The notes beneath the pieces were generated by a model, which did no database searches, was not told the DNA's origin, and worked only from the letters and a program-made list of their open reading frames with translations. From a virus, in the IMG/VR virus record IMGVR_UViG_3300019458_000038, positions 1-59,736 of that record: 59,736 nucleotides of DNA. One strand, written 5' to 3'. Positions 1 through 59,736 of this stretch are shown here, in pieces. Each line of letters starts with the position of its first letter. Within the stretch, counting starts at the first letter, position 1. A program made the position numbers and the translations under genes.

Positions 1-99
1 CTTTCCGGGGCCGACCTTACCGGGGCCAACGTGACCGGGGCCGACATGCGTAGGGCCGACCTGCGTGGCGCAGAACTGCCCGGAGCACTTCTGGGCTAG
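1..99 (+). CDS. pentapeptide-repeat protein, C-terminal end (partial)
   Basis: The frame opens at the window edge and ends at TAG 97-99. The 32 visible residues follow the A(D/N)LxG repeat (SGADLTGANVTGADMRRADL), the signature of right-handed pentapeptide-repeat helices. The 5' part lies outside the window, so length and any fused domain are unknown. Such proteins occur in phages, some as DNA mimics, but nothing here shows a function. Confidence 0.8.
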   Translation, partial: LSGADLTGANVTGADMRRADLRGAELPGALLG

Positions 100-120
100 A
101 GCTTTTTGTGGAGGTGAGAC

Positions 121-573
121 ATGCACAAGCCGAAGCCGACAGGACACAGGGCCAGGAAGCCGAAGCGGGGCAAGGTCCTGGCACCTGGAGCCTCTGAAAT
201 GACCAGGCAAGAGCTGCTCGAAAAGGTAGTCCGACACTGCGACCAGCAGGGAGAGAGGTCCCTTCGGCTGAAGGGAGGCACGCTCGAGGTCTGTGCCTAT
301 CGCGGAAAAGAGGGGCTCAAGTGTGCCATCGGAGCGCTCATGCCCGACTCGAGTTACTCGGAATCTCTGGAAGGCATCAGCCCGCACAACTTCCCGGACA
401 GATTGCTTTCTTCGTGCGGCTTCGACGTGAGGAGGTATCGAGAGAAAGACTTCGCCACCCAACTCCAGGTGCTCCACGACTCTCCTGACAGTTGGCGCAG
501 AGGGCGACTAAAGAAAGAGGCCGTAATGGGGCTGGCCAGGGATTGGGGCCTGAGAGCTCCGAGGCAAAGATGA
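121..573 (+). CDS. hypothetical protein, 150 aa
   Basis: ATG start preceded by GGAGGTGAG. The N-terminus is strongly basic (MHKPKPTGHRARKPKRGK), suggesting nucleic-acid contact. The rest is a mixed helical sequence with short Cys-containing segments (EVCAYRG, GLKCAIGAL) and a basic C-terminus. Its TGA overlaps the next ATG (ATGA), so the two are co-translated. I recognise no family. The ALMPDSSYSESLEG stretch resembles small uncharacterised phage and bacterial proteins, but I cannot name them. Confidence 0.7.
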   Translation: MHKPKPTGHRARKPKRGKVLAPGASEMTRQELLEKVVRHCDQQGERSLRLKGGTLEVCAYRGKEGLKCAIGALMPDSSYSESLEGISPHNFPDRLLSSCGFDVRRYREKDFATQLQVLHDSPDSWRRGRLKKEAVMGLARDWGLRAPRQR

Positions 574-797
574 ACACCGACACGGGCAAGGTCTACGAAG
601 GTCCTGAAGAGGTCGCGGCCGCTCTCTCGCGCGGGGAGAACCTCGTGGAGATAGGCACTCGGGCCCTGAGGACGATCCGCGAGGGCCGGCGACTCCTGGC
701 GCAGAAGATCCGCAACGCCAAGCGCAGGAAGCGCAACCGCCGCCGCGATGCTTTGCAGAGGCAGAGCCGCAGGCGGAACCGCAGGTCTTTGAGGTAG
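570..797 (+). CDS. small arginine-rich protein, 75 aa
   Basis: Starts in the ATGA overlap with the upstream gene. The N-terminal half (MNTDTGKVYEGPEEVAAAL) is acidic. The C-terminal half is an Arg/Lys-rich helix ending in repeated RRR clusters, a nucleic-acid-binding look. Its TAG stop is the first part of the TAGACT -10 box that serves the next gene. Family unknown. Confidence 0.65.
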   Translation: MNTDTGKVYEGPEEVAAALSRGENLVEIGTRALRTIREGRRLLAQKIRNAKRRKRNRRRDALQRQSRRRNRRSLR

Positions 798-800
798 ACT
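795..800 (+). promoter_or_regulatory. -10 box TAGACT, leaderless-type promoter
   Basis: TAGACT lies 7 nt before ATG 808 and no Shine-Dalgarno sequence intervenes. The same hexamer recurs before several starts in this window (9693, 17705, 19209, 22896). Inference: transcription begins at or next to the start codon. Confidence 0.5.
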
Positions 801-807
801 TGTACTC

Positions 808-1068
808 ATGGCGGCCGAGGACATCACCGGCGGGGGCTACGGCCAGCCGGCCACCCACGTCTTCAGCATCACCCCGAGCGACTCGTCGGAGCTCTCTGTC
901 GTGACACGGGCCCTCTACGTCGGCAACACAGGGGACGTCTCTGTCATGCTCGTCCAGGGGACCATCGCCGTCTTCGCCAGGGTGCCGACCGGTCAGGTCC
1001 TCTCGATCAGGGCCAGGAAGGTGTTCGCCACCGGCACCACGGCGACGAACCTGGTCGGGATGGCCTGA
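808..1068 (+). CDS. small conserved phage virion-associated protein, 86 aa
   Basis: The pattern FSITPSDSSELSVVTRALYVGNTGDVSV, a VPTGQVL turn and a closing FATGTTATNLVG match a beta-rich protein often found in phage structural modules (DSxxLxxxxRALYVGxxGDV...TGTTATNI). From memory this type is treated as a decoration or spike-like structural protein; its exact role is unsettled. The apparent leaderless promoter 795-800 would drive it. Confidence 0.7.
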   Translation: MAAEDITGGGYGQPATHVFSITPSDSSELSVVTRALYVGNTGDVSVMLVQGTIAVFARVPTGQVLSIRARKVFATGTTATNLVGMA

Positions 1069-1075
1069 GGCGCTG

Positions 1076-1495
1076 GTGCCAGTCCCAGAGCTCAGCGAAC
1101 AGCTGAGGATTCTCTCTGAGGAGCTCTGCCGCGTCGCTGAGAGGAAGAAAGAACACCAGGCGACTACAGACCTGGGGAGGTTGGCCAAGATAGAGACTCT
1201 GGTCGTCAATTTAGTCGACTCCCTGGCCGACCTCTCGGCGGGCTTTACCGTCTTCTCTGAAGAGCTGGAGAAAGAGCAGAGGGTGAGGTGCGCGCTAGAG
1301 TCCTTGTTGGACAAGACCAGGAAGGAGAGGGACTCGGCGCGGTCGGCTCTAGAAGAACTGAAGGGAGAGCACGCCGAACTGGGATTGAAGCTCATCAAGG
1401 AGCAGGCCCTAAAAGATTCCGTCGGGCAGAAGCTCATAGGGGTGGCGCTGCGTCCGTGGTGGCGGTGCTGGCCCTGGAGCAACCTTCTGGACTAG
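1076..1495 (+). CDS. coiled-coil protein with tryptophan-rich tail, 139 aa
   Basis: GTG start 7 nt after the upstream stop. Residues about 5-120 are almost continuous heptads rich in Glu, Leu, Lys and Arg, a long coiled coil. The end, PWWRCWPWSNLLD, is aromatic and could insert in a membrane interface. Position after a virion protein suggests a structural or lysis accessory, but I do not recognise it. Confidence 0.65.
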   Translation: MPVPELSEQLRILSEELCRVAERKKEHQATTDLGRLAKIETLVVNLVDSLADLSAGFTVFSEELEKEQRVRCALESLLDKTRKERDSARSALEELKGEHAELGLKLIKEQALKDSVGQKLIGVALRPWWRCWPWSNLLD

Positions 1496-1499
1496 CCCC

Positions 1500-2906
1500 G
1501 TGCTGATGATGAGGCTAGACCGGGCGATGCTCCTTGGGAACAGAGACCTCTTCGACCCGAACGTTGACCTGAAGGCTCTGGTCGTCGCCTACTGGAAGCT
1601 GGACGAAGCCGGTGCGCTCACGGACGAAGGCGGCTCTGGCACCCACTGGGGAACAGTCGGCGGACCCACTGAGGTGGCCGGTCTGGTGTACGGCACGTCG
1701 GTAGAGTTCGTCCGCGCCTCCACTCAGTACTTGACGATACCGGCCGCACAGGGAGCAGCGCTCGGACTTCCTACTGACGACCAGGCGTTCACGGTCGCCG
1801 GGTGGTTCAAGCTCACCGCCAAGTCCGACTACTACGGGCTCTTCACCAGGGCGGACGGGGCCGCCGGGAAGGACGGCACCTACGCGATGTACCGCTGGCA
1901 CTCGCCAGACAGGTATTCCTTCTACTTGGGGAACAACACCTCCTTCGCCCAGGTGTTCGCCGACAGCTACGGCGCCACCGTCGTGGGGGCCAAGGTCTTC
2001 GTGGTCTGCTGGCACGACCCAGTGGCGGACACGATCAACATACAGGTCAACGACGGGACGGTGGACTCTGTCTCCTGGTCCGGCGGCACCCAGGGATTGG
2101 GGAGCCTGGAGGGGAGCGCGGTTACCAACGTGGGGGCGACCATCAACTCCTTCGACCGGGCGGACGTCATCGCGGGGCCGGTCTACAAGTTCGACTCCGT
2201 CCTGAGTGCCCAGAACAGGTCCGACCTGTACAACGCCGGGTCGGGGGTGACGGTCCTTCCGCCAGGGATCGCCGCGCTCAACCCGGTGTGGTTCAAGCTC
2301 GACGCTGTTGACTCCGACCGGCTGGACAGCGGACCGAACGGGTACCACCTGACGGACTTCAACACAGTGCCGAGCGGGACCGGCAAAGTGTACGCGAGGG
2401 CGGCCGCCCCCGTCGCGGCCAACAGCGAGTACCTCCAGAGAACGGTGTCCGCCAGCGGGGGACAGTCGGACTTCTCGGTGGAGGCGTGGGTGCTGTCAGA
2501 CTCGATCGGGTCCTACCGTGCTGCATACTCTAGCTTCATCGGGGGGGCCCACTTAGGGTTCGGCACACTTTACTGGAGCAGTGCTGACAAGTTTGAATTC
2601 GCTGTGAGAAGCACGTTCCTCACGAACCCGACGGCTCTGTCCGCCGGGACCTGGTACCACCTGATAGCGACGTATACGGCGGCGACTGACACCGCCCACC
2701 TCTACGTCAACGACGACTCCGGGGCGACCACCACTATAACCGGAGGCAACTCTACCAGCACGAACCTCACTATCGGCAGGCCCGGCGTGGTCGACGGTCA
2801 GTACTGGAATGGCAGGGTCGGGCCGGTGGCAGTGTACAGCGCAGTCTTGACCGCCGCCCAGCGGACCAGGCTGTTCAACGGTGGCTCGGGTCTCGCGCTG
2901 TATTAG
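1500..2906 (+). CDS. double LamG/concanavalin-like domain protein, 468 aa
   Basis: Two jelly-roll repeats are readable: residues about 25-245 (VAYWKLDE, FTVAGWFKL, VNDGTVDSVSW, RSDLYNAG) and about 258-468 (NPVWFKLDAVDSDRLDSG, FSVEAWVLSD, GTWYHLIATY, LYVNDDSG, RTRLFNGG). This is the laminin-G_3 pattern used by phages for carbohydrate-binding virion decorations. GTG 1500 follows the upstream stop closely; ATG 1506 or 1509 are alternatives. Likely displayed on the virion to bind host or environmental glycans (inference). Confidence 0.85.
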   Translation: MLMMRLDRAMLLGNRDLFDPNVDLKALVVAYWKLDEAGALTDEGGSGTHWGTVGGPTEVAGLVYGTSVEFVRASTQYLTIPAAQGAALGLPTDDQAFTVAGWFKLTAKSDYYGLFTRADGAAGKDGTYAMYRWHSPDRYSFYLGNNTSFAQVFADSYGATVVGAKVFVVCWHDPVADTINIQVNDGTVDSVSWSGGTQGLGSLEGSAVTNVGATINSFDRADVIAGPVYKFDSVLSAQNRSDLYNAGSGVTVLPPGIAALNPVWFKLDAVDSDRLDSGPNGYHLTDFNTVPSGTGKVYARAAAPVAANSEYLQRTVSASGGQSDFSVEAWVLSDSIGSYRAAYSSFIGGAHLGFGTLYWSSADKFEFAVRSTFLTNPTALSAGTWYHLIATYTAATDTAHLYVNDDSGATTTITGGNSTSTNLTIGRPGVVDGQYWNGRVGPVAVYSAVLTAAQRTRLFNGGSGLALY

Positions 2907-2958
2907 GAGGAAAAACGAAGTATTTTTTCGGGCAAAACTCTACCGTGGAGAAACAGAC

Positions 2959-3522
2959 ATGACTGCGAGAGAAAGGCGGGCATGGCCTCTAGCGCCGGCC
3001 GTGATGGCGGCGATGTTCGCGTTCGGGTTCCACGCTACGTGCCGAGAGGTCCCAGCACCACAGCCGACACCCAGCCCGACCGAGGCCCCTAGTCCGGAGC
3101 CGACCTCGAATCCAGAACCGTGCGGCCTCCCGGCTCCGCAGCACGAGTTTGACTCTTGCGAGGGAGACCGAGACCCGGACCACGAGTCCGCCGTCGTCGG
3201 AGCAGAGAAGGACCTGTTCGACGCAGAGCCGAGTCGGTTCGAGGGGGCGTGGGGAGGGCCGGTGTTCTTGCTGAAGTTAGACGGTACCACGGCCAGGCAC
3301 GAGGAGCCTGGGTCGCACGAGGCGAGGAGGTGGCTCTACGACGCCGCGGTAGCAGGAGTCCAGTCGCGGGGGTTCTGCGCCGGCTCGTTCGGGACAGATG
3401 AACTAGTGGTCTGCGACCAGGGGGAGACGAGCTGCACCACCTGGTCCATCGTGAACCACGGCGGGGCGGACCTCAGGAGTCACCCGCCAGGATATAATGG
3501 CCGGGTCTGTAGAGTCTTTTAG
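2959..3522 (+). CDS. secreted or membrane-anchored protein with Pro-rich linker, 187 aa
   Basis: ATG 2959 is chosen because it gives a basic n-region (MTARERRAW) and hydrophobic core (PLAPAVMAAMFAFGF) before HATCREV. Then comes a Pro/Thr/Ser/Glu linker of about 45 residues and a Cys-containing globular domain ending NGRVCRVF. A longer in-frame start at 2881 would overlap the LamG gene. The Cys after the signal is not a clean lipobox. Function unknown. A TATAAT hexamer occurs near its 3' end (3493-3498). Confidence 0.65.
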   Translation: MTARERRAWPLAPAVMAAMFAFGFHATCREVPAPQPTPSPTEAPSPEPTSNPEPCGLPAPQHEFDSCEGDRDPDHESAVVGAEKDLFDAEPSRFEGAWGGPVFLLKLDGTTARHEEPGSHEARRWLYDAAVAGVQSRGFCAGSFGTDELVVCDQGETSCTTWSIVNHGGADLRSHPPGYNGRVCRVF

Positions 3523-3524
3523 CG

Positions 3525-3622
3525 GCGCGGCACTGCGAGGCGAGGCGCGGCGAGGCACGGCACGGCAAGGCAAGGGACGTACCTCAGGGGAGTCGGCCGC
3601 ACGCCGATGATAGACCTGGGAG
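3525..3622 (+). repeat. pentamer-array/hairpin element, copy A
   Basis: Ten GCNNG pentamers (3525-3574) run into GGACGTACC and then a two-stem hairpin: CTCAGG with CCTGGG outside, GTCGGC with GCCGAT inside, with the conserved GATAGA strand between. It is the only plus-strand copy; related copies lie at 41.6, 44.6, 47.0, 50.1, 51.4, 52.4 and 53.1 kb. The outer stem has A-T here where other copies have G-C, a compensatory change. It ends 34 nt before ATG 3657. Confidence 0.8.
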
Positions 3623-3656
3623 AGAATATCAAATAACATTGACTCTGGTGTGAACA

Positions 3657-3785
3657 ATGAACTTTATCAACAAGGTCCGGGCCGTCCTCAAGGTCGCCAC
3701 CGACCTGCTGCTGATAGGTCGCAATAAGGGCTGGTGGTCGCGCAAAGATAGCGCCGGCGAGCTCTTCCGCGACGGGCTCAAGTGA
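3657..3785 (+). CDS. small protein, 42 aa
   Basis: MNFINKVRAVLKVATDLLLI begins an amphipathic to hydrophobic helix followed by a charged tail (NKGWWSRKDSAGELFRDGLK). Its TGA overlaps the ATG of the lipoprotein gene (TGATG). It follows repeat copy A. Likely a short membrane-associated peptide; family unknown. Confidence 0.55.
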   Translation: MNFINKVRAVLKVATDLLLIGRNKGWWSRKDSAGELFRDGLK

Positions 3786-5161
3786 TGGCTGACGACTGGC
3801 GCAGGTTCCGGTTCTTCCTCAAGGTTTTCTTGGGGGCGGCGCTCGCGGCGTCCACGGCGGCGGCGCTGGCATTGCTGCTGGTCGGGTGTTCCAGGAACAC
3901 CCCGCCGAGCCCGCCGTCTCCTCCCCAACTGACGCTGGCGCCGCTGCGGGTAGAGGGCGGGAGCTTCGTGCCTGAGCTCAAGGGGCCGATCTTCTGCTGC
4001 AACGACCCGCGCAACGACACCGCCGGCGGTGGAGACCCACTGGTAGAAGACGAGGGCCTCCGCGACGGTTGGCCTATGGCCAACAAGGAAGCACTGGACC
4101 GCGTAGAGCCGGCGTGCTCCGGAGGCCGCTGCAACTTCGTCCACGTCCGGCCGGGGCCTTACAGTCGCCAGGGCCTGCGCGGCACGAAGTACGAGGGAAA
4201 GGCTGGAGCAGAAGTGCTCCCGCACTTGCGCGCCTTCGCCGTCGAGGCGAACCGCCGGGGGTACTACGTCGAGGTCTCCGTCGTGGACTACTGGACCCAC
4301 GCCTCGCACCCGGACCAGGGTGCCTTCGGTCACGACTGCCGCGTCACGCAGCAGGCCCCAACCCAGGACTACCTTGCGTGGGTCGACGCCCTCGTGTCGA
4401 GCACGTGGGACCTGGAGGTGATCTACAACCTCGGCAACGAAGCGTTCCGGTGCAAGCCCTCGGCCGCCTGGGAGGACGGGCTCGTGGCCCAGATCAGGGC
4501 CACCGAGGCCGCGCGCGGCTCGCGCAGGCACCTGGTCGGCTCGGAGTGGTGGCTCCCGGACGTGAGGACCACCTACGACTACGTCGCCGTCGGGGACGTG
4601 TTCTACTCGACCCCAGCTCCAGGAACGAAGGTCACACAGAGCTACTCCATCACGACCCCGGTGATCCTGGTTGAGGACGACGGCGGGTGGCACCCTCCGT
4701 ACCAGTGGAAGGCCGTGGGGTCGAAGATCGTCTGGCGCGGGATGATGAGCGACGCGGAGTTCCTCGCCGCGCTCCGGGGGGACGGAGACGACCTGAGGTA
4801 CCCGTGTCCGGTGCCAGACCCGGTTTCGAGGATCGCCCTGAGCCTTCACTACGCCCCGAACACGCTCACTGTGGACGGCACCCCGAAGTACGCGTGTCCC
4901 TCAGGTCACTGCGACTACGGCGCGGAGGGCAGCGCCGAGGGCTGGCACCAGCGGGGGGTGTGCGAGTCTGAGCGCGGCTGGCCCTATGCGTGGTACGTTA
5001 ACGGGCGCCGGTGCGACCCGTGGGCCAAGCCGGACTCGTCCTGCTGGAGCACCGGAAACCCACTGGCGGTCTTCGTTTGGCCACCGACGACGCAGGGCTC
5101 CGTGACCGTGTGCGCCCTCGACGGGGCCGGCCCGTGCAGCTCTGCCCTGCTGACGCCCTGA
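3785..5161 (+). CDS. lipoprotein with glycoside-hydrolase-like TIM-barrel features, 458 aa
   Basis: An N-terminal transmembrane stretch ends in LLLVGC, a lipobox with Cys near residue 35, then a Pro-rich linker. The body has NFVHVRPGPY, GYYVEVSVVDYW, VIYNLGNEAF and VILVEDDGG. This looks like the beta-strand series of a GH5-like barrel, with NE as possible acid/base and the later Glu as possible nucleophile. The C-terminus is Cys-rich. ATG 3785 (TGATG overlap) is preferred over GTG 3782. A phage-coded lipoprotein would be exported by the host; it could modify the cell surface or block superinfection (inference). Confidence 0.6.
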   Translation: MADDWRRFRFFLKVFLGAALAASTAAALALLLVGCSRNTPPSPPSPPQLTLAPLRVEGGSFVPELKGPIFCCNDPRNDTAGGGDPLVEDEGLRDGWPMANKEALDRVEPACSGGRCNFVHVRPGPYSRQGLRGTKYEGKAGAEVLPHLRAFAVEANRRGYYVEVSVVDYWTHASHPDQGAFGHDCRVTQQAPTQDYLAWVDALVSSTWDLEVIYNLGNEAFRCKPSAAWEDGLVAQIRATEAARGSRRHLVGSEWWLPDVRTTYDYVAVGDVFYSTPAPGTKVTQSYSITTPVILVEDDGGWHPPYQWKAVGSKIVWRGMMSDAEFLAALRGDGDDLRYPCPVPDPVSRIALSLHYAPNTLTVDGTPKYACPSGHCDYGAEGSAEGWHQRGVCESERGWPYAWYVNGRRCDPWAKPDSSCWSTGNPLAVFVWPPTTQGSVTVCALDGAGPCSSALLTP

Positions 5162-5165
5162 GCCG

Positions 5166-5174
5166 TGCTAGACT
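5166..5174 (+). promoter_or_regulatory. extended -10 promoter TGCTAGACT
   Basis: TGnTAnnnT pattern in the 33-nt gap before GTG 5195, followed by a CGGAGG ribosome-binding site. No clear -35. The same TAGACT hexamer recurs upstream of other genes here. Confidence 0.45.
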
Positions 5175-5194
5175 CTAACTCGGAGGTTTAGAAC

Positions 5195-5470
5195 GTGAGC
5201 AAACTGATCCAGTTGGTCCTTCGGTTCGGTCCCCTTGTCGCCGGCCTCGCCCTCGCCGTTCAAGCCGTCCTGCCTGCCAGCGGGGACGCCATCGCCCAGC
5301 AGGTCGTGAACTTTCTGGGCCTGTTCGGGGCGTCTCCGGACCTGGAGGTCGTGGACGCCATCTCGAAGCTGTCTCAGGCAGCGCTGCTGGCCCTGGGCTA
5401 CTTCCGGAAGCTGGCGAACATCTTCGCCGAGTACTTGGGCAAGGCGCCCTTCTTCGTACCCAGGTCGTAG
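5195..5470 (+). CDS. small hydrophobic protein, 91 aa
   Basis: GTG start with CGGAGG 8 nt upstream. Segments LIQLVLRFGPLVAGLALAV and AALLALGYFRKLANIFAEYL are hydrophobic or amphipathic helices, joined by an acidic stretch (SPDLEVVDAI). The layout would suit a holin-type or membrane-associated protein, and another small membrane protein follows directly. No family recognised. Confidence 0.55.
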   Translation: MSKLIQLVLRFGPLVAGLALAVQAVLPASGDAIAQQVVNFLGLFGASPDLEVVDAISKLSQAALLALGYFRKLANIFAEYLGKAPFFVPRS

Positions 5471-5485
5471 GGAGACTACCGACTC

Positions 5486-5650
5486 GTGGCCGGCCCAGGC
5501 TCGATGGACGTGATGCTGTTCATTGCGGCCAAGTTGTCTGAGGTGGTAATGTCCCTTCAACTCCTCGTGGCGTCGGTGGCGTTGGTGTCAGTGTCGGTCT
5601 TGGGCTGCAAGCTGGTCGACTTGATCCGGGACAGGAAGAAGGGGCAATAG
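5486..5650 (+). CDS. single-span membrane protein, 54 aa
   Basis: GTG 5486 opens MAGPGSMDVMLFIAAKLSEV, then a membrane segment (LLVASVALVSVSVLGCKLV) and a charged tail (DLIRDRKKGQ). The gap to the upstream gene is 15 nt. Small size, one span and a basic tail fit a holin or spanin-like accessory, but this is only topology. ATG 5504 is an alternative start. Confidence 0.5.
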   Translation: MAGPGSMDVMLFIAAKLSEVVMSLQLLVASVALVSVSVLGCKLVDLIRDRKKGQ

Positions 5651-5679
5651 TAGGAGCGGGAGCCGTCAGTGGAGAGTGT

Positions 5680-6213
5680 GTGCTGGGAGTGCGGAAGCCT
5701 GGCGAGATCGACTCGAAGCGACTCGACCTCATCGACGAACTGCTCAAAGGCCAGTCCGTAAAAGAAGCCGCCGCCAAGGCGGGAGTCTCGAAGCGGACGG
5801 CAGAGAAGTGGATGGGCATGACGCCCTTCCGCGACGAGCTGTCGAAGCGGATGAGGTCCACCCTCGACGTCTACGTGGTGAGGGCGCTCCAGGGTGGTCT
5901 GGTCGCGCAGTCCAAGCAGATCGAGATACTCACCTCCCAGCCCCCGGCCAAGTCGTCGCCGATGGAGGTCATACGCCACCAGGAGCTCGTCCTGCGAGCG
6001 GCGATGGCCCTCGGAGCCTCAGCGGACAGGCTCTCCGTCCACCCAACGCTCAACCCGGACGCCCCGACAGACCACAGGCCGCTCGTGGTCCTCCCGGCCG
6101 GGGCCAGGATAGCCATGCTAGTCGAGGGGGTGACGCAGACCATCCCGGTCAGACGACGACTCCCCGCTCCCGACGTGGACGTCACGGACGTAGAGGCAGA
6201 AGAGGTAGAATAG
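5680..6213 (+). CDS. terminase small subunit-like helix-turn-helix protein, 177 aa
   Basis: GTG start. Residues about 12-48 (RLDLIDELLKGQSVKEAAAK, then AGVSKRTAEKWM) form a clear helix-turn-helix like the phBC6A51/small-terminase type that selects viral DNA. The middle is helical, and the C-terminus has Pro-rich and acidic stretches (DVTDVEAEEVE). It is 6.3 kb upstream of the large subunit rather than adjacent, so a regulatory DNA-binding protein is the alternative. Confidence 0.55.
   Translation: MLGVRKPGEIDSKRLDLIDELLKGQSVKEAAAKAGVSKRTAEKWMGMTPFRDELSKRMRSTLDVYVVRALQGGLVAQSKQIEILTSQPPAKSSPMEVIRHQELVLRAAMALGASADRLSVHPTLNPDAPTDHRPLVVLPAGARIAMLVEGVTQTIPVRRRLPAPDVDVTDVEAEEVE
6206..6211 (+). promoter_or_regulatory. 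-10-like TAGAAT
   Basis: TAGAAT overlaps the stop codon region of the HTH gene and lies 25 nt before ATG 6237. Same TAnnnT type as the other intergenic boxes; no -35 seen. Confidence 0.3.
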
Positions 6214-6236
6214 GGTCCAGTCGAGGTCGACAGTAT

Positions 6237-6551
6237 ATGGCCTACGTTGTCGGGAGGACGATACCTGGGACCGGCGGCCTAAAGAAGCCGCTCACGAGCG
6301 CGTGCGTCCCGAGCCTCCAGGCCGGCGGCTTGGACTTCACGGACATAGTCCTGAGAGCCTCCAAGAACAACCTGGAGGACGTCACCGTGTGGTCCTCCAC
6401 TCATCCCCCTGAGTACAACCCGGTCCAGTCAAAAATGGGCTTCGTCAGCCCTGGGGAGTCCATCTCGTTCGAGGGCGTGAACGTCAAGAGCGAGTACGTG
6501 TTCGTCCAGGTGGCAGACGGGGACGAGTTGTACATGGTGGCGCTGACGTGA
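6237..6551 (+). CDS. hypothetical beta-rich protein, 104 aa
   Basis: ATG 6237 is the natural start; the frame is open further upstream only as a shadow of the previous gene. The sequence (MAYVVGRTIPGTGGLKKPLT, FVSPGESISFEGVNVK, YVFVQVADGDELYMVAL) is strand-rich like small virion decoration proteins. Its TGA overlaps the next GTG. It precedes structural genes, so a virion role is likely but unproven. Confidence 0.65.
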   Translation: MAYVVGRTIPGTGGLKKPLTSACVPSLQAGGLDFTDIVLRASKNNLEDVTVWSSTHPPEYNPVQSKMGFVSPGESISFEGVNVKSEYVFVQVADGDELYMVALT

Positions 6552-6664
6552 CGATCAGGTACGACGTGGTCAGGACGTCTCCGTCAGTGCTCTCTCGCGC
6601 CTCCAGAGCCTTGAGGCGCCTCTTCAGAAAGAAGAACGCGGCCAAGCCGGTGTCGTCCAAGTGA
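6548..6664 (+). CDS. very small basic protein, 38 aa
   Basis: GTG start overlaps the previous stop by 4 nt (GTGA), and its own stop overlaps the next GTG in the same way. Basic peptide (MTIRYDVVRTSPSVLSRASR, then RRLFRKKN). The translational coupling on both sides supports its reality. Function unknown. Confidence 0.5.
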   Translation: MTIRYDVVRTSPSVLSRASRALRRLFRKKNAAKPVSSK

Positions 6665-7941
6665 CGGGCTACGACTCCTTAGGCTCCAGGAGGTCTCCCG
6701 GTGGGGTGGTCTTGTCGGACGGACCACAGAGGGACACCTTCGGCCGACTCAGGGTGAGCCGGCCACTGACCCGCTTCTCGTCGACCCTGGACTACGACGA
6801 CGACCCGCTGGACTGGGAGACCTCCATTATCGGGGGAGGCTCAGTGACGCACCACGGGAGCGAGAGCAGCCTGCTCATTACGAACGGCACCTCGAACAAT
6901 GACAGCGTGGTGAGGCAGACGAGGCGCTACTTCAAGTACCAGGCCGGGAAGAGTCACCTCGTCAACCTCACCTTCGCGTTCGGCGCTGGGGTCGACGGAG
7001 TGAGGAGGAGAGTGGGGTACTTCGACGGCGCTAACGGGATCTACTTTGAGCAGCACGGGTCGGTCCTGAGCTTCGTCGTGAGGTCGTCCGCGTCAGGGAG
7101 CGTAGTCGAGACCAAGGCCGAGCAATCGTCGTGGAACATGGACAAGCTGGACGGTACCGGAGCCTCGAAGGAGGAGCTGTACTCAGCCAACGCCCAGAAC
7201 CTCGTGCTGGACTTCCAGTGGCTAGGCGTGGGCAGGGTCCGGTGCGGCTTCTACATCCACGGGGAAGTAATCTACGCGCACCAGTTCCAGTTCGGCGGTC
7301 AGACCCAGATCGTGTTCATGGGCACGGCGACGCTCCCGCTGAGGTACTCGATACTGAACACCTCCGCCCAGGGCTCGGCTCCGACGATGCGGCAGATATG
7401 CGCCTCTGTCGCTTCGGAAGGAGGGTTCGACGACGATTTCTACGCACCTTTCAGCGCCTCAAGGGGGACGTCCCTGGTCACGGTCACCACGCGCCGAGCG
7501 ATACTGTCCATACGTCCGAAGGCGACCTTCGGCCCGTCCTCGAAGGTGTACCGCATCCAAATCGTAGCCCGGCGGACGAGCATCTTGGCCACCGGAGCCC
7601 TGGTCTTGTGGGAGCTGGTCTACGACCCTACGTTCACGACCAGTTCCGGCGCGCTGACGTGGACCCAAGTCAACAGCCAGAGCGGAGTCGAGTTCAGCGT
7701 CCACGGCGACGCCAACGCTGGCGCGTTCACTGGTGGCCTCGTTGTCCAGAGCGGTTACGTCCCGGCGTCTACCGGCTCTGTAGGCTCGTCGTCGATAGAG
7801 TTGGATTCTAAGACCAAGCTTCCGATCACCCTGAACATCGCCGGGACGACACCAATAGCCCTTACGCTGGCCACGTCCAAGGTGGGCGTCGGGACGGACC
7901 CGCAGTGCTTAGCCTCGTTGGACTTCTTGGAGTTCAGCTGA
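6661..7941 (+). CDS. phage structural (fibre/baseplate-type) protein, 426 aa
   Basis: Contains RDTFGRLRVSRP near residues 23-34. The motif DAFGRLRVSxP marks a widespread family of phage virion proteins that begin tail-fibre or receptor-binding modules. The rest is strand-rich with Ser/Thr repeats, as in fibre shafts or beta-sandwich heads. Start GTG overlaps the upstream stop. Followed by two further beta-rich proteins in tight series. Confidence 0.7.
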   Translation: MTGYDSLGSRRSPGGVVLSDGPQRDTFGRLRVSRPLTRFSSTLDYDDDPLDWETSIIGGGSVTHHGSESSLLITNGTSNNDSVVRQTRRYFKYQAGKSHLVNLTFAFGAGVDGVRRRVGYFDGANGIYFEQHGSVLSFVVRSSASGSVVETKAEQSSWNMDKLDGTGASKEELYSANAQNLVLDFQWLGVGRVRCGFYIHGEVIYAHQFQFGGQTQIVFMGTATLPLRYSILNTSAQGSAPTMRQICASVASEGGFDDDFYAPFSASRGTSLVTVTTRRAILSIRPKATFGPSSKVYRIQIVARRTSILATGALVLWELVYDPTFTTSSGALTWTQVNSQSGVEFSVHGDANAGAFTGGLVVQSGYVPASTGSVGSSSIELDSKTKLPITLNIAGTTPIALTLATSKVGVGTDPQCLASLDFLEFS

Positions 7942-8294
7942 TGCCAGCGACGTCCACGTTCTCGACAACCACCCTCTCTAGGCGGTTCGTGTTGAGCCAG
8001 TCGTCCCCAGGGACCGTGGTGGTCGCTGCTGCGGAGTCGGGACTGATCCACAAGGTGATCGGGTTCTACATTTCGACCGAGGACGGGAAGAGCATGACTT
8101 GGCGCTTTACTTCGGGCAGTCCTCCAGGAACCAACATCTCCGGGACTGCGCACCTTGGGAAAGACGCCCACCTCACGTGGACTATGGGGGAGAGGTACCC
8201 GTTCTGCCAGACGTCATCCGGAGAGCAACTCAACTTTATCACGACGGGCACGGCGGCCAGGGGTGTCGTAATCTACTGCACGGAGGCGTACTGA
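7941..8294 (+). CDS. small beta-rich structural protein, 117 aa
   Basis: ATG overlaps the upstream TGA. Strand-rich with many Thr/Ser (MPATSTFSTTTLSRRFVLSQ, GLIHKVIGFYIST, FITTGTAARGVVIYC). This is typical of small virion proteins encoded beside fibre genes, perhaps a fibre tip or decoration. No family assigned. Confidence 0.6.
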   Translation: MPATSTFSTTTLSRRFVLSQSSPGTVVVAAAESGLIHKVIGFYISTEDGKSMTWRFTSGSPPGTNISGTAHLGKDAHLTWTMGERYPFCQTSSGEQLNFITTGTAARGVVIYCTEAY

Positions 8295-8295
8295 G

Positions 8296-9504
8296 ATGAG
8301 CGTCAGAGGGAACTTCACAGAAGCGACGGCCACGTGGAACTCTGCCACTCCCCCCGGGGAAGAGCTCCAGGCGGACGCGAGCGCCGTCGCCTCGCTGGTA
8401 GTCGAGTTCAGCAAGTCCGGACAGATCGACCTCGGTACGGTGGCGTTCGAAGTCTCAAGCACTGGGTCGAGGTGGCACGCCCGACAGGCCACCAGGAGCG
8501 ACACTGGGGTCAGGGCTACCTCGCTGCAACTCCCGTCCGCGCCGCAGGACACGGCGTGGCACGTGGACGTGACCGGGTGGGCAAAGTTCAGGGTGAGGCT
8601 GTCCTCCGCCATCACGAACTCAGGCAGCGTCCTGGTCACCATCAACGGGGACGACCTGGTGTCCAGGCCGACCCAGGGCGTCGTGATCCTGGACTCGGCC
8701 GTCGGAACTCCAGCGACGGTGACTGCTCTCGGAGAGCTGGCCGTGCAGGCCAACGTCACTTCGGTACCACCCGCCGTGGCGAACTCGTCTCCTCCTTTCC
8801 ACGGAGAGAGCTCTCCTGTCGCGCTGTCGGTGGACCTGTCCGGACACCAGAGGGTGAACGTCGGGAGGTGGCTGGGCTCGAACGCCCCGACCACGGGCCA
8901 GAAGGCGATGGGGCAGTCGATCCCGGTCGTGGTCGCGTCCGACCAGAGCGCGGTCACAGTGTCCGGCCCGCTCACCGACGCACAGCTGCGGGCGGCCTCC
9001 GTCCCGGTGTCAGTCGGCGCCCCCGGGGGAGACGTGTTCGTCGCGTCGGCCCTGGCCATGTCCAAGTCCGCCAACAAGCACTACCTGTCCGTCTTCAACG
9101 CTCACGCGACGCTGAAGGTGGAGGTGGTGCGCGTGGCCGTGTGGCAGGAGAACACCGCGGCCGTGACCGGTCTCGTTCGAGGCTACAGGTTGTTCAGGAT
9201 CACGGCGCACTCCGCGGGGACCACAGTGACCCCGGAGAAGAGAGACACGTCCCAGCCGAACCTGAATGCCTCGATAACGGCGAGGTCCAACGGCCAGAAC
9301 GCCACCGTGAGCGGCGGCGCCCTCGGCGGCTCGGCAATCTACGAGGACGAGTCTGGCGGAGCCGAGGGTCGGGCCGTCATGTTCGACGAGAGCCTGTGCG
9401 GGGGGCCGGTGGTCTGCAACACCAACGAGGGCGTGACGGTGCAGCAAGACGGGACGGTTGGGGTGGGGGCGCTGTCGGCGCAGGTGTACTTCAGGGTGAA
9501 GTGA
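8296..9504 (+). CDS. phage structural protein with ASDQSA-type repeats, 402 aa
   Basis: The segment MGQSIPVVVASDQSAVTVSG followed by PVSVGAPGG is the repeat seen in many tail-appendage proteins. Upstream lies an Ig or jelly-roll-like region (residues about 1-120). The last 150 residues include AMSKSANKHYLSVFN and a strand-rich end (VGALSAQVYFRVK). Together with the two preceding genes it probably builds a virion appendage. Confidence 0.65.
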   Translation: MSVRGNFTEATATWNSATPPGEELQADASAVASLVVEFSKSGQIDLGTVAFEVSSTGSRWHARQATRSDTGVRATSLQLPSAPQDTAWHVDVTGWAKFRVRLSSAITNSGSVLVTINGDDLVSRPTQGVVILDSAVGTPATVTALGELAVQANVTSVPPAVANSSPPFHGESSPVALSVDLSGHQRVNVGRWLGSNAPTTGQKAMGQSIPVVVASDQSAVTVSGPLTDAQLRAASVPVSVGAPGGDVFVASALAMSKSANKHYLSVFNAHATLKVEVVRVAVWQENTAAVTGLVRGYRLFRITAHSAGTTVTPEKRDTSQPNLNASITARSNGQNATVSGGALGGSAIYEDESGGAEGRAVMFDESLCGGPVVCNTNEGVTVQQDGTVGVGALSAQVYFRVK

Positions 9505-9695
9505 TGACAGAGTACCGAGGGCGAATGGTGTTCCCATCGAGGTGGAAGTGCGACGGGTGCTGGGCAGAGGCCACCCACTCAAGCAGAGAAGAGTACTCGG
9601 ACTGGGTCGGTCGGCACGAGCAGCACCCGGGCCAGCTGTACCCGCTGACCAAGGCCCACGAGGTAGACGTGGAGCCTGTGCCAGAGTCGAGTTAG
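9504..9695 (+). CDS. small CxxC protein, 63 aa
   Basis: ATG overlaps the previous TGA. Sequence has KCDGCW followed by His residues (ATHSS, GRHEQH), a possible zinc site, and an acidic C-terminus. Its final codons overlap the TAGACT box at 9693. One of many zinc-type microproteins in this genome. Confidence 0.6.
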   Translation: MTEYRGRMVFPSRWKCDGCWAEATHSSREEYSDWVGRHEQHPGQLYPLTKAHEVDVEPVPESS

Positions 9696-9698
9696 ACT
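9693..9698 (+). promoter_or_regulatory. -10 box TAGACT, leaderless-type promoter
   Basis: TAGACT ends 7 nt before ATG 9706 with no Shine-Dalgarno between. The TAG of the box is also the stop codon of the upstream gene, the same arrangement as at 795-800. Confidence 0.5.
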
Positions 9699-9705
9699 TG
9701 TAGGC

Positions 9706-10260
9706 ATGGGCTCGCCAGCCGCCCCCGTCTTCCTCCCCTCCGGACCCACCCTCCGGCAGAGGCTCGTCGAGGCGATGCTGGCGAGGTACAGGCAGCCAGA
9801 GCCGCCGCCGCCTACGCCTCTCCCGGAGCAAGAAGCGCAGCCGCAGCCCCTCCATATACCCGGCCTCGACGTGGCCGCGAGGACGGTCTGGGGCGAGGCG
9901 AGGGGGGACCCGGAGAGCTTGCCCGCCGTCGCGGCGGTGCTGGTCAACCGGCTCCGCTCCGGAAAGCACGGGGAGACCCTCGAGGACGTCGCGCTCCAGC
10001 CGAAGCAGTTCAGCGCGTGGAACCCGGGCGACCCCAACAGGCCGAAGATGCTCTCCGTCCCCGAAGAGGACCCCCTGCTGGCTCGGATCAGGGGTATTAT
10101 AGAGGGCCTGGTGTCGGGAGAAGTGGAAGACCCTACGGGCGGCGCGGAGTTCTATTTCACCGGGAGGACCCCGAGCTGGGACTTCCGCAAACTGGAGCCG
10201 GCCGGGAAGCTCGGGGCGCACAGGTTCTTCAGGCGCAAGACGGCCAAGAAGAGGAGTTGA
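9706..10260 (+). CDS. SleB-type cell wall hydrolase (endolysin candidate), 184 aa
   Basis: Residues about 55-175 match the Hydrolase_2/SleB fold: AARTVWGEARGDPES with the conserved Glu, AVAAVLVNRLRS, QPKQFSAWNPGD, and a terminal G-A-x-x-F-Y-F stretch. SleB-type enzymes cleave peptidoglycan. A Pro/Gln-rich linker precedes the domain and a basic tail follows. Placed in a lysis-like group with DUF5675 and a protease. It has its own apparent leaderless promoter. Lysin or virion-associated lytic enzyme are both possible. Confidence 0.8.
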   Translation: MGSPAAPVFLPSGPTLRQRLVEAMLARYRQPEPPPPTPLPEQEAQPQPLHIPGLDVAARTVWGEARGDPESLPAVAAVLVNRLRSGKHGETLEDVALQPKQFSAWNPGDPNRPKMLSVPEEDPLLARIRGIIEGLVSGEVEDPTGGAEFYFTGRTPSWDFRKLEPAGKLGAHRFFRRKTAKKRS

Positions 10261-10270
10261 AAGAGACGCG

Positions 10271-10702
10271 ATGAACTTCAGCAACATGTCGGACGCCGAA
10301 CTGCTGGCCTACAACCCGACAGGGTTGGCCCAGACCGCCTCTTACGAGCGAGAGCTCCGGAAGCGCAACCTCAAGAAGACCCGCACAGACAGGCCCGCGG
10401 GAGGGACAGAGCTGGCCACTGGGACCGGAGGCACTGAGACGTTCTACAACCCGAACACGGGACGGTACGAGACCAGGAGGACCCTGTCTGGGGTAACGGC
10501 GTCACCGTCCCCAGCTCCGTCTCCGTCCCCAACTCCGTCACCGACACCGACTCCCTCTCCGGTACCATCCCCGAGCCCGTTGGCATCTCCGACTCCGGGG
10601 CCCGTGAGCAGCCTCTTTGCTCCGCAGCCCACCCTGCGCGACGTGATAACTGAGATCCTGCTGAGGCAGGGTGGGTTCGGTGGCGGTCAAGGGCTGGCGT
10701 AA
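10271..10702 (+). CDS. Pro/Ser-rich low-complexity protein, 143 aa
   Basis: N-terminal helical part (MNFSNMSDAELLAYNP, ASYERELRKRNLKK) is followed by about 45 residues of PSP repeats (SPSPAPSPSPTPSPTPTP) and a helical end (LRDVITEILLRQ). The next gene overlaps its 3' end. The repeat is likely a flexible linker. Function unknown. Confidence 0.6.
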   Translation: MNFSNMSDAELLAYNPTGLAQTASYERELRKRNLKKTRTDRPAGGTELATGTGGTETFYNPNTGRYETRRTLSGVTASPSPAPSPSPTPSPTPTPSPVPSPSPLASPTPGPVSSLFAPQPTLRDVITEILLRQGGFGGGQGLA

Positions 10703-10826
10703 TCTCCTGTCCGAACTGGAGAAGCCTCTCCTCTGGGCAGCCCTGGGAGTCGTGGTCGGCGTCGTGATAGCGTCTGAGCTGGGAGAGAACCTGAGGAGTA
10801 GATTGAGGAGAGCGGCGATACCATGA
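10680..10826 (+). CDS. single-span membrane protein, 48 aa (possible readthrough)
   Basis: GTG 10680; one membrane helix (LLWAALGVVVGVVIASEL) and a basic tail (RSRLRRAAIP), as in small holins. The frame stays open after its TGA (10824-10826) for another 91 codons to 11102 with coding-like composition and no good start codon early in it, so readthrough would fuse it to the next entry. Confidence 0.5.
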   Translation: MAVKGWRNLLSELEKPLLWAALGVVVGVVIASELGENLRSRLRRAAIP

Positions 10827-10910
10827 CAAGCAAACGAAAACAAATTCTACTACTACTACACCACCACCACAGACACCACAGTCGACTCCCCAGCCGATCC
10901 CGTTCCAGGG

Positions 10911-11102
10911 ATGGTGGCCCCCACGGTGTCACCGTTCAGACGCTACCAGGAGTTCATACGCCCTCACGATGGCTACAACAATAAGAGCCAGGCTCCGGAC
11001 AGGCAGGAGCAGGCCAGGCAGGAGCCGGCCAGACAGAAGCCGAGGGTGATGGAGCTCCCGTCCGGTAGGTTCTTGGAGGTCGAGGGAAGAAGCTGGACCT
11101 AG
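10911..11102 (+). CDS. basic Gln/Arg/Pro-rich protein, 63 aa (start uncertain)
   Basis: From ATG 10911: MVAPTVSPFRRYQEF, a Gln/Arg repeat (RQEQARQEPARQ) and PSGRFLEVEGRSW. The ATG lacks a good ribosome-binding site, and the same frame is coding-like back to 10827 (YYYYTTTTDTTVDS). The true N-terminus may therefore lie upstream, reached by TGA readthrough or a non-standard start. Confidence 0.4.
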   Translation: MVAPTVSPFRRYQEFIRPHDGYNNKSQAPDRQEQARQEPARQKPRVMELPSGRFLEVEGRSWT

Positions 11103-11107
11103 TCCGC

Positions 11108-11467
11108 GTGGCCGTCCGTCCGGAGGGCGCCTTCGGGGTGCTGCTCGACAACGGTCTGCCGTTCGCGGTCACCCTGGAGTGGACCGGGCCTGACCTGAAG
11201 ACGAAGATCCCAGACGGAACCTTCTCCTGTGTCAAGACCACTTACTACGGCGGCGGATACACGACGTTCGAGGTCATGAACGTACCTGGACACTCCAGGA
11301 TCCTATTCCACAAGGGGAACTACGAAAAAGACACCGAGGGGTGCATCCTTGTGGCGGACGCGTTCAACGGGTCGTGGATCAGTGGCAGCAGGCAGGGGTT
11401 CGCCAAGCTCATGGGCCGGGTGGGGGACAGGATGACGTTCGACCTGGTCGTGGTCACGAAGACTTGA
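11108..11467 (+). CDS. DUF5675 family protein, 119 aa
   Basis: GTG start. The family pattern is clear: IPDGTFSCVKT, TTFEVMNVPGHSRILFHKGN, DTEGCILVAD and a Ser-x-x-x-Phe helix (SGSRQGFAKLMG). DUF5675 proteins occur in phages and beside secretion tips and are suspected cell-wall-active enzymes, with the His and the DTEGC Cys in a putative active site. Its place between the SleB-like hydrolase and a protease supports a lysis or entry role. Confidence 0.8.
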   Translation: MAVRPEGAFGVLLDNGLPFAVTLEWTGPDLKTKIPDGTFSCVKTTYYGGGYTTFEVMNVPGHSRILFHKGNYEKDTEGCILVADAFNGSWISGSRQGFAKLMGRVGDRMTFDLVVVTKT

Positions 11468-11486
11468 GAAAGAGAGAGGCAAAGAG

Positions 11487-12086
11487 ATGGTGACGAGAAG
11501 AGCCCTACTGGTCGCGGTGGTGACGGCAGCTTCATCCTTGGTCCTGTCCGCGGAGGACGGACCCTGCGCCCACCTCAAGTGGGACAGGAGTGCTTTCCAG
11601 GGGATGGTGGGGCTCAGGACGGGAGACTCTCAGTGCGCACTGGCTGTGCTCGTCGACGACGACGGAGGCATAGCGACAGTCCCCCACGTGTGGGAGGGTT
11701 GGCCAAACAAGGTCTACTGGACCGACGGTGGGTCGGAGACCGGGACCGCCGAGAGGATGGGCTCTACCGCCGGGGGCCTGGTCGTAGCTCTCCTGGACAG
11801 AGTGCCGCGCGGGCTCAAGAAAGTGAAGTTCGGGGATGTCCCGAGTCAGGGGAAGGAGCTGTGCGCCCCAGTCATAATGAAGGGCGGGCGCTTCGGAATC
11901 TCGTGCGGCTCGTACGTGGGGATGGACTCTGACGGCGACCTCGTGCTCGACGTGTCGGTCAACCGCGGGTCTTCCGGTGGTCCCATCAGGGACAGGAGCG
12001 GACGAGTCGTGGGGTTGGTGGACTCCAGCGGGGGGAACCCGTCGTGGTTCTGGAGGCCGATGACGTTCGGGAGGCCGATCAGGTGA
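11487..12086 (+). CDS. secreted trypsin-like serine protease, 199 aa
   Basis: Signal peptide at residues 1-22 (MVTRRALLVAVVTAASSLVL). A chymotrypsin-fold triad is readable: His67 in TVPHVW, Asp104 in ALLDRV, Ser163 in the GSSGGP motif, followed by GRVVGLVDSSGG. Length and motif spacing fit compact trypsin-like peptidases. An exported phage protease might act on surface proteins, in lysis or on superinfecting phage (inference). Confidence 0.75.
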   Translation: MVTRRALLVAVVTAASSLVLSAEDGPCAHLKWDRSAFQGMVGLRTGDSQCALAVLVDDDGGIATVPHVWEGWPNKVYWTDGGSETGTAERMGSTAGGLVVALLDRVPRGLKKVKFGDVPSQGKELCAPVIMKGGRFGISCGSYVGMDSDGDLVLDVSVNRGSSGGPIRDRSGRVVGLVDSSGGNPSWFWRPMTFGRPIR

Positions 12087-12391
12087 GATACGTCGCGGTC
12101 CTCAGGACGGCGGACGGGGCGGAGAGGCGCGTGGCCGTCGATTCTCCACAGAGAGAGGTGAGAGTCGCAATCCGCTCTTGCTTCCCCGGCTCGGACCACG
12201 AGACCACGGAGCGGCTGTACGAGTACCGGGGGGTTCTGGGCAATCTCCAGCACTACCGGGGGGTGCTGGGCGATCTCCAGCACTCGTGGGTGAGGGTTCT
12301 TCTCTATGTGGAGGTACTGCCAGTCCGAGAGAAGAAGTCGGCGGCCCCCGAGAGGCCGTCCGGAGCGCACAGGTACATGGAGCTGCCGTGA
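12083..12391 (+). CDS. hypothetical protein with internal duplication, 102 aa
   Basis: GTG overlaps the protease stop (GTGA). A 30-bp unit is directly repeated at 12224-12253 and 12254-12283, giving YRGVLGNLQH YRGVLGDLQH. The N-terminus is strand-like (VRYVAVLRTADGAERRVAVD). Function unknown. The near-identity of the two units points to recent slippage. Confidence 0.55.
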   Translation: MRYVAVLRTADGAERRVAVDSPQREVRVAIRSCFPGSDHETTERLYEYRGVLGNLQHYRGVLGDLQHSWVRVLLYVEVLPVREKKSAAPERPSGAHRYMELP

Positions 12392-12480
12392 CCTGCGTCT
12401 GCGGTCGCCCGATGAGGTTCCTGGGGCACTGCAAGTTCGTCTGCGAGACCTGCGGGTACTTCCAGTCTTGCAGCGACTAG
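12388..12480 (+). CDS. zinc-ribbon microprotein, 30 aa
   Basis: GTG overlaps the upstream TGA. Sequence has CVCG at the N-terminus and CETCGYF near the C-terminus with an extra His/Cys pair (LGHCKF), a minimal CxC...CxxC zinc ribbon. Coupled translation supports it. Role unknown. Confidence 0.5.
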   Translation: MTCVCGRPMRFLGHCKFVCETCGYFQSCSD

Positions 12481-12496
12481 CTCCCCGCCTGTCCCG

Positions 12497-12505
12497 TGGT
12501 ACGTT
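12497..12505 (+). promoter_or_regulatory. extended -10 TGGTACGTT upstream of terminase
   Basis: Fits TGnTAnnnT in the 55-nt gap before the TTG start at 12536; a GAGGGGG ribosome-binding site follows. No -35 is evident. Confidence 0.35.
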
Positions 12506-12535
12506 AGTACCAGTCAGCGGGAGGGGGAAGCAGAC

Positions 12536-15001
12536 TTGCCGTACGAGAGCCAGGGGCAAGACACCGCTCAGTGGGAGTGGGCCACCCCACCCAACGAGAA
12601 GTTTGAGGGTGGGGAGCAAGAGGAGGCGTTCAACTACGGCCCCGCTCCACTCCTGCTGTCTGGAGGCTACGGCAGCGGGAAGACCGCCGTCGCCATCTTC
12701 AAGCTGCTGTGCCTCGCGCAGCTCTACCCAGGGTACAGGGTCGCCATCGCCAGGAGGTTCTGGAGCGAGCTCAAGGAGACCACGCTCCAGACCTTCTACA
12801 CGCTCTGCCCCCCAGAGGCCATAGCCCAGAAGAACGAGGGCGGCGGCGCGGCTGTAGTCACCCTCACCAACGGCTCGCGGTTCGTGTTCCTCCACCTCAA
12901 CCGCGTGGACGCCATCTCCATCCTGCGGGGACTCGAGATCAACGCGGCCCTGATCGACCAGGCCGAGGAGACCGCCGAGGAGATATACGACACCCTCCAC
13001 TCCAGGATAGGGCGGTGGAAGAGCGCCTCCGTCCCCTCGGAGGTGGTGCGGGTCCACGAGGAGTCGACCGGGACTGAGTGGCCGTACAAGTTCCGGAACG
13101 GGAAACTGTCCACGCCTAGCTTCATGCTGCTCACGTGCAACCCAGACCTCGAGACGCACTGGCTGTGGAACCGCTTCCACCCTGAGTCGGAAGAGTGGCA
13201 GTCGAAGTGGAAGGGCAGCGGCTACAAGATGATCACGTTCGACTCGCGGAAGAACAAGTTCTTGAGCGAGGAGAACCTCAGGATCCTCCAGTCCAAGGAC
13301 GACACGTACCAGGCCCGCTACGTCCGCGGAGAGTGGGGCAACCCGGAGGGGGTGTTCTTCCGGGTGCACCCGTCGTCAGTGCTGGAGTACTCCGAAGAGT
13401 TGATGAAGAAGCTGCGCGAGACGTGCAAGCTCTACCGCGTGCTTGACCACGGCGACTCCGGGGTCACGTGCGTGCTGTGGGCGGCGGTCGACGGCGGCGG
13501 CAACGTGATCTTCTACCGTGAGCTCTACTTGGAGGACCAGACCATCAGGGACACCAGGGCCAACGTGTGGAAGATGTCGGTCAAGGACTCAAAGAGCTAC
13601 GACGGCTCCCTCCCGAGGGAGCCAGACAAGTTCGAGCTGACGCACTACCGGAACCTGGCCGACCCGAGCATCTTCTACAAGGTCCCGCAAAAGATCGGAG
13701 GCCGGGTAGTGTCGAACAGGTGGTCCGTGGCCGAGGAGTGGGTCGACTCGAGGAACTACCCGGCGTGGGACAGGGTCTCGTGGGAGGGCGCCGACAACAA
13801 CGAGCAGGTCTCCAGGCAGAGGATCAAGGACATGCTCCTGGTCGACCCTGGACACTCCCACCCGATCACCAGGGAGAAGGGCGCCCCGAGGATGTACTTC
13901 GTGAAGAAGACCCAAGACTACCAGGAGGGGTGCTTCGACGCGCTGCTGGAAGTGAAGTCGGCCAGGAGGGTCCAGGTGGGCACCGTCAACGGGAAGCCGG
14001 TGTTCAGCGACGAGCGCGACGACAGCGTTCCAGACCACGCTTTAGATTGCGTCGCCCCAGAGACGAAGATACTCCGGGGGGACCTGCGGTGGATCAGGGC
14101 AGACGAAGTGAAAGTTGGGGACACACTCGTCGGTTTCGATGAGTTTGGTGACGGGACGCTGAGTCCAAGACACTGGCGTCCTGCTCTCGTCGAGTCCGTA
14201 GAGTTCACGAAGAAGCCCTCGTACAGGACGACGCTCTCCGACGGGACTGTTGTCGTGTCGTCACACGACCACAGGTGGTTGTCAGACCTTCCCAGTGCTA
14301 CTTCATGCAAGAGGAAGTGGGTGTCCACAGCTTCTCTTGACGGAAGGGGACATTGGGAGCCTGGGGTCCCGAGAGGAGCTACTTCCGTCGAGAGGCTCCT
14401 ACTCAAGCCTCTGTCCGTCTGGAAAGAGGGTGACACTCGCTCTCACGGTTACTTAGCTGGGATGTTCGACGGAGAAGGTAGTCTGTCTCAAGGCAAGCTG
14501 AAATACAGGGGGATACGGAACATCTCCATGTCACAGAAAGACAACTCTGCTCTTGAGGACACCATGTCTGCGCTGAGAGCGCTCGGATTCCAGCATTCTC
14601 TGTATAGACACACGAGCAGCCAGCCTGGCGTGTGTACAGTGGTGCTAGCCGGAACTCTGGGCGAACGCCTGCGTTTCCTTGGAGAAGTGCGACCTCGCAG
14701 GCTCTTGGAAAAATTGGACCTGAACGTGGGGAGATTCCAGGTCTGGGGTCAGGACCGAGTGAGCGTCGTGAGGAACGAGTACATCGGAGTCGTAGACGTG
14801 GTCGCGATCAAGACTTCCACTCGAACGTTCATGGCCGAGGGGCTGGCCTCTCACAACTGCGTCCGATACATATCCAACAGCCGGCCCGTCGCGTTCGTCC
14901 CGCCGAAGGACAAGCCGGGGACCCTGACGTGGGCCGGGTACGCCAAGCTCGCCAAGGAGGGGAACCGCAAGCGGCGGAGGAGGGCCGCGACAACGGAGTA
15001 G
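12536..15001 (+). CDS. terL: terminase large subunit interrupted by an intein, 821 aa precursor
   Basis: TTG start with a strong GAGGGGGAAG site. Walker A is GGYGSGKT (residues 43-50); the Walker-B-like strand is AALIDQAEE. The C-terminal RuvC-like nuclease includes RVLDHGDSG and, split by the intein, the motif HALD-CVRY that carries a catalytic Asp. The intein is residues 505-774; after splicing the terminase would be 551 aa, a normal size. It packages DNA into proheads through the portal, two genes downstream. The TTG start may limit its expression. Confidence 0.9.
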   Translation: MPYESQGQDTAQWEWATPPNEKFEGGEQEEAFNYGPAPLLLSGGYGSGKTAVAIFKLLCLAQLYPGYRVAIARRFWSELKETTLQTFYTLCPPEAIAQKNEGGGAAVVTLTNGSRFVFLHLNRVDAISILRGLEINAALIDQAEETAEEIYDTLHSRIGRWKSASVPSEVVRVHEESTGTEWPYKFRNGKLSTPSFMLLTCNPDLETHWLWNRFHPESEEWQSKWKGSGYKMITFDSRKNKFLSEENLRILQSKDDTYQARYVRGEWGNPEGVFFRVHPSSVLEYSEELMKKLRETCKLYRVLDHGDSGVTCVLWAAVDGGGNVIFYRELYLEDQTIRDTRANVWKMSVKDSKSYDGSLPREPDKFELTHYRNLADPSIFYKVPQKIGGRVVSNRWSVAEEWVDSRNYPAWDRVSWEGADNNEQVSRQRIKDMLLVDPGHSHPITREKGAPRMYFVKKTQDYQEGCFDALLEVKSARRVQVGTVNGKPVFSDERDDSVPDHALDCVAPETKILRGDLRWIRADEVKVGDTLVGFDEFGDGTLSPRHWRPALVESVEFTKKPSYRTTLSDGTVVVSSHDHRWLSDLPSATSCKRKWVSTASLDGRGHWEPGVPRGATSVERLLLKPLSVWKEGDTRSHGYLAGMFDGEGSLSQGKLKYRGIRNISMSQKDNSALEDTMSALRALGFQHSLYRHTSSQPGVCTVVLAGTLGERLRFLGEVRPRRLLEKLDLNVGRFQVWGQDRVSVVRNEYIGVVDVVAIKTSTRTFMAEGLASHNCVRYISNSRPVAFVPPKDKPGTLTWAGYAKLAKEGNRKRRRRAATTE
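14048..14857 (+). other. intein with LAGLIDADG-type endonuclease domain, 270 aa
   Basis: Begins at Cys (block A, CVAPETKILRGDL), has a block-B-like SSHDHRWL, a homing endonuclease dodecapeptide (HGYLAGMFDGEGSLS), a block F/G end (FMAEGLASHN) and Cys +1 in the extein. All residues for class 1 splicing are present: Cys1, His-Asn, Cys+1. The insertion is exactly in the HALD/CVRY nuclease motif. Base use is visibly less GC-biased at third positions than in the flanking exteins, a sign of separate origin. Confidence 0.9.
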
Positions 15002-15059
15002 GAGGTGTGGTAGCCTTCTCCTTGAGACGGTAGGGTGTAAAAGTGAGGGAAACAAGACG

Positions 15060-15350
15060 ATGAGCGACAAGAAGCACGAAGACCTGACCGACGCCGAGTG
15101 GTACCAGCTCACGGTCGCGGCCAGGGAGATCGAGATCGAGGACCGCAAGAGCAACTTCGACAGGTCGCGCCCGCCGCTGCTGGTGGCCGTGGACCAGAGG
15201 ATCCTCAGGTGGGCACACAGGAGGCTCAACGACCTCGAGCAGGCGGTCAGGGAGCTGGCCAGCTACATCCCGAACGCCAAGGAGCCCAGGGCGGGGCAGG
15301 GCCGACCGAAGCACAGCAGGGAGCAGGTCGACATACTGCCGGAAGAGTAG
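15060..15350 (+). CDS. helical hypothetical protein, 96 aa
   Basis: ATG with a GTGAGGGAAAC upstream region. Helical throughout (DAEWYQLTVAAREIEIEDRK, HRRLNDLEQAVRELASYI) and ends with a basic then acidic tail. Sits between terminase and portal, where small packaging or connector accessories are common. No family named. Confidence 0.6.
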   Translation: MSDKKHEDLTDAEWYQLTVAAREIEIEDRKSNFDRSRPPLLVAVDQRILRWAHRRLNDLEQAVRELASYIPNAKEPRAGQGRPKHSREQVDILPEE

Positions 15351-15415
15351 AGGCCACACTCCTGGACGTTACCGGACTTAGCGTCGTACACTAGTTACCG
15401 GAGGTCCGCCCCAGA

Positions 15416-17395
15416 GTGGCCAAAGAGTCCGAGAAGAAAGCCGTCAAGCGCTGGCGAGAGAGGATCGACCAGGCCGAAAAGGCTTACAACGCCTGGGCCA
15501 AGGACTACAAGATCGCTCGCTGCAAGCGCTACTGGAAGGGACACCAGAGGGTGGGGGAGGACCGACTCGACGCCCACGACGAGGAGCGCGCCGTGGTCAA
15601 CCTCATCAAGCCCTCGGTAGGGGTGCAGATCCCGAGCATGTACTTCAACCACCCCTTCGTGCGGATCAGCGCGTCACCGGCCATCAGCGAGACCGCTGAC
15701 TCGACCCTGGACGAGAAGAAGCAGCTCCTCCAGGACACCGCGAACACCATCGTCAGGGACAAGAGGACCGACTTCAAGTTCCAGACCCGACTGGCGATGA
15801 AGGACGCCTTCTGGGCCTTCGGGGTGGTGGAGACCGGGTACAGCGCCGTCTTCTCGGACAACCCGGCCTTCAAGAGGCCCCCTCTGTACGAGGACGAGAA
15901 GGCCAAGGAAGACCTCGGCAGCAGCACGGCCAAGCTCGCCCCAGAGGACGAGCCGGCTGACCTAGACGAGGTCGCCGACGACATCAGCTCGCTGGAGAAG
16001 CTGGTGTCAGAAGAGCACTTCTACGTCAAGAGGATCCCGCCCCAGACGTTCCGGTGCTCGGTCAACAGCAATCCGACGCTGGAACACAACGACTGGGTAG
16101 GCTACTACGAGTGGATGTACGTCGAGGACGTGAAGAAGGCCCCGGCTTACAGGAGGACCTCCAGCCTGAAGTCGTCCGGGAAGCTGGCCAACGAGTACTC
16201 GTCTCTGACGAAGACGACCACGACTCCGGACGACCTCGACGCGGTGGAGGACGAGGACTCGGACAGGCACGAGCGGTCCTGCATGGTGAAAATTTGGAAG
16301 GTGTGGAGCCTCCGGGACAACACCAGGTACGTGCTCGCGGACGGTCACGACTACTTCCTGCTGAAGAAGAAGTACCGCGTCATGCTGCTCCACGTCCTCA
16401 GGCTAGAAGAGGACCCCGACGAGTTCTACCCGATACCCCCGATCTACTCGATGCTCTTCCCGCAGGACGAGTACAACGACAGCAGAGAGATGCTCCGCGG
16501 GCTCAGGAAGACCGTCTACCCCCGCCGCCTGGTCAGCGACAGGCTGAAGACGGAGGAGCGCGAGAAGCTGGAGATGGGAGGGCCGAACGTCTATGCCGTG
16601 GTGGAGGGAGACCCGACCGGGGTGGTGGTCCCTCTCCAGCAGCCGTTGGTCGACTCGGCGGTCGTCAGGACCCTGGCCGTCGCGAAAGAGGACCTGCTCC
16701 AGGTCAGCCACGTGTCCGGGGAGTCTCGCGGGCAGGCCGAGTCTGACACCGCCACGCAGGCCGCCATCGTGGACAGGAGGCAGACGATCACGGAGAGCTT
16801 CGCCCGGATGCTGGTGGCCGAGTGGCTCGGCTCCGCCATCAAGGCGCTGATGAACTTGGCCATAGACAAGATGACCCTCCCCATGTGGGTCAAGCGTAAC
16901 GTAGACCTCCACTCGCCAAGCGCACCCATGGACGCAGAGAAGATAGCCGAGCTGCACAGGGAGATAACCCTGGATGACCTGATGGAGGCCGACCGCACGC
17001 TCCGCTGGGACGTAGCGGTGGACATCGAGACCATGTCTCCAGTGACGGAGCAAGAGGCTCGGGCCGAGATGAGTCAGCTCATAACCATGATCTCCCAGCC
17101 GGCCGCGGCGATGCTCCTGGCCAAGGCTCCGACCCTGCTCAAGAGGGCTCTGGACACGTTCGGGTTCAGGTCTTCGGCCGACCACAAGATGGTCCAGGAG
17201 GCCCTGGGCCTTGTCGCCGCGGCGAACATGCAGGTCCCCGGTTCGATGCCGAACCCGTCCCAGGCCCAGCAGCCGGGGCCAGGAGGCCCACAGTTCGCAG
17301 CCGCCCCGGCAGGGCCGGGGGCGCCGACTCCAGACCAAGCCCAACCGCAGCCTGGCCCCATCGTCCAACCCGCGGCGGCTCCCCCTCAGCAGTGA
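15416..17395 (+). CDS. portal protein, 659 aa
   Basis: GTG start with CCGGAGG. Position after the terminase, length and features fit a portal: helical N-terminus with RYWKGHQ, a central alpha/beta region with IPPQTFRCSVNSNPTLEHND and FYPIPPIYSMLFPQDEYND, and a long helical stem and crown (SDTATQAAIVDRRQTITESF). The last 60 residues are Pro/Gln/Ala-rich and probably disordered. Twelve copies form the DNA entry ring at one vertex (family knowledge). Confidence 0.8.
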   Translation: MAKESEKKAVKRWRERIDQAEKAYNAWAKDYKIARCKRYWKGHQRVGEDRLDAHDEERAVVNLIKPSVGVQIPSMYFNHPFVRISASPAISETADSTLDEKKQLLQDTANTIVRDKRTDFKFQTRLAMKDAFWAFGVVETGYSAVFSDNPAFKRPPLYEDEKAKEDLGSSTAKLAPEDEPADLDEVADDISSLEKLVSEEHFYVKRIPPQTFRCSVNSNPTLEHNDWVGYYEWMYVEDVKKAPAYRRTSSLKSSGKLANEYSSLTKTTTTPDDLDAVEDEDSDRHERSCMVKIWKVWSLRDNTRYVLADGHDYFLLKKKYRVMLLHVLRLEEDPDEFYPIPPIYSMLFPQDEYNDSREMLRGLRKTVYPRRLVSDRLKTEEREKLEMGGPNVYAVVEGDPTGVVVPLQQPLVDSAVVRTLAVAKEDLLQVSHVSGESRGQAESDTATQAAIVDRRQTITESFARMLVAEWLGSAIKALMNLAIDKMTLPMWVKRNVDLHSPSAPMDAEKIAELHREITLDDLMEADRTLRWDVAVDIETMSPVTEQEARAEMSQLITMISQPAAAMLLAKAPTLLKRALDTFGFRSSADHKMVQEALGLVAAANMQVPGSMPNPSQAQQPGPGGPQFAAAPAGPGAPTPDQAQPQPGPIVQPAAAPPQQ

Positions 17396-17405
17396 GGTCT
17401 ACTGA

Positions 17406-17696
17406 GTGAACACGACGAAGTGTGACGAGTGCGGGAACGACTACCGGGTCGGAGACTGGCCCTGGTGCGGTGGTGGAGGAGAGCACCGGCCGGGTAGGTA
17501 CGGGTTCGAGCCGTTCCGGGACTACGTCGACGAGCACATCCTCGAGGGAGGGACCGACGTCGGACTGAACGGGGCCGGAGAGGTCGTCCGCGGGACTCGC
17601 ATCACATCACGAGAGCAGCGTCGCGCCATCATGAGGGCGAACAAGATCGAGTTCGGGGGACGCAGGTACGGCCGCTCGAAAGGCGTGATGTTCTAG
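17406..17696 (+). CDS. zinc-ribbon protein, 96 aa
   Basis: KCDECGNDY and a third Cys in WPWCGGGG make a short zinc site at the N-terminus. The rest includes EPFRDYVDEHILEGGTDVGL and a basic end. Similar CxxC proteins often follow portal genes in phages and are annotated only as zinc-ribbon proteins. Confidence 0.65.
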   Translation: MNTTKCDECGNDYRVGDWPWCGGGGEHRPGRYGFEPFRDYVDEHILEGGTDVGLNGAGEVVRGTRITSREQRRAIMRANKIEFGGRRYGRSKGVMF

Positions 17697-17704
17697 GGTT
17701 AGTG

Positions 17705-17710
17705 TAGACT
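17705..17710 (+). promoter_or_regulatory. -10 box TAGACT, leaderless-type promoter
   Basis: TAGACT preceded directly by TG, ending 6 nt before ATG 17717 with no Shine-Dalgarno between. Confidence 0.5.
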
Positions 17711-17716
17711 GTCACC

Positions 17717-18667
17717 ATGCACCGCCCGAGCGGACAGAACCACAGGGAGCTGGCAGAGTGGGCCCAGCAGAACATAGACCCGTCCGTCTCGGTGGACCAG
17801 GGGGAAGCTTACGTCGCCGAGGGCTGGCACGACCCGTCCTGCCCCGACAACAAGCCGTTCAGGACGGCCAAGCAAGGCAACTTCGGAAGCGCGAACACCT
17901 GCGTGGAGAAGCCCGACAACGCTCCGGACGGGTTCACCGCGTGGGGTCAGAACCAGGCCATCCCAGAGGCCGAGGCCCAGGCCAGGACGGCAGCCATGCT
18001 CGGCGGACAGCCGGGAGGCGCCGGAGGAGCCGGAGCGGCCCCGGGCGCTCCTGCCGCTCCAGCGGCCCCGCTAACTCTCCAGCAGCAACTCGAGCAGATG
18101 TTCACGGGCCAGAGGGGACTCTTCGGGTTCTCTGGAGGCAGGAACCCACTGGCACAGCAGCTCAGCGGCATGTTCTCTGGCCCAGCAGGACAGGCGCTCG
18201 CCGGGTCCCCAGGGATCAAGGGGAGGGCTCTGGCCGGTGGGGGGATAGTCTGGGGGCCTACCGGGGGATACACAGACCTCTCTGGGTTCGGGAGCAACCC
18301 ACTGCTGACCGGAGGAGCCCAGACGGAGGGCACCGGCCTCGTGTACGACGTCGGGACGGCTGGTTACAGGCCGTTCGATCAGCCCACCGGACTCGGACCG
18401 TCGGGTCCGATGCTCCCGACGACGGCCAGGTCTTTGTCCCCGATACAGCCAGGGGCCATGACGCCAGGCGGTGGAACGATCTTCAACACGGCGCAGCAGC
18501 AGCCGCCCAGTCCAGCCCCACAGCAGCCGGCAGCGCCTCCGGTGATACCGACCTTCACCCCCACGTCACCGCTCGGGCAGGCGATGTCGCGTCAGCGACG
18601 CCGCGCCGCGCCAGCTTTCCGCGCGCAGTCTGACCTCTACGGGTCGGCCGCGGCGCCAATGTTCTGA
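17717..18667 (+). CDS. Gly/Ala/Pro/Gln-rich virion-region protein, 316 aa
   Basis: N-terminal 80 residues look folded (HRELAEWAQQNIDPSV, YVAEGWHDPSCPDNKP, two Cys). The remainder is low complexity with GGAGGAGAAPGAP stretches, QQQ runs and Pro-rich segments. Lies between portal and scaffold genes with an apparent leaderless promoter. Possibly a minor capsid or scaffold-associated protein; not recognised. Confidence 0.55.
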   Translation: MHRPSGQNHRELAEWAQQNIDPSVSVDQGEAYVAEGWHDPSCPDNKPFRTAKQGNFGSANTCVEKPDNAPDGFTAWGQNQAIPEAEAQARTAAMLGGQPGGAGGAGAAPGAPAAPAAPLTLQQQLEQMFTGQRGLFGFSGGRNPLAQQLSGMFSGPAGQALAGSPGIKGRALAGGGIVWGPTGGYTDLSGFGSNPLLTGGAQTEGTGLVYDVGTAGYRPFDQPTGLGPSGPMLPTTARSLSPIQPGAMTPGGGTIFNTAQQQPPSPAPQQPAAPPVIPTFTPTSPLGQAMSRQRRRAAPAFRAQSDLYGSAAAPMF

Positions 18668-18678
18668 GGAGAAAACAG

Positions 18679-18984
18679 ATGGCACACTACCCCGAACCGT
18701 CCCTGGCCTCGAGGCTCTCGGAGTCGAAGAAGAAGAAGATGAGGCCCTCCCTGGACGTGTCGGCCAGGGTCGACTTCTACGCCCCGCACGGCGAGACTCC
18801 GAGTTCCTGGAGGAAGGAAGAGCGGGACCGCCTGGAGAAGGAGATCAAGGAGACGGACAAGATCATCAAGAACTTCAACCCGAAGTCTGCCGCCGATCAG
18901 GTCCTCCGCTCCCTCAAGACGGACCTGGCGGTGAAGAAGGCCCGCCTCATGGAGGTCCAGGCCAAGATCAACGGGGGCAAGTGA
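18679..18984 (+). CDS. lysine-rich coiled-coil protein, 101 aa
   Basis: ATG preceded by GAGGAGAAAAC. Two basic helical parts (SRLSESKKKKMRPSLDVSAR; EKEIKETDKIIKNFNPKSA) and heptads to the end. Short gap to the next gene suggests one operon. Could be a head-associated DNA-binding or assembly factor; no family found. Confidence 0.55.
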   Translation: MAHYPEPSLASRLSESKKKKMRPSLDVSARVDFYAPHGETPSSWRKEERDRLEKEIKETDKIIKNFNPKSAADQVLRSLKTDLAVKKARLMEVQAKINGGK

Positions 18985-18991
18985 GGACCGC

Positions 18992-19198
18992 ATGGCGAAG
19001 AATGCGTCCCTGTCCGACAGGCTCACCGAGATGAAGATGCGCGGGAAGCTGCGCGGAAAGACTCGAAAGAAGGGGCTGAGCCAAGCCAAGGCGAAGGAGA
19101 TCATGAGGCACGGGGAGGTCCGGGGGAGATCCCTGACCAAGAAGCAGCGCGGGCTGTTCGGACTCATCGCTGGGGGCAAGACCCCGACTAAGCAGTGA
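18992..19198 (+). CDS. small basic phage head-region protein, 68 aa
   Basis: Highly basic; the end AKEIMRHGEVRGRSLTKKQR followed by GLFGLIAGGKTP matches a short motif often seen in phage head regions (EMLRHGEVRGxxLTxKQRxFFG). The function of that family is not known to me. It precedes the scaffold-like gene. Confidence 0.6.
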   Translation: MAKNASLSDRLTEMKMRGKLRGKTRKKGLSQAKAKEIMRHGEVRGRSLTKKQRGLFGLIAGGKTPTKQ

Positions 19199-19205
19199 TT
19201 GTTCT

Positions 19206-19214
19206 GTGCTAGAC
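19206..19214 (+). promoter_or_regulatory. extended -10 promoter TGCTAGACT
   Basis: TGnTAnnnT in the gap before ATG 19246, which also has a GAGGAGGTAAG site. Identical 9-mer to that at 5166-5174. Confidence 0.5.
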
Positions 19215-19245
19215 TCACACTTGTTGGGATAGAGGAGGTAAGAAG

Positions 19246-20187
19246 ATGCCCGTAGAAGAGAAGGTCGAGGGAGAGGCCGCGGACAAGAAGTCCCCCGCCG
19301 GAGCGGCGGACCAGGCCAAGTCCGAGCCGACGAAGAGTCCGGCAACCTCGCAGGAGACGGACAAGGCGGACGAGACCGTCGACAACGGAGAGGAAGACCT
19401 CCAAGACGACGACGGCGGAGCCGACGACGACGACGAGGTCTTCACCGTCACCGCCGAGGACCTGACGGCCATCAAAGCGGACCCTCGGCTCAAGAGGGTC
19501 TACAAGAACCTGAGCAGGGCCGCCACCAAGAAGTTCCAGGCCATCGCCAGGGACTCGGAGGTCCTCGAACAGATCCGCGCGAACCCTCTCGAGGCCGCGA
19601 AGGCCATCGCCGCCCACGTGGGGCTCAGGGTGGTAGAAGACCAGAAGCCAGAAAAGGAGACGAAGGCGGTGGAGGACGCCATCACCGCCAAGATCGCCAA
19701 GCTGTACGGCGAGGAGTACGCCGCGGACGTCCGGTCGGTCATAGAGGAGGTGTCGCGCAGCGTCGTGGCCTCCGCCGTAGCGCCGCTACAAGCCAGAGCC
19801 GAGGAGCTCACCAGGAACGTACTGGACAGCAGCAGCGAGTCCGAGATCCAGGCGTTCAAGGCGTCCATGAAGGGCGCCGTCACCCCGGAAGTCGAGAAGC
19901 GGATGACCGAGCTGACTTACGAGATCGCCGCCGGGGAGCGGAGCACCCCGCAGGCATACCTCAAGAGGCTCTACCAGATCGCCAGCTCCGAACTGGGCGG
20001 GAAGAAGGCCACGGCGCAGGTGGCGGACAGGATCAAGAAGGCTGCGGAAGAGCAGGAGCCTAGCCGCGCGGCGTCGGAGTCGAAGGTCGCGGCTGACAGG
20101 GCGGAACAGCTCAAGGGGCTGTCCTTCGACGAGATGCTGGAGAAGGCTTTCGAAATGGCCTCCACCGAGCACCGCGGTACGGCCTAG
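19246..20187 (+). CDS. capsid scaffold-like protein, 313 aa
   Basis: Acidic, Ala/Glu/Lys-rich first 80 residues (DLQDDDGGADDDDEVFTV), then helical coiled-coil segments and a basic or amphipathic C-terminus (FDEMLEKAFEMASTEHRGTA). Composition, length and position directly before the major capsid gene fit a scaffolding protein. No protease motif is seen. Strong GAGGAGG site. Confidence 0.65.
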   Translation: MPVEEKVEGEAADKKSPAGAADQAKSEPTKSPATSQETDKADETVDNGEEDLQDDDGGADDDDEVFTVTAEDLTAIKADPRLKRVYKNLSRAATKKFQAIARDSEVLEQIRANPLEAAKAIAAHVGLRVVEDQKPEKETKAVEDAITAKIAKLYGEEYAADVRSVIEEVSRSVVASAVAPLQARAEELTRNVLDSSSESEIQAFKASMKGAVTPEVEKRMTELTYEIAAGERSTPQAYLKRLYQIASSELGGKKATAQVADRIKKAAEEQEPSRAASESKVAADRAEQLKGLSFDEMLEKAFEMASTEHRGTA

Positions 20188-20204
20188 TTCCAGCAGCTAG
20201 GTAC

Positions 20205-20234
20205 TTGACGGCATCCTCATGGTCGTGGTAGCGT
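20205..20234 (+). promoter_or_regulatory. sigma70-type promoter for the capsid gene
   Basis: TTGACG (20205-20210), an 18-nt spacer and TAGCGT (20229-20234) with an extended TGG just before. The best -35/-10 pair on the plus strand, placed after the scaffold stop and 366 nt upstream of the capsid start. Confidence 0.6.
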
Positions 20235-20239
20235 AAGCA

Positions 20240-20600
20240 TTTGACCGCCGGCGCCAGCCGGAGGGTCTGAGCCGGAGCGAGAGAGACAGAGAGCGGAAGC
20301 GGCCAGCAGGCGACCGCGTGACACGCCGCCAGACCTGAAGCCGAGCCAACGCCCACAGGGCGCGCCGGCGGGGTCGAGGGCGGGAAAGACACGGAGCGGG
20401 AGCAGGCGCCGTCGCAGGAACAGCCCCACCGTCCCCGAGAGCCAACGCCCACAGGGCGCGCCGGCGGGAAGGTAGTCGGGCGACACGCAGCGACGTCAGA
20501 GCCAGGTAGTTCAGCAGGCGCGGGCAGTCCCTGGCGGGGGCTCCGCGCGAGCAGTTTTGTCCGCCCGCGTTAACTACTCTCTGACGAGAGGACTGACAGA
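20240..20600 (+). ncRNA. long structured 5' leader of the capsid mRNA
   Basis: A 413-base gene-free stretch (20188-20600), very GC-rich, without a supported ORF. A 30-bp unit (starting GAGCCAACGCCC) is repeated exactly at 20343-20372 and 20439-20468 and each can fold GCCC-ACA-GGGC. Other hairpins include CCGGCGCCAGCCGG near 20250 and CTCTC-TGAC-GAGAG just before the capsid start. Inference: a structured leader that stabilises or controls the capsid mRNA. Confidence 0.5.
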
Positions 20601-21659
20601 ATGCCTGCAACGACACTCACCCGGATCTACGATTCGGTCCTGACGACCACCCTCGACCTCATCCGTCCGGGTATCGAGGACCAGATCAGCACCGGGACCA
20701 AGCTGCTGTACTTCTACAAGAAGAAGGGCAACTGGAAGGGCGTCAGCTCCGGTGGGGCCAAGTACGCCGTTCCGCTGATGTACGAGCTCGTGGCCTCGGA
20801 CTCCTACGCCGGCTACTCCCAGCTCGACACCACGCCGTTCGAGGGCGTGACCGACGCCTTCTTCGACTGGCGCCAGACCGCCAGCCACGTGACCATCTCT
20901 GGGCTGGAGGAGTTCCAGAACCGCGACGCCCAGGGGACCAGGGTCCTCGACCTGCTCAAGCTCCGCACCAAGCAGGCCCTCCTGGGGATCGAGGACTTCT
21001 TCGCCCAGACCTTGATGAGGGGCCAGGGCAAGAACGACACCACGTCCGTCACGTCCGCCTACGTCTCGCCCCTGAACGCCAGCGTGTTCATCGACCCGCT
21101 GCCACTGCTGATCAAGTTCGCCCCGACCACCTCGACCGTCATCGGCAGCATCAACCAGAACACCAACACCTGGTGGAGGAACCAGACCAAGAACGCCAAC
21201 GGCGCCTCGTTCGCGGCCATCCTGAAGCAGCTGCGCGAGCTGTACACGCAGTGCTCCAAGGGCCCGGGAGGGTCTCCCGACGCCCACATCGTCGACCTGG
21301 GCACCTTCGACCTGTACGAGACCGCCCTCGCGGCCTCGCACCGCAACCCGGACTACCAGAAGGCCGACATCCCGTTCCAGAGCCTGCTCTTCAAGGGCAA
21401 GCCGGTCGTGGCCGAGGAGTTCACCGTGGACGTGCAGAACGGCTCCACGACCGTCACCAAGGGCTCGTGGTTCATGCTCAACACGCAGTTCTTGGGAGTG
21501 ACCTTCGACAAAGAGCACAACTTCGCCCCGGGGCCGTTCATCCGGCCGGAGAACCAGGACGCGCGCACGGCCCAGATCCTCTGGTACGGCGTGCACTGGG
21601 TTTCGAACCGCAGGAAGCAGGGCGTGGCCGGGAACATCGACCTGACCGTGTCCTCGTAG
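20601..21659 (+). CDS. major capsid protein, 352 aa
   Basis: ATG with GAGAGGA upstream. Pattern of HK97-fold capsid proteins lacking a cleaved delta domain: helical N-arm (RIYDSVLTTTLDLIRPGIED), a strand pair (GNWKGVSSGGAKYAVPLMYE), the spine region (FFDWRQTASHVTISGLEEFQ), an A-domain with QKADIPFQSLLFKGKPVVAE and a final hydrophobic stretch. It has its own promoter and leader and is followed by a strong hairpin, as expected for the most abundant protein. Confidence 0.85.
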   Translation: MPATTLTRIYDSVLTTTLDLIRPGIEDQISTGTKLLYFYKKKGNWKGVSSGGAKYAVPLMYELVASDSYAGYSQLDTTPFEGVTDAFFDWRQTASHVTISGLEEFQNRDAQGTRVLDLLKLRTKQALLGIEDFFAQTLMRGQGKNDTTSVTSAYVSPLNASVFIDPLPLLIKFAPTTSTVIGSINQNTNTWWRNQTKNANGASFAAILKQLRELYTQCSKGPGGSPDAHIVDLGTFDLYETALAASHRNPDYQKADIPFQSLLFKGKPVVAEEFTVDVQNGSTTVTKGSWFMLNTQFLGVTFDKEHNFAPGPFIRPENQDARTAQILWYGVHWVSNRRKQGVAGNIDLTVSS

Positions 21660-21674
21660 TCGAACTGAGCAAAA

Positions 21675-21704
21675 CGGCGGGGGCCAGAGCACCGGCCCCC
21701 GTTA
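21675..21704 (+). terminator. strong hairpin after the capsid gene
   Basis: CGGGGGCC (21678-21685) pairs with GGCCCCCG (21694-21701) around an 8-nt loop, 16 nt after the capsid stop. Only GTTAACC follows, so it is either a terminator without a U-tract or a 3'-end stabiliser. Confidence 0.55.
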
Positions 21705-21776
21705 ACCCAACTCCGCGCGTCGGGTCAGAGCGTTGGGCGCGCGGGCAAGTGAAACGCTCATTGAGGAAGTGAACAC

Positions 21777-22214
21777 ATGCTGTTCCAGCGCATCAACCGC
21801 ACCGACGCGGAGAAGGTCTTCTCGGTCCTGCAGAACGTCCAGGCGTCGACCATCTCCCAGGGGGCCATCGCCGTCCTCGACATCACGAGCTCGGTCAACG
21901 GGGTGAGGGTCAGCCAGGCCGCCGCCGCCACCCTCGGGCTGGCGGTCGGAGTCGCGGCAGAGTCCGTCGCTGACTCGGCCTTCGGCAAGTTCCAGGTCTA
22001 CGGCTTCAACAGCCAGGTCTACGTCACCAACTCGACCAACAACTCGATCAACGCCGGTGACGTGCTGATCGCCGTGGCCAGCGCGAACCACCTGGCCTCC
22101 CTGGAGACCACCGCTGCCACCGGAGCCAACGGGTTCTTCTACGCCGCGGAGGACTTCGTGACCGCTACGACCCCGGCTGTGGCGCAAAAGAAGGCGTGGA
22201 TCAGGGCCCTCTAG
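21777..22214 (+). CDS. capsid decoration/head fibre candidate, 145 aa
   Basis: ATG after GAGGAAGTGAAC. Ser/Thr/Ala/Val-rich and strand-like (ISQGAIAVLDITSSVNGVRV, FQVYGFNSQVYVTNST, AGDVLIAVASAN). Position directly after the capsid gene and size fit a decoration protein. No certain family. Confidence 0.6.
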   Translation: MLFQRINRTDAEKVFSVLQNVQASTISQGAIAVLDITSSVNGVRVSQAAAATLGLAVGVAAESVADSAFGKFQVYGFNSQVYVTNSTNNSINAGDVLIAVASANHLASLETTAATGANGFFYAAEDFVTATTPAVAQKKAWIRAL

Positions 22215-22248
22215 GGTAGCGCCTCGCCGCACGACAGGACGAAGCCGT

Positions 22249-22284
22249 CGGGAGACCTTCCGGGCCAGGCTCGGCGGTCTCCCG
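22249..22284 (+). terminator. hairpin between head genes
   Basis: CGGGAGACC (22249-22257) pairs with GGTCTCCCG (22276-22284) across an 18-nt loop in the gap before ATG 22317. No U-run; weak terminator or processing hairpin. Confidence 0.4.
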
Positions 22285-22316
22285 GCGGACACCCACTACC
22301 CCACTGAGGTGAACTG

Positions 22317-22643
22317 ATGGCACTGTCAGACTGGCCGGGCCTGGTACAGCACCGGGTGTACACGAACGCTGATTCCGCGAACATCACGGTCAACCTCCCG
22401 GCCGCACTGCTTGGCTCCAACGTAACGATTCTCGCGACCCAAGCTGGGCTCGTCAGCGTCGTCCTAGCGTCGGGAGACAGCATCGTGAGCGGGTTCGGCG
22501 GAGAGACCATCAGCTCTGGCGACCAGGCCCCGCACCTCCGAAGCGGGGGCCACTCCGGGGCGGTCCTCCGTCTGGTCCCGGTGAGGAACAACGGCGACCC
22601 GGACGGTGGGCTGTGGCTAGCCGAGACCGAGAACTGGACGTAG
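22317..22643 (+). CDS. beta-rich small virion protein, 108 aa
   Basis: ATG preceded by GAGGTGAACTG. Strand-rich (HRVYTNADSANITVNLPAAL, VTILATQAGLVSVVLASGD) with a GGLWLAETENW end, like decoration or fibre-tip modules. In the head-accessory cluster. Family unknown. Confidence 0.6.
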   Translation: MALSDWPGLVQHRVYTNADSANITVNLPAALLGSNVTILATQAGLVSVVLASGDSIVSGFGGETISSGDQAPHLRSGGHSGAVLRLVPVRNNGDPDGGLWLAETENWT

Positions 22644-22646
22644 GTG

Positions 22647-22898
22647 ATGCCGGCCGCGTGCTGTGAACACTGCGACCAGGTCGACGCCGCGAGGGTGGAG
22701 ATCCGGTACATCAAGGAGAAGGTGGACCAGGTAGCAGAGGCCGTGGAAGACCTCGGGGAGAAGTTCGTCTCTAAGGACGCCTTCGGGCCGGTCCAGAAGA
22801 TAGCGTACGGACTAGTGGCTCTCCTGGGCGGAGCTATGCTGACCGCGGCCGCGACCCAGGCGGTGGCGGCCCTGAAGTCAGTGTCGGCCCTGTGGTAG
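22647..22898 (+). CDS. XhlA-like membrane protein (holin candidate), 83 aa
   Basis: An N-terminal CCEHC, a charged helix with heptads (VEIRYIKEKVDQVAEAVEDL), then one membrane span (IAYGLVALLGGAMLTAAATQ). This cytoplasmic coiled coil plus C-terminal span is the haemolysin XhlA-type holin layout. It is far from the SleB-like hydrolase, so lysis is inferred from topology only. GTG 22644 is an alternative start. Confidence 0.55.
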   Translation: MPAACCEHCDQVDAARVEIRYIKEKVDQVAEAVEDLGEKFVSKDAFGPVQKIAYGLVALLGGAMLTAAATQAVAALKSVSALW

Positions 22899-22901
22899 AC
22901 T
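22893..22901 (+). promoter_or_regulatory. extended -10 promoter TGGTAGACT
   Basis: TGnTAnnnT overlapping the upstream stop TAG; ATG 22925 follows with a TTGGAGGTC site. Confidence 0.45.
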
Positions 22902-22924
22902 CTTTTTATTGGAGGTCTTGAGCC

Positions 22925-23239
22925 ATGCCGGAGAAGATGGGTTACGCGCACGACGTGAAGCCGGAGCCGAAGGTCCCGAGCGTCAAGGAGGAGTCTTACG
23001 ACGACATGGGGGCGCCGGCTTCCGAGAAGTCCGGAGGGTCTTCATTCTCGAAGTACCTGAAGGAGGCCAAGGCCGAGTGCGACCGCGAGCACACGAAGCT
23101 CGACGGGGTGGCCACCAGGGAGAACAACGGCGGCATGAGCTACGGTGGTGGCCAGAGCCGCGACGCCGTCCGCAAGTACAGCGGCGGGAAGCTACCGGCG
23201 AACTACGGCAGCGAGAGCAAGACCGGCGACGACTACTGA
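22925..23239 (+). CDS. charged low-complexity protein, 104 aa
   Basis: Lys/Glu/Ser/Gly-rich (MPEKMGYAHDVKPEPKVPSV, SFSKYLKEAKAECDREHTKL) with a Gly-rich tail. Probably flexible. Between head genes and the enzyme cassette. Unknown family. Confidence 0.55.
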   Translation: MPEKMGYAHDVKPEPKVPSVKEESYDDMGAPASEKSGGSSFSKYLKEAKAECDREHTKLDGVATRENNGGMSYGGGQSRDAVRKYSGGKLPANYGSESKTGDDY

Positions 23240-23246
23240 TCGGTCT

Positions 23247-23263
23247 CCCGGCTCACGGCCGGG
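23247..23263 (+). terminator. short hairpin before the enzyme cassette
   Basis: CCCGGC (23247-23252) and GCCGGG (23258-23263) around TCACG. No U-run. It separates the structural gene from the methyltransferase gene. Confidence 0.35.
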
Positions 23264-23289
23264 ACGTTGGGGAGATAGAGAGGTGAGGC

Positions 23290-23814
23290 GTGAGGGGTCT
23301 GCTCGTCGGGGCCGGGTCTAGGATTGGGTTCCCGCTCTACCCGGTCGGACTGGCTGAGCCAGACGAGCTGGTCAGGCTCGACGTGAACCCGGCTCACAAC
23401 CCAGACGTCGTGTGGGACATGGAGAAGACCCCGTGGCCCCTGGAGTCGTACAGCTTCGACGTGGTCGGGGCGTTCGAGATCCTGGAGCACCTCGGGAGGC
23501 AGGGAGACGAGGTATCTTTCTTCTCCCACTTCTACGAGATATGGCGGATTCTCAAGAGCGGCGGGGTCTTGGTAGGCACCTGCCCGAGCTACAAGAGCAT
23601 GTGGGCGTGGGGAGACCCCAGCCACAAGCGTGTCATCACGTCCGGGTCAATGACGTTCCTAGACCAGTCGAAGTACTCGGAGGTCGGGGTTACCCCGATG
23701 TCAGACTTCAGGCACTTGTGGAAGGGGGACTTCGTCGCTGAGCACGTGAAAGAGGGAGACGACTTCCTGGAGTTCGGTCTCAGGGCGGTCAAGCCGGCGA
23801 GGCTGACGAGGTGA
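23290..23814 (+). CDS. class I SAM-dependent methyltransferase-like protein, 174 aa
   Basis: GTG start. Contains LLVGAGS near the N-terminus, the acidic strand end LVRLDVNP, SFDVVGAFEILEHL (motif IV/post-I region of Methyltransf_11 proteins) and EIWRILKSGGVLVGTCPS. Substrate unknown. GTG of the radical SAM gene overlaps its stop, so they form one unit with the zinc-ribbon and glycosyltransferase genes. Confidence 0.7.
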   Translation: MRGLLVGAGSRIGFPLYPVGLAEPDELVRLDVNPAHNPDVVWDMEKTPWPLESYSFDVVGAFEILEHLGRQGDEVSFFSHFYEIWRILKSGGVLVGTCPSYKSMWAWGDPSHKRVITSGSMTFLDQSKYSEVGVTPMSDFRHLWKGDFVAEHVKEGDDFLEFGLRAVKPARLTR

Positions 23815-24692
23815 TCCACCTCCAACTGGAAAATGTCGGCGGCAGGTGCAACGCTGCGTGCACTTTCTGCCCGCTCACGGACAGGTCCTACTACGAAGTC
23901 CACGGGAGGCCGGCCGGGATCATGTCGTGGGAACTGTACACGAAGATCGTCGACGAGGCCGCCGGGTCCGACAAGATAGACCAGCTCTGCATCACGGGGC
24001 TAGGGGAGACCCTGCTCGACGCCATGCTCCCCAAGAGGATCAAGTACGCCAGGGAGAAGAGGCCGGACTGGTTCATCGACTACTACACCAACGGGTTCTC
24101 CCTTACCAGGAAAAAGTTCTTAGAGACCTCGGAGGCTGGAGTGTCGTGCGTCAGCGTCAGCCTCAACGCGGTCCGGGCGGACCAGCACGCGAAGATCATG
24201 GGCGTTTCGCCCAAGGTGTTCGACAGAGTAGTGCGCAACATAGAGGACGCGATAGGGTCAACCCCGAGGAGGGGACACCCACAAATCCAGGTCAAGGCCG
24301 TGATGGACGGGACCAACTTCACCAGCGACGACATGCGAAGCTTCTACTACCGGTGGGGTCACCGCAGCGGAGGTGGCTACGGGCAGGTAGTCCTGGAGTC
24401 CAACTGGGCCGGGGAGAACGAGAACGAGAGGACGGTGGACTACGCCGAGGCGTGCGGACGAGCCCTGGGGCAGATATACGTCACGTTCGACGGAATCGTG
24501 ACGATGTGCTGCCTAGACCCGCTGGGAAACTTCGCCCGAGAAGCGACCGGACACCCGGACGGGTTCGGAGACCTGAAGGCGCAGAGCCTCCGAGACGTCT
24601 ACTCGTCCGAGAAGTACTCCAAGTTTAGGGAAGACCACTTCAACAACCGAGCGGACACTTACGGAGCCTGCGCGAAGTGCACGAGGGTGTGA
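23811..24692 (+). CDS. radical SAM/SPASM protein, 293 aa
   Basis: CNAACTFC (about residues 13-20) is the CxxxCxxC that binds the SAM [4Fe-4S] cluster. ITGLGETLLD is the GGE-like SAM motif, VSVSLNA a barrel strand. The C-terminus has further Cys (AEACGRALGQ, TMCCLDPLG, GACAKCTRV), a SPASM-type auxiliary cluster region. SPASM enzymes modify peptides or sugars; the target here is not evident. Start GTG overlaps the methyltransferase stop. Confidence 0.85.
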   Translation: MIHLQLENVGGRCNAACTFCPLTDRSYYEVHGRPAGIMSWELYTKIVDEAAGSDKIDQLCITGLGETLLDAMLPKRIKYAREKRPDWFIDYYTNGFSLTRKKFLETSEAGVSCVSVSLNAVRADQHAKIMGVSPKVFDRVVRNIEDAIGSTPRRGHPQIQVKAVMDGTNFTSDDMRSFYYRWGHRSGGGYGQVVLESNWAGENENERTVDYAEACGRALGQIYVTFDGIVTMCCLDPLGNFAREATGHPDGFGDLKAQSLRDVYSSEKYSKFREDHFNNRADTYGACAKCTRV

Positions 24693-24699
24693 GGAACAC

Positions 24700-25020
24700 A
24701 TGAGTGAAGAAGAGCTGACCGGAGGGAACGTGTACGACTTCTACCGCTGCTCCCAGTGCCACGCCGTCATAACACGGCTCCAAGAACTTTCCGCCACGTG
24801 CAAGGGCGGGAGCGGACAGGCGTGCCCGTGCGGAGCTTCCCGGTACTCCCCGACCAATCCGGCCGGAGAGGCTCCTGACCTCGAGCCCGGGGCGGGAGCC
24901 TCGCTGTCGGTGGACGAAGCAAAGAGACTGTTCGACCTGGCGATGGACGGAGCCACGGACGAGTGGAGGAGGCCTAACGTCAGGGCTTTCGCGTGGCTAA
25001 GGTACAGGGGCGAAGCGTGA
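24700..25020 (+). CDS. zinc-ribbon protein, 106 aa
   Basis: ATG start. CSQC...C...CPCGASRY gives a four-Cys zinc ribbon in the first 45 residues, then an acidic linker and a helical end (VDEAKRLFDLAMDGATDEWR). Its TGA overlaps the glycosyltransferase GTG. Inside the enzyme cassette; possibly an adaptor. Unknown family. Confidence 0.6.
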   Translation: MSEEELTGGNVYDFYRCSQCHAVITRLQELSATCKGGSGQACPCGASRYSPTNPAGEAPDLEPGAGASLSVDEAKRLFDLAMDGATDEWRRPNVRAFAWLRYRGEA

Positions 25021-25724
25021 GGTTGGTACTGGCCAGGCCGTCCTACGGACCGATACCGACCACCCCGGCGAACTACCTCCTCGCGGCCGTCATGCACGCA
25101 GCGAACAGCGGGCACGAGTGGGTTGGCGCGGCGTGCCCGGACCGACTCGGCTACGCCGCTGCCCGAAACATGGTCGTCAAGACAGCCCTCATGTCTGAAG
25201 ACTCCCCGGACGCCGTCGTGTGGGTTGACGACGACGTGGTGGTCCCGAAGCAGGCGATAGCCAGGCTCGCGGCGTACCTGTCTCAGGACACGTGCCCGTT
25301 AGGTAAAGCGCTGGACTTCGTGTCTGGGGTCTACTTCCAGAGGAGGCCGCCGCACCACCCGCTCTTCGGGAAGTTCGACGGAGAGGCGTTCCACTGGGCC
25401 AGGACGTGGTCCGAGAACTCCCTGGTTCTGGTCGGAGGGGTCGGGTTCGGGTTCTGCGCCACCTCCCTGAAGATGCTGAGGGCGGTGTCCGACCTCCCGG
25501 AGGTCAAGGAGGCCGGAGGCCCGTTCCAGTACGGGAAGTACAGCGAAGACCTGTCCTTCTGCATCTCGGCGGCCAAGGCCGGGTTCCCCCCGTACGTCGA
25601 CACCGGAATTATGTGCGGGCACGAGGCGGACCCGCTAGTAGTGACTGTGGACACGTTCACCAAGCACAGGGACGGAGCCGAGGGCTCGTTCATCAGGGTT
25701 GAGGACGCGGGCGACAAGAGGTAA
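25017..25724 (+). CDS. glycosyltransferase-like protein (GT-A), 235 aa
   Basis: GTG 25017 overlaps the upstream TGA. The pattern is RLVLARPSYGP, a NYLLAAVMHAANSG helix, AARNMVVKTAL and VVWVDDDVVVP, a DxD metal site after a strand as in GT-A/GT2-like enzymes; then FVSGVYFQRRPPHHPLFGK and GFGFCATS. It likely transfers a sugar to a virion protein, DNA or a host surface molecule (target not seen). Confidence 0.65.
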   Translation: MRLVLARPSYGPIPTTPANYLLAAVMHAANSGHEWVGAACPDRLGYAAARNMVVKTALMSEDSPDAVVWVDDDVVVPKQAIARLAAYLSQDTCPLGKALDFVSGVYFQRRPPHHPLFGKFDGEAFHWARTWSENSLVLVGGVGFGFCATSLKMLRAVSDLPEVKEAGGPFQYGKYSEDLSFCISAAKAGFPPYVDTGIMCGHEADPLVVTVDTFTKHRDGAEGSFIRVEDAGDKR

Positions 25725-25770
25725 ACTTAGAGCGGCCCGGCCATCGCCCGGCCTTGCAGAGGTACCAAGA

Positions 25771-26043
25771 ATGGCGAACTACGACAACGCGTCCGCCCGA
25801 GCTACTGTCTACCTGAGGAAGAAGACCGAAGACGGGGGACTCCTGGAGCACCTCAAGTTCCGCACCGTGAGGTACAACTCCGACCTCCCCGGAGAGCCCC
25901 AGGTGTTCATCGAGCCGGTTTCCGACGTCCTCACTGGAGCCCTCGCGCAGGACTCCCACGGGGTCCCCGCCTCTGAGATCCCGATCGAGCGGGTCGAGGT
26001 GGTAGACTCGGTCCCGTTCAGCGACGTGGCCCGCTTCGACTGA
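25771..26043 (+). CDS. hypothetical structural-region protein, 90 aa
   Basis: ATG 25771 (MANYDNASARATVYLRKKTE). Strand-rich with an acidic end, first of a run of head-completion genes. Short and conserved-looking but not recognised. Confidence 0.55.
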   Translation: MANYDNASARATVYLRKKTEDGGLLEHLKFRTVRYNSDLPGEPQVFIEPVSDVLTGALAQDSHGVPASEIPIERVEVVDSVPFSDVARFD

Positions 26044-26060
26044 GGGAGGGAAGTTGGGCC

Positions 26061-26705
26061 GTGACTCTCGGCGAGATCATAGACGATGTGCTGACGCGCA
26101 TCGAGGAGGAGACCGGCTCGCCTAGCAGGTGGTCCAGGTCTGACGCGAGGGACAGCATCAACGACGGACTCGACGAGCTGTCGGACGCCACGGAGTTCTA
26201 CGAGCGGACGGCGGTCTTCACGCTCAGGGCCAGGGCGGTCTACCACGACGTACGGACAGTAGGAGACGAGCCGTTCCTGCGTGTCTCCAGCATATACAAC
26301 CCCGCCAGGAGCCGATGGATAGACGCCACGAACGTGCGCGACCTGGACGATTTCACGTCCCGTCAGTGGATCCGCAACGACGGAGAACCGGACCAGTGGT
26401 TCATGCGCGGCCTATGGTGGCTCGGGATATACCCGAGGTCTAGGTCCCAGGACAGCGTCCTTCATCTCAAGGGCAAAGCCCTCCACCCACACATGACCGA
26501 CGAGACCGAGAGGCCGAGGCAGCTCCCGGAGGAGTACCACAGGACCCTTGTGGAGTACGCGGTCTACGACCTTCTAGCCAGGGACGACGAGACTGCCAAG
26601 GCCCTGGAGCACTTCTCCGAGTTCGAGAAGATGTCTAGGGAACTAGACAAGAGGGTCGCCAACAGGACCCAGATACCGATGAGGGGGCACTTCGGTACGA
26701 GATGA
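26061..26705 (+). CDS. head-tail adaptor-like protein, 214 aa
   Basis: GTG start. N-terminus LGEIIDDVLTRIEEETGSPS followed by SRSDARDSINDGLDELSD is the helical pattern of phage adaptor/gatekeeper proteins, followed by strands and an alpha-helical end (YHRTLVEYAVYDLLARDDET). A second protein of the same type follows with a 4-nt overlap (ATGA). Confidence 0.6.
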   Translation: MTLGEIIDDVLTRIEEETGSPSRWSRSDARDSINDGLDELSDATEFYERTAVFTLRARAVYHDVRTVGDEPFLRVSSIYNPARSRWIDATNVRDLDDFTSRQWIRNDGEPDQWFMRGLWWLGIYPRSRSQDSVLHLKGKALHPHMTDETERPRQLPEEYHRTLVEYAVYDLLARDDETAKALEHFSEFEKMSRELDKRVANRTQIPMRGHFGTR

Positions 26706-27721
26706 ACTTAGATACTGCCACGGACAAGACCTTCAGGCAGCTGGAGGACGAGGCCCAGGAGGTGTGGACCAGCAGGGCTGAGGTCGGGGGCTACGTCCGG
26801 GACGGGTACGATCAACTCTGCCGCAGGACTCGCGCCGTCTGGGACGTGACGTACTCAGAAAACCTCCCGTACGCCGGCGACCACACCGGTCGGTTCGAAG
26901 AGCCGTTCGCAGTTTTGTTCCAGGGTCTCCTGTCTTTCACCGGAGGGGAGTGGGAGCGCGACTACGACTCGAACGGGGCAGGACCAGCGAACCACACCTC
27001 CCCGTGGGAGCGAGACCACATCGAGACCGACTTGTTCGTTCCGGCGACGGAGCTCCCGAACTCTCTCCTGGAGGTCGACAGGGTCACCTACGACGACTAC
27101 CTCATCGGTCCGGTGCACTCGTCCAGAGTCAAGCGGGCGGACGGGAGGTACCTGTACACGGTCGGCCCGACCACCGCGTACGTGCTGGACGAGGACGGAG
27201 TGTTCGTTATCAGGAAAGTCCCCGTCCCGGACGGTAGGGCCGACACCTTCGAGCACAGCGGCACATACGGCACCCTGAGGAGGGCCTCCTCAGACGAGTT
27301 CGGCTCCGGTGAGCCGGTGCTCGGGTCCTGGGGAGGTCTGAGGCAGGCTCCAGAGCACTTCCCTGCCGGTCCAGGGAGAGGAACCCCCAGGAGGGTCTAC
27401 AGGGACGGAAAGAACGTGCGCGTGGAGGTATTCCGAAGGGGCACCGACCCCGGGTCCGCGCAGTTCGAGATGCCAGACCACTACGTCCGCTACGTCGTGT
27501 TCTACGCGATGTCGAAAGCGCTCAAGAGAGAAGGTCCTGGGCAGAACCTCAAGATGGCGGGCCACTACATGGCTAGGTTCGAGTCCGGGGTGGCGAGGAT
27601 CATCCGGAGGATGAGCCGGACCACTGCTGCTCGCGTGGGGCACTTCGGGCTGACGAAGCCGCGTCCGTTCCGCAAGCCGATCGTGCAGCTCCCGTGGCCG
27701 TACCCGCGTGTAAACTGGTAA
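26702..27721 (+). CDS. second adaptor/connector-like protein, 339 aa
   Basis: ATG overlaps the previous TGA. N-terminus repeats the adaptor theme (FRQLEDEAQEVWTSRAEVGG, RDGYDQLCRRTRAVWD), and the C-terminal helices (HYVRYVVFYAMSKALKREGP) resemble those of the preceding gene. Probably forms the neck below the portal with it. The 3' end overlaps a TGTAAACT -10-like box at 27709-27716. Confidence 0.55.
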   Translation: MNLDTATDKTFRQLEDEAQEVWTSRAEVGGYVRDGYDQLCRRTRAVWDVTYSENLPYAGDHTGRFEEPFAVLFQGLLSFTGGEWERDYDSNGAGPANHTSPWERDHIETDLFVPATELPNSLLEVDRVTYDDYLIGPVHSSRVKRADGRYLYTVGPTTAYVLDEDGVFVIRKVPVPDGRADTFEHSGTYGTLRRASSDEFGSGEPVLGSWGGLRQAPEHFPAGPGRGTPRRVYRDGKNVRVEVFRRGTDPGSAQFEMPDHYVRYVVFYAMSKALKREGPGQNLKMAGHYMARFESGVARIIRRMSRTTAARVGHFGLTKPRPFRKPIVQLPWPYPRVNW

Positions 27722-27735
27722 GGAGGTTATTCCAA

Positions 27736-28128
27736 ATGGCCTTGGTCTTTGAGACTTTGGTCGGAGAAGACATCGACCTGGGGACCGGGCAGGTCTCGAA
27801 GACTGCCCCCGGGGGAGGTACTCTCAACGGGACCCAGGTGTCGATAAGTACCCTAGGATTGAGCGGTGCGTCCACGTCCGCAGTCACGTCCACCTGGGAC
27901 CCAGGCTCCGTCCCGGCGACGCAGGCGGTGACGAACACGGTCACGGTGCAGGGAGCACAACTCGGTGACTTAGTACTGACCTCGTTCAGCCTGAGCCTGG
28001 GCGGGCTCACTCTCTCGTCCTACGTGTCCTCGGCGAACACCGTCACGGTGGTCCTCAGTAACCACACCACCGCCGCGGTCGACCTATCCTCAGGGACGCT
28101 GAGAGTGCTGGTCCTGAGGCCGAGGTAG
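27736..28128 (+). CDS. beta-rich structural protein, 130 aa
   Basis: ATG with perfect AAGGAGG. Ser/Thr/Val-rich strands throughout (VSISTLGLSGASTSAVTSTW, NTVTVVLSNHTTAAVDLS), like phage decoration or tail-associated sandwich proteins. The strong ribosome-binding site suggests high expression. Confidence 0.6.
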   Translation: MALVFETLVGEDIDLGTGQVSKTAPGGGTLNGTQVSISTLGLSGASTSAVTSTWDPGSVPATQAVTNTVTVQGAQLGDLVLTSFSLSLGGLTLSSYVSSANTVTVVLSNHTTAAVDLSSGTLRVLVLRPR

Positions 28129-28135
28129 AGTCCGG

Positions 28136-30211
28136 GTGGCCATCAACACCATCTCGGCCACGCACGGCCCGGTGAACCAGTCCGCTCGCACTGAGCAGGT
28201 CACCTTCAAGGGCCGGGCCACCGGGAGCGGAGCGTTCTCTCCGACCCAAGACCGAGACTACCGGGTAGGGTTCGACTACGAGGTGGGGAATAATTTCACA
28301 GCTCCTCCCTTCGACAGCGAGGGACCGATCCTACTCTCCGACGGGTCGTTCGGGTTCTTCACCGTTACGATCTGCATCCCGAGCTCCGCCTGGGGAGAAG
28401 ACTTCGAGTGGGTCCCCGGGCTGTCGTACTCGGGCTTCCTCACCGTGTCTGAGCTCGCGGCAGACAGGGGCCACGTCTTCCGTGCCAGAGGAACTCTGTA
28501 CGTGTGCGACACTGGCGACTTCATCGCCACCCACACGGGAGGCCAGCTCGCCTTCAAGACCGACGCCGTCAACCTGACCTTCTCTGGCTCCCCGTCCACC
28601 AGCGGAGTGACCAACAGCCAGGCCACGCTGAGCCAGAGCTTCTTCCCGAACACGAACGAGTCCACGGCGACGGCGCTGTTCCAGTACAGGGTCCTCGGGG
28701 GCAGCACGTGGACAGAGACCGCCGGCCAGGTCTACTCGGGCTACTCGGTCCAGACTCGGCAGGTGACCGTCACCGGCCTGGTCGGGAGCACGACGTACGA
28801 GTACCGGCTGCGGGTCACCCGGACTACCAACAACGGGACGGACAACTTCGGGACCATAGGGACCTTCACGACTAGCCCGGACGCTCCTACCATAACCACG
28901 GTCGCTGCCAGCGGGGTTGGACACGACTCGGCCACGCTCAACGGGACCTCGAACCCGAACTCCATCAGCGTCAGGGTCAGGTTCGGCTGGGGGACCTCAG
29001 ACGGAGGTGCGACCCCGGGGTCCTGGGCCAACCTGACGGCGTACCAGAACCTCACCGGATCCACCGAGAAGGCGTTCTTGCAGGCCCTGGCGGGACTCTC
29101 TGCTTCTACCACCTACTTCTTCAGGGCCTTCGTGGAGTGGCCGAGCCCTGGCTTCGCCAACGGAGCTTCCGGTTCGACCCTCAGCTTCACCACGGGAGCA
29201 GACCCAGGCGAGACGGCCCGCAGGCAGTCGTCACCGAGGATGGAGAGGTTCCGAGCGCAGTACGGCGTCGCCCGGACCTTGTACTTCTCCCTGGACGTCC
29301 CGGTGTCCGTCAACCCGGACGTGTTCGCCTCCGGGGCGTTCGCGTTCGAGGCCGGGGACGTGAGGATCAGCAAGGACGGAGCCGCTTTCGCCAACGCCAC
29401 GAACCTCCCGGTACACGTTGGGGAGAAGCTATACTCCCTAGACCTCACCCCGGCCGAGACCGCCGCTACGGACGTACTGGTCATGATCCACGACGACGTC
29501 TTCGCTATCGTCCCGATATGCCAGGACCTCCACCTCCGGGTGGAGACCAGGCAGCGAGTCGGGCAGTTGGACCTCGACTACAGCGGAGTGGGAGGCTCGG
29601 CCTCAGCGATCAGGGCCAAGGCGTCTGCCGGAGGGAACTCTTTCGAAGGGGTGGCCCCGAGCGCGTCCGAGGTTCCGCGCGTCAAGGGCTACCTGGAGTC
29701 GATGGTCCTGAGGGTGGGGATCGCCCAGGGTGGGGCGGCCGGGACGATCACCCTGGACTCCGGGGCCAGCTCGTCCAACGACTTCTACAACGGCGCCGTG
29801 GTCGTGGTCGTGGCAGGGACCGGAGCTGGCCAGGCTCGCCTCGTGAAGGACTACACCGGGGCGTCCAGGATCGCGGACGTGAACCGGAGTTGGGTCGTCA
29901 ACCCTGACTCGACGTCGGTGTTCGTCTTGATGCCTGGGGCCGAGATGTGGGACACGACCTACGCCGGGATCACCGGAGCGTCTACCACGACGGAGTTGTC
30001 CGCGGCGGTCGCTCCCGGGGGAGACGGCGGCGACAAGTTGCAGCAGTGCTTCCAGCGGTTCGCCTTCCAGCACGACAGGTCAGCGACCACCATCCAGCTC
30101 TACAAGTCGGACGCCGTTTTCCACAGCCAGCTCCCGACGGGGACGGTCTACGCGTCCACGTCAGTAAGCTTCGACGGGAGCAAGGAAGACATAGACCGGT
30201 TCGTCTCGTGA
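28136..30211 (+). CDS. FN3-containing virion protein, 691 aa
   Basis: GTG start 5 nt after a TAGAGT box. Residues about 150-250 and 255-355 are fibronectin-III-like repeats (SATLNGTSNPN, STTYFFRAFVEW; STTYEYRLRVTR). Residues about 362-691 form a distinct module beginning PRMERFRAQYGVARTLYFSL that is duplicated as the whole of the next gene. Likely a fibre or surface-binding protein built from reused modules. Confidence 0.75.
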   Translation: MAINTISATHGPVNQSARTEQVTFKGRATGSGAFSPTQDRDYRVGFDYEVGNNFTAPPFDSEGPILLSDGSFGFFTVTICIPSSAWGEDFEWVPGLSYSGFLTVSELAADRGHVFRARGTLYVCDTGDFIATHTGGQLAFKTDAVNLTFSGSPSTSGVTNSQATLSQSFFPNTNESTATALFQYRVLGGSTWTETAGQVYSGYSVQTRQVTVTGLVGSTTYEYRLRVTRTTNNGTDNFGTIGTFTTSPDAPTITTVAASGVGHDSATLNGTSNPNSISVRVRFGWGTSDGGATPGSWANLTAYQNLTGSTEKAFLQALAGLSASTTYFFRAFVEWPSPGFANGASGSTLSFTTGADPGETARRQSSPRMERFRAQYGVARTLYFSLDVPVSVNPDVFASGAFAFEAGDVRISKDGAAFANATNLPVHVGEKLYSLDLTPAETAATDVLVMIHDDVFAIVPICQDLHLRVETRQRVGQLDLDYSGVGGSASAIRAKASAGGNSFEGVAPSASEVPRVKGYLESMVLRVGIAQGGAAGTITLDSGASSSNDFYNGAVVVVVAGTGAGQARLVKDYTGASRIADVNRSWVVNPDSTSVFVLMPGAEMWDTTYAGITGASTTTELSAAVAPGGDGGDKLQQCFQRFAFQHDRSATTIQLYKSDAVFHSQLPTGTVYASTSVSFDGSKEDIDRFVS

Positions 30212-30213
30212 GG

Positions 30214-30219
30214 TAGAAT
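30214..30219 (+). promoter_or_regulatory. -10 box TAGAAT, leaderless-type promoter
   Basis: TAGAAT ends 6 nt before ATG 30226; box, spacer and start read TAGAATAGCCACATG. The identical 15-mer stands before the minus-strand gene at 55783. Confidence 0.55.
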
Positions 30220-30225
30220 AGCCAC

Positions 30226-31167
30226 ATGCCTAGGATGGAGATGTTCCAGGGCCAGTACGGGGTCGCCCGCACCCTGTACTTCTCGCTAGACCAGCCAGCC
30301 GCCACGGGCCCAAACGACTTCTACACCGGGACCGACGTGGTGGCGGCCGACTCCAGGGTGAGCAAGGACGGCGGCGCCTTCGCTCAGACCACCAACGCGG
30401 TGGTCACGACACTCGCCTCGGAGGGATTGTTCAGCCTGACCCTGACGGCCGGGGAGATGACGGCCACCGACGTCGTGGTCGTGCTCCAGGACGCCGGGAG
30501 TGCCTGGAGGGACCTCCACCTGCAGGTTGAGACCAAGCAGCGCCTCGGGCAGATCGACATCGACGCCTCGCAGATCGGGTCGTCGGCCTCGGCGATCAGG
30601 GCCAAGGCGTCCACTGGTGGCTACTCCTTCGAGGGCGTGGCCCCTAGCGCGTCTACCCTCCCGAGGATCAAGGGCTACCTGGAGTCGATGGTCCTGAGGG
30701 CCGGCATCCTGTCTGCCGGAGGAGGAACCTCCTTCACTCTTGAGAGCTCTCCGGCCCCACCGACCCAGGACGACTTCTTCAACGGGGGCCTGATACTGCT
30801 CACGGCAGGAACCGGAGCTGGACAAGCTCGCGTGATCACGGACTACGTTGGCTCCACCAGGGTCGGCACCGTGAACAGGGCGTGGACGGCCCCGGCCAGC
30901 GGGACCGAGTACGTGATCGTCCCTGGGGACGACGTGTGGAACATCGTGATCTCTGAGCTGGCGTCGTGGAGCGGAGCTCAGCTCACCGGCAGCACGACCG
31001 GAGAGAAGCTCCAGTTCTTGTTCCAGCGCCTCGCATTCAAGAGGGAGCACGACAAGGGCGTCAACACCCAGACCATGTACAAGGCCGACGGCACCACGGT
31101 CCTGACCAACGCGTCGACCTCAGACAGCGGGAACCTCCAGGTGGTCGGGGCACAGGACGGACCGTAA
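30226..31167 (+). CDS. paralogous virion module protein, 313 aa
   Basis: Aligns along its length with the last 330 residues of the preceding gene: RMEMFQGQYGVARTLYFSLD, IGSSASAIRAKAST, FEGVAPSAS, KGYLESMVLRAGI and AGTGAGQARVITDYVG. It is the free-standing form of that module. Probably another fibre or appendage protein in the same complex. Confidence 0.7.
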   Translation: MPRMEMFQGQYGVARTLYFSLDQPAATGPNDFYTGTDVVAADSRVSKDGGAFAQTTNAVVTTLASEGLFSLTLTAGEMTATDVVVVLQDAGSAWRDLHLQVETKQRLGQIDIDASQIGSSASAIRAKASTGGYSFEGVAPSASTLPRIKGYLESMVLRAGILSAGGGTSFTLESSPAPPTQDDFFNGGLILLTAGTGAGQARVITDYVGSTRVGTVNRAWTAPASGTEYVIVPGDDVWNIVISELASWSGAQLTGSTTGEKLQFLFQRLAFKREHDKGVNTQTMYKADGTTVLTNASTSDSGNLQVVGAQDGP

Positions 31168-31173
31168 GGACCA

Positions 31174-34113
31174 ATGACGGCCCAGAACCTCTTCAAGGCG
31201 CTGGGTGGGCACTCCTGGTTCCCGGACGCCGACTCCGTCGGGGCCCCGGAGGGCGCGCTCCTGCGGGCAGACAACGTAGTGCCAGACGAGGCCGGAGCCA
31301 TGTCAGTCAGGCTCGGGACCGGGTCCGTCTACTCCGGACTGTTCCACCAGAGGGCCCACAGCCTCTACTCTGCCGAGATCGACGGGACCATACGGCGCCT
31401 GATGTGCGTCGACAACAACCTGTACCTGAACGGGGTGGACCAGAGCGTCGTGTTCGACGGGTCTGGTGACGTCTCGTTCGCAGACGACTCATACCAGGTG
31501 TTCGCGGCCCGCGGCACGGTGAAGAAGAAGTTTGACGGGTCCGCCCTAAGGAACTGGAGCATTGCTGCCCCGGTGGCCAAGCCGACCCTGACGGCGACCA
31601 ACGCCGTCTTCTTCACCGTCGCTACTTTCCAGAACACCGAGAGTCCGGCGTTCGTGGTCAACGAGGGTACAGGCTCGTTCACTACCGGGTTCGACTCCAC
31701 CGCGAACGGAGCCATCCGGCTAGCCCCGAACCCGACGACCGGGAGGGCGTCGGCGTCTAAGAAGTTCGCCTCTGACCAGAACATGCTCAACATCTCCGGG
31801 AGCATAGGAGGAGACACCGACCTGTTCGACATGTACACGTTCTTGGAAGACCCGCGCCGGGTCGACAAGGTCACGGTCATGTTCGGGCTGAACACCGGGG
31901 ACGACCCGTTCCGAGACGACTACTACTACTTCGACTTCAGGATCAGGGAGGACGGAGAGGTCGACGTCAAGGACGAGACCGCCAACACGTCGATAGCCTA
32001 CAGCGCGGCCGCGATAAAGACCGCCACCGCCCTCACCATCAGCGACGTGACTCAAGTCAGGACCCCAGCGGACGTGTCCCGCGTCCTGAAGAGGCTCCAG
32101 AGGTTCTCCGGGCCGAGAGCCCGGGCGAGACACGACGCCTCCGAGGCGTCCCCCGCCTGGACCCACTTCTCGGTCATGCGGGGGCAGTTCAAGAGGGTCG
32201 GCGGAACACAGGGGCGGGACTGGAAGACCGTTCGCGGATTCAAGGTCGTGTACACCGTGGTCCCGGGCTCCACGGCAGTGGCCCAGTTCGACAGCGCCGT
32301 GATCCAGGGAGGAGGAGCGCGGTCCCTGACGGGGAAGTACCGTGTCTGCTACAGGTTCGTCCGCGACACCGGGAACTACGTCGAGAAGTCCCCAGTGTCC
32401 CCGCTGTCGGACGAGATCGTGCTGACCCAGCAGGCGCTCAGGGTGACCATCCCGGCCGAGGCGGTCAACGCGGCCGACCCGCAGACGAACCAGATATGGA
32501 TCTACCTGTTCGGTGGGTTCCTCGACACCTTCTATCGTTTCGCAGTGACAAGCAGCAACCCGTCCACCTCCACCCTGGCACTGGAGGAGACGGACCCGTC
32601 CGGAGACGGGTCGATAGACGCGGCCGACAGCATGAGGCACGCTGCGTACGAGCTGGCCATCGCCAGCTTCACGATCGACCCGACAGTGAGCGTCGACGTC
32701 CTGAAGGGCGAGATGGACGTTCTGGTAGAGAACATCGCACTGGAGCCAGGCGCCGTCGGGGCCCCGGATAACATCGTGGCCGTGGCCGGCCCGTGGGCGG
32801 GGAGGATGTTCGCCATCACCGAGGAGGGCTACGTCTACCCGAGCGCCTCCGACAGCCCGTCCAACTTCTCCCTGTACCACGTCCTAGACTTCAGGCCGTG
32901 GGGTGTCCCCAAGTGGGCGGTGAGGACGAACGGCGGGATCCTGGTGGGCATGACCAAGGACATAGTCCGGATAGGGGGAAGCGGCGACGAGAGCGCGGAC
33001 AGGTCTGCGGTGGACATGTTCCCGGAGCCGCTCGGAGTAGGCAACCCCCCAGTGGACGAGTCGTACTACACCGACGGGAACTCGGTCGTCTACAGAGCCG
33101 CCGACGGACTGATGCAGGTCTCAGGCGTGACGACGACGGCCGTCCCAGAGACCCAGGTGTCTCTCCTGTGGAGGGGGAAGACGAGGCACGGGGTAGAGCC
33201 GCTCAACACGGTGAGCGGGAGGTTCCGCCTGGCGGTGGACAACCACATCTTGTACATGGTGGCCCCAGAGAGCAGCGACGTCGACTCCAACGTCGTGTGG
33301 AGGTTCATGTCGGGGCGCTGGTCGAGGACGGTCTACCCACACAAAATCCTGTCCCTGTTCAGAGAGCCGGACGGGAAGATGATAGCCGGTACGGACAACG
33401 GCAGGGTCCTGGAGCTGGAGTCGGGGACGCAGGACCTCGGTCTTGGGATCCCAGTCTCAATATTGACCGCGGTCGAGGACGGCGGCAGTCCGCTCTCCAG
33501 GAAGGACCCCTTCGACCTCCAGCTCCTCTGCAACACCGGCGGGACCTTCGGGGTGGTGGAAGTGCTGCTGGACGGGTCCATCACGGCCTCACTCAGCCAG
33601 TCTTTCCAGTCCAGCGGACTCGGGGTAGCGAGGGTGGACGTGTCGTCCCTGGCTCCGTTCTTCAGGGCGCAGCTCAGGATCTCTGGCACGTTCGGGTTCG
33701 GGTTCGTCCTGAACAACTTCAACCTGAGCTACAGGCAGAGGCCACAGCAGATGATGGCCCTGGACACCGGGGCCATCCTCCCGCAAGACAACGGCGACTT
33801 GACTTGGATTCAGGAAGTCGAGTGCGACTGCATATCGCCGGTGAACCTGGAGCTCGTGCCGTACAAGGACGACGTGGCGCAGTCCCCGCTCACCATCGCC
33901 GTCACTCCAAACCGGAGGAGCATGTACAGGAGGGTAATCCCGAGGGGCCTCAAGGCGCGCAGGCCGAGGCTGCTGATCAGGACGACCAACCCCAGCGGTA
34001 CCGGAAACATAGGGTTCGAGCCGTACTCCGTCAGGGTCAGGACCAGGGGTTCTGGCAACGACAGGTCGGAGCACAAGTGGGTACAGGTCTGGCCGGTAGG
34101 GCAGCACGCCTAG
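31174..34113 (+). CDS. large tail nozzle-like structural protein, 979 aa
   Basis: ATG start. Begins KALGGHSWFPDADSVGAPEG and runs as a long strand-rich protein with propeller-like repeats (AGRMFAITEEGYVYPSASDS, VYRAADGLMQVSGVT, LSLFREPDGKMIAGTDNGRV). Size, content and place after adaptors and before ejection-type proteins fit a T7-gp12-like nozzle or a similar tail hub. The assignment rests on architecture, not on a specific motif. Confidence 0.55.
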   Translation: MTAQNLFKALGGHSWFPDADSVGAPEGALLRADNVVPDEAGAMSVRLGTGSVYSGLFHQRAHSLYSAEIDGTIRRLMCVDNNLYLNGVDQSVVFDGSGDVSFADDSYQVFAARGTVKKKFDGSALRNWSIAAPVAKPTLTATNAVFFTVATFQNTESPAFVVNEGTGSFTTGFDSTANGAIRLAPNPTTGRASASKKFASDQNMLNISGSIGGDTDLFDMYTFLEDPRRVDKVTVMFGLNTGDDPFRDDYYYFDFRIREDGEVDVKDETANTSIAYSAAAIKTATALTISDVTQVRTPADVSRVLKRLQRFSGPRARARHDASEASPAWTHFSVMRGQFKRVGGTQGRDWKTVRGFKVVYTVVPGSTAVAQFDSAVIQGGGARSLTGKYRVCYRFVRDTGNYVEKSPVSPLSDEIVLTQQALRVTIPAEAVNAADPQTNQIWIYLFGGFLDTFYRFAVTSSNPSTSTLALEETDPSGDGSIDAADSMRHAAYELAIASFTIDPTVSVDVLKGEMDVLVENIALEPGAVGAPDNIVAVAGPWAGRMFAITEEGYVYPSASDSPSNFSLYHVLDFRPWGVPKWAVRTNGGILVGMTKDIVRIGGSGDESADRSAVDMFPEPLGVGNPPVDESYYTDGNSVVYRAADGLMQVSGVTTTAVPETQVSLLWRGKTRHGVEPLNTVSGRFRLAVDNHILYMVAPESSDVDSNVVWRFMSGRWSRTVYPHKILSLFREPDGKMIAGTDNGRVLELESGTQDLGLGIPVSILTAVEDGGSPLSRKDPFDLQLLCNTGGTFGVVEVLLDGSITASLSQSFQSSGLGVARVDVSSLAPFFRAQLRISGTFGFGFVLNNFNLSYRQRPQQMMALDTGAILPQDNGDLTWIQEVECDCISPVNLELVPYKDDVAQSPLTIAVTPNRRSMYRRVIPRGLKARRPRLLIRTTNPSGTGNIGFEPYSVRVRTRGSGNDRSEHKWVQVWPVGQHA

Positions 34114-34121
34114 CACCAGGA

Positions 34122-34136
34122 GGGCTCCAGGAGCCC
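34122..34136 (+). terminator. GC-rich inverted repeat after the nozzle-like gene
   Basis: GGGCTCC-A-GGAGCCC, 8 nt after the stop. The 124-nt gap (34114-34237) holds no ORF. No U-tract follows. Confidence 0.4.
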
Positions 34137-34237
34137 CAGGATCGCCTGAGAGCGCCTGGCAGGGCCTGTCCCGGCTCCCACCCCTCTCCGTGGGATAGAA
34201 GCCGCCAGTCGGCCAGCAGCCCACTCTGCGAGGGGTC

Positions 34238-35209
34238 TTGATACTACCCACGGACGCACCGGTCTCCGTCCAGCGAGCGCTGAAGGACCTCGAGACCAGG
34301 ATAAAACACCTTGAGCGGCCGGAGAGCCAAGACCAGCCGGTCGACGCAGAAGCTCGCCTGCTAGAGCTTGAGCGAGTCGCGAGGAACTTGTCCGTCAAGC
34401 CACAGTGGCAAGACCCGAACGACGTGTTCCCGGGGGGCCAGGTGAGCAAGGAGTCCCTGCTCTCCCAGTCCGTCGACGGGGGGGTGTCGTTAGACGCCGG
34501 AGGTTGGGACTTGAGGCTGACGTCAGCGCTCAAGCTGATCCTAGAGAGCGGATACGACATAAGACTGGTCCCAGGAGACGGGAGCACTCCGCCCACACCG
34601 ACCGCAGACAGGGGTGGGGGGGCCGTGCAGAGCGCAAGCGGTCACCTCGGAGCAGTATTTCTCGACGGAGACGTGAACGTGCTGGGGACCCTGTTCGGAG
34701 CCGTGGACCAGTTCCGGCTGTCCGGGCAGAACGTCCTCGGGGTGGGGTTCTCGTCCGTGCAGGCGAACGTCTCCACGACCGAGACAGAAATGACCCGGTA
34801 CGGGAAGATCATCGAAGCCGGCCTGTGCGCAGGCAGCAAGATACTAGTGCTTGGGGTCGTCTCTCTAGCCAACAACACGAACACCAAGACCGTGCGTCTG
34901 TATGTGGGGGGTGGGACTGGCGTGACCGTGTTCTCCTCAGCGTCCGCCGTAGCAGGCCACGTAGGGATCTTCTTCATGATCATCACGGTCAGGACTCCTA
35001 CCGGGGGAGCCCTGCAGGGCTTCTACCTCAGGAACGCGGCCAGCGGCGCGGCTCCGGAGACTATCCTCAAGAACGACGTAGTAGGCACAGTGGACTGGAG
35101 GACCAACCAGCTCCTCAAGCTGACCGCCCAGGGCGGAGCGTCTACAGACGTGACTGTCGCTGACTACTCCGTGATGGTGTTCAGGGCCTCGGACGGGAGG
35201 CTAGTGTGA
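34238..35209 (+). CDS. tail fibre/appendage-like protein, 323 aa
   Basis: TTG start with GAGGGGTC just upstream. N-terminal helical coiled coil (VQRALKDLETRIKHLERPES, EARLLELERVARNL) followed by beta-structured repeats and a C-terminal sandwich (VRLYVGGGTGVTVFSSASAV, NQLLKLTAQGGASTDVTVAD). Coiled coil followed by a beta head is usual for trimeric fibres or appendages. Confidence 0.6.
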   Translation: MILPTDAPVSVQRALKDLETRIKHLERPESQDQPVDAEARLLELERVARNLSVKPQWQDPNDVFPGGQVSKESLLSQSVDGGVSLDAGGWDLRLTSALKLILESGYDIRLVPGDGSTPPTPTADRGGGAVQSASGHLGAVFLDGDVNVLGTLFGAVDQFRLSGQNVLGVGFSSVQANVSTTETEMTRYGKIIEAGLCAGSKILVLGVVSLANNTNTKTVRLYVGGGTGVTVFSSASAVAGHVGIFFMIITVRTPTGGALQGFYLRNAASGAAPETILKNDVVGTVDWRTNQLLKLTAQGGASTDVTVADYSVMVFRASDGRLV

Positions 35210-35580
35210 GCATGGAGTACCGCGCCCTGGGGCGCGACGAGTACGAGAAGATCCCGAGCGAAGCTCTCGACGGGATGAAGATGCCGGACACAGGGCTGGT
35301 GTTCGCGGCGGTAGACGAGGCTGGAGGAGTGGCCGCCATATGGGCTATGATACCTGTGGTGCACCTCGAGCCGTTGTGGATAAGTGCGGAGCACAGGAAG
35401 TCGCCGACCATCATACGGAGGCTCTGGAACTTGGTGTCCGACGCGATGTCCGCGATGGGGCTGAAGGCAGCGGTAGCCGTCATCTTGGACTCTAAGGTAG
35501 AAACCAGGAGGGTGGCGGACTGGCTCGGGGCCGAGGAGCTGCCTGGTCGAGTCTTCATGGTCACCCCGGGGAGGAAATAG
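35206..35580 (+). CDS. GNAT-like acetyltransferase/T7-gp13-like protein, 124 aa
   Basis: GTG 35206 overlaps the upstream stop (ATG 35212 is an alternative). Features of a GNAT fold: GVAAIWAMIPV strand, a PLWISAEHRKSP acceptor-like loop, then helix IIRRLWNLVSDAMSAMGLK and a closing LGAEELPGRVFMV. Small GNAT-fold proteins stand before internal virion protein genes in T7-like phages; this order supports a podovirus-like ejection module. Confidence 0.6.
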   Translation: MSMEYRALGRDEYEKIPSEALDGMKMPDTGLVFAAVDEAGGVAAIWAMIPVVHLEPLWISAEHRKSPTIIRRLWNLVSDAMSAMGLKAAVAVILDSKVETRRVADWLGAEELPGRVFMVTPGRK

Positions 35581-35582
35581 AG

Positions 35583-36587
35583 ATGCCGGCAGGAGCAGCA
35601 ATACCCGCAGCAATCGGACTGGCAGGAGCAGGCGCCAGTGCCGTCGGAGCGCACCGCGCGAGGCAGCAGCAGCAGCAGCAGTTCAAGCAGCAGCAGCGCC
35701 AGTCCGGACTTGACCGCTCCGACCTCCAGCAGTTCCAGAACTTGGTATCTGGCCTGTTCGGCCTCCCGTTCCAGCAGCAGGTGACCGGCAAGTTCGGTCC
35801 TGGAGCTTACGGAGGTGGGATCGACACTGCTCTCGGGGTCGGGTCCGCAAGCCAGGGAGGGTCGGCCCTAGGCGGAGCGGTCGGCGGAGGGCCGCTGGGG
35901 GGACTCCTGTTCGGGCCGAGGACTTCCACGACCAGGACTTCCGGAGGCACGACGACGGACATGCTCACCGCCCCGGAGATAGCGGAGCAGTTCAAGCCGG
36001 ACATATCGAACCTACAGCAGGTGCTCAGGGGCCGACTGTCCGAAGGCGGAGCTCTTCCGGCGGGGTTCGCCGAGACCAGGGCCCAGGACATCAACCGCGC
36101 CTTCGCCGGTCCGGAGGCTGCCGAGAGGAACAGGGCGGCCAGGCTAGGCGGAGGGCTCGGTCCGGTGAGCGCAGCCGGCCGAGAGCGCGCTGGAGCCCTG
36201 GCCCGGCTCCCAGTCGAACTGGAGGAGATGCGCAGGTCTCGGGAGACCGAGGACATCGGTCTGTCAGAGAGGCTCGCCCAGACGTTCGGGCTAGGCCAGA
36301 GGCAGCGGGGGACGACCAGGACTTCCGGACTCACTGAGGCGACCGGCCCGGCCGACATCGGGTCCATCCTGAGCGTCCTGGGACTGCTGGCTCCGCAGCC
36401 GCGCCCGATCGTACAGCCTCCTCCGGCAGGTCCCAGCCCGCTGGCTTCTGGTATAGGGGCCGGAGCCAACATCTTCTCCTCACTCTACCCGCTCTTCGGT
36501 GGAGGCGGAGGGATAGGAGGTGGAGTCCCTGGAGCCGCGACGCCCCCCCTCGGGGACCTCATGAGGGCAGGAGTCTTCCCGGGATAG
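35583..36587 (+). CDS. internal virion/DNA-ejection protein candidate (gp14-like), 334 aa
   Basis: N-terminus AAIPAAIGLAGAGASAVGAH is an Ala/Gly-rich hydrophobic helix followed by RQQQQQQFKQQQ, exactly the opening style of T7-gp14-type proteins that form an outer-membrane or tail pore during ejection. The remainder is Gly/Pro/Ala-rich with helices. The first of three large late proteins in a row. Confidence 0.55.
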   Translation: MPAGAAIPAAIGLAGAGASAVGAHRARQQQQQQFKQQQRQSGLDRSDLQQFQNLVSGLFGLPFQQQVTGKFGPGAYGGGIDTALGVGSASQGGSALGGAVGGGPLGGLLFGPRTSTTRTSGGTTTDMLTAPEIAEQFKPDISNLQQVLRGRLSEGGALPAGFAETRAQDINRAFAGPEAAERNRAARLGGGLGPVSAAGRERAGALARLPVELEEMRRSRETEDIGLSERLAQTFGLGQRQRGTTRTSGLTEATGPADIGSILSVLGLLAPQPRPIVQPPPAGPSPLASGIGAGANIFSSLYPLFGGGGGIGGGVPGAATPPLGDLMRAGVFPG

Positions 36588-36590
36588 CGG

Positions 36591-38141
36591 ATGGCGACTC
36601 GTCCTCCCATCATCCCGTTCGCAGCCTACGGGACCCAGCGAGACCCGAGGGACTCCCTCGGTGGGGCGCTGAGCCACGCCTTCGGCTCGGTGTTCTTGGC
36701 GAGGCAGGAGAAAGAAGACCGGGAGAGGGAGAAGCAGGACCGTGAGTTCGACCAGGCGAAGAAGAAGCTGGAGATGGAGACGCTCCAGCACCGCCTCAGG
36801 GGGATGAAGCTGGGGGCCAAGATGGACGCCCTGGAGATGGCCACCCAGGGGGCGCTGGCGACAGGAGAGAGGGAGCTGTCCAGGGCCCCGCAAGAACTTG
36901 TCGAGGCCGCGACGAAGGAGAGGCAGTTCCCGGCCCCGGTAGGCCCCCCGTCCGAACTGGGGCTGCCAGCGCTCCCGAAGGTCCAGATCCCAGGAGTAGA
37001 GGAGTTCGGGATACAGCCCAGGGAAGCGAGCCCGGTCGAAGAGGCCCTCACCGCCAGGGTGTCGACCGAGCGCGAGGCCGCGAGGGCGTTCGCGGAGAGG
37101 CTGTTCCAGGAGGGGCAGGTAGCGGAAGAGAGGGCCAGGATCGAGGCGAAGTACAGGAAGCCTCCTAGCGTCGGGACGTTCAAGCCGGTGCTGGACAAGC
37201 AGACTGGAGAGACCGTCCTCAGGACGGATGAGCAGATCGCGTCAGACCCGGGGAGGTTCGGTCCGAAGCCAGAGCCCCAGAAGGGGACGGAGTTGGCCAC
37301 CGCCGCCTGGGACAAGATCATCGCACAGGTCCCGGAGGGACAGGACGTCCCCACAGGAGAAGACTTCCTGAGGCTCATCCCGATCAGCGAGAGGAACCTG
37401 GTGAAGGGCATAGCCGACTACACCCTGGACCCGGCGAAGGTGGCGTCGATCAGGTCCGGAGAGAGGCAGCACATCATCGACATGACGAAGCAGTTCGACC
37501 CGAGCTTCGACATGAGCCAGTACCAGGCCAGGGCCGGATTCCTCAAGGAGCTGAAGTCCAGCCGAAGGGGGACGGCCGGAGGAAACATCATCTCTCTGGA
37601 GACGTCCGTAAAGCACCTCGCGGACCTGAAGAAGGCGTCGGACGAACTAGAGAACTTCCCGGTCCCGATCCTGAACAGGATCAAGAACGTCGGCCTGGCC
37701 CAGACCACAGGTGACCCAAGGCTGGCCTCGTTCAAGACCGCCGCGACTGGAGTCGAGGGCGAACTGGCGGCCGTGTTCAAGGGCATGGGTGCGACCGACC
37801 AGGAGATCAGGCAGTGGAGGGCCGTGTTCGACGCGTCGAACTCCCCGGCGCAGATCAGGGCCGCCATCCAGCAGGCGGTCAACCTTCTAGCCGGAAGGGT
37901 CGAGGCCATCCAGAACCAGTACGAGAGGGTAATGGGAGGACCACCGAAGGAACCTCTGCTGAAGAAGTCCACGCTCAAGAAGCTCGGAGACCTCGGGATC
38001 GACGTGAGCCACCTCCTTCCTGAATCAGAGGCGTTCGAGGTCGGCAGGTTCAAAGTCAGGGTGCCAGAAGCATCGGGGGCGGTCACCCCGAGAGGGGAGC
38101 TGTACGAAGTAGGACAATTCAAGGTCAGGGTGAAGCCCTAG
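36591..38141 (+). CDS. large helical ejection-type protein, 516 aa
   Basis: ATG 4 nt after the previous stop. Strongly helical and charged from residue 35 (RQEKEDREREKQDREFDQAK) with regions of long amphipathic helices (LKELKSSRRGTAGGNIISLE, EIRQWRAVFDASNSPAQIRA). The end repeats EVGRFKVRVPE / EVGQFKVRVKP. Fits the middle (gp15-like) protein of an ejection complex by order and size. Confidence 0.5.
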   Translation: MATRPPIIPFAAYGTQRDPRDSLGGALSHAFGSVFLARQEKEDREREKQDREFDQAKKKLEMETLQHRLRGMKLGAKMDALEMATQGALATGERELSRAPQELVEAATKERQFPAPVGPPSELGLPALPKVQIPGVEEFGIQPREASPVEEALTARVSTEREAARAFAERLFQEGQVAEERARIEAKYRKPPSVGTFKPVLDKQTGETVLRTDEQIASDPGRFGPKPEPQKGTELATAAWDKIIAQVPEGQDVPTGEDFLRLIPISERNLVKGIADYTLDPAKVASIRSGERQHIIDMTKQFDPSFDMSQYQARAGFLKELKSSRRGTAGGNIISLETSVKHLADLKKASDELENFPVPILNRIKNVGLAQTTGDPRLASFKTAATGVEGELAAVFKGMGATDQEIRQWRAVFDASNSPAQIRAAIQQAVNLLAGRVEAIQNQYERVMGGPPKEPLLKKSTLKKLGDLGIDVSHLLPESEAFEVGRFKVRVPEASGAVTPRGELYEVGQFKVRVKP

Positions 38142-41069
38142 ATGCCAACCTACGAGGTGACATCTCCAGACGGGAGAGCGATCGAGATCACAGGGCCGAC
38201 TCCGCCGACCCAGAGAGAACTGGAGAGGATCTTCTCTTCCGTCTATTTGAAAGACGTTGTGACCAAGCAGGCGGACGTCGCCGCTGGTCGTGCGTCGGAG
38301 CGGTCCAAGCCCGCGCGGAGCATAATCCCGGCAGCAGAAGAGCTGGCGTCCGGGGGGACGTCAGCACTGGAGTCTGTTGGACTGTCGTCTCCGACAGCTC
38401 GTGGCCTGACGAAGGGAGTGCTGGCGGCCGGACCTGACATAGCCAGGACGTTGTTCCCACAACTGGCGAGTGGCCTGCCGGGAGCAGCTATGAGGCTCGC
38501 CGAAGAAGCGGCCGAACCGACCAGTGGTGAAGAGGCCGGACAGTTGGCCGGACGCATCGGGACTAACGTCATCGCCACGTCGCCAGGCTTTGGGCTCGGG
38601 TCCGGAGCGACCGGAGTATTTCCTATGCTCGCCCGGGGGACCAAGATCGGCGCTACGGCCACCCTCGGAGGAATGGTCGGTTCAGACGTCGGAGGGAGGG
38701 TCGCCGGGACTCCCGGAGCGGTCGCTGGAGGACTGATCGGCGGCATTGCAGGAGGCAAGCTTGGGTCCGGGCGCGCTTCCGTGCCAGACATCGCTGAGGC
38801 TGTCCCAGGCAAGGTCGGGTATCTAGCTCGACTCTACAAATTGTTCTCACCGAAGAAAGCAGAACCTACTGTACCCGATCCGGGAACCCGCGAGTGGCTC
38901 ATCCAGGAGTTCATGGCGGGGAGGGCTCGGTTCGGGCCCAGGAGCCCGCTCGGGGAGATGACAAGGGCCGAAGCTGAGGTGTGGGCAGGCAGGGCGCTGC
39001 AGGCAGAACGCCAGGGATTGACTGGTATGCAGGCCAGACCGCGCAGGACGGACACCGCCCCAACGATGAGGCCGACAGGGAAGCCGGCCAGGGAGGGAGC
39101 ACCACCGGTCCAAGAGACTACCTCCCGCTCGGGCGCAGCCTCACGCGGAGGTGATCTGTTTGACGAGGCCGCACGTTTCGTTAGACGGGAGGGCCAAGCT
39201 ACGAGCGGCATGCTTCAGCGCCGGTTCAGCATCGGCTTCTCCAAAGCCACTGATCTGCTAGATCGACTGGAGCGTGGCGGGATCGTAGGGCCAGCCACCG
39301 GAGACGCACCGCGCGTTGTAAATCCGTCTCTATCCCCACCGCTGGCTAAGGCAGCGCTCCCCGAACCGGCCCCATCTGTCCCAGCCGCCCCAGGGAAGGC
39401 GATGGAGGAGATGTTCGGAAGGGCGGCGGCTGCGACTCGCAGGGGCGAGAGCCCGAAGCCAAGCATCATGGACCTCTTCAGGACGGAGAGGTCACCCAAA
39501 GGTAGGCTGGTCCTGCCGGAGCGCCCCGGCCTGACCCCAGTCGAGAGGAGTGGCATCTCCTCCAAGGGGTTCAGGAGCTACGGCTACGACCCAGAGCAGA
39601 GGGTCATGGAAGTGGAGAGGCCGGACGGGTCCCTGTACAGGATCCACGGGGTGACCCCTAAAGAGGCCGCCGCCGTTGAGGGAGCCAAGAGTCGTGGCGC
39701 GGCGATACTAGCCCTGGAGAGAAAGTACCCGTCCACCAGAGAGGGGACGGCGCCTCCTTCTATAGAGGCCAAGTTCGCCGAGGTCGAGGCCGGAGCCAAG
39801 CCTGGCCCGCCCCTCCTCAAGTCCCTCTCCAGGAGACGGCCCCGCCCAAAAGGTCCAGCCCCCGCTGAGGGGGGCGAGCAGGTTGACCTCGAAGCGCAGC
39901 TCCGGGCGTCCATCGAGGCTGCGAAGAAGAACCGTCCGCTAGCTAAGATCACCCCTGAGCAGGCTGCCAAGCCAGGAGCTCAGGTGGTCGGGGCCGGGAA
40001 AGAACTGATACCTCCAGAGAAAGCCCTGAGCGCCTCCGCCGCGGAGGGTCTGTTCGCCGCTCCGCGCAAGTCTCCGTTGGTTGAAGACGTGACGGTTCCG
40101 CGCCCAAAATGGAACGAGTCTCCAGTCGAGGCCGTGTACAAGGTGCCGTGGCGCCAGGGTGGAGAGTACCAAGCACCAGGAGCTTCGTACGGCCAAACTC
40201 CTCCGAAGAAACTGCTGGCATCCTTCACGGATCCTGTCGGCTATACAGTCCGGATCGTGGGCGGAGTGAAGAAGGGCCAAGAGACGGCCATGGGAGTCCG
40301 CAGGTACGGGACCATACGAATCTACGATCCCGCGGGGAATAACGTGCGGTCAGGATACTTCATGGGCTGGCCTGAGCCTCACTGGAACATGAGCCTCAAG
40401 CATTACAACAGACTGCCCTGGGAGCGGAAGGCGCTGCTGGAAGTCATGGAGCAGGCCACCAGGTACAAGTCGCTGCGCGAGCAGTTCGAGAACCTGGCGC
40501 CGCCCTCCTACAGGAGGCTTGGAACTTTCGTTGGCGAATGGGAGCGCACTGAGGCCGACCGCTTCAGCAACATGCTCAACATCGCGCTCAACCGGATCCG
40601 CCCGAGGCTTAAGTTCGTCTTCGGAGAGACGAAGCCGACGAGGGTACGAATAGGGAAAAACGGCTCCACAGTCCCTCATTACGACAGGCGCTCCGACACG
40701 ATCGTCTTCTCGCCGAAGTCGATCAGGGAAGGGACTCCTGAATATGTTGCGGACACCCTACTCCACGAACTCGCACACCAGAAGGCGACGCACGACTTCG
40801 GGACCAGTCTCCCAGGGAAAGAGAGTTTTGGACCGGCCACACTGTTCACCCAGAGAGGGAAGCAGATCATCGCCGAGCCAATGACCGAACATACCGACGT
40901 GAACCTCCCGAAGCGCCGCGGACTCTCGGCGACAGAATCAGCCTTCATGAACGCTTTCGAGGCTCTCAAGAACGATCCGATCGTGCAGAAGACGATACGC
41001 GAACTGATAGCGAACCTGAGACGCTCGGGGCTCTCCAAAGGTGGCCAAATCGTGCCCGGCCAGGCTTAG
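38142..41069 (+). CDS. giant virion protein with FtsK-gamma-like winged helix and HELAH peptidase motif, 975 aa
   Basis: ATG directly after the previous stop. N-terminus YEVTSPDGRAIEITGPTPPT is common at the start of large phage ejection proteins. Residues about 335-395 (LFDEAARFVRREGQATSGML, QRRFSIGFSKATDLLDRLER, GGIVGP) match the FtsK/SpoIIIE gamma domain that reads KOPS sites. Residues 875-879 are HELAH in a YVADTLLHELAHQKATHD context, a zinc metallopeptidase. Likely enters with DNA or acts in the prohead; both domain calls are by eye. Confidence 0.6.
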   Translation: MPTYEVTSPDGRAIEITGPTPPTQRELERIFSSVYLKDVVTKQADVAAGRASERSKPARSIIPAAEELASGGTSALESVGLSSPTARGLTKGVLAAGPDIARTLFPQLASGLPGAAMRLAEEAAEPTSGEEAGQLAGRIGTNVIATSPGFGLGSGATGVFPMLARGTKIGATATLGGMVGSDVGGRVAGTPGAVAGGLIGGIAGGKLGSGRASVPDIAEAVPGKVGYLARLYKLFSPKKAEPTVPDPGTREWLIQEFMAGRARFGPRSPLGEMTRAEAEVWAGRALQAERQGLTGMQARPRRTDTAPTMRPTGKPAREGAPPVQETTSRSGAASRGGDLFDEAARFVRREGQATSGMLQRRFSIGFSKATDLLDRLERGGIVGPATGDAPRVVNPSLSPPLAKAALPEPAPSVPAAPGKAMEEMFGRAAAATRRGESPKPSIMDLFRTERSPKGRLVLPERPGLTPVERSGISSKGFRSYGYDPEQRVMEVERPDGSLYRIHGVTPKEAAAVEGAKSRGAAILALERKYPSTREGTAPPSIEAKFAEVEAGAKPGPPLLKSLSRRRPRPKGPAPAEGGEQVDLEAQLRASIEAAKKNRPLAKITPEQAAKPGAQVVGAGKELIPPEKALSASAAEGLFAAPRKSPLVEDVTVPRPKWNESPVEAVYKVPWRQGGEYQAPGASYGQTPPKKLLASFTDPVGYTVRIVGGVKKGQETAMGVRRYGTIRIYDPAGNNVRSGYFMGWPEPHWNMSLKHYNRLPWERKALLEVMEQATRYKSLREQFENLAPPSYRRLGTFVGEWERTEADRFSNMLNIALNRIRPRLKFVFGETKPTRVRIGKNGSTVPHYDRRSDTIVFSPKSIREGTPEYVADTLLHELAHQKATHDFGTSLPGKESFGPATLFTQRGKQIIAEPMTEHTDVNLPKRRGLSATESAFMNAFEALKNDPIVQKTIRELIANLRRSGLSKGGQIVPGQA

Positions 41070-41088
41070 CTCCGGCCCGAACACGAGT

Positions 41089-41115
41089 GGACGGCAACGT
41101 CTGTCCAGTCCGTCC
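41089..41115. terminator. hairpin between convergent operons
   Basis: GGACGG (41089-41094) pairs with CCGTCC (41110-41115), between the plus-strand stop at 41069 and the 3' end of the minus-strand tRNA array at 41128. It could end transcription from both sides. Confidence 0.4.
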
Positions 41116-41127
41116 AAGAAGTAGGGT

Positions 41128-41203
41128 TGGCCGGGGCGCCAGGAGTCGAACCTGGACTGGCCGGGGGTCAAAGCCCCGCGCGCTGCCGTTACGCTACGCC
41201 CCG
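41128..41203 (-). tRNA. tRNA-Gln (TTG)
   Basis: Acceptor CGGGGCG/CGCCCCG, anticodon loop CTTTGAC, canonical T-loop TTCGACT, encoded G-CCA. Last gene of the array in transcription order. Confidence 0.9.
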
Positions 41204-41463
41204 ATAATCTGGTGCAGAGACCGAACCCCGCCTATCTGAACGGCGCACCTGACGTGAGCGCGTCCGCGCTTCCCTCTGGCCCGGACTCGGCTGGAGCACA
41301 TCCTGCACCTCGGCTTCCCGCACAGGTCGCAGCGGCCAACAGTCGCCACCCCGCAGAAGCAGCGGAGCACCCTCCTCCTGGTACGTTCTGGGTGGGATCG
41401 TTGATCAGAAGTCAGGTCAGACCACGACACAGTCCTGTGAGACATCGAAACCTCTCTGGGCAT
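41194..41463 (-). CDS. zinc-finger-like protein, 89 aa
   Basis: Starts MPREVSMSHRTVSW (ATG 41463; ATG 41445 also possible) and carries CFCG, CDLCGKPRCRMC and a basic stretch (RVRARGKRGRAHVRC), a treble-clef or ribbon-type zinc site. Its stop codon lies inside the 5' end of tRNA-Gln. One of several zinc microproteins woven into the tRNA array. Confidence 0.5.
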   Translation of the reverse strand: MPREVSMSHRTVSWSDLTSDQRSHPERTRRRVLRCFCGVATVGRCDLCGKPRCRMCSSRVRARGKRGRAHVRCAVQIGGVRSLHQIIGA

Positions 41464-41473
41464 GGTGGCATAG

Positions 41474-41547
41474 TGGAGAGCCAGGCGGGACTCGAACCCG
41501 CATAGAGCGATTTGCAGTCGCTTGCCTCGCCATTCGGCCACCGGCTC
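41474..41547 (-). tRNA. tRNA-Cys (GCA)
   Basis: Acceptor GAGCCGG/CTGGCTC, loop CTGCAAA, discriminator U73 as expected for cysteine, CCA encoded. Preceded by repeat copy B, 19 nt upstream. Confidence 0.9.
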
Positions 41548-41566
41548 CACCTGCCGTCAACCACGA

Positions 41567-41670
41567 CCCCTCGGTCTATCATCGGCTCGCGCCGACTCCC
41601 CGAGCGGTACGTCCCTTGCCTTGCCTTGCCGGGCCATGCCGCGCCTCGCCGCGCCGCGCCGCGCCGCGCC
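41567..41670 (-). repeat. pentamer-array/hairpin element, copy B
   Basis: Eleven NNGCC pentamers (41616-41670 as read on the plus strand) join the hairpin core (41567-41615): CTCGG/CCGAG outer stem, GTCGGC-GCGA-GCCGAT inner stem with a GNRA loop, and GATAGA on the 3' side. Lies 19 nt upstream of tRNA-Cys. Confidence 0.85.
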
Positions 41671-41831
41671 ACATTTTCCGAAATCCTAGACGACGATCAA
41701 CTCCCCCGTGCCGAACGCACAATCTTCGCAGAGCGGCAAAATCTTCGCCGGAGACCTCCAGAGCGCCGACATGGTCACCAGTCGGACGACCGGCACTCCT
41801 CCGCAGTCAGCACAAAGTGCCTCTGTAGGAG

Positions 41832-41920
41832 TGGCGGAGGCGGCGGGACTCGAACCCGCACGGCCCTCTTCGGGCCTCACGGCGCTTCCAACGCCGCTGC
41901 TTTCCGTTCGCCTCGCCTCC
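41832..41920 (-). tRNA. tRNA-Ser (GGA)
   Basis: Class II with a long variable arm (GGCCC-GAAGA-GGGCC), acceptor GGAGGCG/CGCCTCC, loop TTGGAAG, G73 and CCA encoded. Confidence 0.9.
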
Positions 41921-41924
41921 GAGG

Positions 41925-42016
41925 TGGAGGAAGATTGAGGAGTCGAACCCCTGGCGCTCACCGCGCCCCCATCGCCGCCTTCAAAGCGGCTTGCGGACCG
42001 TCCCGCGGAATCTTCC
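41925..42016 (-). tRNA. tRNA-Ser (TGA)
   Basis: Class II, acceptor GGAAGAT/ATCTTCC, loop TTTGAAG, long variable arm, encoded CCA. Its 5' 59 nt double as the 3' end of the YkuK-like coding sequence. Confidence 0.85.
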
Positions 42017-42470
42017 CCTTGTGTCGGACGACCCAGTCTGCGGAGTGACTGGCCGCCCACGCGTCTGGTTTCACTACGGCCTTGAAACCGTTGCCCATGA
42101 CCATCCCCGCAAGCTCTTGGAGGTACTTGCTTGAAAGATTCTTTTCCTCAGGAGACGCGTCGATGTGGATCGACATCGGGTTCGGCCCGGCCTCCAGGGT
42201 CAGCGCTATCTCGACCGAGCGCCAGACTTCCTTCAGCAGCCTCTCTCGGAGCGAGACGATCCTGGTGACGGCCTCCCTGGAGTAAGAAACGCGCCCCCCC
42301 TTGCCCGGAGTATGGATCACTATGACTGTCACGAACTGGGTCCAGCGTCCGGTCTGTAGCGAGTCGGTACCCACGTGGACCACCTGACCACCGCTGGACG
42401 CCTCGCGGACCCACCGTGCTATGTCTTGGACCGGCTCCCCGCCCAGAGTTTTCCACCGACGTTCTGCCAT
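41958..42470 (-). CDS. DUF458/YkuK RNase-H-like protein, 170 aa
   Basis: Matches the YkuK family: VVHVGTDSLQTGRWTQFVTV (first acidic residue of an RNase-H-like fold), SVEIALTLEAG, IHIDASPEEKNLSSKYLQEL and a final VVKPDAWAASHSADWVVRH. Family activity is unproven. The last 20 codons (from KGKIPRDGPQ to MGAR) are encoded inside the tRNA-Ser(TGA) gene, so the C-terminus is dictated by tRNA sequence. Confidence 0.8.
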   Translation of the reverse strand: MAERRWKTLGGEPVQDIARWVREASSGGQVVHVGTDSLQTGRWTQFVTVIVIHTPGKGGRVSYSREAVTRIVSLRERLLKEVWRSVEIALTLEAGPNPMSIHIDASPEEKNLSSKYLQELAGMVMGNGFKAVVKPDAWAASHSADWVVRHKGKIPRDGPQAALKAAMGAR

Positions 42471-42519
42471 GTCACCACTCTATCATCGAACCCTGCCCAG
42501 AGGCTCTCGGTCCCGTCCG

Positions 42520-42780
42520 TCAGTTTCCGGCTTGTGTGGCCAGCTCGCGGGCGAGCAAGGCGTCCACTCTGGCATCTTCCGCCTTCTCGGCTCTTGTCCT
42601 CTGTCGCCAAGGCTTCAGGCCGCACTTCGGGCACGGTGCGCACAGCCACGGGCGCGGGCAGCCGGGGCCAGGACTCATCCCGGTGCAGACTACGGCCCAC
42701 TCGTCGTAACAGCAGCACTCTGACGGGCTGTCCTTGCGGACTCCGGACCAGCCGCAAGAGCACTTGACCCGGACCTTCAT
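42520..42780 (-). CDS. cysteine-rich zinc-binding protein, 86 aa
   Basis: Begins MKVRVKCSCGWSGVRKDSPS; further Cys at ECCCYDEW, VCTG, GCPRPW and LCAPCPKCG could bind two zinc ions. A charged helical tail (RAEKAEDARVDALLARELAT) follows. ATGA overlap with the RNA ligase stop couples the two. Confidence 0.65.
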   Translation of the reverse strand: MKVRVKCSCGWSGVRKDSPSECCCYDEWAVVCTGMSPGPGCPRPWLCAPCPKCGLKPWRQRTRAEKAEDARVDALLARELATQAGN

Positions 42781-43376
42781 GCCTTGGTCACCCCCAGGAG
42801 GACTCTGTCTGGGGCCGACTTGGGCGAATCGTCCCCGACGAGGGTCTTCTTGAAGTAGACGTTCCCGGCCACGTGGTAGATCACGACCCCCTCGGCCGGC
42901 TTGAACCCGGATGCCGCCTCAGACCCGAGCTCAGCCAGGCAGGCCAGTTCGTCGTCAATCGCGTCCGTGCTGAAGGGACCCCTGTAGAGGATCGGCACGC
43001 TGTAGAGCGGGGGCTTGACGTCGGCCCAGCGGCTCACGTTGAATAGTGCGAAGCGCTTCTCTTTGAGTCCGTAGCCTCTCTGGATCCCAGCCCCGAACCA
43101 CTCCCCGTAGTGTCGTCCCACCCCGAGGGTCTCGCGCAGCAAGGCTTCGTTTTCCTTGACCCACCGGGCGAAGCCGAAGTTGTCGTTCTCGGGGGAGATC
43201 CAGCGGTTCCTGCTCCCGGCCCGGACGGTCCCGTCATGATCTACTGCGACCTGGGCGTTCGTCCCGTCGATCTTCTCGGTTACGACGATCTCCCTCGACA
43301 GCCTCGCGATCTTCGGGAACTCCTCAAAGCCCGAGAACTCGTTGAAGCTAAGTGCGGACCCAGTCTCTTCCGTCAT
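42777..43376 (-). CDS. RNA ligase (Rnl2-like nucleotidyltransferase domain), 199 aa
   Basis: ATG 43376 opens MTEETGSALSFNEFSGFEEF. Motif I is TEKIDGTN with Lys35 as the AMP-accepting residue; motif Ia/III regions are VRAGSRNRWI and YGEWFGAGI; motif IV is PAEGVVIY and motif V VYFKKT. Only the catalytic domain is present, as in short phage ligases. Sitting within the tRNA array, it would suit repair of tRNAs broken by host anticodon nucleases (inference from T4). Confidence 0.8.
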   Translation of the reverse strand: MTEETGSALSFNEFSGFEEFPKIARLSREIVVTEKIDGTNAQVAVDHDGTVRAGSRNRWISPENDNFGFARWVKENEALLRETLGVGRHYGEWFGAGIQRGYGLKEKRFALFNVSRWADVKPPLYSVPILYRGPFSTDAIDDELACLAELGSEAASGFKPAEGVVIYHVAGNVYFKKTLVGDDSPKSAPDRVLLGVTKA

Positions 43377-43401
43377 GGCTATATTCTCTCCCTCGTTAGT
43401 T

Positions 43402-43475
43402 TGGCGGAGAGTGCCGGATTCGAACCGGCCTAGCCAGGGATTCGAATCCCAGCCTTGACCCAAAGCAAACTCTCC
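43402..43475 (-). tRNA. atypical tRNA, predicted anticodon CGA
   Basis: Acceptor GGAGAGT/ACTCTCC, G73-CCA and a perfect T-arm are clear. The anticodon arm is irregular: best fit loop TTCGAAT (anticodon CGA, serine codon UCG) with an A-C closing mismatch and two G-U pairs, on a class I body without the long serine arm. The arm also contains the palindrome GGGATTCGAATCCC. Confidence 0.55.
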
Positions 43476-43502
43476 GTACTTTTGTCTCCAGCTTCTCAGG
43501 TT

Positions 43503-43572
43503 CGGAGGGTCGGGGAATCGAACCCCGTTAGACCGCTTAGCAGGCGACCCGCTGTCCAACTGCGCACCCTCC
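43503..43572 (-). tRNA. tRNA-Ser-like (GCT), short body
   Basis: Acceptor GGAGGGT/ACCCTCC, loop CTGCTAA (GCT), perfect T-arm, but only a 4-nt variable loop and a shortened D-arm. G73 is followed by AAC, so CCA is not encoded. Unlike normal bacterial serine tRNAs. Confidence 0.6.
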
Positions 43573-43579
43573 AGTGTGG

Positions 43580-43861
43580 TCAGAACCGCTCCAGCTTCTC
43601 CACGACCCTGAGCTTGTTGTCCCGAGTCCAGGCGAGGCCCCGCCTCACCGTCTTCGTGATGGCCGAACTGGCGGCGCGCCTGCTACTGAAAAACATATTT
43701 GAGCAGGCTTCACTGCCCATTCCTCTCCACAGGCATCCGTCGATCCCCATGTTGAGGGGATGCCCGCCTTCCTCGACAACGACGTAGTACCTCCAGGAGC
43801 GACACTCGCTCTCTTTTGCCCTCAGGGCTTTACGAACGAGTTTCTGTCTCGCCTTGCTCAT
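43580..43861 (-). CDS. hypothetical basic protein, 93 aa
   Basis: MSKARQKLVRKALRAKESEC opens a basic helix; middle HPLNMGIDGCLWRGMGSEAC; end VRRGLAWTRDNKLRVVEKLE. A roughly 40-bp imperfect direct repeat (43712-43756 and 43879-43917) covers its middle and the 3' end of the upstream gene. Unknown function. Confidence 0.5.
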   Translation of the reverse strand: MSKARQKLVRKALRAKESECRSWRYYVVVEEGGHPLNMGIDGCLWRGMGSEACSNMFFSSRRAASSAITKTVRRGLAWTRDNKLRVVEKLERF

Positions 43862-43863
43862 TA

Positions 43864-44277
43864 TCAACCCCCCTTCGTACTGCCCACTCCTCGGGCATCC
43901 GTCGGTCCCCATGTTGAGTGGAGCGTGTTGCGCCATCTGCGTTTCATGAAGACCTCAACTGGCCGTCCCCAAACTGCGGCCCACGCTAGCGTGTTGGCCG
44001 TACCTCCCGAGAGCCCGTCCCAGAAGGCCGTCACCTTGTCGGCCATCCTGGCTATGACCGAGTTCCTGACCTTCGTGGCGATGTGGCCATACGAAGAGTA
44101 GTCGGGAGTCACCACGACCACCTCCAGGCCCCGCTTCCTGGCTGCATCCTCGGCCGCAGCATCGACTCCGCGAGCCCCTCCCGTGACCACCACCGTCTTG
44201 TCCGGTAGGGAGTCGATGTAGTCCTTCACGAGGTCCAGATACTTGAAGTTCCTCGAACCTACTACTGCCACCTTCAC
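43864..44277 (-). CDS. SLOG-family nucleotide-binding protein (DUF2493/YpsA-type), 137 aa
   Basis: GTG 44277 preceded by GGGGAGGTCGGA is preferred over ATG 44325. The fold is clear: VKVAVVGSRNFKYLDLVKDY, TVVVTGGARGVDAAAEDAAR, VVVVTPDYSSYG, VIARMADKVTAFWDG and SGGTANTLAWA. SLOG proteins sense or process nucleotides and nucleic-acid-derived ligands and appear in several conflict systems. Confidence 0.75.
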   Translation of the reverse strand: MKVAVVGSRNFKYLDLVKDYIDSLPDKTVVVTGGARGVDAAAEDAARKRGLEVVVVTPDYSSYGHIATKVRNSVIARMADKVTAFWDGLSGGTANTLAWAAVWGRPVEVFMKRRWRNTLHSTWGPTDARGVGSTKGG

Positions 44278-44391
44278 TCCGACCTCCCCACCGCTGCTAG
44301 CAGGAGGCCCATCCTTCAGCGCCATCCAGACAGCCTTGCGGTGTAGCCTTCAGAACCAAACTCGACCACGTTTTGTCTCCCTCCCAAACAA

Positions 44392-44480
44392 TGGACCACG
44401 GTCGGGGAGTCGAACCCCGTTCTGGCCCCGATCTGGGGGAGCGGTTATAGGCCGCCCTGAGAACCGTCCTCCCACCGTGG
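44392..44480 (-). tRNA. class II tRNA, anticodon TAT (identity uncertain)
   Basis: Acceptor CCACGGT/ACCGTGG, U73, CCA encoded, long variable arm CCCC-AGATC-GGGG, normal T-loop. Best anticodon stem GGCGG/CCGCT gives loop CCTATAA: C33 and anticodon TAT. A TAT isoleucine tRNA with a class II body would be unusual, so identity is left open. Confidence 0.6.
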
Positions 44481-44487
44481 ATGAAAC

Positions 44488-44561
44488 TGGAAGCCCGCCC
44501 CGGAGTCGAACCGAGATGGTCCGGCATTAGAAGTGCCGGCGGTGTCCACCACCAGCGGGCC
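44488..44561 (-). tRNA. tRNA-Arg (TCT)
   Basis: Acceptor GGCCCGC/GCGGGCT, loop CTTCTAA, U73 and CCA encoded. Reads AGA, a rare codon in this GC-rich genome. Confidence 0.85.
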
Positions 44562-44570
44562 TCCGTCACG

Positions 44571-44680
44571 ACCCCCCGGTCTATCATCGGCGTGCGGCCG
44601 ACTCCCCGAGGGTACGTCCCTTGCCTTCCCGCGCCTCGCCTAGCCCAGCCGGGCCGCGCCGCGCCCCGCCTCGCCGGGCC
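44571..44680 (-). repeat. pentamer-array/hairpin element, copy C
   Basis: Twelve NNGCC-like pentamers plus the hairpin core with inner stem GTCGGC-CGCAC-GCCGAT. Stands 9 nt upstream of tRNA-Arg(TCT). Confidence 0.85.
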
Positions 44681-44694
44681 ACGTTGGATGAAGA

Positions 44695-44769
44695 TGGAGC
44701 CCCACCGGGGAGTCGAACCCCGCTTTGCCGGTTTAGGAAACCGGTTCGCGTCCGCCGCGAATGTGGAGC
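44695..44769 (-). tRNA. tRNA-Arg (CCT)
   Basis: Acceptor GCTCCAC/GTGGGGC, D-stem TCGC/GCGA, loop TTCCTAA, U73 and CCA encoded. Confidence 0.9.
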
Positions 44770-44771
44770 TC

Positions 44772-44845
44772 TGGAAGCCGCGGGCAGAGTCGAACTGCCA
44801 TCTCAGGGTTCGTAGCCCTACGCCTTTCCGTTGGACCACGCGGCT
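44772..44845 (-). tRNA. tRNA-Arg (ACG)
   Basis: Acceptor AGCCGCG/CGCGGCT, loop CTACGAA, CCA encoded. A34 would need the host TadA deaminase to read CGC/CGA. Confidence 0.9.
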
Positions 44846-44848
44846 TTG

Positions 44849-44924
44849 TGGACCCCGAGGCGGGACTCGAACCCGCATCTCCAGTTACGGCGTCAGGTTT
44901 CGGAGACCTGGCCGGTACTCGGGG
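44849..44924 (-). tRNA. tRNA-Arg-like (CCG), apparently without a D-arm
   Basis: Acceptor CCCCGAG/CTCGGGG, T-arm GCGGG/CCCGC, U73 and CCA are perfect. The only good anticodon hairpin is CAGGT-CTCCGAA-ACCTG, leaving just 7 nt where the D-arm should be and 17 nt in the variable region. A forced normal layout gives a poor stem. Total length is a normal 76 nt. Confidence 0.55.
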
Positions 44925-45075
44925 AATCGTCCGGATCCGATCCTGACTCTTCGATTATGGCTCTGATTTCCGACCGGGGGCCTTTCCAGCACAACTCCTT
45001 CGCGATCTCAGTGACGGAGTAGCCCCTGTGGTAGAGGTCCAGCACAACGTCTGCCCGAGTGACGTGTTTCCCCAT
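44893..45075 (-). CDS. small HTH-like protein, 60 aa
   Basis: MGKHVTRADVVLDLYHRGYS followed by VTEIAKELCWKGPRSEIRAI looks like a helix-turn-helix of the type that ends small phage regulators. The last residues (about 10) are encoded inside the adjacent tRNA-Arg-like gene. Start ATG 45075. Possible local regulator. Confidence 0.5.
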   Translation of the reverse strand: MGKHVTRADVVLDLYHRGYSVTEIAKELCWKGPRSEIRAIIEESGSDPDDSPSTGQVSET

Positions 45076-45087
45076 CAGAGAGAGTCC

Positions 45088-45261
45088 CTAGACCTTCCGG
45101 CGCTTCCGCTTCGAAGCAGAAACGTTGGCTCTTCGGGCAGCCCTGCGGGCGGCCCACCCGTGGCCCGCTTTAGGACCGCTGCGGCGGTGAAGCTCGCGGA
45201 CGATGCGGAGTTCGCGCTTGCGCTTCTTTCCCTTCCTCTTGTGTGCCCACGCCATCTGCAT
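45088..45261 (-). CDS. very basic small protein, 57 aa
   Basis: MQMAWAHKRKGKKRKRELRI and later RRAARRANVSASKRKRRKV: Lys/Arg-rich throughout, likely RNA- or DNA-binding. ATG 45255 has better spacing to the CAGGAGAG site; 45261 is also possible. It lies between tRNA-Glu and the HTH-like gene. Confidence 0.5.
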   Translation of the reverse strand: MQMAWAHKRKGKKRKRELRIVRELHRRSGPKAGHGWAARRAARRANVSASKRKRRKV

Positions 45262-45272
45262 GCTCTCCTGTT

Positions 45273-45346
45273 TGGTGGGGTCGGCGGGAGTCGAACCCGC
45301 ATCAACTGCGTGAAAGGCAGCCCGCCTACCGTTAGCATACGACCCC
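45273..45346 (-). tRNA. tRNA-Glu (TTC)
   Basis: Acceptor GGGGTCG/CGACCCC, loop CTTTCAC, A73 and CCA encoded. Confidence 0.9.
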
Positions 45347-45351
45347 GTTTC

Positions 45352-45423
45352 TGGAGCCACCCCGGGGAGTCGAACCCCGCTGGCTGAAGATACAAACCTC
45401 CGCCGGTCCCGTGACCGGGTGGC
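45352..45423 (-). tRNA. tRNA-Thr (TGT)
   Basis: Acceptor GCCACCC/GGGTGGC, loop TTTGTAT, U73, CCA encoded; D-stem GGTC/GACC with a short loop. Confidence 0.8.
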
Positions 45424-45443
45424 GTCTTGTCCCCCTTGAGAAG

Positions 45444-45747
45444 TGGTGGAGGCGGCGGGAGTCGAACCCGCGTCCCGACACGAACGACGCGACGAGTTGC
45501 ACAGGCTTGTGTGCGTCAGTTGGCCGTGAGCGTCACCCCTTCACGGCGTTGGGGTACTGGTCCTCGCCGTCGTGACGCCGCTCCAGGCACTAGCGAGGGA
45601 GGAACCTGGGCGACGAGGCCGCCTAGGCGGCCTGCGGCAGAGCGTAGTCTGCGCTTGAGGTTTCCGGTCGAGATTTAGGAGGGAGACTCGGAGCCCCTCC
45701 GCCTGCACGTCACGCCGAAGCGCCCCGGTCGATACCGTTGCGCCCCC
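45444..45747 (-). ncRNA. ssrA: transfer-messenger RNA (tmRNA)
   Basis: The 5' end reads GGGGGCGCAACGGTATCGAC and pairs with CGCCTCC-A-CCA at the 3' end; T-arm GCGGG-TTCGACT-CCCGC follows a GACGCG run typical of tmRNA 3' ends. The tag frame is readable at 45652-45623: ADYALPQAA then TAG, extending the usual ...YALAA proteolysis signal. At 304 nt it is somewhat shorter than typical bacterial tmRNA. It would rescue stalled ribosomes and tag products. Confidence 0.9.
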
Positions 45748-45751
45748 GTAG

Positions 45752-45827
45752 TGGTGCCCCCCCCCGGTGTCGCACCGGGCCCTCTTCGTCTTCAGCGAAG
45801 CGCTTCCACTGGGTTAGCTTGAGGAGC
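45752..45827 (-). tRNA. tRNA-Phe (GAA)
   Basis: Anticodon arm CTTCG-CTGAAGA-CGAAG, D-stem GCT/AGC, A73-CCA encoded. The acceptor 3' strand lies in a run of eight G (minus strand), one fewer than a perfect 7-bp acceptor needs; the T-loop is TGCGACA. Confidence 0.8.
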
Positions 45828-45837
45828 ACTGCGGACT

Positions 45838-46150
45838 TCAGTTCTGGATCGCCTCCTGTCCGGCCTTGGCGATCTGTTCGAGGACCCACAGTTTGCGGCG
45901 CGGTGAGCGGGACGCCCACACTGGGAGATGTGAAGAAGCGCACCATTCTGGGTTGCTCGGCCTCGGTGGGCCGGGCCTTCTCCACGACCCCGAGCACGTA
46001 CTTGAACTCATCACCCGAAATTTTGCGATCGAACCACAGTACCTGGGCTCGGGTACACAAGTAAATGAGTGGGCTGCTACTCAGCAGCGTCGCCCACACG
46101 TCCATCTTCCGGTAGGCGTCGAGCTGCTGCTTGGTCACTTGGGCGTTCAC
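45838..46150 (-). pseudogene. frameshifted small gene
   Basis: GTG 46150 overlaps the upstream stop (GTGA) and has AAGGAGGG. The frame VNAQVTKQQLDAYRKMDVWA ... VRFFTSPSVGVPLT is protein-like, then degenerates into the tRNA and tmRNA genes (open to 45710). A +1 shift near 45905 gives RRKLWVLEQIAKAGQEAIQN and a stop at 45838-45840, a sensible C-terminus. Either a sequence error, a real mutation or a +1 frameshift site. Family unknown. Confidence 0.5.
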
Positions 46151-46341
46151 CACTTCGTGGCCCTCCTTCTCGCGTCCCAGCCTTCGTTCCACGCCTGCCG
46201 TCTGATCTCGTCAAGAGCGGTGATGACCTCCGCACACCACTGGCACACCGGCGCCTGAGAGCCTACCGGGCAGGTACAGCTCGTCCCCCCAAAGCGGCCG
46301 ATGAAGCTCGTGTCCCCGTTGGCCCTCTCGCAGTTACTCAT
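46147..46341 (-). CDS. small Cys-containing protein, 64 aa
   Basis: MSNCERANGDTSFIGRFGGT, then CTCPVGSQAPVCQWCAEVI, a four-Cys zinc knot, and a basic helical end (RRQAWNEGWDARRRATKW). Its stop overlaps the next start. Zinc-type microprotein, unknown role. Confidence 0.6.
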   Translation of the reverse strand: MSNCERANGDTSFIGRFGGTSCTCPVGSQAPVCQWCAEVITALDEIRRQAWNEGWDARRRATKW

Positions 46342-46360
46342 TCCTCCCCCCTCTCGCGTT

Positions 46361-46711
46361 TCAGTCCTGATATTCCGTCAAGGAATACCGCTCGGCGGAG
46401 CTCAGCTTCTTTGCCGGGACGAACCCGATCGTCCTGGTCCTGTTGTCGGTCTTCAGGACCCACGCCAACTCCTGCATGTCCTGGAGGGAGGGCTGCGCGC
46501 TGTCTCTGTAAGCGTTGCAGCTGGTGACCTTGAACCTGATCCGGTCCCCACCGCCGGACAGCCGGTCCCCACCGCCGGACAGAGCGCCGCACTCGATGAT
46601 CTCTTCGTCGAGAGCTTGGCCCCGGATAATCGTCGCCCTCTTGCACGAGAGGCAGAGCGACTTCTCGTCGGAAGACGCGGTGCCACCAAAGACTTTGATA
46701 CTGATCGACAC
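46361..46711 (-). CDS. hypothetical protein with tandem repeat, 116 aa
   Basis: GTG 46711 has AGGAGCTAA upstream. Contains CLSCKRATII and a 21-bp perfect tandem repeat (46541-46561, 46562-46582) encoding LSGGGDR twice. End VLKTDNRTRTIGFVPAKKLS. Unknown family; the repeat suggests slippage. Confidence 0.6.
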   Translation of the reverse strand: MSISIKVFGGTASSDEKSLCLSCKRATIIRGQALDEEIIECGALSGGGDRLSGGGDRIRFKVTSCNAYRDSAQPSLQDMQELAWVLKTDNRTRTIGFVPAKKLSSAERYSLTEYQD

Positions 46712-46726
46712 TTAGCTCCTATTTTG

Positions 46727-46799
46727 TGGAGCCGGCCCGGGGAGTCGAACCCACGCCCTGCTGCTTACGGGGCAGTTTGGCCACCTCGGCCTGACCGGC
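46727..46799 (-). tRNA. tRNA-Thr (CGT), C33 variant
   Basis: Acceptor GCCGGTC/GGCCGGC, loop CCCGTAA gives C33 and anticodon CGT; U73 and CCA encoded. T-stem has two mismatches at the outer end. Confidence 0.75.
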
Positions 46800-46802
46800 G
46801 GT

Positions 46803-46876
46803 TGGTCCACGGAGCGAGAATCGAACTCACATTGCGCGGTTATCGGCCGCGCGTCCTACCTTTGGACGATCCGTGG
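46803..46876 (-). tRNA. tRNA-Ile (GAT), C33 variant
   Basis: Acceptor CCACGGA/TCCGTGG, D-stem GTCC/GGAC, perfect anticodon stem CGCGG/CCGCG with loop CCGATAA (C33), A73 and CCA encoded. Confidence 0.9.
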
Positions 46877-46884
46877 AATCCGTA

Positions 46885-46960
46885 TGGTGGGACCGGTCGG
46901 AATCGAACCGACGTTGTTCCGCTTAAAAGGCGGGCGCAACCCATCTTTTGCTACGGTCCC
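46885..46960 (-). tRNA. tRNA-Lys (TTT)
   Basis: Acceptor GGGACCG/CGGTCCC, loop CTTTTAA, A73 and CCA encoded. Repeat copy D stands 12 nt upstream. Confidence 0.9.
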
Positions 46961-46972
46961 CCGAATTTCCGA

Positions 46973-47071
46973 CCCCCCGGTCTATCATCGGAGTGCGGCC
47001 GACTCCCCGAAGGTACGTCCCTTGCCGTGCCGCGCCTTGCCGAGCTACGCCGAGCCGCGCCCCGCCCCGCC
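46973..47071 (-). repeat. pentamer-array/hairpin element, copy D
   Basis: Ten NNGCC-like pentamers (47022-47071) and the hairpin core with inner stem GTCGG/CCGAT and loop CCGCACT. Upstream of tRNA-Lys(TTT). Confidence 0.85.
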
Positions 47072-47098
47072 ACGGTACGATTGAAAACCTCTGGCAGT

Positions 47099-47172
47099 TG
47101 GCTGGGGGCGGCGGACTCGAACCGCCATGACGCCGGTAACAGCGGCGCATCCTACCATTGAATGATCCCCCA
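47099..47172 (-). tRNA. tRNA-Asn (GTT)
   Basis: Acceptor TGGGGGA/GCCCCCA, loop CTGTTAC, G73 and CCA encoded; last acceptor pair is A-G. Confidence 0.9.
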
Positions 47173-47175
47173 GTT

Positions 47176-47251
47176 TGGCTGCGGCGGAGGGAGTCGAACC
47201 CCCATTGACGTCGGTTCAGAGCCGACCGCACTTCCGTTGTGCTACACCGCA
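47176..47251 (-). tRNA. tRNA-Gln (CTG)
   Basis: Acceptor TGCGGTG/CGCCGCA, loop CTCTGAA, G73 and CCA encoded. Confidence 0.9.
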
Positions 47252-47502
47252 GTAAGGTGTGCGGTTTCTACACGCTGGCCGAGAACTCAGGAGAATGATT
47301 CCTGCACCTCCGGGAGATTCTCACTCCCGCAGGCCATACGTACCGCACGAGGTCGTCTCACTTCATTGACCTAGGAATGAAGCAGGGCGGGGCCGCGGTC
47401 CGGATCCTCGCGCCCTTTGACTGGTAAAGCGCTCCCCGTGTTCGCAGCTTTCAGTCTGGAGCCACCCGCCACGGCTCCACCGCTCAGTGCGTCGTTGGTT
47501 AT
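47252..47502 (-). other. gene-free structured stretch in the tRNA array
   Basis: No ORF or standard tRNA (no TTCGA T-loop). Minus strand shows many helices in series: GGAGCC/GGCTCC, GACTG...AAAGC with GCTTT...CAGTC, AGGGCG/CGCCCT, CTTCATT/AATGAAG, and a cloverleaf-like unit at 47259-47348 closed by GTGCGGT/ACCGCAC with arms GGGAG/CTCCC and CAGGA/TCCTG. Could be a structured ncRNA or decayed tRNAs. Confidence 0.4.
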
Positions 47503-47577
47503 TGGTCGGGCCCACGAGACTCGAACTCGCATTTCCTCGGCCCCCAGCCGAGTGCTCTGCCGTTGAGCTAAGGCCCG
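47503..47577 (-). tRNA. tRNA-Pro (GGG)
   Basis: Acceptor CGGGCCT/GGGCCCG (C1-G72 as in proline tRNAs), D-stem GCTC/GAGC, loop CTGGGGG, A73-CCA encoded. Confidence 0.9.
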
Positions 47578-47578
47578 A

Positions 47579-47652
47579 TGGTCGGGGACAGGAGAGTCGA
47601 ACTCCCGCGACGGCGTTCCAAACGCCGGATGCTTCCGTTACATCAATCCCCG
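47579..47652 (-). tRNA. tRNA-Pro (TGG)
   Basis: Acceptor CGGGGAT/GTCCCCG, loop TTTGGAA, A73-CCA encoded. Confidence 0.9.
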
Positions 47653-47669
47653 GATGCAGACTGAGATTT

Positions 47670-47743
47670 TGGTTGGAGAGGAGGGAGTCGGACCCTCGCC
47701 ACCGGCTTCCGACGCCGGGATGCTACCGTAACACTTCTCCCCA
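47670..47743 (-). tRNA. tRNA-Pro (CGG)
   Basis: Acceptor TGGGGAG/CTCTCCA, anticodon stem CCGGC/GCCGG, loop GTCGGAA, A73-CCA encoded; T-loop TCCGACT. Confidence 0.85.
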
Positions 47744-47744
47744 A

Positions 47745-47818
47745 TGGAGGGTCGCTGGGGACTCGAACCCCACCCGGCAGGGACACAACCTGCCATGCTT
47801 CCTCAACACTCGCGACCC
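47745..47818 (-). tRNA. tRNA-His (GTG)
   Basis: Acceptor GGGTCGC/GCGACCC, loop TTGTGTC, CCA encoded. No G-1 opposite a C73 is apparent (U73), so the usual histidine identity element is not obvious. Confidence 0.85.
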
Positions 47819-47822
47819 AGCG

Positions 47823-47848
47823 GCCCGGAGGCTTGACCATCTCCGGGC
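47823..47848 (-). terminator. strong hairpin between tRNA-Val and tRNA-His
   Basis: GCCCGGAG/CTCCGGGC around a 10-nt loop, no U-run. Possibly a processing or partial termination signal inside the array. The stretch 47849-47974 beside it holds no gene I can support. Confidence 0.35.
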
Positions 47849-47974
47849 TCCTCGTGGCTAATCGGGTGTCGACCCCCGACGTCTCGGCCACAGAGCAGCC
47901 GGCGAGCAGAACGCCGCGCTTGGCATCGCGACGCCTCCGGCCTGCCCTCCGGCTTCTCTCTGACCGAGTTGTGG

Positions 47975-48048
47975 TGGTAGCCGGTGAGGGAATCGAACCC
48001 CCATGAGCGGTTTGTAGGACCGCCGTCCTTCCTTTGAACGAACCGGCT
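47975..48048 (-). tRNA. tRNA-Val (TAC), C33 variant
   Basis: Acceptor AGCCGGT/ACCGGCT, D-stem GTCC-like arm, perfect stem GCGGT/ACCGC with loop CCTACAA (C33), A73-CCA encoded. Confidence 0.9.
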
Positions 48049-48051
48049 CGT

Positions 48052-48129
48052 TGGTCGCAGGGGTGGGATTCGAACCCTACTAGCGCCAGGCTTATGAGAC
48101 CTGCGTTCCTACCAAGGAACTTCCCTGCG
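48052..48129 (-). tRNA. tRNA-Met (CAT)
   Basis: Acceptor CGCAGGG/CCCTGCG, long D-stem GTTCC/GGAAC, loop CTCATAA, A73-CCA encoded. C1 pairs with G72, so not a typical bacterial initiator; could also be a lysidine-type isoleucine tRNA. Confidence 0.8.
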
Positions 48130-48130
48130 A

Positions 48131-48212
48131 TGGGAGCGGACCCGGGAGTCGAACCCGGTATCTTCAGCTTATGAGGCTGACGTGGTTTATGTGTCCGTGC
48201 CCACTCGTCCGC
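48131..48212 (-). tRNA. tRNA-Met-like (CAT), long D-loop
   Basis: Anticodon arm TCAGC-CTCATAA-GCTGA and T-arm CCGGG/CCCGG are perfect. The acceptor gives 6 clean pairs (GCGGAC/GTCCGC), and the D-arm GTGG/CCAC has a 15-nt loop. CCA is encoded after UC. Initiator, elongator or Ile2 cannot be decided. Confidence 0.7.
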
Positions 48213-48215
48213 GTC

Positions 48216-48289
48216 TGGTACCGCCGCCGAGGATCGAACTCGGACCACCGCCTTGAGAGGACGGTCGCCTTCCATTAGCGTACGGCGGC
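48216..48289 (-). tRNA. tRNA-Glu (CTC)
   Basis: Acceptor GCCGCCG/CGGCGGT with G1-U72, D-stem CGC/GCG, loop CTCTCAA, A73-CCA encoded. Confidence 0.85.
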
Positions 48290-48513
48290 TTAGAAAGCCG
48301 GGGCCCTCACCCGGCGGTTGCGACAGGCGGCGGCAGGTAAGCGTTGGGGGTTTCTCACTCCCCGCGGCAGCTCTCTCCGCCCAGGTCTCGGGTCCGGCTG
48401 CGAACGCGACCTCCACCTCGCAGGAGTGGAGAAAGGAGCGGCGGCCTCCTGGCGGGAATTGCGCACCTGCCTTGGAGCCGCACCGGCCAGGTCGCTCGGC
48501 CGCGGTGAAGAAA
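48290..48513 (-). other. gene-free structured stretch between tRNA-Ala and tRNA-Glu
   Basis: No convincing ORF or tRNA. Minus-strand hairpins include CTCCAC/GTGGAG, GCGGGG-AGTGAGAAA-CCCCC and GCCGGG/CCCGGC followed by TTTCT, which resembles a terminator. The loop GAGTGAGAA is shared with the structured stretch at 47.3 kb. Confidence 0.35.
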
Positions 48514-48588
48514 TGGTGGACAGCCGGAGATTCAAACTCCGTCCTAGTGGGTGCAAACCACTCGTGCTCTCGTTAACACTAGCCGCCC
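48514..48588 (-). tRNA. tRNA-Ala (TGC)
   Basis: Acceptor GGGCGGC/GCTGTCC with two G-U pairs, loop TTTGCAC, A73-CCA encoded; T-loop TTTGAAT. Confidence 0.85.
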
Positions 48589-48607
48589 AGTACAGTCGGT
48601 ACCACTT

Positions 48608-48686
48608 TGGCGGGGACGACGGGACTCGAACCCGCGCCCTCTGCGCTGACAACGCAGTGATCCTAGCCCGCAGGATCTACGTCCCC
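48608..48686 (-). tRNA. tRNA-Asp (GTC)
   Basis: Acceptor GGGGACG/CGTCCCC, extended D-stem GATCC/GGATC, loop TTGTCAG, G73-CCA encoded. Confidence 0.9.
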
Positions 48687-48693
48687 TCCAGAG

Positions 48694-48769
48694 TGGTCCA
48701 TCCCCAGGGATTCGAACCCTGATCTCACGGGATTGAGCCGTGCGCGTCTGCCATTTGCGCCAGGGATGG
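48694..48769 (-). tRNA. tRNA-Leu (CAA), short variable loop
   Basis: Acceptor CCATCCC/GGGATGG, leucine-like D-loop (AAATGGCAGA), stem CACGG/CCGTG with loop CTCAATC, A73-CCA. The variable loop is only 4-5 nt instead of the long class II arm. Confidence 0.8.
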
Positions 48770-48771
48770 TA

Positions 48772-48848
48772 TGGTCGCCGCCGTGGGAGTCGAACCCACG
48801 CTTGACCCGTGTTTAAGACGGGGCCTCTGCCATCTGGGCTAGGCGGCG
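48772..48848 (-). tRNA. tRNA-Leu (TAA), short variable loop
   Basis: Acceptor CGCCGCC/GGCGGCG, D-loop with GATGGCAGA, stem CCCGT/ACGGG with loop CTTAAAC, A73-CCA; variable loop about 6 nt. Confidence 0.8.
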
Positions 48849-48850
48849 AG

Positions 48851-48928
48851 TGGTGCGCGGAGTGGGAGTCGAACCCACAGACCACTGCTTCTAAGGCAGT
48901 GAGGTTTGCCAGTTACCGTCACCCGCGC
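48851..48928 (-). tRNA. tRNA-Leu (TAG), short variable loop
   Basis: Acceptor GCGCGGG/TCCGCGC, D-loop with ACTGGCAA, stem ACTGC/GCAGT with loop CTTAGAA, A73-CCA; variable loop GGTCT. The 138 nt upstream (48929-49066) hold no supported gene. Confidence 0.8.
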
Positions 48929-49066
48929 GCGTCTTAGTTAACAGCGAGCGCCGGACCAACAGCCCCAGGAAGTCGAAGGCCAGCTCGCCGTTCGTCTCAA
49001 TTAACTCCTGCCCTTCCGTTTAAAGGTGTAGCGCCGTGGGTCCGGTACAGCGCCCTCGACTTTTAA

Positions 49067-49327
49067 CTAGCGACAGCCCCGCTCTTCTCTGGCGTCGGAC
49101 CTGCCCGACTCCTCGTACAACCACTTCTTTAGGTACACGTGGACCGGGTGTCCCGTCTTGCGGCGGTGCTCCCTGGCGGCCGCGGACACGATGTCCCTGT
49201 CTCTGGAGTACGACGCGTACTCCCTGTCCGGGTGTTTGTCCCTGGTCAGCCAGCAGTATGCACACTCGTACACGTACTCGTCGTATAGGCTCTCGAGGTC
49301 CATGTCCTTCGTCGGGTCCATTCTCAT
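49067..49327 (-). CDS. charged CxxC protein, 86 aa
   Basis: ATG 49327; MRMDPTKDMDLESLYDEYVY, then ECAYCWLTRDKHPDREYASY, SAAAREHRRKTGHPVHVY and a basic end. CxxC with nearby His could bind zinc. Sits between leucine tRNAs. Unknown family. Confidence 0.55.
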   Translation of the reverse strand: MRMDPTKDMDLESLYDEYVYECAYCWLTRDKHPDREYASYSRDRDIVSAAAREHRRKTGHPVHVYLKKWLYEESGRSDAREERGCR

Positions 49328-49343
49328 CTCTCGTTTCTGAATT

Positions 49344-49422
49344 TGGTCCCCAGGGGGCGACTCGAACGCCCACCTTCGCCGGGTCTGAGCCGACGCTCTC
49401 TGCCTGATTGGAGTACCTGGGG
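49344..49422 (-). tRNA. tRNA-Leu (CAG), short variable loop
   Basis: Acceptor CCCCAGG/CCTGGGG, D-stem CTC/GAG with leucine-like loop, stem GTCGG/CCGGC with loop CTCAGAC, A73-CCA; 6-nt variable loop. Confidence 0.8.
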
Positions 49423-49424
49423 GA

Positions 49425-49501
49425 TGGTCTGCCCGGGGGGACTCGAACCCCTATTAGCCTGGCTTCTCGGACCAGGGTGTCTGCCATTCCACCACGAGCA
49501 G
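49425..49501 (-). tRNA. tRNA-Leu (GAG), C33 and short variable loop
   Basis: Acceptor CTGCTCG/CGGGCAG, stem CTGGT/GCCAG with loop CCGAGAA (C33), A73-CCA; variable loop about 6 nt. Confidence 0.8.
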
Positions 49502-49502
49502 A

Positions 49503-49578
49503 TGGTCCACCGCCGGGGGCTCGAACCCCGACCTCTCGCGTTAAGAGCGCGACGTGCTGCCGCTAGCACCTGCGGTGG
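49503..49578 (-). tRNA. tRNA-Lys (CTT)
   Basis: Acceptor CCACCGC/GCGGTGG, D-stem GTGC/GCAC, loop CTCTTAA, A73-CCA encoded. Confidence 0.9.
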
Positions 49579-49583
49579 TTTAG

Positions 49584-49657
49584 TGGAGCTCTCACCGGGT
49601 CCTGCCCCGGACTTTCGCCTTACCAAGGCGACGGTCTGCTGTTGATCCTACGAGAGC
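49584..49657 (-). tRNA. tRNA-Thr (GGT), unusual T-loop
   Basis: Acceptor GCTCTCG/TGAGAGC, perfect stem TCGCC/GGCGA with loop TTGGTAA, U73-CCA. The T-arm reads CCGGG-GCAGGA-CCCGG and lacks the TTCGA motif. The 95 nt upstream (49658-49752) contain two palindromic hairpins but no gene. Confidence 0.75.
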
Positions 49658-49752
49658 GAGTAGCCAGCGGCACTCGCCCTAGGACGAGCCCGCACCTGCG
49701 CGCGGTTCCTGGCCCGGGCCAGGCGCCTCTCAGCCCTGCTGGATGGGCTGCT

Positions 49753-49827
49753 TGGAGCGACGCCGGGGAGTCGAACCCCGCGTTCCCAGTTTGGAAGACT
49801 GGAGCCTTACCGCCCGGCCCGCGTCGC
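49753..49827 (-). tRNA. tRNA-Gly (TCC)
   Basis: Acceptor GCGACGC/GCGTCGC, D-stem GCC/GGC, loop CTTCCAA, U73-CCA encoded. Confidence 0.9.
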
Positions 49828-49833
49828 ATTAGT

Positions 49834-49926
49834 TGGTGGGCGCCGCAGGGATCGAACCTGCCGTGATCCCCCATCAGGGGGCGCCTGGTTTACAGCCAGG
49901 TGGGACTCCTTTGTCCCGTGACGCCC
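49834..49926 (-). tRNA. tRNA-Tyr (GTA)
   Basis: Class II: acceptor GGGCGTC/GGCGCCC, stem CCTGG/CCAGG with loop CTGTAAA, long variable arm CCCCC-TGAT-GGGGG, A73-CCA. Confidence 0.9.
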
Positions 49927-50056
49927 TTGAGCAGCGCTCCACACTAGCGCCGCCTTTTCTTCTTCGCTCAGTTTTCAAAGATGTCCCCCGGCCACGCCTG
50001 GTGCCGGCTCCAGCTTCCGGCCGGCTCTCGGCAGATTCAATACCGCCGAGCCACGA

Positions 50057-50168
50057 CCCCTCGGTCTATCATCGGCCGCGCCGACTCCCCGAAGGTACGT
50101 CCCTTGCCTTGCCGGGCCATGCCTCGCCTAGCCACGCCTCGCCCCGCCCCGCCTGGCTCTGCCTCGCT
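50057..50168 (-). repeat. pentamer-array/hairpin element, copy E
   Basis: About thirteen NNGCC-like pentamers (50104-50168) and the hairpin core; the inner loop is one base shorter than in copies B and H. The core lies 130 nt upstream of tRNA-Tyr and the array 22 nt downstream of tRNA-Trp. The rest of the gap (49927-50056) holds no gene I can support. Confidence 0.85.
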
Positions 50169-50189
50169 ACGCGATTGAGTCTTTCCAGT

Positions 50190-50263
50190 TGGCGGGGGAC
50201 CTGGGGGTCGAACCCAGACTGAGGGATTTGGAGGCCCTCCGGCTGCCGTTACCTCAGCCCCCC
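50190..50263 (-). tRNA. tRNA-Trp (CCA)
   Basis: First tRNA after the array promoter. Acceptor GGGGGGC/GTCCCCC, loop CTCCAAA (closing pair C-U mismatched), G73 and CCA encoded. Confidence 0.85.
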
Positions 50264-50422
50264 CGACGACGGCTGATCATATACCGCCGGAGAGATGCTG
50301 TCAATCAACTTTTTCAAGTCTTCGATCTCGTCCAGCGCCGTCACGAGTCTCTGGCACAGCTCGACCCGCGCGATGTCTCCCCTCATTAGGTACATGACTC
50401 TCTCGTCGAAGAGGGAGGCCAT
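50249..50422 (-). CDS. small helical protein, 57 aa, containing the array promoter
   Basis: ATG 50422 with CTGGAGGC; MASLFDERVMYLMRGDIARV then ELCQRLVTALDEIEDLKKLI is a regular helix with heptads. Its last 17 codons overlap the TTGACA/TATGAT promoter and the 5' end of tRNA-Trp. A TAAACT box sits 6 nt before its ATG. Unknown function. Confidence 0.6.
   Translation of the reverse strand: MASLFDERVMYLMRGDIARVELCQRLVTALDEIEDLKKLIDSISPAVYDQPSSGGLR
50276..50304 (-). promoter_or_regulatory. consensus sigma70 promoter of the tRNA array
   Basis: On the minus strand TTGACA (50304-50299), exactly 17 nt, TATGAT (50281-50276). Transcription would begin near 50269, about 6 nt before tRNA-Trp, and read through the array. 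It is the best promoter in the window and lies inside a coding sequence. Confidence 0.8.
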
Positions 50423-50443
50423 GCCTCCAGTTTACTCTTCTCT

Positions 50444-50989
50444 CTAGAAGACTATCCCGTGGTGGTAGAGGAGTTCGGCCCAGGACGCGACCCGGACCCC
50501 GTCGCGGCATTCTCGGTTCCAGGAACGGTCGAAGAGGTAGGCGGTCTTCCCGGCGGCGCAGATGTCCGAGACGTTGTTCGGCATGTCGTCGACGTACCAG
50601 TCGCACTCGACGTTGGCCTTGTTGGCACCCTGGCCTAGGACGTGGACTTCCTTCGCCGGGATCTTGTGGTATGACAGCCAGTCCAGGGTGTCGACCCTGG
50701 CCGAGTCCGGCCTGGTCGTGATAATGACCAAGTTGTGGCCCTTCCTGTCCAGCGTCCGCAGCGCCTCGATGCTCCCCCGGTAGAGGTTCCCGTGGCGGAA
50801 GAGTCCGAGCTTCACGCCCTCAGTCCACAGCCACTCCCAGTGGACCGCGTGTACGGAGTCCTTTATGTGGTTCCACCTCGTGGTCACGTCGAGGGAGTAG
50901 CCGAAGCTGTGCGACAGCAGGAACTTCGCGGAAGAATCCCAGTCGTAGCAGACCCCGTCGAGGTCGATCCCGGCCCGTTTCCGGCTCAT
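50444..50989 (-). CDS. HAD-family 5'(3')-nucleotidase-like phosphatase, 181 aa
   Basis: MSRKRAGIDLDGVCYDWDSS gives the DxDG nucleophile motif (Asp9, Asp11); NLVIITTRPDSA is motif II; the C-terminus has VECDWYVDDMPNNVSDI, motif IV. Cap region in between. Fits the NT5C-like deoxyribonucleotidases of phages, which balance nucleotide pools. ATGA overlap with the next upstream gene. Confidence 0.8.
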   Translation of the reverse strand: MSRKRAGIDLDGVCYDWDSSAKFLLSHSFGYSLDVTTRWNHIKDSVHAVHWEWLWTEGVKLGLFRHGNLYRGSIEALRTLDRKGHNLVIITTRPDSARVDTLDWLSYHKIPAKEVHVLGQGANKANVECDWYVDDMPNNVSDICAAGKTAYLFDRSWNRECRDGVRVASWAELLYHHGIVF

Positions 50990-51282
50990 GTCCCCAGGCC
51001 AGACTCGCCCCTCAGGACCGACATCGCCTCGTAGACGTACTGCAAGGTCTCCGGCGACTGGACCGCGAGCTCCAGTAGCCGCAGGGCCTTACGGCGCTGC
51101 CAGTCTGCGGTGAAAACGTAGCTGGCGAAATCGAGGACTTCTTCTTTGGCGAAGCTCAGGTTGTCTTTTCGCCATAAGTTCCCGCCGTGCTCGGCCTGAC
51201 CCCGGTTGTATTTTTCCCGATACGCTGCCGAGAACTCTTCGACGATTGATTCACGATGTTCTTCCGGTGATTCGAAATTCAA
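50986..51282 (-). CDS. MazG-like/NTP pyrophosphohydrolase-type helical protein, 98 aa
   Basis: ATG 51282 with GGGAGGG. All-helical; KYNRGQAEHGGNLWRKDNLS then FAKEEVLDFASYVFTADWQR shows the EExxD pattern of MazG-like proteins common in phages. Lies beside a nucleotidase, supporting nucleotide metabolism. Repeat copy F is 28 nt upstream. Confidence 0.6.
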   Translation of the reverse strand: MNFESPEEHRESIVEEFSAAYREKYNRGQAEHGGNLWRKDNLSFAKEEVLDFASYVFTADWQRRKALRLLELAVQSPETLQYVYEAMSVLRGESGLGT

Positions 51283-51310
51283 CTCATCCCTCCCGTCAAG
51301 AACCTAGTTT

Positions 51311-51430
51311 CCCTCGGTCAATAATCAGTCCCGCGTCGGACCGACTCCCCGAGGGTACGTCCCTTGCCTTGCCGTGCCGTGCCGTGCCGTGCCTCGCCGC
51401 GCCGTGCCTCGCCACGCCGTGCACTGCCGC
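51311..51430 (-). repeat. pentamer-array/hairpin element, copy F
   Basis: About thirteen NNGCC-like pentamers (51364-51429) plus a diverged core: outer CTCGG/CCGAG kept, inner stem changed around GTCGGTCCGAC. It is followed upstream by CCGCGGTTACGAAA, also found beside copy G. Confidence 0.75.
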
Positions 51431-51459
51431 GGTTACGAAAACTTGTTCTGCCACCCTGT

Positions 51460-51696
51460 TCAAAAACGTTCTGCTGCCCGAGTCGGACTGTACGCCCTGT
51501 ACATCAGCTTCGGGTTCCGGCTGGACCACGGCTGACCGAAGATGTCCGGGTCGAGGTGGATCCCGGTCCAGGCCGTCCCGGTGTTCCCGTCCGGGTAGGT
51601 CACGGACTGCCGGGTGTTCCCCAGGATCAGCCCGGGGTAGCCCCGGGAGCACATCGCCACCCAGCCCTGGAGGTTCTCTTCTTCAGCGTCGTTCAA
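51460..51696 (-). CDS. hypothetical protein, 78 aa
   Basis: MNDAEEENLQGWVAMCSRGY, PGLILGNTRQSVTYPDGN, HLDPDIFGQPWSSRNPKLMY. Looks like a compact alpha/beta protein; no motif named. ATG 51696. Confidence 0.55.
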   Translation of the reverse strand: MNDAEEENLQGWVAMCSRGYPGLILGNTRQSVTYPDGNTGTAWTGIHLDPDIFGQPWSSRNPKLMYRAYSPTRAAERF

Positions 51697-51729
51697 TGCT
51701 CACCGGTTGTCTTGTCGGACGAAGTTGTT

Positions 51730-52079
51730 TCATGAAATAACCACCCGTCCCACATGCATCTCTTGCACGGTCGTGGCCAGTGCGAGTCCGCTCTTGGTGC
51801 AGGTTACTAGCTGCATCAACTCAACGTGGCGCATCGCCACATGCGCTTCGCCAGACCCCGGCGTCTGAGCTTCGGGTCTACCCACGTTCCGGCAGAGACC
51901 GCCTCCCCGTCTTCGTCGAACCATCGGACAAAGCCCACTAGCCTACCGCTACGAGTAGCTACGATCGCGTCCGTGGCATCCCCACACTGAGAGAGCAGTC
52001 GGCGTGCGGAGCGGCTCTCAACCATCCCCTCGACAACGTAGTGTGGAGCCGTCACGCGCCGCAGCCGGATCTTCTTCAC
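51730..52079 (-). pseudogene. GNAT acetyltransferase, apparently frameshifted
   Basis: GTG 52079 (AGGAAGG upstream) opens VKKIRLRRVTAPHYVVEG; DAIVATRSGRLVGFVRWFDE and SAGTWVDPKLRRRGLAKRMW are GNAT strands and the CoA-binding motif A. The frame stops at 51816, too early. A shift right after motif A gives RHVELMQLVTCTKSGLALAT and a stop at 51730-51732, the expected next helix. Either a sequence error, decay or a frameshift. Confidence 0.6.
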
Positions 52080-52388
52080 GCGCCGACCTTCCTCCGACCC
52101 TTCTCGATGTACCGGATGGCCACGTAGTGCCCGAGCAGAGACCCCAGCACCGTGAAGGTCGTGTAGAACGCACCGAGCCCGACGGCAGGCCAGAGCGTGG
52201 CCGCCTTCATGGCCGACACGATACTTTCGATTAGGAAAAATTGACTCAGGATCCACACCCCGTTGGAGCCGACCGCCGCCACCGCGTGCCACGCGTAGCT
52301 ACCGGAGTTCCTGGCCCTGCTGACCAGGGTGAAAGACAAGTTCTGCGTCAACAAGATCGCTGCCCACAGCCCACACCGCCCACTTCAT
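52076..52388 (-). CDS. membrane protein with a 7-bp duplication near its start
   Basis: The body (NLSFTLVSRARNSGSYAWHA, AVGSNGVWILSQFFLIES, LWPAVGLGAFYTTFTVLGSL) has two to three membrane spans. ATG 52388 has a good GGGAGG site but is out of frame because GCCCACA (plus strand) is repeated at 52362-52368 and 52369-52375; removing one copy gives MKWAVWAAILLTQNLS. TTG 52354 may serve as a substitute start. Confidence 0.55.
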
Positions 52389-52396
52389 AGCCGAAC

Positions 52397-52443
52397 CTCC
52401 CTTTGCCTTGCCAATCCTCGCCGAGCCAAGCCGCGCAATGCCG
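52397..52443 (-). repeat. pentamer-array element, copy G (core lost)
   Basis: About nine NNGCC-like pentamers without the hairpin core, flanked by the same CCGCGGTTACGAAA as copy F. A degraded copy. Confidence 0.65.
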
Positions 52444-52446
52444 CGG

Positions 52447-53016
52447 TTACGAAATCTCCTTGAATTTGACCAGTACGAAAGTCCCGAAGAATGGCCGGAA
52501 CGTCCCCAGGCCGATCTTCTGGGCCAGCTCGAAGACGTTCTTCAGTGTGTCGTAGGAGACGTCGGGGTGCTTGGTCCAGCCGATCTCGAAGTCGATCGCC
52601 CACGGAAGCCTGACGAACGGCCGCTCCTTGGGGACGGGGACTCCGTTCTTTACTCTGGCTACGTCGCGCCGGACTCCGAACTGACCATCGAACTTCCCGG
52701 CCCAGACGAGGGGCTTGTCGCCCTCCCCCAGCAGCGGGATGTCGGCCGGCGTGATCTCCAGGTTCGACCCCAGGGCCTGACCGACCTGTCGTCCGCTCCG
52801 GCCCATCAGGAGCTTGCATACAGACTTGGTGTTCTCTGCGGATAACATTGAATTCAAGTTGAACGCCGGGATCACCAGAGTCTTGCCGTCAGGACCAAAG
52901 TAGAACTTGTCCTGCGCCGGAAGCTTCGTCTTGTTGTCTCCGGCGTACCGGTCGAACAGGATCGGCTTGTTGCCCTCGAACCGTACCGCGTACTTCTTGG
53001 AGTCGTTACTCATCAC
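52447..53016 (-). CDS. conserved hypothetical phage protein, 189 aa
   Basis: GTG 53016 or ATG 53013, preceded by a GA dinucleotide tract (53020-53036) that supplies the Shine-Dalgarno. Sequence YAVRFEGNKPILFDRYAGDN, LVIPAFNLNSMLSAEN, FVRLPWAIDFEIGWTK and an end IGLGTFRPFFGTFVLVKF. The GxGxxRPxFGxF end recalls a glycine loop seen in RAMP-like and other phage proteins, but I do not assign a function. Confidence 0.65.
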   Translation of the reverse strand: MMSNDSKKYAVRFEGNKPILFDRYAGDNKTKLPAQDKFYFGPDGKTLVIPAFNLNSMLSAENTKSVCKLLMGRSGRQVGQALGSNLEITPADIPLLGEGDKPLVWAGKFDGQFGVRRDVARVKNGVPVPKERPFVRLPWAIDFEIGWTKHPDVSYDTLKNVFELAQKIGLGTFRPFFGTFVLVKFKEIS

Positions 53017-53045
53017 ATACTCTCTCTCTCTCTCTCAAATCCATA

Positions 53046-53150
53046 ACCCCCTCGGTCTATCATCGGCTCGCGCCGACTCCCCGAGGGTACGTCCCTTGCC
53101 TTGCCACGCCGAGCCACGCCTCGCCAAGCCTTGCCACGCCTAGCCGCGAT
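53046..53150 (-). repeat. pentamer-array/hairpin element, copy H
   Basis: Eleven pentamers (53096-53150) and a full core: CCCTCGG/CCGAGGG, GTCGGC-GCGA-GCCGAT, GATAGA. Best-formed copy, 30 nt upstream of the start region at 53016. Confidence 0.85.
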
Positions 53151-53156
53151 TCGATC

Positions 53157-53420
53157 TCAATACGACTCGTAAAACCCGATCAAGTCCTCCCCGTAAATTA
53201 AGGCCAACCGCTCCCTCTGGAGGTCCGCTATCTCCTGGGTGGTAGAAGCTCCAGACCTCAGCGCCTCGTCGATCCTGTCCTCCAGCTGCGCCAGCGCGGC
53301 CTCGTCGATGATCCGCTTCTTTGGTCTGGTATCCTCCCTGGACGGCGGCTCCAACTTGGTGGGCTCGAACCGCTCGATGTAGTCTGACCTGAGAGACTCC
53401 GGTTTCTCACGAGGGATCAC
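53157..53420 (-). CDS. charged hypothetical protein, 87 aa
   Basis: GTG 53420 overlaps the phosphoesterase stop. IPREKPESLRSDYIERFEPT, then a helical part (ALAQLEDRIDEALRSGASTT, EIADLQRERLALIYGEDLIG). Probably helical; no family recognised. Confidence 0.6.
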   Translation of the reverse strand: MIPREKPESLRSDYIERFEPTKLEPPSREDTRPKKRIIDEAALAQLEDRIDEALRSGASTTQEIADLQRERLALIYGEDLIGFYESY

Positions 53421-54358
53421 GACTGCACCTCCGGCTCTGGGTCGACCAGCACGAAGTCGTCCAGGTTCGTGTCGACCCAGGGTCTCGGCTCGTCGTCGAT
53501 CGTCCCCTTCACCCCCTGGGCCGCGGACAGCGTCCACTTCATCAGTTCCCGGTCGTCGGTGAACTCCTCGCCGATGCCCCGGATTTTTTCGCCTGACACG
53601 ACGATCCTGCGCGAGTGGCCCTCCTGGAGCACTTTCAGCTTGACCACCATGTGCCCCGGGACTATCGGAGGGTACTGCTTCTCTTCGGCGTAGCCCGACC
53701 GAGAGTCGTAGGCCGACCCGCAGACGAACCCGTAGAGTCGCTTCCACTCCACCCGGAACGACTCGTGATTCACCCACGCGACCAGGCGCTCAGGGACCTC
53801 GGCCAACATGTGAGTGTGGGCCGTCAGTGTCACGTCCGCCATGGAGTAAGCCTCGGGCTTCTTGGCCGCGTTGAACTTCCCCCCGACGCTGACCGACGAC
53901 GAAGACCCGTGGTGCACGTAGACCGAGACGGGGACTCCCGGCCCGGCGTCTGGTCTGAGCTCGATGGTCCCGAACGACGAGACCCCGAGGTACGGTACTA
54001 CGATCCTGGAGCAGAGCATCTCGTCCCACCCGAGGCCGGTCTCCCTGTCGATCCGGTTGCCATGATTACCCCTGATCCCGAACAAGCCCTTGTCCTTGAC
54101 GTGAGCCAACAGTGCAGCCACCGTGCGGAGCTGCTCTCCGGGGTTCATGAGCTGCTCGTAGATGTTGCCCTTGGAGTTCTTCAGGGCGCACTCCCCGCCG
54201 TCACCGAGGTAGATCCACCTGGCTAGCGGGTCCTCCCGGATCAGTTTCAGTACGTGCCTTATGAACCCCTCCGACGACTGCCTGGCTCCGATGTGCCAGC
54301 AAGGCAACGGGTAGAGGTGGACTTCGTCGCCGGGCACCACGAACCTGAAGTATCTCAA
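53417..54358 (-). CDS. calcineurin-like metallophosphoesterase, 313 aa
   Basis: TTG 54358 has GGAGGACTT and overlaps the upstream stop (TTGA). Motifs: LPCWHIGA (metal His), WIYLGDGGE (GD), FGIRGNHGN (GNH), VYVHHGSS and LTAHTHM (GHTH-like). Order and spacing fit phage metallophosphoesterases of the DNA-repair or nuclease type. The usual first DxH is replaced by CWH, so activity needs care. Confidence 0.75.
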   Translation of the reverse strand: MRYFRFVVPGDEVHLYPLPCWHIGARQSSEGFIRHVLKLIREDPLARWIYLGDGGECALKNSKGNIYEQLMNPGEQLRTVAALLAHVKDKGLFGIRGNHGNRIDRETGLGWDEMLCSRIVVPYLGVSSFGTIELRPDAGPGVPVSVYVHHGSSSSVSVGGKFNAAKKPEAYSMADVTLTAHTHMLAEVPERLVAWVNHESFRVEWKRLYGFVCGSAYDSRSGYAEEKQYPPIVPGHMVVKLKVLQEGHSRRIVVSGEKIRGIGEEFTDDRELMKWTLSAAQGVKGTIDDEPRPWVDTNLDDFVLVDPEPEVQS

Positions 54359-54567
54359 CCCAAGTCCTCCTTCCCACCACAGCGACGCCCAGACTTCGCC
54401 CCTTTGGTGCCGAACTCCTTCGCTAGTTTGACTGCTTCTTCGAAGAAGACCTCGAGCCTCTCCATCGACTTCCGCATGGCTCGGAGTTCTGCGAGGACGT
54501 TCCCCAGTGACTCGGACTCCCCCACCGGGTAGGCTCTCCCCACGGAATACGGCGGGTACTCTTTCAC
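54355..54567 (-). CDS. small helical protein, 70 aa
   Basis: MKEYPPYSVGRAYPVGESES, coiled-coil stretch VLAELRAMRKSMERLEVFFE, basic Cys-containing tail (GRRCGGKEDLG). Overlaps both neighbours by 4 nt, so it belongs to the same operon as the phosphoesterase. Confidence 0.6.
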   Translation of the reverse strand: MKEYPPYSVGRAYPVGESESLGNVLAELRAMRKSMERLEVFFEEAVKLAKEFGTKGAKSGRRCGGKEDLG

Positions 54568-54812
54568 GGCCCACTCCTCCTCTGTCCCAACCCGAGAGAC
54601 TTTAACACCTTCAGGATCAGTTGTCTAGCGGACTGCGACCCGCACGGCCTGCACCCCGTAGTTTTCCAGAAGGCAGCCTTCGCCCTCCGCCACCACGACT
54701 TGCGGCAGGGAGTGCAGAGCCACGCGCCGCACCGGTGGCAGTACCTTACCGGAGCCCGCTCTCGGCAGATGTTGCAGTCCCTTATGACCAAGTGCCTGAG
54801 CGGGTCCGTCAC
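54564..54812 (-). CDS. zinc-finger protein, 82 aa
   Basis: CNICRERAPVRYCHRCGAWL followed by CTPC: eight Cys/His residues in a B-box or RING-like double zinc site. Basic C-terminus (QLILKVLKSLGLGQRRSGP). Coupled by ATGA overlaps. Role unknown; perhaps nucleic-acid or protein binding. Confidence 0.65.
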   Translation of the reverse strand: MTDPLRHLVIRDCNICRERAPVRYCHRCGAWLCTPCRKSWWRRAKAAFWKTTGCRPCGSQSARQLILKVLKSLGLGQRRSGP

Positions 54813-55123
54813 TTCCCACGCACGAGTACCGGGCCGTCATAGACCTGGGCGCAAGACCCGAGCAGTATTTGGCCCTGGGAGTTGTACCGGACCTCGTTCC
54901 CGGCCCTCTGGTCGCAGAGCCAGATCCGTCCGTCGTGTCGGTCTACCACCAAGCAGTACTCCTCGTGGCGGGCGTTGACCAGTACGTAGCGGTACTCCTC
55001 GGGGTCTGACCTGTCCCGGTCGGCCAGGACGACGACGGGTTTGTTCTTGGAGTTCCAGTGGACGGGCTGCTCTCCGGCGAACGCAGCGGCCGAGAGCGAC
55101 ATTACCAACGCCAGTGACCGCAT
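54809..55123 (-). CDS. secreted protein, 104 aa
   Basis: Signal peptide MRSLALVMSLSAAAFA with an AxA-like cleavage, then a small strand-rich domain with two or three Cys (EEYCLVVDRHDGRIWLCDQR, LGSCAQVYDG). Likely exported and disulfide-bonded. Next gene is also secreted. Confidence 0.65.
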   Translation of the reverse strand: MRSLALVMSLSAAAFAGEQPVHWNSKNKPVVVLADRDRSDPEEYRYVLVNARHEEYCLVVDRHDGRIWLCDQRAGNEVRYNSQGQILLGSCAQVYDGPVLVRGK

Positions 55124-55124
55124 C

Positions 55125-55577
55125 CTAGACCACCCTGAACCTCGCCTGCTGGGTGCTGACCGTCTTCTCTCCGAGCTTGAAGCGTACCACCACCTGGTGG
55201 TCTCCGGGGACGTAGTTCCTGATGAACCTCCACACGCGTTGCAGCTCGTACTCTTCGCGGCACTCTTCCGGCTCTCGGCTGTTGTCCACGCAGAGCTCGT
55301 ACCTGGACTGCTGCCTCAGGTAGTCGTCCCACGCCGGGCAGTCTGAGTCTTGGGAGCTCGGCTTGGTGCCGTCTCCGAGGTCGAACTCCGCGTGGACGCA
55401 GTAGTTCTCCTCGGTGACGTCTCCCTTGATCTCGGCCACCACCATGACCGTCGAGTAGCCTTTCGGGCCGGCCAGGTTGACCCTGCCGTGGACCCTGACC
55501 TGGTACTGGTCCGGCTTCCCGTGGGCCGTCGCCGCCAGGATCGTGGCCGCGACAAGCGCCGTCGTTGTTCTCATCAT
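55125..55577 (-). CDS. secreted beta-sandwich-like protein, 150 aa
   Basis: Signal peptide MMRTTTALVAATILAATAHG; strand-rich body with Cys pairs (EENYCVHAEFDLGDGTKPSS, CVDNSREPEECREEY) and PGDHQVVVRFKLGEKTVST at the end, like a PKD or Ig-type domain. Exported, possibly acting at the cell surface with the neighbouring secreted protein. Confidence 0.6.
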   Translation of the reverse strand: MMRTTTALVAATILAATAHGKPDQYQVRVHGRVNLAGPKGYSTVMVVAEIKGDVTEENYCVHAEFDLGDGTKPSSQDSDCPAWDDYLRQQSRYELCVDNSREPEECREEYELQRVWRFIRNYVPGDHQVVVRFKLGEKTVSTQQARFRVV

Positions 55578-55783
55578 TCTTCCCCCTTCGACTTGGCCGG
55601 GCAGAAGTAGCAGTTCCCGTCCCGGTCGAAGTCGTGCTCCTTCCTCTTCCGTCCCGACCTAGACTTACACTTCGCCCCTCGCTCGCCTTTAAACCGGGCG
55701 TACCGTCCGCCCCTCTCGTTTGGCAAGATGGTGGGCTTCTTGGCCAGCCTCGGAGCCCACTCGTGGTCAGAGGAAGAACCCAT
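55574..55783 (-). CDS. basic zinc-type small protein, 69 aa
   Basis: Basic middle (ARFKGERGAKCKSRSGRKRK) and a HDFDRDGNCYFC end: Cys and His residues could hold one zinc. ATG 55783 follows a leaderless-type promoter. Unknown role. Confidence 0.6.
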   Translation of the reverse strand: MGSSSDHEWAPRLAKKPTILPNERGGRYARFKGERGAKCKSRSGRKRKEHDFDRDGNCYFCPAKSKGEE

Positions 55784-55789
55784 GTGGCT

Positions 55790-55795
55790 ATTCTA
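55790..55795 (-). promoter_or_regulatory. -10 box TAGAAT, leaderless-type promoter
   Basis: Minus-strand TAGAAT ends 6 nt before ATG 55783. Box, spacer and start are identical to those at 30214-30228. Confidence 0.55.
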
Positions 55796-55798
55796 CAC

Positions 55799-56407
55799 CT
55801 AGGCTCCGCTCAGGTAGTCCGCGCAGATCAGCTCGAGGGCCCTGCCGTCTGGGATCGAGTCCTCGCCCTCCCGCTCTCGGAGTGACTTCAGGGCCTCCCG
55901 TATAGTCTGAGCTTGGTCCTCCGTGGCCCGGAACGATACCATCTCTGGCCTGTCGCCGCCCCCCCACTCGTGGGAAGCTCTCCACTCCTCCGGAGACTTC
56001 CCGTCCAGCAGGGCCTTGACCTCTTCCGGGTCGAACCCGAGGAGGAGGCGCCGGTCTTCCTGGATCTCCCTGAAGTGCTCCCCGAGGGCGTCGTAGTCCC
56101 ACTCGCTGAGGAGTCCGGTCTGGTTGTCGGCGATGGCGTACTCGCGCGCTTGATCGGAGGTGAGGTCGCTCGCGTAGACCACCCTGACGTGCGTCCAACC
56201 CAGCTCCTCGGCGGCCTGGTGCAGCCCGTTGCCGGCGACCACCAGCCCGTCCCTGACGACGATGGGCTTCCGCTGGCCGAACTCAGACAGAGACGTCTTG
56301 ATCGCGTCCAAGCTGCGTCGGGAGTGCTTCCTGGCGTTCTTCGGGTCTCGCTTCAGAGAAGCGATCTCTACTAGGGCTAGTTCCAGACCGGGGCCTTTCC
56401 AGTTCAT
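55799..56407 (-). CDS. ParB/Srx-domain protein, 202 aa
   Basis: Residues about 10-110: LVEIASLKRDPKNARKHSRR, AIKTSLSEFGQRKPIVVRDG, LVVAGNGLHQAAEELGW (GxxR/H loop of ParB-type CTP/ATP pockets) and ARE-YAIADNQT. The rest is helical. ParB-domain phage proteins often stand beside DNA-modification genes. Coupled to the ASCH-like gene by a 4-nt overlap. Confidence 0.8.
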   Translation of the reverse strand: MNWKGPGLELALVEIASLKRDPKNARKHSRRSLDAIKTSLSEFGQRKPIVVRDGLVVAGNGLHQAAEELGWTHVRVVYASDLTSDQAREYAIADNQTGLLSEWDYDALGEHFREIQEDRRLLLGFDPEEVKALLDGKSPEEWRASHEWGGGDRPEMVSFRATEDQAQTIREALKSLREREGEDSIPDGRALELICADYLSGA

Positions 56408-56724
56408 GACCGCCTGGACTCTGACTCGTCGAAGTAGCGCCTACCCTGGAACCCCCGCATCGGGATCGGCTCGATGTCGTGGATCTTCGTGGCCATAAAG
56501 ATCTTCGCCCCCCCCACCACAGTCATGCGGTTCACTTCGTGGAAGGCCCGCACCGCGCCCTCCCACACGAAGTAGATCCTCCGTGGTATCTCCTTAGGCA
56601 GCCTCCCGACCTTCCAGAAGTAGTTAAACGCCTCACCTCTGGAGACCGCACGCTCTACTATCGCCTCTTCTGCTGCGACTGCTTCGAGCCTACTCTTTGG
56701 AATCGTGACGACGATGTCCCTCAT
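56404..56724 (-). CDS. ASCH/PUA-like protein, 106 aa
   Basis: ATG 56724; MRDIVVTIPKSRLEAVAAEE, EIPRRIYFVWEGAVRAFHEV and IFMATKIHDIEPIPMRGFQG. A strand, GxVR, strand pattern as in ASCH domains, which bind RNA or modified bases. Position between ParB and UDG-like genes supports DNA-modification biology. Confidence 0.5.
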   Translation of the reverse strand: MRDIVVTIPKSRLEAVAAEEAIVERAVSRGEAFNYFWKVGRLPKEIPRRIYFVWEGAVRAFHEVNRMTVVGGAKIFMATKIHDIEPIPMRGFQGRRYFDESESRRS

Positions 56725-57146
56725 GCTCCCCTCCTGGGCTCTTCGATCAAGTTGGACACCGCCCTTCGTGCCCTGGCCGCGCTCCCCCTCTTGTTCCACA
56801 CTCGGCACCTCCCGCTTGGGTGTGGGAGCACCAGGACGCTGCCGTACTTCTTGAACGGAGTCGACGGCAGTCCGAACGCGGCGGCGACCTTGGCCCCCAG
56901 CAAGATTACCGGGGCTCCACTCAGGACGCGGTCCGTCATGATCTTGGAAGCCTCTGCCCGGGCTTCCTTCCAGGCCCACGCCCCGCCGCACAAGTTCACC
57001 CGAGAGAACTTCCGGACGTACTCTCCGCAAGTGAGACCGAGGATCTTCCTCAGCCTGTCCCCAGACCTCCCTGCCGGGAGGGGGTAGAGGGCGAACACGG
57101 GGTCACTGCGGAGCGGGTTGTCTTCTCCGACCAGTAACGGCTTCAA
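56721..57146 (-). CDS. uracil-DNA glycosylase-like protein, 141 aa
   Basis: LLVGEDNPLRSDPVFALYPL at the N-terminus (motif I region), helix RKILGLTCGEYVRKF, APVILLGAKVAAAFG, and LVLPHPSGRCRVWN, the HPSG loop of the UDG superfamily. Shorter than family 4/5 enzymes and without an FeS cluster. May recognise an altered base or guard modified DNA. Confidence 0.7.
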   Translation of the reverse strand: MKPLLVGEDNPLRSDPVFALYPLPAGRSGDRLRKILGLTCGEYVRKFSRVNLCGGAWAWKEARAEASKIMTDRVLSGAPVILLGAKVAAAFGLPSTPFKKYGSVLVLPHPSGRCRVWNKRGSAARARRAVSNLIEEPRRGA

Positions 57147-57301
57147 GTAGGTTGAATCTCCCCATAGACCATCTTGAAATCACCCTCTCTAACTCTGATG
57201 ACGTGGACGTGCCCTCCTGCGCAGCGGTCGCAAACCCACCCGCGCTCCACGGTGAACTTCCACCTCAGGGACTCGGTCGAGCCGCAGCAGGCGCAAGTCA
57301 C
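57143..57301 (-). CDS. zinc-ribbon microprotein, 52 aa
   Basis: GTG 57301 overlaps the glycosyltransferase stop; its TGA overlaps the UDG-like ATG. TCACCGS near the start and VCDRCAGGHVHVI form a CxxC...CxxC ribbon. Tight coupling on both sides supports it. Confidence 0.65.
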   Translation of the reverse strand: MTCACCGSTESLRWKFTVERGWVCDRCAGGHVHVIRVREGDFKMVYGEIQPT

Positions 57302-58197
57302 GGCTTGGCCTTTGACCGCTCGAGGATCTTCCTCACCCTCTCACTCTTGATTGGCGCTACCTGGACCAGCTTCAGGCCGTACTCGTTCGGGCCGTCTTTC
57401 ACCACCAGCCCAGGCTTAAGCTTCAGTGGGGTGTCGAACCTCCTCCACGACGACCTGACATAGTGCTGCGGCCTCTTGAACATGCGCTTCGTAGACACCA
57501 CGTACGGGCCCCACCTTCGCTCGAGGCTTCGAGACATCTCCAGGCGGCCGTCCCCCTCGTAGAGCTCGTCGGTGTTCCCGCCCCTCATGGACATAGTCGC
57601 ACTCTTCTTGATGGAGAACGCGTTGACCAGGATCGTGCACCACCCTCCGGAGAGCACCTGTAGGCAGAGGTCAGTGTCCTCGTTGTATCGGCCGCGCCAC
57701 CTGTAGGGGAGGTCGTTCTTGATGAGGAGGCAGCTGTAGACGTGAGTGTTCAGGTAGAACGGAGGTCTCCCGACCTTCCTGGCACCCATGTTCGAACCGA
57801 CGAAGAAGTAGTAGTTGATCCCGGCTATGGCGATGTTCTCGTAGCGGTCGGAGAAGTCTTCCACGCACCTGAACCCGGAGTCACCAGAGACTCCTATGCG
57901 CTTGGCCTTCCAGCATCGAATCATCCCCCGAATGTTGTCGTCGAGGATCCAGTGCTTCTCGGCCCCGAGAGCCTTCGCGTGCTCCCACACCCAGTTCCGC
58001 GCCGGTATGGACCCCTGACCGAGGTTTGAGAACGGGAGGACGAGCAGCCTCTCCTCGCCGTACCTGGAAGAGTACGCGTCTTTCTCCTGCGGCTCGACGA
58101 CCAGCTTGAACTGGATTTTTTCTCGTGACAGCCAGCGCGCCGTGAGGCAGCCGTCTGCCCTGCCCTTGCTGATGATATATAGGGGGTACCTTAGCAC
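57298..58197 (-). CDS. TET-associated-type glycosyltransferase, 299 aa
   Basis: YPLYIISKGRADGCLTARWL, LVVEPQEKDAYSSRYGEE, VLPFSNLGQGSIPARNWVWE and HWILDDNIRGM (DDN metal motif), then GRYNEDTDLCLQVL. This matches phage glycosyltransferases associated with TET/JBP oxygenases that glycosylate hydroxymethylated cytosines in phage DNA. No TET gene is visible in the window, so its base partner must lie outside or be different. Confidence 0.8.
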   Translation of the reverse strand: MLRYPLYIISKGRADGCLTARWLSREKIQFKLVVEPQEKDAYSSRYGEERLLVLPFSNLGQGSIPARNWVWEHAKALGAEKHWILDDNIRGMIRCWKAKRIGVSGDSGFRCVEDFSDRYENIAIAGINYYFFVGSNMGARKVGRPPFYLNTHVYSCLLIKNDLPYRWRGRYNEDTDLCLQVLSGGWCTILVNAFSIKKSATMSMRGGNTDELYEGDGRLEMSRSLERRWGPYVVSTKRMFKRPQHYVRSSWRRFDTPLKLKPGLVVKDGPNEYGLKLVQVAPIKSERVRKILERSKAKP

Positions 58198-58200
58198 GGA

Positions 58201-59262
58201 TCACGCCTCGAACTTGATCGACTCGACGTCGTCCCTCCCCCTCGGGGGCCACCACGCTGACTTCGCGTTAGCTGGGATGTCAAGCCCCAGTCTCTTCAAG
58301 AAGTCCGCCCTGTCTTCTGCGCTGGCGAAGTTCATCCACAGCTTGATGCTTGGAGACTGGGCCTCGTACTCCGGCATCCCGACCCACTCGGCCGCTTCGT
58401 TCTTATCCAGGATCTCGCTCTCCGGGCGGGTCACGAACGCCATTGCCGCCAGGCTCTCCGGATCGAACCCGGTCCCGTCCAGTCCGTCCGTCGCCATGAT
58501 CTCCTTCAGGAGTTCAGTCAAGGCCCTGTCGTCCGTGACGGCCATGTTGCTGATCTCGTTGTCGCTGGTCATGACCTTGAGCGCCCTCGGCTCGCCAGGG
58601 TCCAGGTCTAGCCGAACCACCGGGACGAACTTCTTGCCCATCTTCTTGGACGCCTCCACCACCCCGTGTCCGGCGAGGATCGTGTTGTCCCTGGCCACGA
58701 CGACGTTGCGGTAGTACCCGTGGAGCTCGATGCTCCTCTGGATGTGCTTGAGCTGGTCCTCCGGGTGGGTCTGGTAGTTCTGAGGGTGGGCCTTCAGTGA
58801 GTCGACCTTCGCCATGACCGGCACGAACCTGTCTCCGACCCTGAACGCTGCCAGGTCCTCGGCGGAGAAGCCGAGGGCCTCCGGGCTGCTGAACCCGTCG
58901 AGCTGCTGGAGCAGGTTCTCGGTGTCCCACTCGGCCAGCTCTGGGGCCCGGTTGTCCAGGACGGCGTACTCCCGAGCTTGAGCTTCGGTCAGGTCGTCCG
59001 CCGTGACGGCCGCCAGGTGGGTCCATCCGAGGAGCTTGGCTGCCTCGGCTGTCCCGTGTCCGGCTACGATCTGACCCTTACGCACGACGACGGCCTTCCT
59101 CTGGCCGTAAGACTCCAGGGACCTTCGGATGGCCTCGACGTTGCGCTCGGTGTGCCGCCTGGCGTTCTTTGGGTCTGGCCTGAGCTTGTCCAGCTCCACC
59201 AGCCTCTCCCGAAGCTGGGGGGCTCCCCTCCACTTGACGGCCTTATTTGAGGTCTTCCCCAC
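58201..59262 (-). CDS. two-domain ParB/Srx protein, 353 aa
   Basis: GTG 59262 with GGAGGGTAAG. First domain residues about 15-110 (VELDKLRPDPKNARRHTERN, VVVRKGQIVAGHGTAEAAKL), second about 150-260 (SLKAHPQNYQTHPEDQLKHI, VVVARDNTILAGHGVVEASK), then a C-terminal region ending SAWWPPRGRDDV. Tandem ParB modules are typical of phage and DNA-modification loci. Own extended -10 promoter upstream. Confidence 0.8.
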   Translation of the reverse strand: MGKTSNKAVKWRGAPQLRERLVELDKLRPDPKNARRHTERNVEAIRRSLESYGQRKAVVVRKGQIVAGHGTAEAAKLLGWTHLAAVTADDLTEAQAREYAVLDNRAPELAEWDTENLLQQLDGFSSPEALGFSAEDLAAFRVGDRFVPVMAKVDSLKAHPQNYQTHPEDQLKHIQRSIELHGYYRNVVVARDNTILAGHGVVEASKKMGKKFVPVVRLDLDPGEPRALKVMTSDNEISNMAVTDDRALTELLKEIMATDGLDGTGFDPESLAAMAFVTRPESEILDKNEAAEWVGMPEYEAQSPSIKLWMNFASAEDRADFLKRLGLDIPANAKSAWWPPRGRDDVESIKFEA

Positions 59263-59281
59263 CTTACCCTCCTACCAAGAA

Positions 59282-59548
59282 CTACTCTACCACCAAGTCC
59301 TCGTCAGACCGACCGGCAGCGCGAGCCTCCTCCTCCAGGGCGTGCGCCAGACACAGGGCCCCCAGCCCGTAGTGGACCGTGCTTGGTACGTGACAGTCGC
59401 CGACCAGGCACGGCTCCCACCAGTGTACCGGGTTCGCGGGGCAGTCTCCTATCACCTTCGGGAACATGTCGGGGTGCGCCCCGACGTAGCCGCGGTCCCA
59501 GACCCGGTGCGACGGCTCCGGCGGCTCGTCGTCCCACGGGAGGCTCAT
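59282..59548 (-). CDS. His/Cys-rich small protein, 88 aa
   Basis: ATG 59548; MSLPWDDEPPEPSHRVWDRG, GDCPANPVHWWEPCLVGDCH, VPSTVHYGLGALCLAHALEE. Cys and His content could bind zinc. Helical acidic end. Unknown family. Confidence 0.6.
   Translation of the reverse strand: MSLPWDDEPPEPSHRVWDRGYVGAHPDMFPKVIGDCPANPVHWWEPCLVGDCHVPSTVHYGLGALCLAHALEEEARAAGRSDEDLVVE
59284..59292 (-). promoter_or_regulatory. extended -10 promoter TGGTAGAGT
   Basis: Minus-strand TGnTAnnnT in the gap before the GTG at 59262, followed by GGAGGGTAAG. It overlaps the 3' end of the preceding gene. Confidence 0.4.
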
Positions 59549-59554
59549 GGACCT

Positions 59555-59736
59555 TTAGGTCGTCCAAGCTACCACGTCGCTCCAAACGTTGACGGATGCC
59601 GTCGTCCACGCGTCACGCTGTTCCGGAACGAGCTGGGAGGGGGGATCATCGGCGAGCTTCCATGAGCCGGCGATGCCCGCGTTAGCGAACTCTTCCACTC
59701 CGGGGACGGACTTGATCGTGTCGTAGGTTATCAGCA
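59555..59736 (-). CDS. partial protein, C-terminal 60 residues
   Basis: Open from the window edge to TAA at 59557-59555. Reads LITYDTIKSVPGVEEFANAG, IAGSWKLADDPPSQLVPEQR, DAWTTASVNVWSDVVAWTT. Coding-like and not overlapped by another supported gene. Family unknown; the N-terminus lies outside. Confidence 0.55.
   Translation of the reverse strand, partial: LITYDTIKSVPGVEEFANAGIAGSWKLADDPPSQLVPEQRDAWTTASVNVWSDVVAWTT

Follow-up and report, generated by a model that had tools for sequence, protein, structure and literature searches.

The dispersed repeat elements of this phage are very probably (about 0.95) guide RNAs (vrRNAs) of a VIPR system that the phage encodes, a class first described in an April 2026 preprint (PMC13142463). 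VIPR consists of a phage-encoded RAMP protein of ~20 kDa, Vipr, together with vrRNAs. Each vrRNA has 9-16 YNNGG units, in which GGY is constant and NN variable, and ends in a structured 3' tail that does not vary. The NN pairs determine which double-stranded DNA is recognised, one target base being passed over from each pair to the next; the SUSP1 vrRNAs act in trans as guides, and the published targets are mostly satellites and prophages (PMC13142463). We base the identification on the anatomy of the elements and the structure of their tail, on a vipr gene in the same stretch of DNA whose product is homologous to SUSP1 Vipr and has a predicted RAMP-type fold, and on the linkage of vipr to such arrays in other phages. 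The original prediction, which knew of no such family, was fair on this point: the class is recent and absent from Rfam 15, against which the element has no match at gathering score.

Repeat tracts and copies of the element

In the window, by which we mean the whole stretch of 59,736 nucleotides analysed (IMGVR_UViG_3300019458_000038), the core GGACGTACC is found exactly in seven copies, at 3575 on the plus strand and at 41614, 44619, 47020, 50102, 51362 and 53094 on the minus strand, and an eighth tract (52403-52442, minus strand) has the array without tail and core. All seven full copies and the tail-less one are thus where the original prediction had put them, on the strands it gave, and their reading direction, toward the next gene or tRNA, is likewise as proposed. 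The arrays consist of 10-14 GGCNN units, a few of them imperfect; a 31-base pentamer pattern has 11 matches in the window versus 0 expected from 100 shuffles. The same virus is represented by a second contig of 76,323 nt (IMGVR_UViG_3300019487_000028; 99.9% identity across the whole window), which carries all the window copies and two extra full copies, X and Y; the count for the virus is therefore at least nine full copies, besides the tail-less tract. With 10-14 units in each of nine copies, and an invariable structured 3' tail, the elements agree with the published anatomy of vrRNAs. The features are as follows.

3524-3573, plus: vrRNA A repeat tract, 10 units
3574-3624, plus: vrRNA A 3' tail, outer stem with two compensatory changes
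41128-50263, minus: cluster of 33 tRNA genes and one tmRNA, containing vrRNAs B-E
41565-41615, minus: vrRNA B 3' tail
41616-41670, minus: vrRNA B repeat tract, 11 units; flanked by tRNA-Ser and tRNA-Cys
44570-44620, minus: vrRNA C 3' tail; tRNA-Arg(tct) starts ~10 nt after it
44621-44680, minus: vrRNA C repeat tract, 12 units; tRNA-Arg(cct) 14 nt before it
46971-47021, minus: vrRNA D 3' tail; tRNA-Lys starts ~12 nt after it
47022-47071, minus: vrRNA D repeat tract, 10 units; tRNA-Asn 27 nt before it
50055-50103, minus: vrRNA E 3' tail
50104-50173, minus: vrRNA E repeat tract, at most 14 units, the outermost imperfect; flanked by tRNA-Trp and tRNA-Tyr
51308-51363, minus: vrRNA F 3' tail, inner stem longer
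51364-51428, minus: vrRNA F repeat tract, 13 units
52403-52442, minus: tail-less repeat tract, 8 units, some imperfect; directly behind vipr
52447-53013, minus: vipr, RAMP-type protein of 188 aa (ATG at 53013, stop at 52447; HMM and PDB 36pp matches, predicted Cas7-type fold)
53046-53095, minus: vrRNA H 3' tail
53096-53145, minus: vrRNA H repeat tract, 10 units; directly ahead of vipr
53417-54574, minus: exonuclease-like gene (phrog_7339) upstream of vipr, a candidate accessory (vap) gene only

Two of the tracts differ by one base between the two near-identical genomes: in copy C (44621-44680) a scaffold GGC is changed to GGG, and in copy H (53096-53145) the difference lies in a variable NN (TA/GA). 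A further 13 listed mismatches in copy B are very likely due to repeat misregistration and were left out of the genome comparison. Copy F and the tail-less tract have a leader in common, TTTCGTAACCGC (in the regions 51428-51445 and 52403-52460, respectively), and that of the tail-less tract overlaps the vipr stop codon.

The vipr gene

Proteins encoded beside arrays in other contigs have a motif in common in their N-terminal region, and an HMM built from forty of these array neighbours matches one ORF in the window (52450-53034, minus strand; E=5.6e-26), that of the vipr gene directly behind copy H. The same HMM finds SUSP1 Vipr, a positive control left out of HMM building, with E=1.4e-53, and tracts flank the SUSP1 vipr gene on both sides. 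A second profile, A1, made from the window protein and five relatives that are 37-39% identical, has a single PDB sequence match, 36pp, entitled 'SUSP1 Vipr protein' (E=6.3e-7). The predicted structure of the window Vipr (pLDDT 83.7) matches 43 PDB chains in Foldseek at E<=0.001, and the matches listed are class 1 CRISPR effector subunits (Csm, Cmr, type VII), which points to a Cas7-type RAMP fold. In PHROGs the family is phrog_4652, of unknown function, and no match to Vipr was found in Pfam, NCBIfam or PADLOC.

In a phylogeny of the family the window Vipr falls in a 71-member clade (support 100/99) separate from SUSP1. We rejected membership of the SUSP1 clade (type II) for this system on the basis of this separation and of the nested-hairpin tail of its guides. 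Viprs from loci with tRNA-like tails (see below) score high by E-value as candidates for its closest relatives, but the tree does not resolve the place of the window Vipr inside the clade, and we did not accept them as such.

Linkage of vipr to arrays in other phages

With the Vipr alignment as query, 160 relatives were found in viral contigs; 80 loci were kept, one of them from this virus. Tracts of at least seven units are present in 76 of the 80, with 180 tracts on the vipr strand and none on the opposite strand, while 14 contigs fetched for an unrelated pattern match contained no tracts. Most of the 80 loci are independent; the few exceptions stem from the query alignment, five of whose six sequences had been taken from contigs with arrays. 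A control with reversed tract sequences was left out, since reversal preserves the 5-base period and makes the control unsound. When viral contigs were instead searched for eight GGCNN units, at least 120 stretches were recovered. Their G+C content varies widely, and in many cases multiple arrays precede genes. A simple sequence pattern is enough to find the arrays, and guide sets and their targets could therefore be collected from metagenomes.

At four loci (L168, L171, L173 and L177) the tracts are 24-53 units long, beyond the published 9-16; these are perhaps the staggered overlapping guides named in PMC13142463. In 15 loci (L165-L169, L171-L173, L176-L181 and L184) vipr is immediately preceded by a small MUG113/T5orf172 (GIY-YIG-like) gene, which is a candidate accessory nuclease of these close relatives; the T5orf172 gene is absent from the 76-kb contig of this virus.

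Structure of the 3' tail

A count over the nine tails finds 98.3% of cells paired in the nested hairpin, compared with 22-60% in slid controls, and three pairs are changed on both sides, a result equalled by one of 500 shuffles. Two of these compensatory pairs are in the outer stem of copy A and the third is in the inner stem of copy F; because two of the three double-sided changes sit in copy A, the covariation is real but thin. Both the nested hairpin and the compensatory changes in the outer stem of copy A had been put forward in the original prediction, and both hold up. Its finer details fare less evenly: the GNRA loop, described as frequent, is limited to copies B, H, X and Y (GCGA) and absent from the others, and the internal loop likened to a kink-turn does have GGA opposite GAUAGA (in F, UAUUGA opposite GGA), with GA conserved, but by inspection does not match the canonical kink-turn consensus.

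A covariance model of the tail, the check originally suggested, was built and searched; although the search also covered ~1.7 Mb of DNA from other phages, among it the 79 remaining loci with a related Vipr, the model matched the nine elements of this virus only. Among the viruses examined, the hairpin tail is private to this virus. Inspection did not support reading it as a tRNA-like tail or as a pseudoknot of the SUSP1 type.

Scattered guides and the tRNA cluster

In the 79 other loci, in which up to 6 kb of flank on each side was covered, 175 of the 176 tracts are at most 1,000 nt from vipr, the one exception being 1,003 nt away. In this virus full elements are found up to ~68 kb from the gene (contig positions 7,448 to 75,793): around vipr there are one full guide and one tail-less tract, and the other eight guides are 1.7 kb to ~68 kb away. 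Four of the nine (B-E) have a same-strand tRNA on either side, with gaps before and after of 14 and 10 nt for C and of 27 and 12 nt for D. As these guides stand between same-strand tRNAs, two of them with gaps of 10-27 nt, tRNA-processing enzymes may free them. The simplest reading is that guides B-E would be transcribed together with the tRNAs and released by tRNA maturation, presumably through RNase P at the downstream tRNA and 3' processing of the upstream one. The main text of PMC13142463 does not mention tRNA, and distant guides, guides between tRNAs and tRNA-like tails are likewise absent from that main text. The layout, scattered and partly tRNA-embedded, and the tail type are new variants of VIPR.

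A second kind of association with tRNAs appears in other phages. A six-pair acceptor-like stem followed by a T-arm with a TTCGANN loop is present behind 11 of 598 tracts, versus 2 of 11,960 random windows. The loci concerned (L028, L042, L114, L164, L165 and L166/L167) represent about six phages; L166/L167 is a weaker case, as the folding program prefers another structure, and in L165 the acceptor stem is changed on both sides (CGTGAC/GTCACG to CGTGAT/ATCACG). One processing step may be reached in two ways, by embedding among tRNAs or by a tRNA-like tail. That phages mature VIPR guides via the host tRNA-processing machinery, with guides placed between real tRNAs in this phage or with tails that copy the acceptor stem and T-arm in about six others, is a tentative proposal to which we would give slightly less than even odds, and the tRNA link is at once the most interesting and the least proven part of this analysis. 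Layout and tRNA-like tails together suggest how guides might be excised where there is no Cas6-like cutter. If true, the arrangement would be nature's equivalent of engineered tRNA-gRNA arrays, with guides uncoupled from the vipr locus.

Proposed function and alternative explanations

By analogy with the published system, the GGC triplets would form a scaffold held by copies of Vipr, the NN dinucleotides would spell a DNA target read as NN-x-NN-x, with one base skipped, and the constant hairpin tail would cap the 3' end of the guide. Complexes of Vipr and vrRNA would then bind matching double-stranded DNA and repress it, the likely targets being competitors, namely rival phages, satellites or prophages (PMC13142463).

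Searches for exact one-base-skip targets found none for C, D or E in viral contigs and none for E in genomes. Single matches to X (viral contigs) and to C (genomes) were rejected as targets, since both are no more than chance would give and neither continues cleanly past the units used as query. With all fetched tracts compared to the loci at up to two mismatches, a one-base skip gave 16 windows with hits, two of which are the chance-level X and C loci; this comparison carries no signal, because the controls gave 8 (shuffled units), 11 (0-skip) and 15 (2-skip). In a codon-phase test the NN letters agreed best with codon positions 1-2 in sense orientation (log-likelihood -219.7, versus -228.5 for antisense and -235.8 for background), a result to which we give little weight because the list lacks CT and CG and composition bias may explain the fit.

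One variant of the VIPR reading would have the guides aimed at the phage's own genes or those of its host, in regulation or host takeover, and not at rivals. The position of guides inside the phage's own tRNA cluster would suit this, as would the failure of the searches to find a rival target; however, the phage's own 76 kb contains no one-base-skip match and published targets are mostly satellites and prophages (PMC13142463), and we consider the variant unlikely.

Outside VIPR, two explanations derive from the original prediction. An RNA control or processing element was proposed, and in part this stands, since the element is a structured RNA and probably processed. That it acts in cis on its own transcript, with no trans guide role, is very improbable: every copy does have a gene or tRNA downstream of it, and the tail is structured, but variable NN beside constant GGC has no evident role in cis, arrays in other phages track vipr and not particular downstream genes, and the SUSP1 vrRNAs are trans-acting guides (PMC13142463). 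Nine similar copies with a constant tail, dispersed in one genome, might also recall a mobile MITE-like repeat spreading in the phage, an idea that we regard as more improbable still, given that the units differ at the NN positions in a patterned way, that linkage to vipr elsewhere is independent of position, and that the tail occurs in no other virus examined. The mobile repeat of the original prediction is therefore not borne out: the element is a guide RNA with its protein gene in the same window, and although homologues did place it in a known class, as had been allowed for, that class is no transposon.

Other features of the window

The terminase large subunit ORF (12536-15001, plus strand) has a C-terminal part with a weak match to HNH endonucleases, perhaps an inserted homing element or intein. 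A match to the beta-glucosyl-HMC-alpha-glucosyltransferase family at 57298-58197 (minus strand) hints at modified DNA bases. Within predicted genes there is a duplicated stretch (29524-29722 and 30510-30708; 82-84% identity, 986 nt apart).

Comparison with known systems

The closest known system is the SUSP1 (type II) VIPR (PMC13142463, PDB 36pp), which is likewise phage-encoded, with a homologous Vipr, GGY/NN tracts of the same length range, a constant structured 3' tail and one guide directly ahead of vipr. The window system differs in that its Vipr belongs to another clade, its guides are scattered to ~68 kb and partly lie in a tRNA cluster, its tail is a nested hairpin where that of SUSP1 is a pseudoknot, and its vap gene is a candidate only. 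The likeness to the RAMPs of class 1 CRISPR-Cas systems (Cas7/Csm3/Cmr) lies in the predicted fold of Vipr; unlike these systems, VIPR has no CRISPR array, and its guide takes the form of a gapped pentamer code where theirs is a contiguous spacer. Engineered polycistronic tRNA-gRNA arrays (e.g. PMC4982333) likewise place guides between tRNAs for release by tRNA enzymes, whereas the arrangement in this phage is natural and its processing is presumed. VIPR is only months old in the literature, and the member found in this phage has a guide layout and a type of tail that are new.

Follow-up and report, generated by a model that had tools for sequence, protein, structure and literature searches.

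What would a phage gain from an array of tRNA genes spanning all 20 amino acids, and are these genes genuine? The window analyzed here is a 59,736-nucleotide stretch of a viral record (IMGVR_UViG_3300019458_000038). The array that it contains is genuine. With default settings, ARAGORN detected 33 tRNAs and a tmRNA at positions 41128-50263, on the minus strand throughout. At the 95% threshold, 37 tRNAs accounting for all 20 amino acids were obtained, with no match beyond the array (false-match rate of 1 in 20 shuffles). At 90%, 38 array tRNAs were obtained and the remaining 50.5 kb gave 4 matches (about 0.45 false matches per shuffled array). Matches gained at 80% were mostly false and were set aside. 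The features are as follows.

41128-41203, minus: tRNA-Gln(UUG) (ARAGORN default, Rfam)
41474-41547, minus: tRNA-Cys(GCA) (ARAGORN default, Rfam)
41832-41920, minus: tRNA-Ser(GGA), long variable arm (ARAGORN default, Rfam)
41925-42016, minus: tRNA-Ser(UGA), long variable arm, U73 (ARAGORN default)
41958-42470, minus: RNase H-like protein, PF04308 (Pfam 1.5e-28)
42777-43376, minus: RNA ligase, PF09414/phrog_548, 199 aa (Pfam profile 7.9e-18)
43402-43475, minus: tRNA of ambiguous anticodon (Ser-CGA or Arg-UCG by eye), short variable arm, 6-nt loop (ARAGORN default)
43502-43573, minus: tRNA-Ser(GCU)-like, short variable arm, no CCA (ARAGORN default, Rfam)
43864-44325, minus: SLOG/YspA-like protein (Pfam PF10686)
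44392-44480, minus: tRNA-Ile(UAU) with extra hairpin CCCC-CAGATC-GGGG (ARAGORN default, alignment, model 50.5 bits)
44488-44561, minus: tRNA-Arg(UCU) (ARAGORN default)
44695-44769, minus: tRNA-Arg(CCU) (ARAGORN default)
44772-44845, minus: tRNA-Arg(ACG) (ARAGORN default, Rfam)
44849-44924, minus: tRNA-Arg(CCG) (ARAGORN 90%)
45273-45346, minus: tRNA-Glu(UUC) (ARAGORN default, Rfam)
45352-45426, minus: tRNA-Thr(UGU) (ARAGORN 90%)
45444-45747, minus: tmRNA, tag ADYALPQAA, G3-U70 (ARAGORN, RF00023 86.4 bits)
45752-45827, minus: tRNA-Phe(GAA), unusual T-loop (ARAGORN 90-95%; five-arm covariance model 30 bits)
46727-46799, minus: tRNA-Thr(CGU), C33 (ARAGORN 90%)
46803-46876, minus: tRNA-Ile(GAU), C33 (ARAGORN default, Rfam)
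46885-46960, minus: tRNA-Lys(UUU) (ARAGORN default, Rfam)
47099-47172, minus: tRNA-Asn(GUU) (ARAGORN default, Rfam)
47176-47251, minus: tRNA-Gln(CUG) (ARAGORN default, Rfam)
47503-47577, minus: tRNA-Pro(GGG) (ARAGORN default, Rfam)
47579-47652, minus: tRNA-Pro(UGG) (ARAGORN default)
47670-47743, minus: tRNA-Pro(CGG) (ARAGORN default, Rfam)
47745-47818, minus: tRNA-His(GUG), no G-1:C73 (ARAGORN default)
47975-48048, minus: tRNA-Val(UAC), C33 (ARAGORN default, Rfam)
48052-48129, minus: tRNA-Met(CAU), C1-G72 paired (ARAGORN default)
48133-48212, minus: second tRNA-Met(CAU), CCA out of register (ARAGORN 90%)
48216-48289, minus: tRNA-Glu(CUC) (ARAGORN default, Rfam)
48514-48588, minus: tRNA-Ala(UGC), G3-U70 (ARAGORN default, Rfam)
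48608-48686, minus: tRNA-Asp(GUC) (ARAGORN default, Rfam)
48694-48769, minus: tRNA-Leu(CAA), short variable arm (ARAGORN default)
48772-48848, minus: tRNA-Leu(UAA), short variable arm (ARAGORN default, Rfam)
48851-48928, minus: tRNA-Leu(UAG), short variable arm (ARAGORN default, Rfam)
49344-49422, minus: tRNA-Leu(CAG), short variable arm (ARAGORN default)
49425-49501, minus: tRNA-Leu(GAG), short variable arm, C33 (ARAGORN default, Rfam)
49503-49578, minus: tRNA-Lys(CUU) (ARAGORN default)
49753-49827, minus: tRNA-Gly(UCC) (ARAGORN default, Rfam)
49834-49926, minus: tRNA-Tyr(GUA), long variable arm (ARAGORN default)
50190-50263, minus: tRNA-Trp(CCA) (ARAGORN default, Rfam tRNA model at E<=10)
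50444-50989, minus: 5'(3')-deoxyribonucleotidase-like protein (NT5C), flanking the array (Pfam PF06941)

Twenty-one of the array tRNAs exceeded the Rfam gathering score. The sequence-only reading had counted 39 tRNA or tRNA-like genes, a figure that corresponds to the 38 tRNAs plus the tmRNA, or plus one doubtful gene. Its other structural claims were borne out: the genes lie on one strand, an in-register CCA is encoded by 36 of the 38 (the exceptions being Ser-GCU and the second Met), all 20 isotypes are present by anticodon, although some identities are uncertain, and the tmRNA and RNA-related proteins, including an RNA ligase inside the cluster, are interspersed. Phe is the weakest call: its T-loop is TGCGACA, and the gene was not recovered with the Rfam tRNA model, even at E<=10. 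The 38 tRNAs carry 37 distinct anticodons, CAU being the only one repeated. Another assembly of this phage, a 76,323-base IMG/VR contig (L009/G001), confirmed the array and is 99.9% identical to the window (21 differing alignment columns over 20.6 kb); one base differs in the tRNA at 43402-43475. No further tRNAs were found in the additional 16 kb of this contig.

The tmRNA score was well above the RF00023 gathering score of 47 bits, and direct reading of its acceptor stem (GGGGGCG / CGCCTCC) showed that the G3-U70 pair specifying alanine charging is kept. The tag ends in PQAA rather than the usual LAA, which concerns the fate of the tag, not the identity of the tmRNA. The RNA ligase is 56% identical to that of Caulobacter phage CcrSC. 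Of the phage proteins that were scanned, none was recognized as an aminoacyl-tRNA synthetase.

Complete phage tRNA clusters have already been published, and the array alone is one further case. Phage clusters of 15 to 37 tRNAs, eight of them with all 20 isotypes, have been described (Morgado and Vicente, 2019; PMC6409571). The present array resembles them in being dense, on one strand, complete by anticodon and interspersed with small genes; with 38 tRNAs spread over 9.1 kb, a density of about 4.2 per kb, it lies above the at least 15 tRNAs and at least 2 per kb that delimit such clusters. It differs in its 37 anticodons, compared to a survey maximum of 34 codons, and in belonging to an unrelated uncultured phage. 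Mycobacteriophages of subcluster C1 (Bixzunavirus, Bxz1-like) also combine about 30 tRNAs and a tmRNA in one region, although Iota, the member examined, lacks Leu, Ser, and Asn tRNAs. The array gave no nucleotide match to C1 phages, and the MCP matches other phages. Kinship with C1 (Ceeclamvirinae/Bixzunavirus) through TerL was rejected: the match (residues 505-775) covers a LAGLIDADG domain, likely an intein, and is therefore not evidence of kinship. A capsid search of GTDB, aimed at the host, returned one weak match (33%), to a Planctomycetales MAG, where it fell on a short contig.

Anticodons were compared with phage codon use; the sequence-only reading had called for such a comparison with the late genes. 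At 64% GC, AGG still represents 45% of Arg codons and AUA 22% of Ile codons, and both have dedicated tRNAs. In contrast, eight codons (ACY, GUY, GCY, and GGY), amounting to 17.3% of phage codons, are uncovered under ordinary wobble, the tRNAs of the Ala, Val, Thr, and Gly boxes being mismatched to the preferred C-ending codons. Neither Met tRNA has the initiator-type 1-72 mismatch, indicating that initiation still depends on the host. SerRS requires the long variable arm of tRNA-Ser, which is missing from Ser-GCU and from the putative Ser-CGA.

The tRNA-Ile(UAU) of the array led to a wider family. At least 78 viral tRNA-Ile(UAU) genes have an extra hairpin located 3' of the anticodon arm and 5' of the variable loop. 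Such five-arm tRNAs also occur in cultured phages of E. coli, Acinetobacter, Pectobacterium, and Lactobacillus; in some of the E. coli phages the gene is unannotated. Among contigs fetched for other reasons, the long extra arm was present in 10 of 28 viral Ile-UAU genes. The motif [CT][AT]GAT was found inside the arm in all ten (9/9 if L307, possibly fetched through its own CTGATAA loop, is excluded), compared to 6 of the 258 remaining viral tRNAs with a long arm. GAU is the isoleucine anticodon. In an unbiased sample of 70 tRNA-like matches, obtained with a pattern that left the hairpin unconstrained, GAU occupied positions 3-5 of the extra loop in 62 cases by script, and in about 67 after five mis-picked hairpins had been read; GAC replaces it in Lactobacillus phage 3-521 and at locus L546. 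The extra stem covaries strongly, with 97.6% of cells paired, double changes at all four pairs, and a covariation of 0.767, compared to 0.132 ± 0.031 for shuffled and at most 0.152 for slid alignments. A73 is present in 58/58 aligned members; U33 is kept in the first anticodon loop, and the equivalent position of the second loop is usually A. In single-sequence folding by RNAfold, all five arms formed in the tRNA of PCEc3, an E. coli phage, but not in the window copy or in those of Acinetobacter qsb1, L307, and L353, so the case for five arms rests on covariation rather than folding energy. No five-arm tRNA was found when a single phage copy was used as blastn query against 5,426 E. coli genomes, nor in 119 Planctomycetota genomes, a set holding no positive control.

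The window copy has the UAU anticodon and a hairpin at the same place, and GAU is present in its 6-nt extra loop. It departs from the family by C33 in the first anticodon loop and by U73, and its covariance model score falls below the 59 to 96 bits of members (outlier L416, 51.7) and among the scores of ordinary tRNAs, which reach 57.5. It is probably a divergent relative, and was not counted as a member.

We tentatively propose, as a reading slightly less likely than not, that two anticodon arms coexist in one phage tRNA-Ile, of which the window array holds a divergent copy. As judged from the wider family, the UAU arm would decode AUA on the ribosome and the GAU loop of the second arm would be accepted by the host isoleucyl-tRNA synthetase for charging, the two roles of the anticodon thereby being divided between hairpins. 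A second GAU loop would suit the host enzyme because typical bacterial sets use GAU or lysidine-modified CAU, without UAU, an anticodon that prokaryotes are said to have lost (PMC8007984). Several observations speak against this proposal: the commonest second loop, CAGAUUA, lacks A37, t6A37 being an isoleucine determinant (PMC9976931); 18 of the 28 Ile-UAU genes on contigs fetched for other reasons have no extra arm; GAC replaces GAU in the two cases named above; and the window copy is divergent. It is very unlikely that the hairpin is a class II variable arm directing charging by LeuRS or TyrRS, with AUA recoded. The long arm and A73 fit substrates of these enzymes in outline, and class II tRNAs (Leu, Ser, Tyr) also have a hairpin 3' of the anticodon arm, but the phage hairpin has a 7-nt loop with a near-invariant GAU and typically lies between a linker of 4-6 nt on its 5' side and a separate variable loop on its 3' side; the motif occurs in only 2 of 211 Leu, Ser, or Tyr arms. 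Removal of the hairpin as a small intron or processing signal, leaving an ordinary tRNA, is unlikely: the hairpin does adjoin the anticodon arm and some phages with the five-arm tRNA may have RNA ligases, yet neither GAU at anticodon positions nor the usual replacement of U33 by A would be explained. In known solutions, one tRNA likewise reconciles AUA decoding with isoleucylation, but the lysidine-bearing tRNA-Ile(CAU) and the tRNA-Ile(UAU) found in Mycoplasma and lactobacilli are ordinary tRNAs that depend on base modification or on an IleRS adapted to them, unlike the phage type with its second GAU hairpin.

For the locus as a whole, we consider it somewhat probable that the phage carries in this array a substitute pool of tRNAs, in which the tRNA-Ile(UAU) with a second anticodon-like hairpin serves AUA. 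The pool would sustain elongation whenever the tRNAs of the host run short, are cleaved, or suit phage codons poorly, with the tmRNA rescuing stalled ribosomes and an RNA ligase at hand, and would leave initiation and charging to the host. The partial independence from host tRNAs that had been suggested stands in part. The non-redundant, near-complete set, the tmRNA, and the RNA ligase fit it; the uncovered codons, the lack of an initiator and of any synthetase seen, and the short-armed Ser tRNAs do not. A role in defence is plausible: phages are known to be rescued by their own tRNAs when host defences cut tRNAs (PMC11555353, PMC13096335; a prediction in PMC10264068). The T5 and T6 tRNA-Tyr sustain translation under cutting by retron-Eco7 or Septu (PMC11555353, PMC13096335), the T5 tRNA having an altered variable region; they differ in being single, functionally tested tRNAs.

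Evasion of such cutting as the main driver, with resistance conferred by anticodon-loop changes and lost variable arms, is possible but doubtful. It would account for C33 in five array tRNAs, for the missing long variable arm in all five tRNA-Leu, and for the RNA ligase; the enrichment in C33 is mild against 49 of 1498 viral tRNAs outside Ile, and short-armed tRNA-Leu is common in phages (60/132) and may have other causes. We found no report of class I phage tRNA-Leu in the mostly open-access literature searched. We give similar, limited credence to codon supply alone, in which the tRNAs would match a phage codon use unlike that of the host (AGG, AUA, GGG, and others), with no link to defence. 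Heavy AGG and AUA use makes this motive as good as a substitute pool, and E. coli phages pair the five-arm tRNA-Ile with tRNA-Arg. As far as its record shows, phage ESCO41 has only tRNA-Arg(UCU) and the five-arm tRNA-Ile(UAU), and it over-uses exactly those codons: AUA 3 times, and AGA plus AGG among Arg codons about 9 times, as much as an E. coli K-12 stretch. However, a patch for rare codons would not require as many as 37 anticodons, some of which serve the commonest codons, the mismatched boxes do not fit, and the codon-compensation signal is absent in C1 mycobacteriophages (PMC10264068). Neutral accretion of tRNA genes is improbable. Degenerate-looking members (Ser-GCU without CCA, the second Met) would be expected from it, but the 38 genes are nearly free of redundancy, discriminators and G3-U70 are mostly retained, and redundant arrays are known in other phages.

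The array thus adds one phage with a near-complete tRNA set. No report of a tRNA with a double anticodon arm was found in the literature searched, mostly open-access, and the five-arm tRNA-Ile, if confirmed, would be an apparently unreported tRNA architecture. Its occurrence in cultured E. coli phages opens the mechanism to laboratory test. If the proposal is correct, it would provide a clean natural case of separate anticodons for ribosome and synthetase, which suggests a possible handle for tRNA engineering, and would explain how phages decode AUA without the lysidine enzyme of the host.

The sequence-only reading had described a one-strand tRNA array with anticodons for every standard amino acid, a tmRNA, and RNA-related proteins amid the tRNA genes, and each of these elements was confirmed. 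In the window, which is the whole linear IMG/VR record of 59,736 bases (G000), ARAGORN detected at its default threshold 33 tRNAs and the tmRNA at 41128-50263, all on the minus strand. At 95% of the threshold, 37 array tRNAs were obtained with no match elsewhere in the window; at 90%, 38 were obtained, together with four matches in the remaining 50.5 kb. Shuffled array controls gave no match, one match per 20 shuffles, and about 0.45 match per shuffle, respectively. Rfam placed 21 tRNAs and the tmRNA above the gathering score. All 20 amino acids are represented by anticodon, the weakest call being tRNA-Phe (T-loop TGCGACA), which had no match in the Rfam search. A 76-kb contig of the same phage (L009/G001, 99.9% identity) contains no additional tRNA in its extra 16 kb. 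The array belongs to an already known kind. In both assemblies, a frame overlapping tRNA-Phe (45710-46192) contains an apparent frameshift near its 3' end. The tmRNA (45444-45747) encodes the tag ADYALPQAA, which ends in PQAA instead of LAA, and protease targeting may therefore differ.

Genes for an RNA ligase, an RNase H-like protein, and a SLOG protein lie inside the array, and a gene for an NT5C-like nucleotidase adjoins it. The nearest named relatives of the ligase are found in Caulobacter jumbo phages, and the capsid protein is far from every named phage. Kinship with the C1 mycobacteriophages through the large terminase subunit (12536-15001) was rejected since the match spans a LAGLIDADG domain (residues 638-701), indicating a shared element, likely an intein, rather than common descent. 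Elsewhere in the window, inside the structural region, genes for a methyltransferase and a radical SAM/SPASM protein lie beside a gene weakly matching a glycosyltransferase (23290-25724). At 55799-59262, a TET-associated glycosyltransferase gene (TAGT, 57298-58197) has two ParB-like genes nearby, suggestive of base modification in the DNA. An interspersed repeat of about 105 nt consists of runs of GGCNN pentamers followed by a conserved core, AAGGGACGTACC.TCGGGGAGTCGG...CCGATGATAGACCG, and four of its copies sit between tRNA genes:

41564-41668, minus strand, repeat copy
44569-44673, minus strand, repeat copy
46970-47074, minus strand, repeat copy
50052-50156, minus strand, repeat copy
51312-51416, minus strand, repeat copy
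53044-53148, minus strand, repeat copy
about 3522-3616, plus strand, repeat copy

With ordinary wobble, the 37 anticodons read 53 of the 61 codons. Reading the eight others (ACY, GUY, GCY, and GGY), which account for 17.3% of 15,006 phage codons in genes called by a simple GC-position rule rather than a trained gene finder, requires a U34 that pairs with all four bases. By the same gene calls, AGG accounts for 45% of the codons for Arg and AUA for 22% of those for Ile; the array has tRNAs for both. CAU is the only duplicated anticodon; as read from the sequence, both Met tRNAs lack initiator features, and that at 48052-48129 has a C1-G72 pair.

All five tRNA-Leu of the array have a short variable arm. 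Among viral contigs L010-L352, short-armed (class I) genes accounted for 60 of 132 distinct tRNA-Leu versus 2 of 104 tRNA-Ser, and may be related to nucleases cutting variable arms. C33 is present in five array tRNAs (Ile-GAU, Ile-UAU, Val, Thr-CGU, and Leu-GAG). It also replaces U33 in the tRNA-Ile(GAU) of XacN1, CcrSC, and Hena1, as in that of the window (46803-46876), the four phages being apparently unrelated. C33 and the short Leu arms would fit published ideas on evasion of tRNA cutting (PMC10264068, PMC13096335).

One array gene has an unusual architecture:

44392-44480, minus strand, tRNA-Ile(UAU) with an extra hairpin between the anticodon arm and the variable loop

Among viral contigs gathered for other reasons, 10 of 28 Ile-UAU genes had this extra arm. 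The motif [CT][AT]GAT was present in the arm of 10/10 long-armed Ile-UAU genes (9/9 without L307, a contig possibly sampled via its own loop) versus 6/258 long arms of other tRNAs. A first targeted scan brought the number of distinct long-armed Ile-UAU genes to at least 78; it fixed the extra-loop sequence and is therefore circular as evidence of loop conservation. A second scan, constraining the first anticodon loop and the T-loop alone and leaving the extra hairpin free, gave 70 tRNA-like matches, part of them from contigs already sampled. According to a script selecting the hairpin solely by stem pairing, 62 of the 70 had GAU at positions 3-5 of a loop of 7 nt; the number rose to 67 after non-blind manual reading of the eight exceptions, in five of which the script had taken the wrong hairpin. 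The flanking positions vary (CAGATTA, CAGATAA, TAGATAA, TAGATGA, TAGATTG, and others). GAC replaces GAU in Lactobacillus phage 3-521 (L473) and contig L546.

In 53 aligned sequences, including the window copy and mostly from the loop-fixed scan, which left the stem unconstrained, the extra stem was 97.6% paired, with two-sided changes at all four pairs. The covariation score was 0.767; shuffled controls gave 0.132 +/- 0.031, and sliding the partners yielded no more than 0.152. A73 was present in 58/58 members of an alignment without the window copy. A covariance model from which the window was left out scored accepted members at 59-96 bits, except L416 (51.7 bits), and ordinary tRNAs at no more than 57.5 bits. 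The five-arm tRNA-Ile is well supported as a structure by sequence comparison, and is apparently unreported in the literature searched. Acceptor and anticodon-stem sequence is common to the window copy and the Ile-GAU gene of the array; the extra loop of the window copy reads CAGATC. With C33, U73, and its model score, this copy falls outside the family as delimited here and is probably a divergent relative.

Cultured phages with a five-arm tRNA-Ile include PCEc3, Opt-719, and ESCO41 (E. coli, Drexlerviridae-type), qsb1 (Acinetobacter), Wc4 (Pectobacterium), and LpeD, Lpa804, and ENFP1 (Lactobacillus/Levilactobacillus). In ESCO41 and Opt-719, the gene is unannotated and adjoins an annotated tRNA-Arg. 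ESCO41 uses 9.5 AUA per thousand codons, versus 3.2 in a 50-kb K-12 stretch, and AGA plus AGG for 29.7% of Arg, versus 3.4%.

The UAU anticodon is generally absent from prokaryotes; their AUA decoding relies on tRNA-Ile(CAU), in which a modified C34 sets both codon and amino-acid identity (PMC8007984, PMC11938285). Charging of the five-arm tRNA via its second loop, which we infer from the sequences, must be weighed against the lack of A37, a known determinant (PMC9976931), in the commonest second loop, and against the many phage Ile-UAU genes devoid of the extra arm. According to a title cited in PMC9976931, an IleRS recognizing UAU has been reported for lactic acid bacteria; there, the need for GAU would relax, and 3-521 has GAC, although LpeD and Lpa804 retain GAU. 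The architecture, with its covariation and near-invariant GAU, is present in an AUA-rich phage. Under second-loop charging, the five-arm tRNA would divide codon reading and amino-acid identity between two loops, the first, UAU with U33, serving the ribosome, and the second, GAU usually without U33, serving IleRS.
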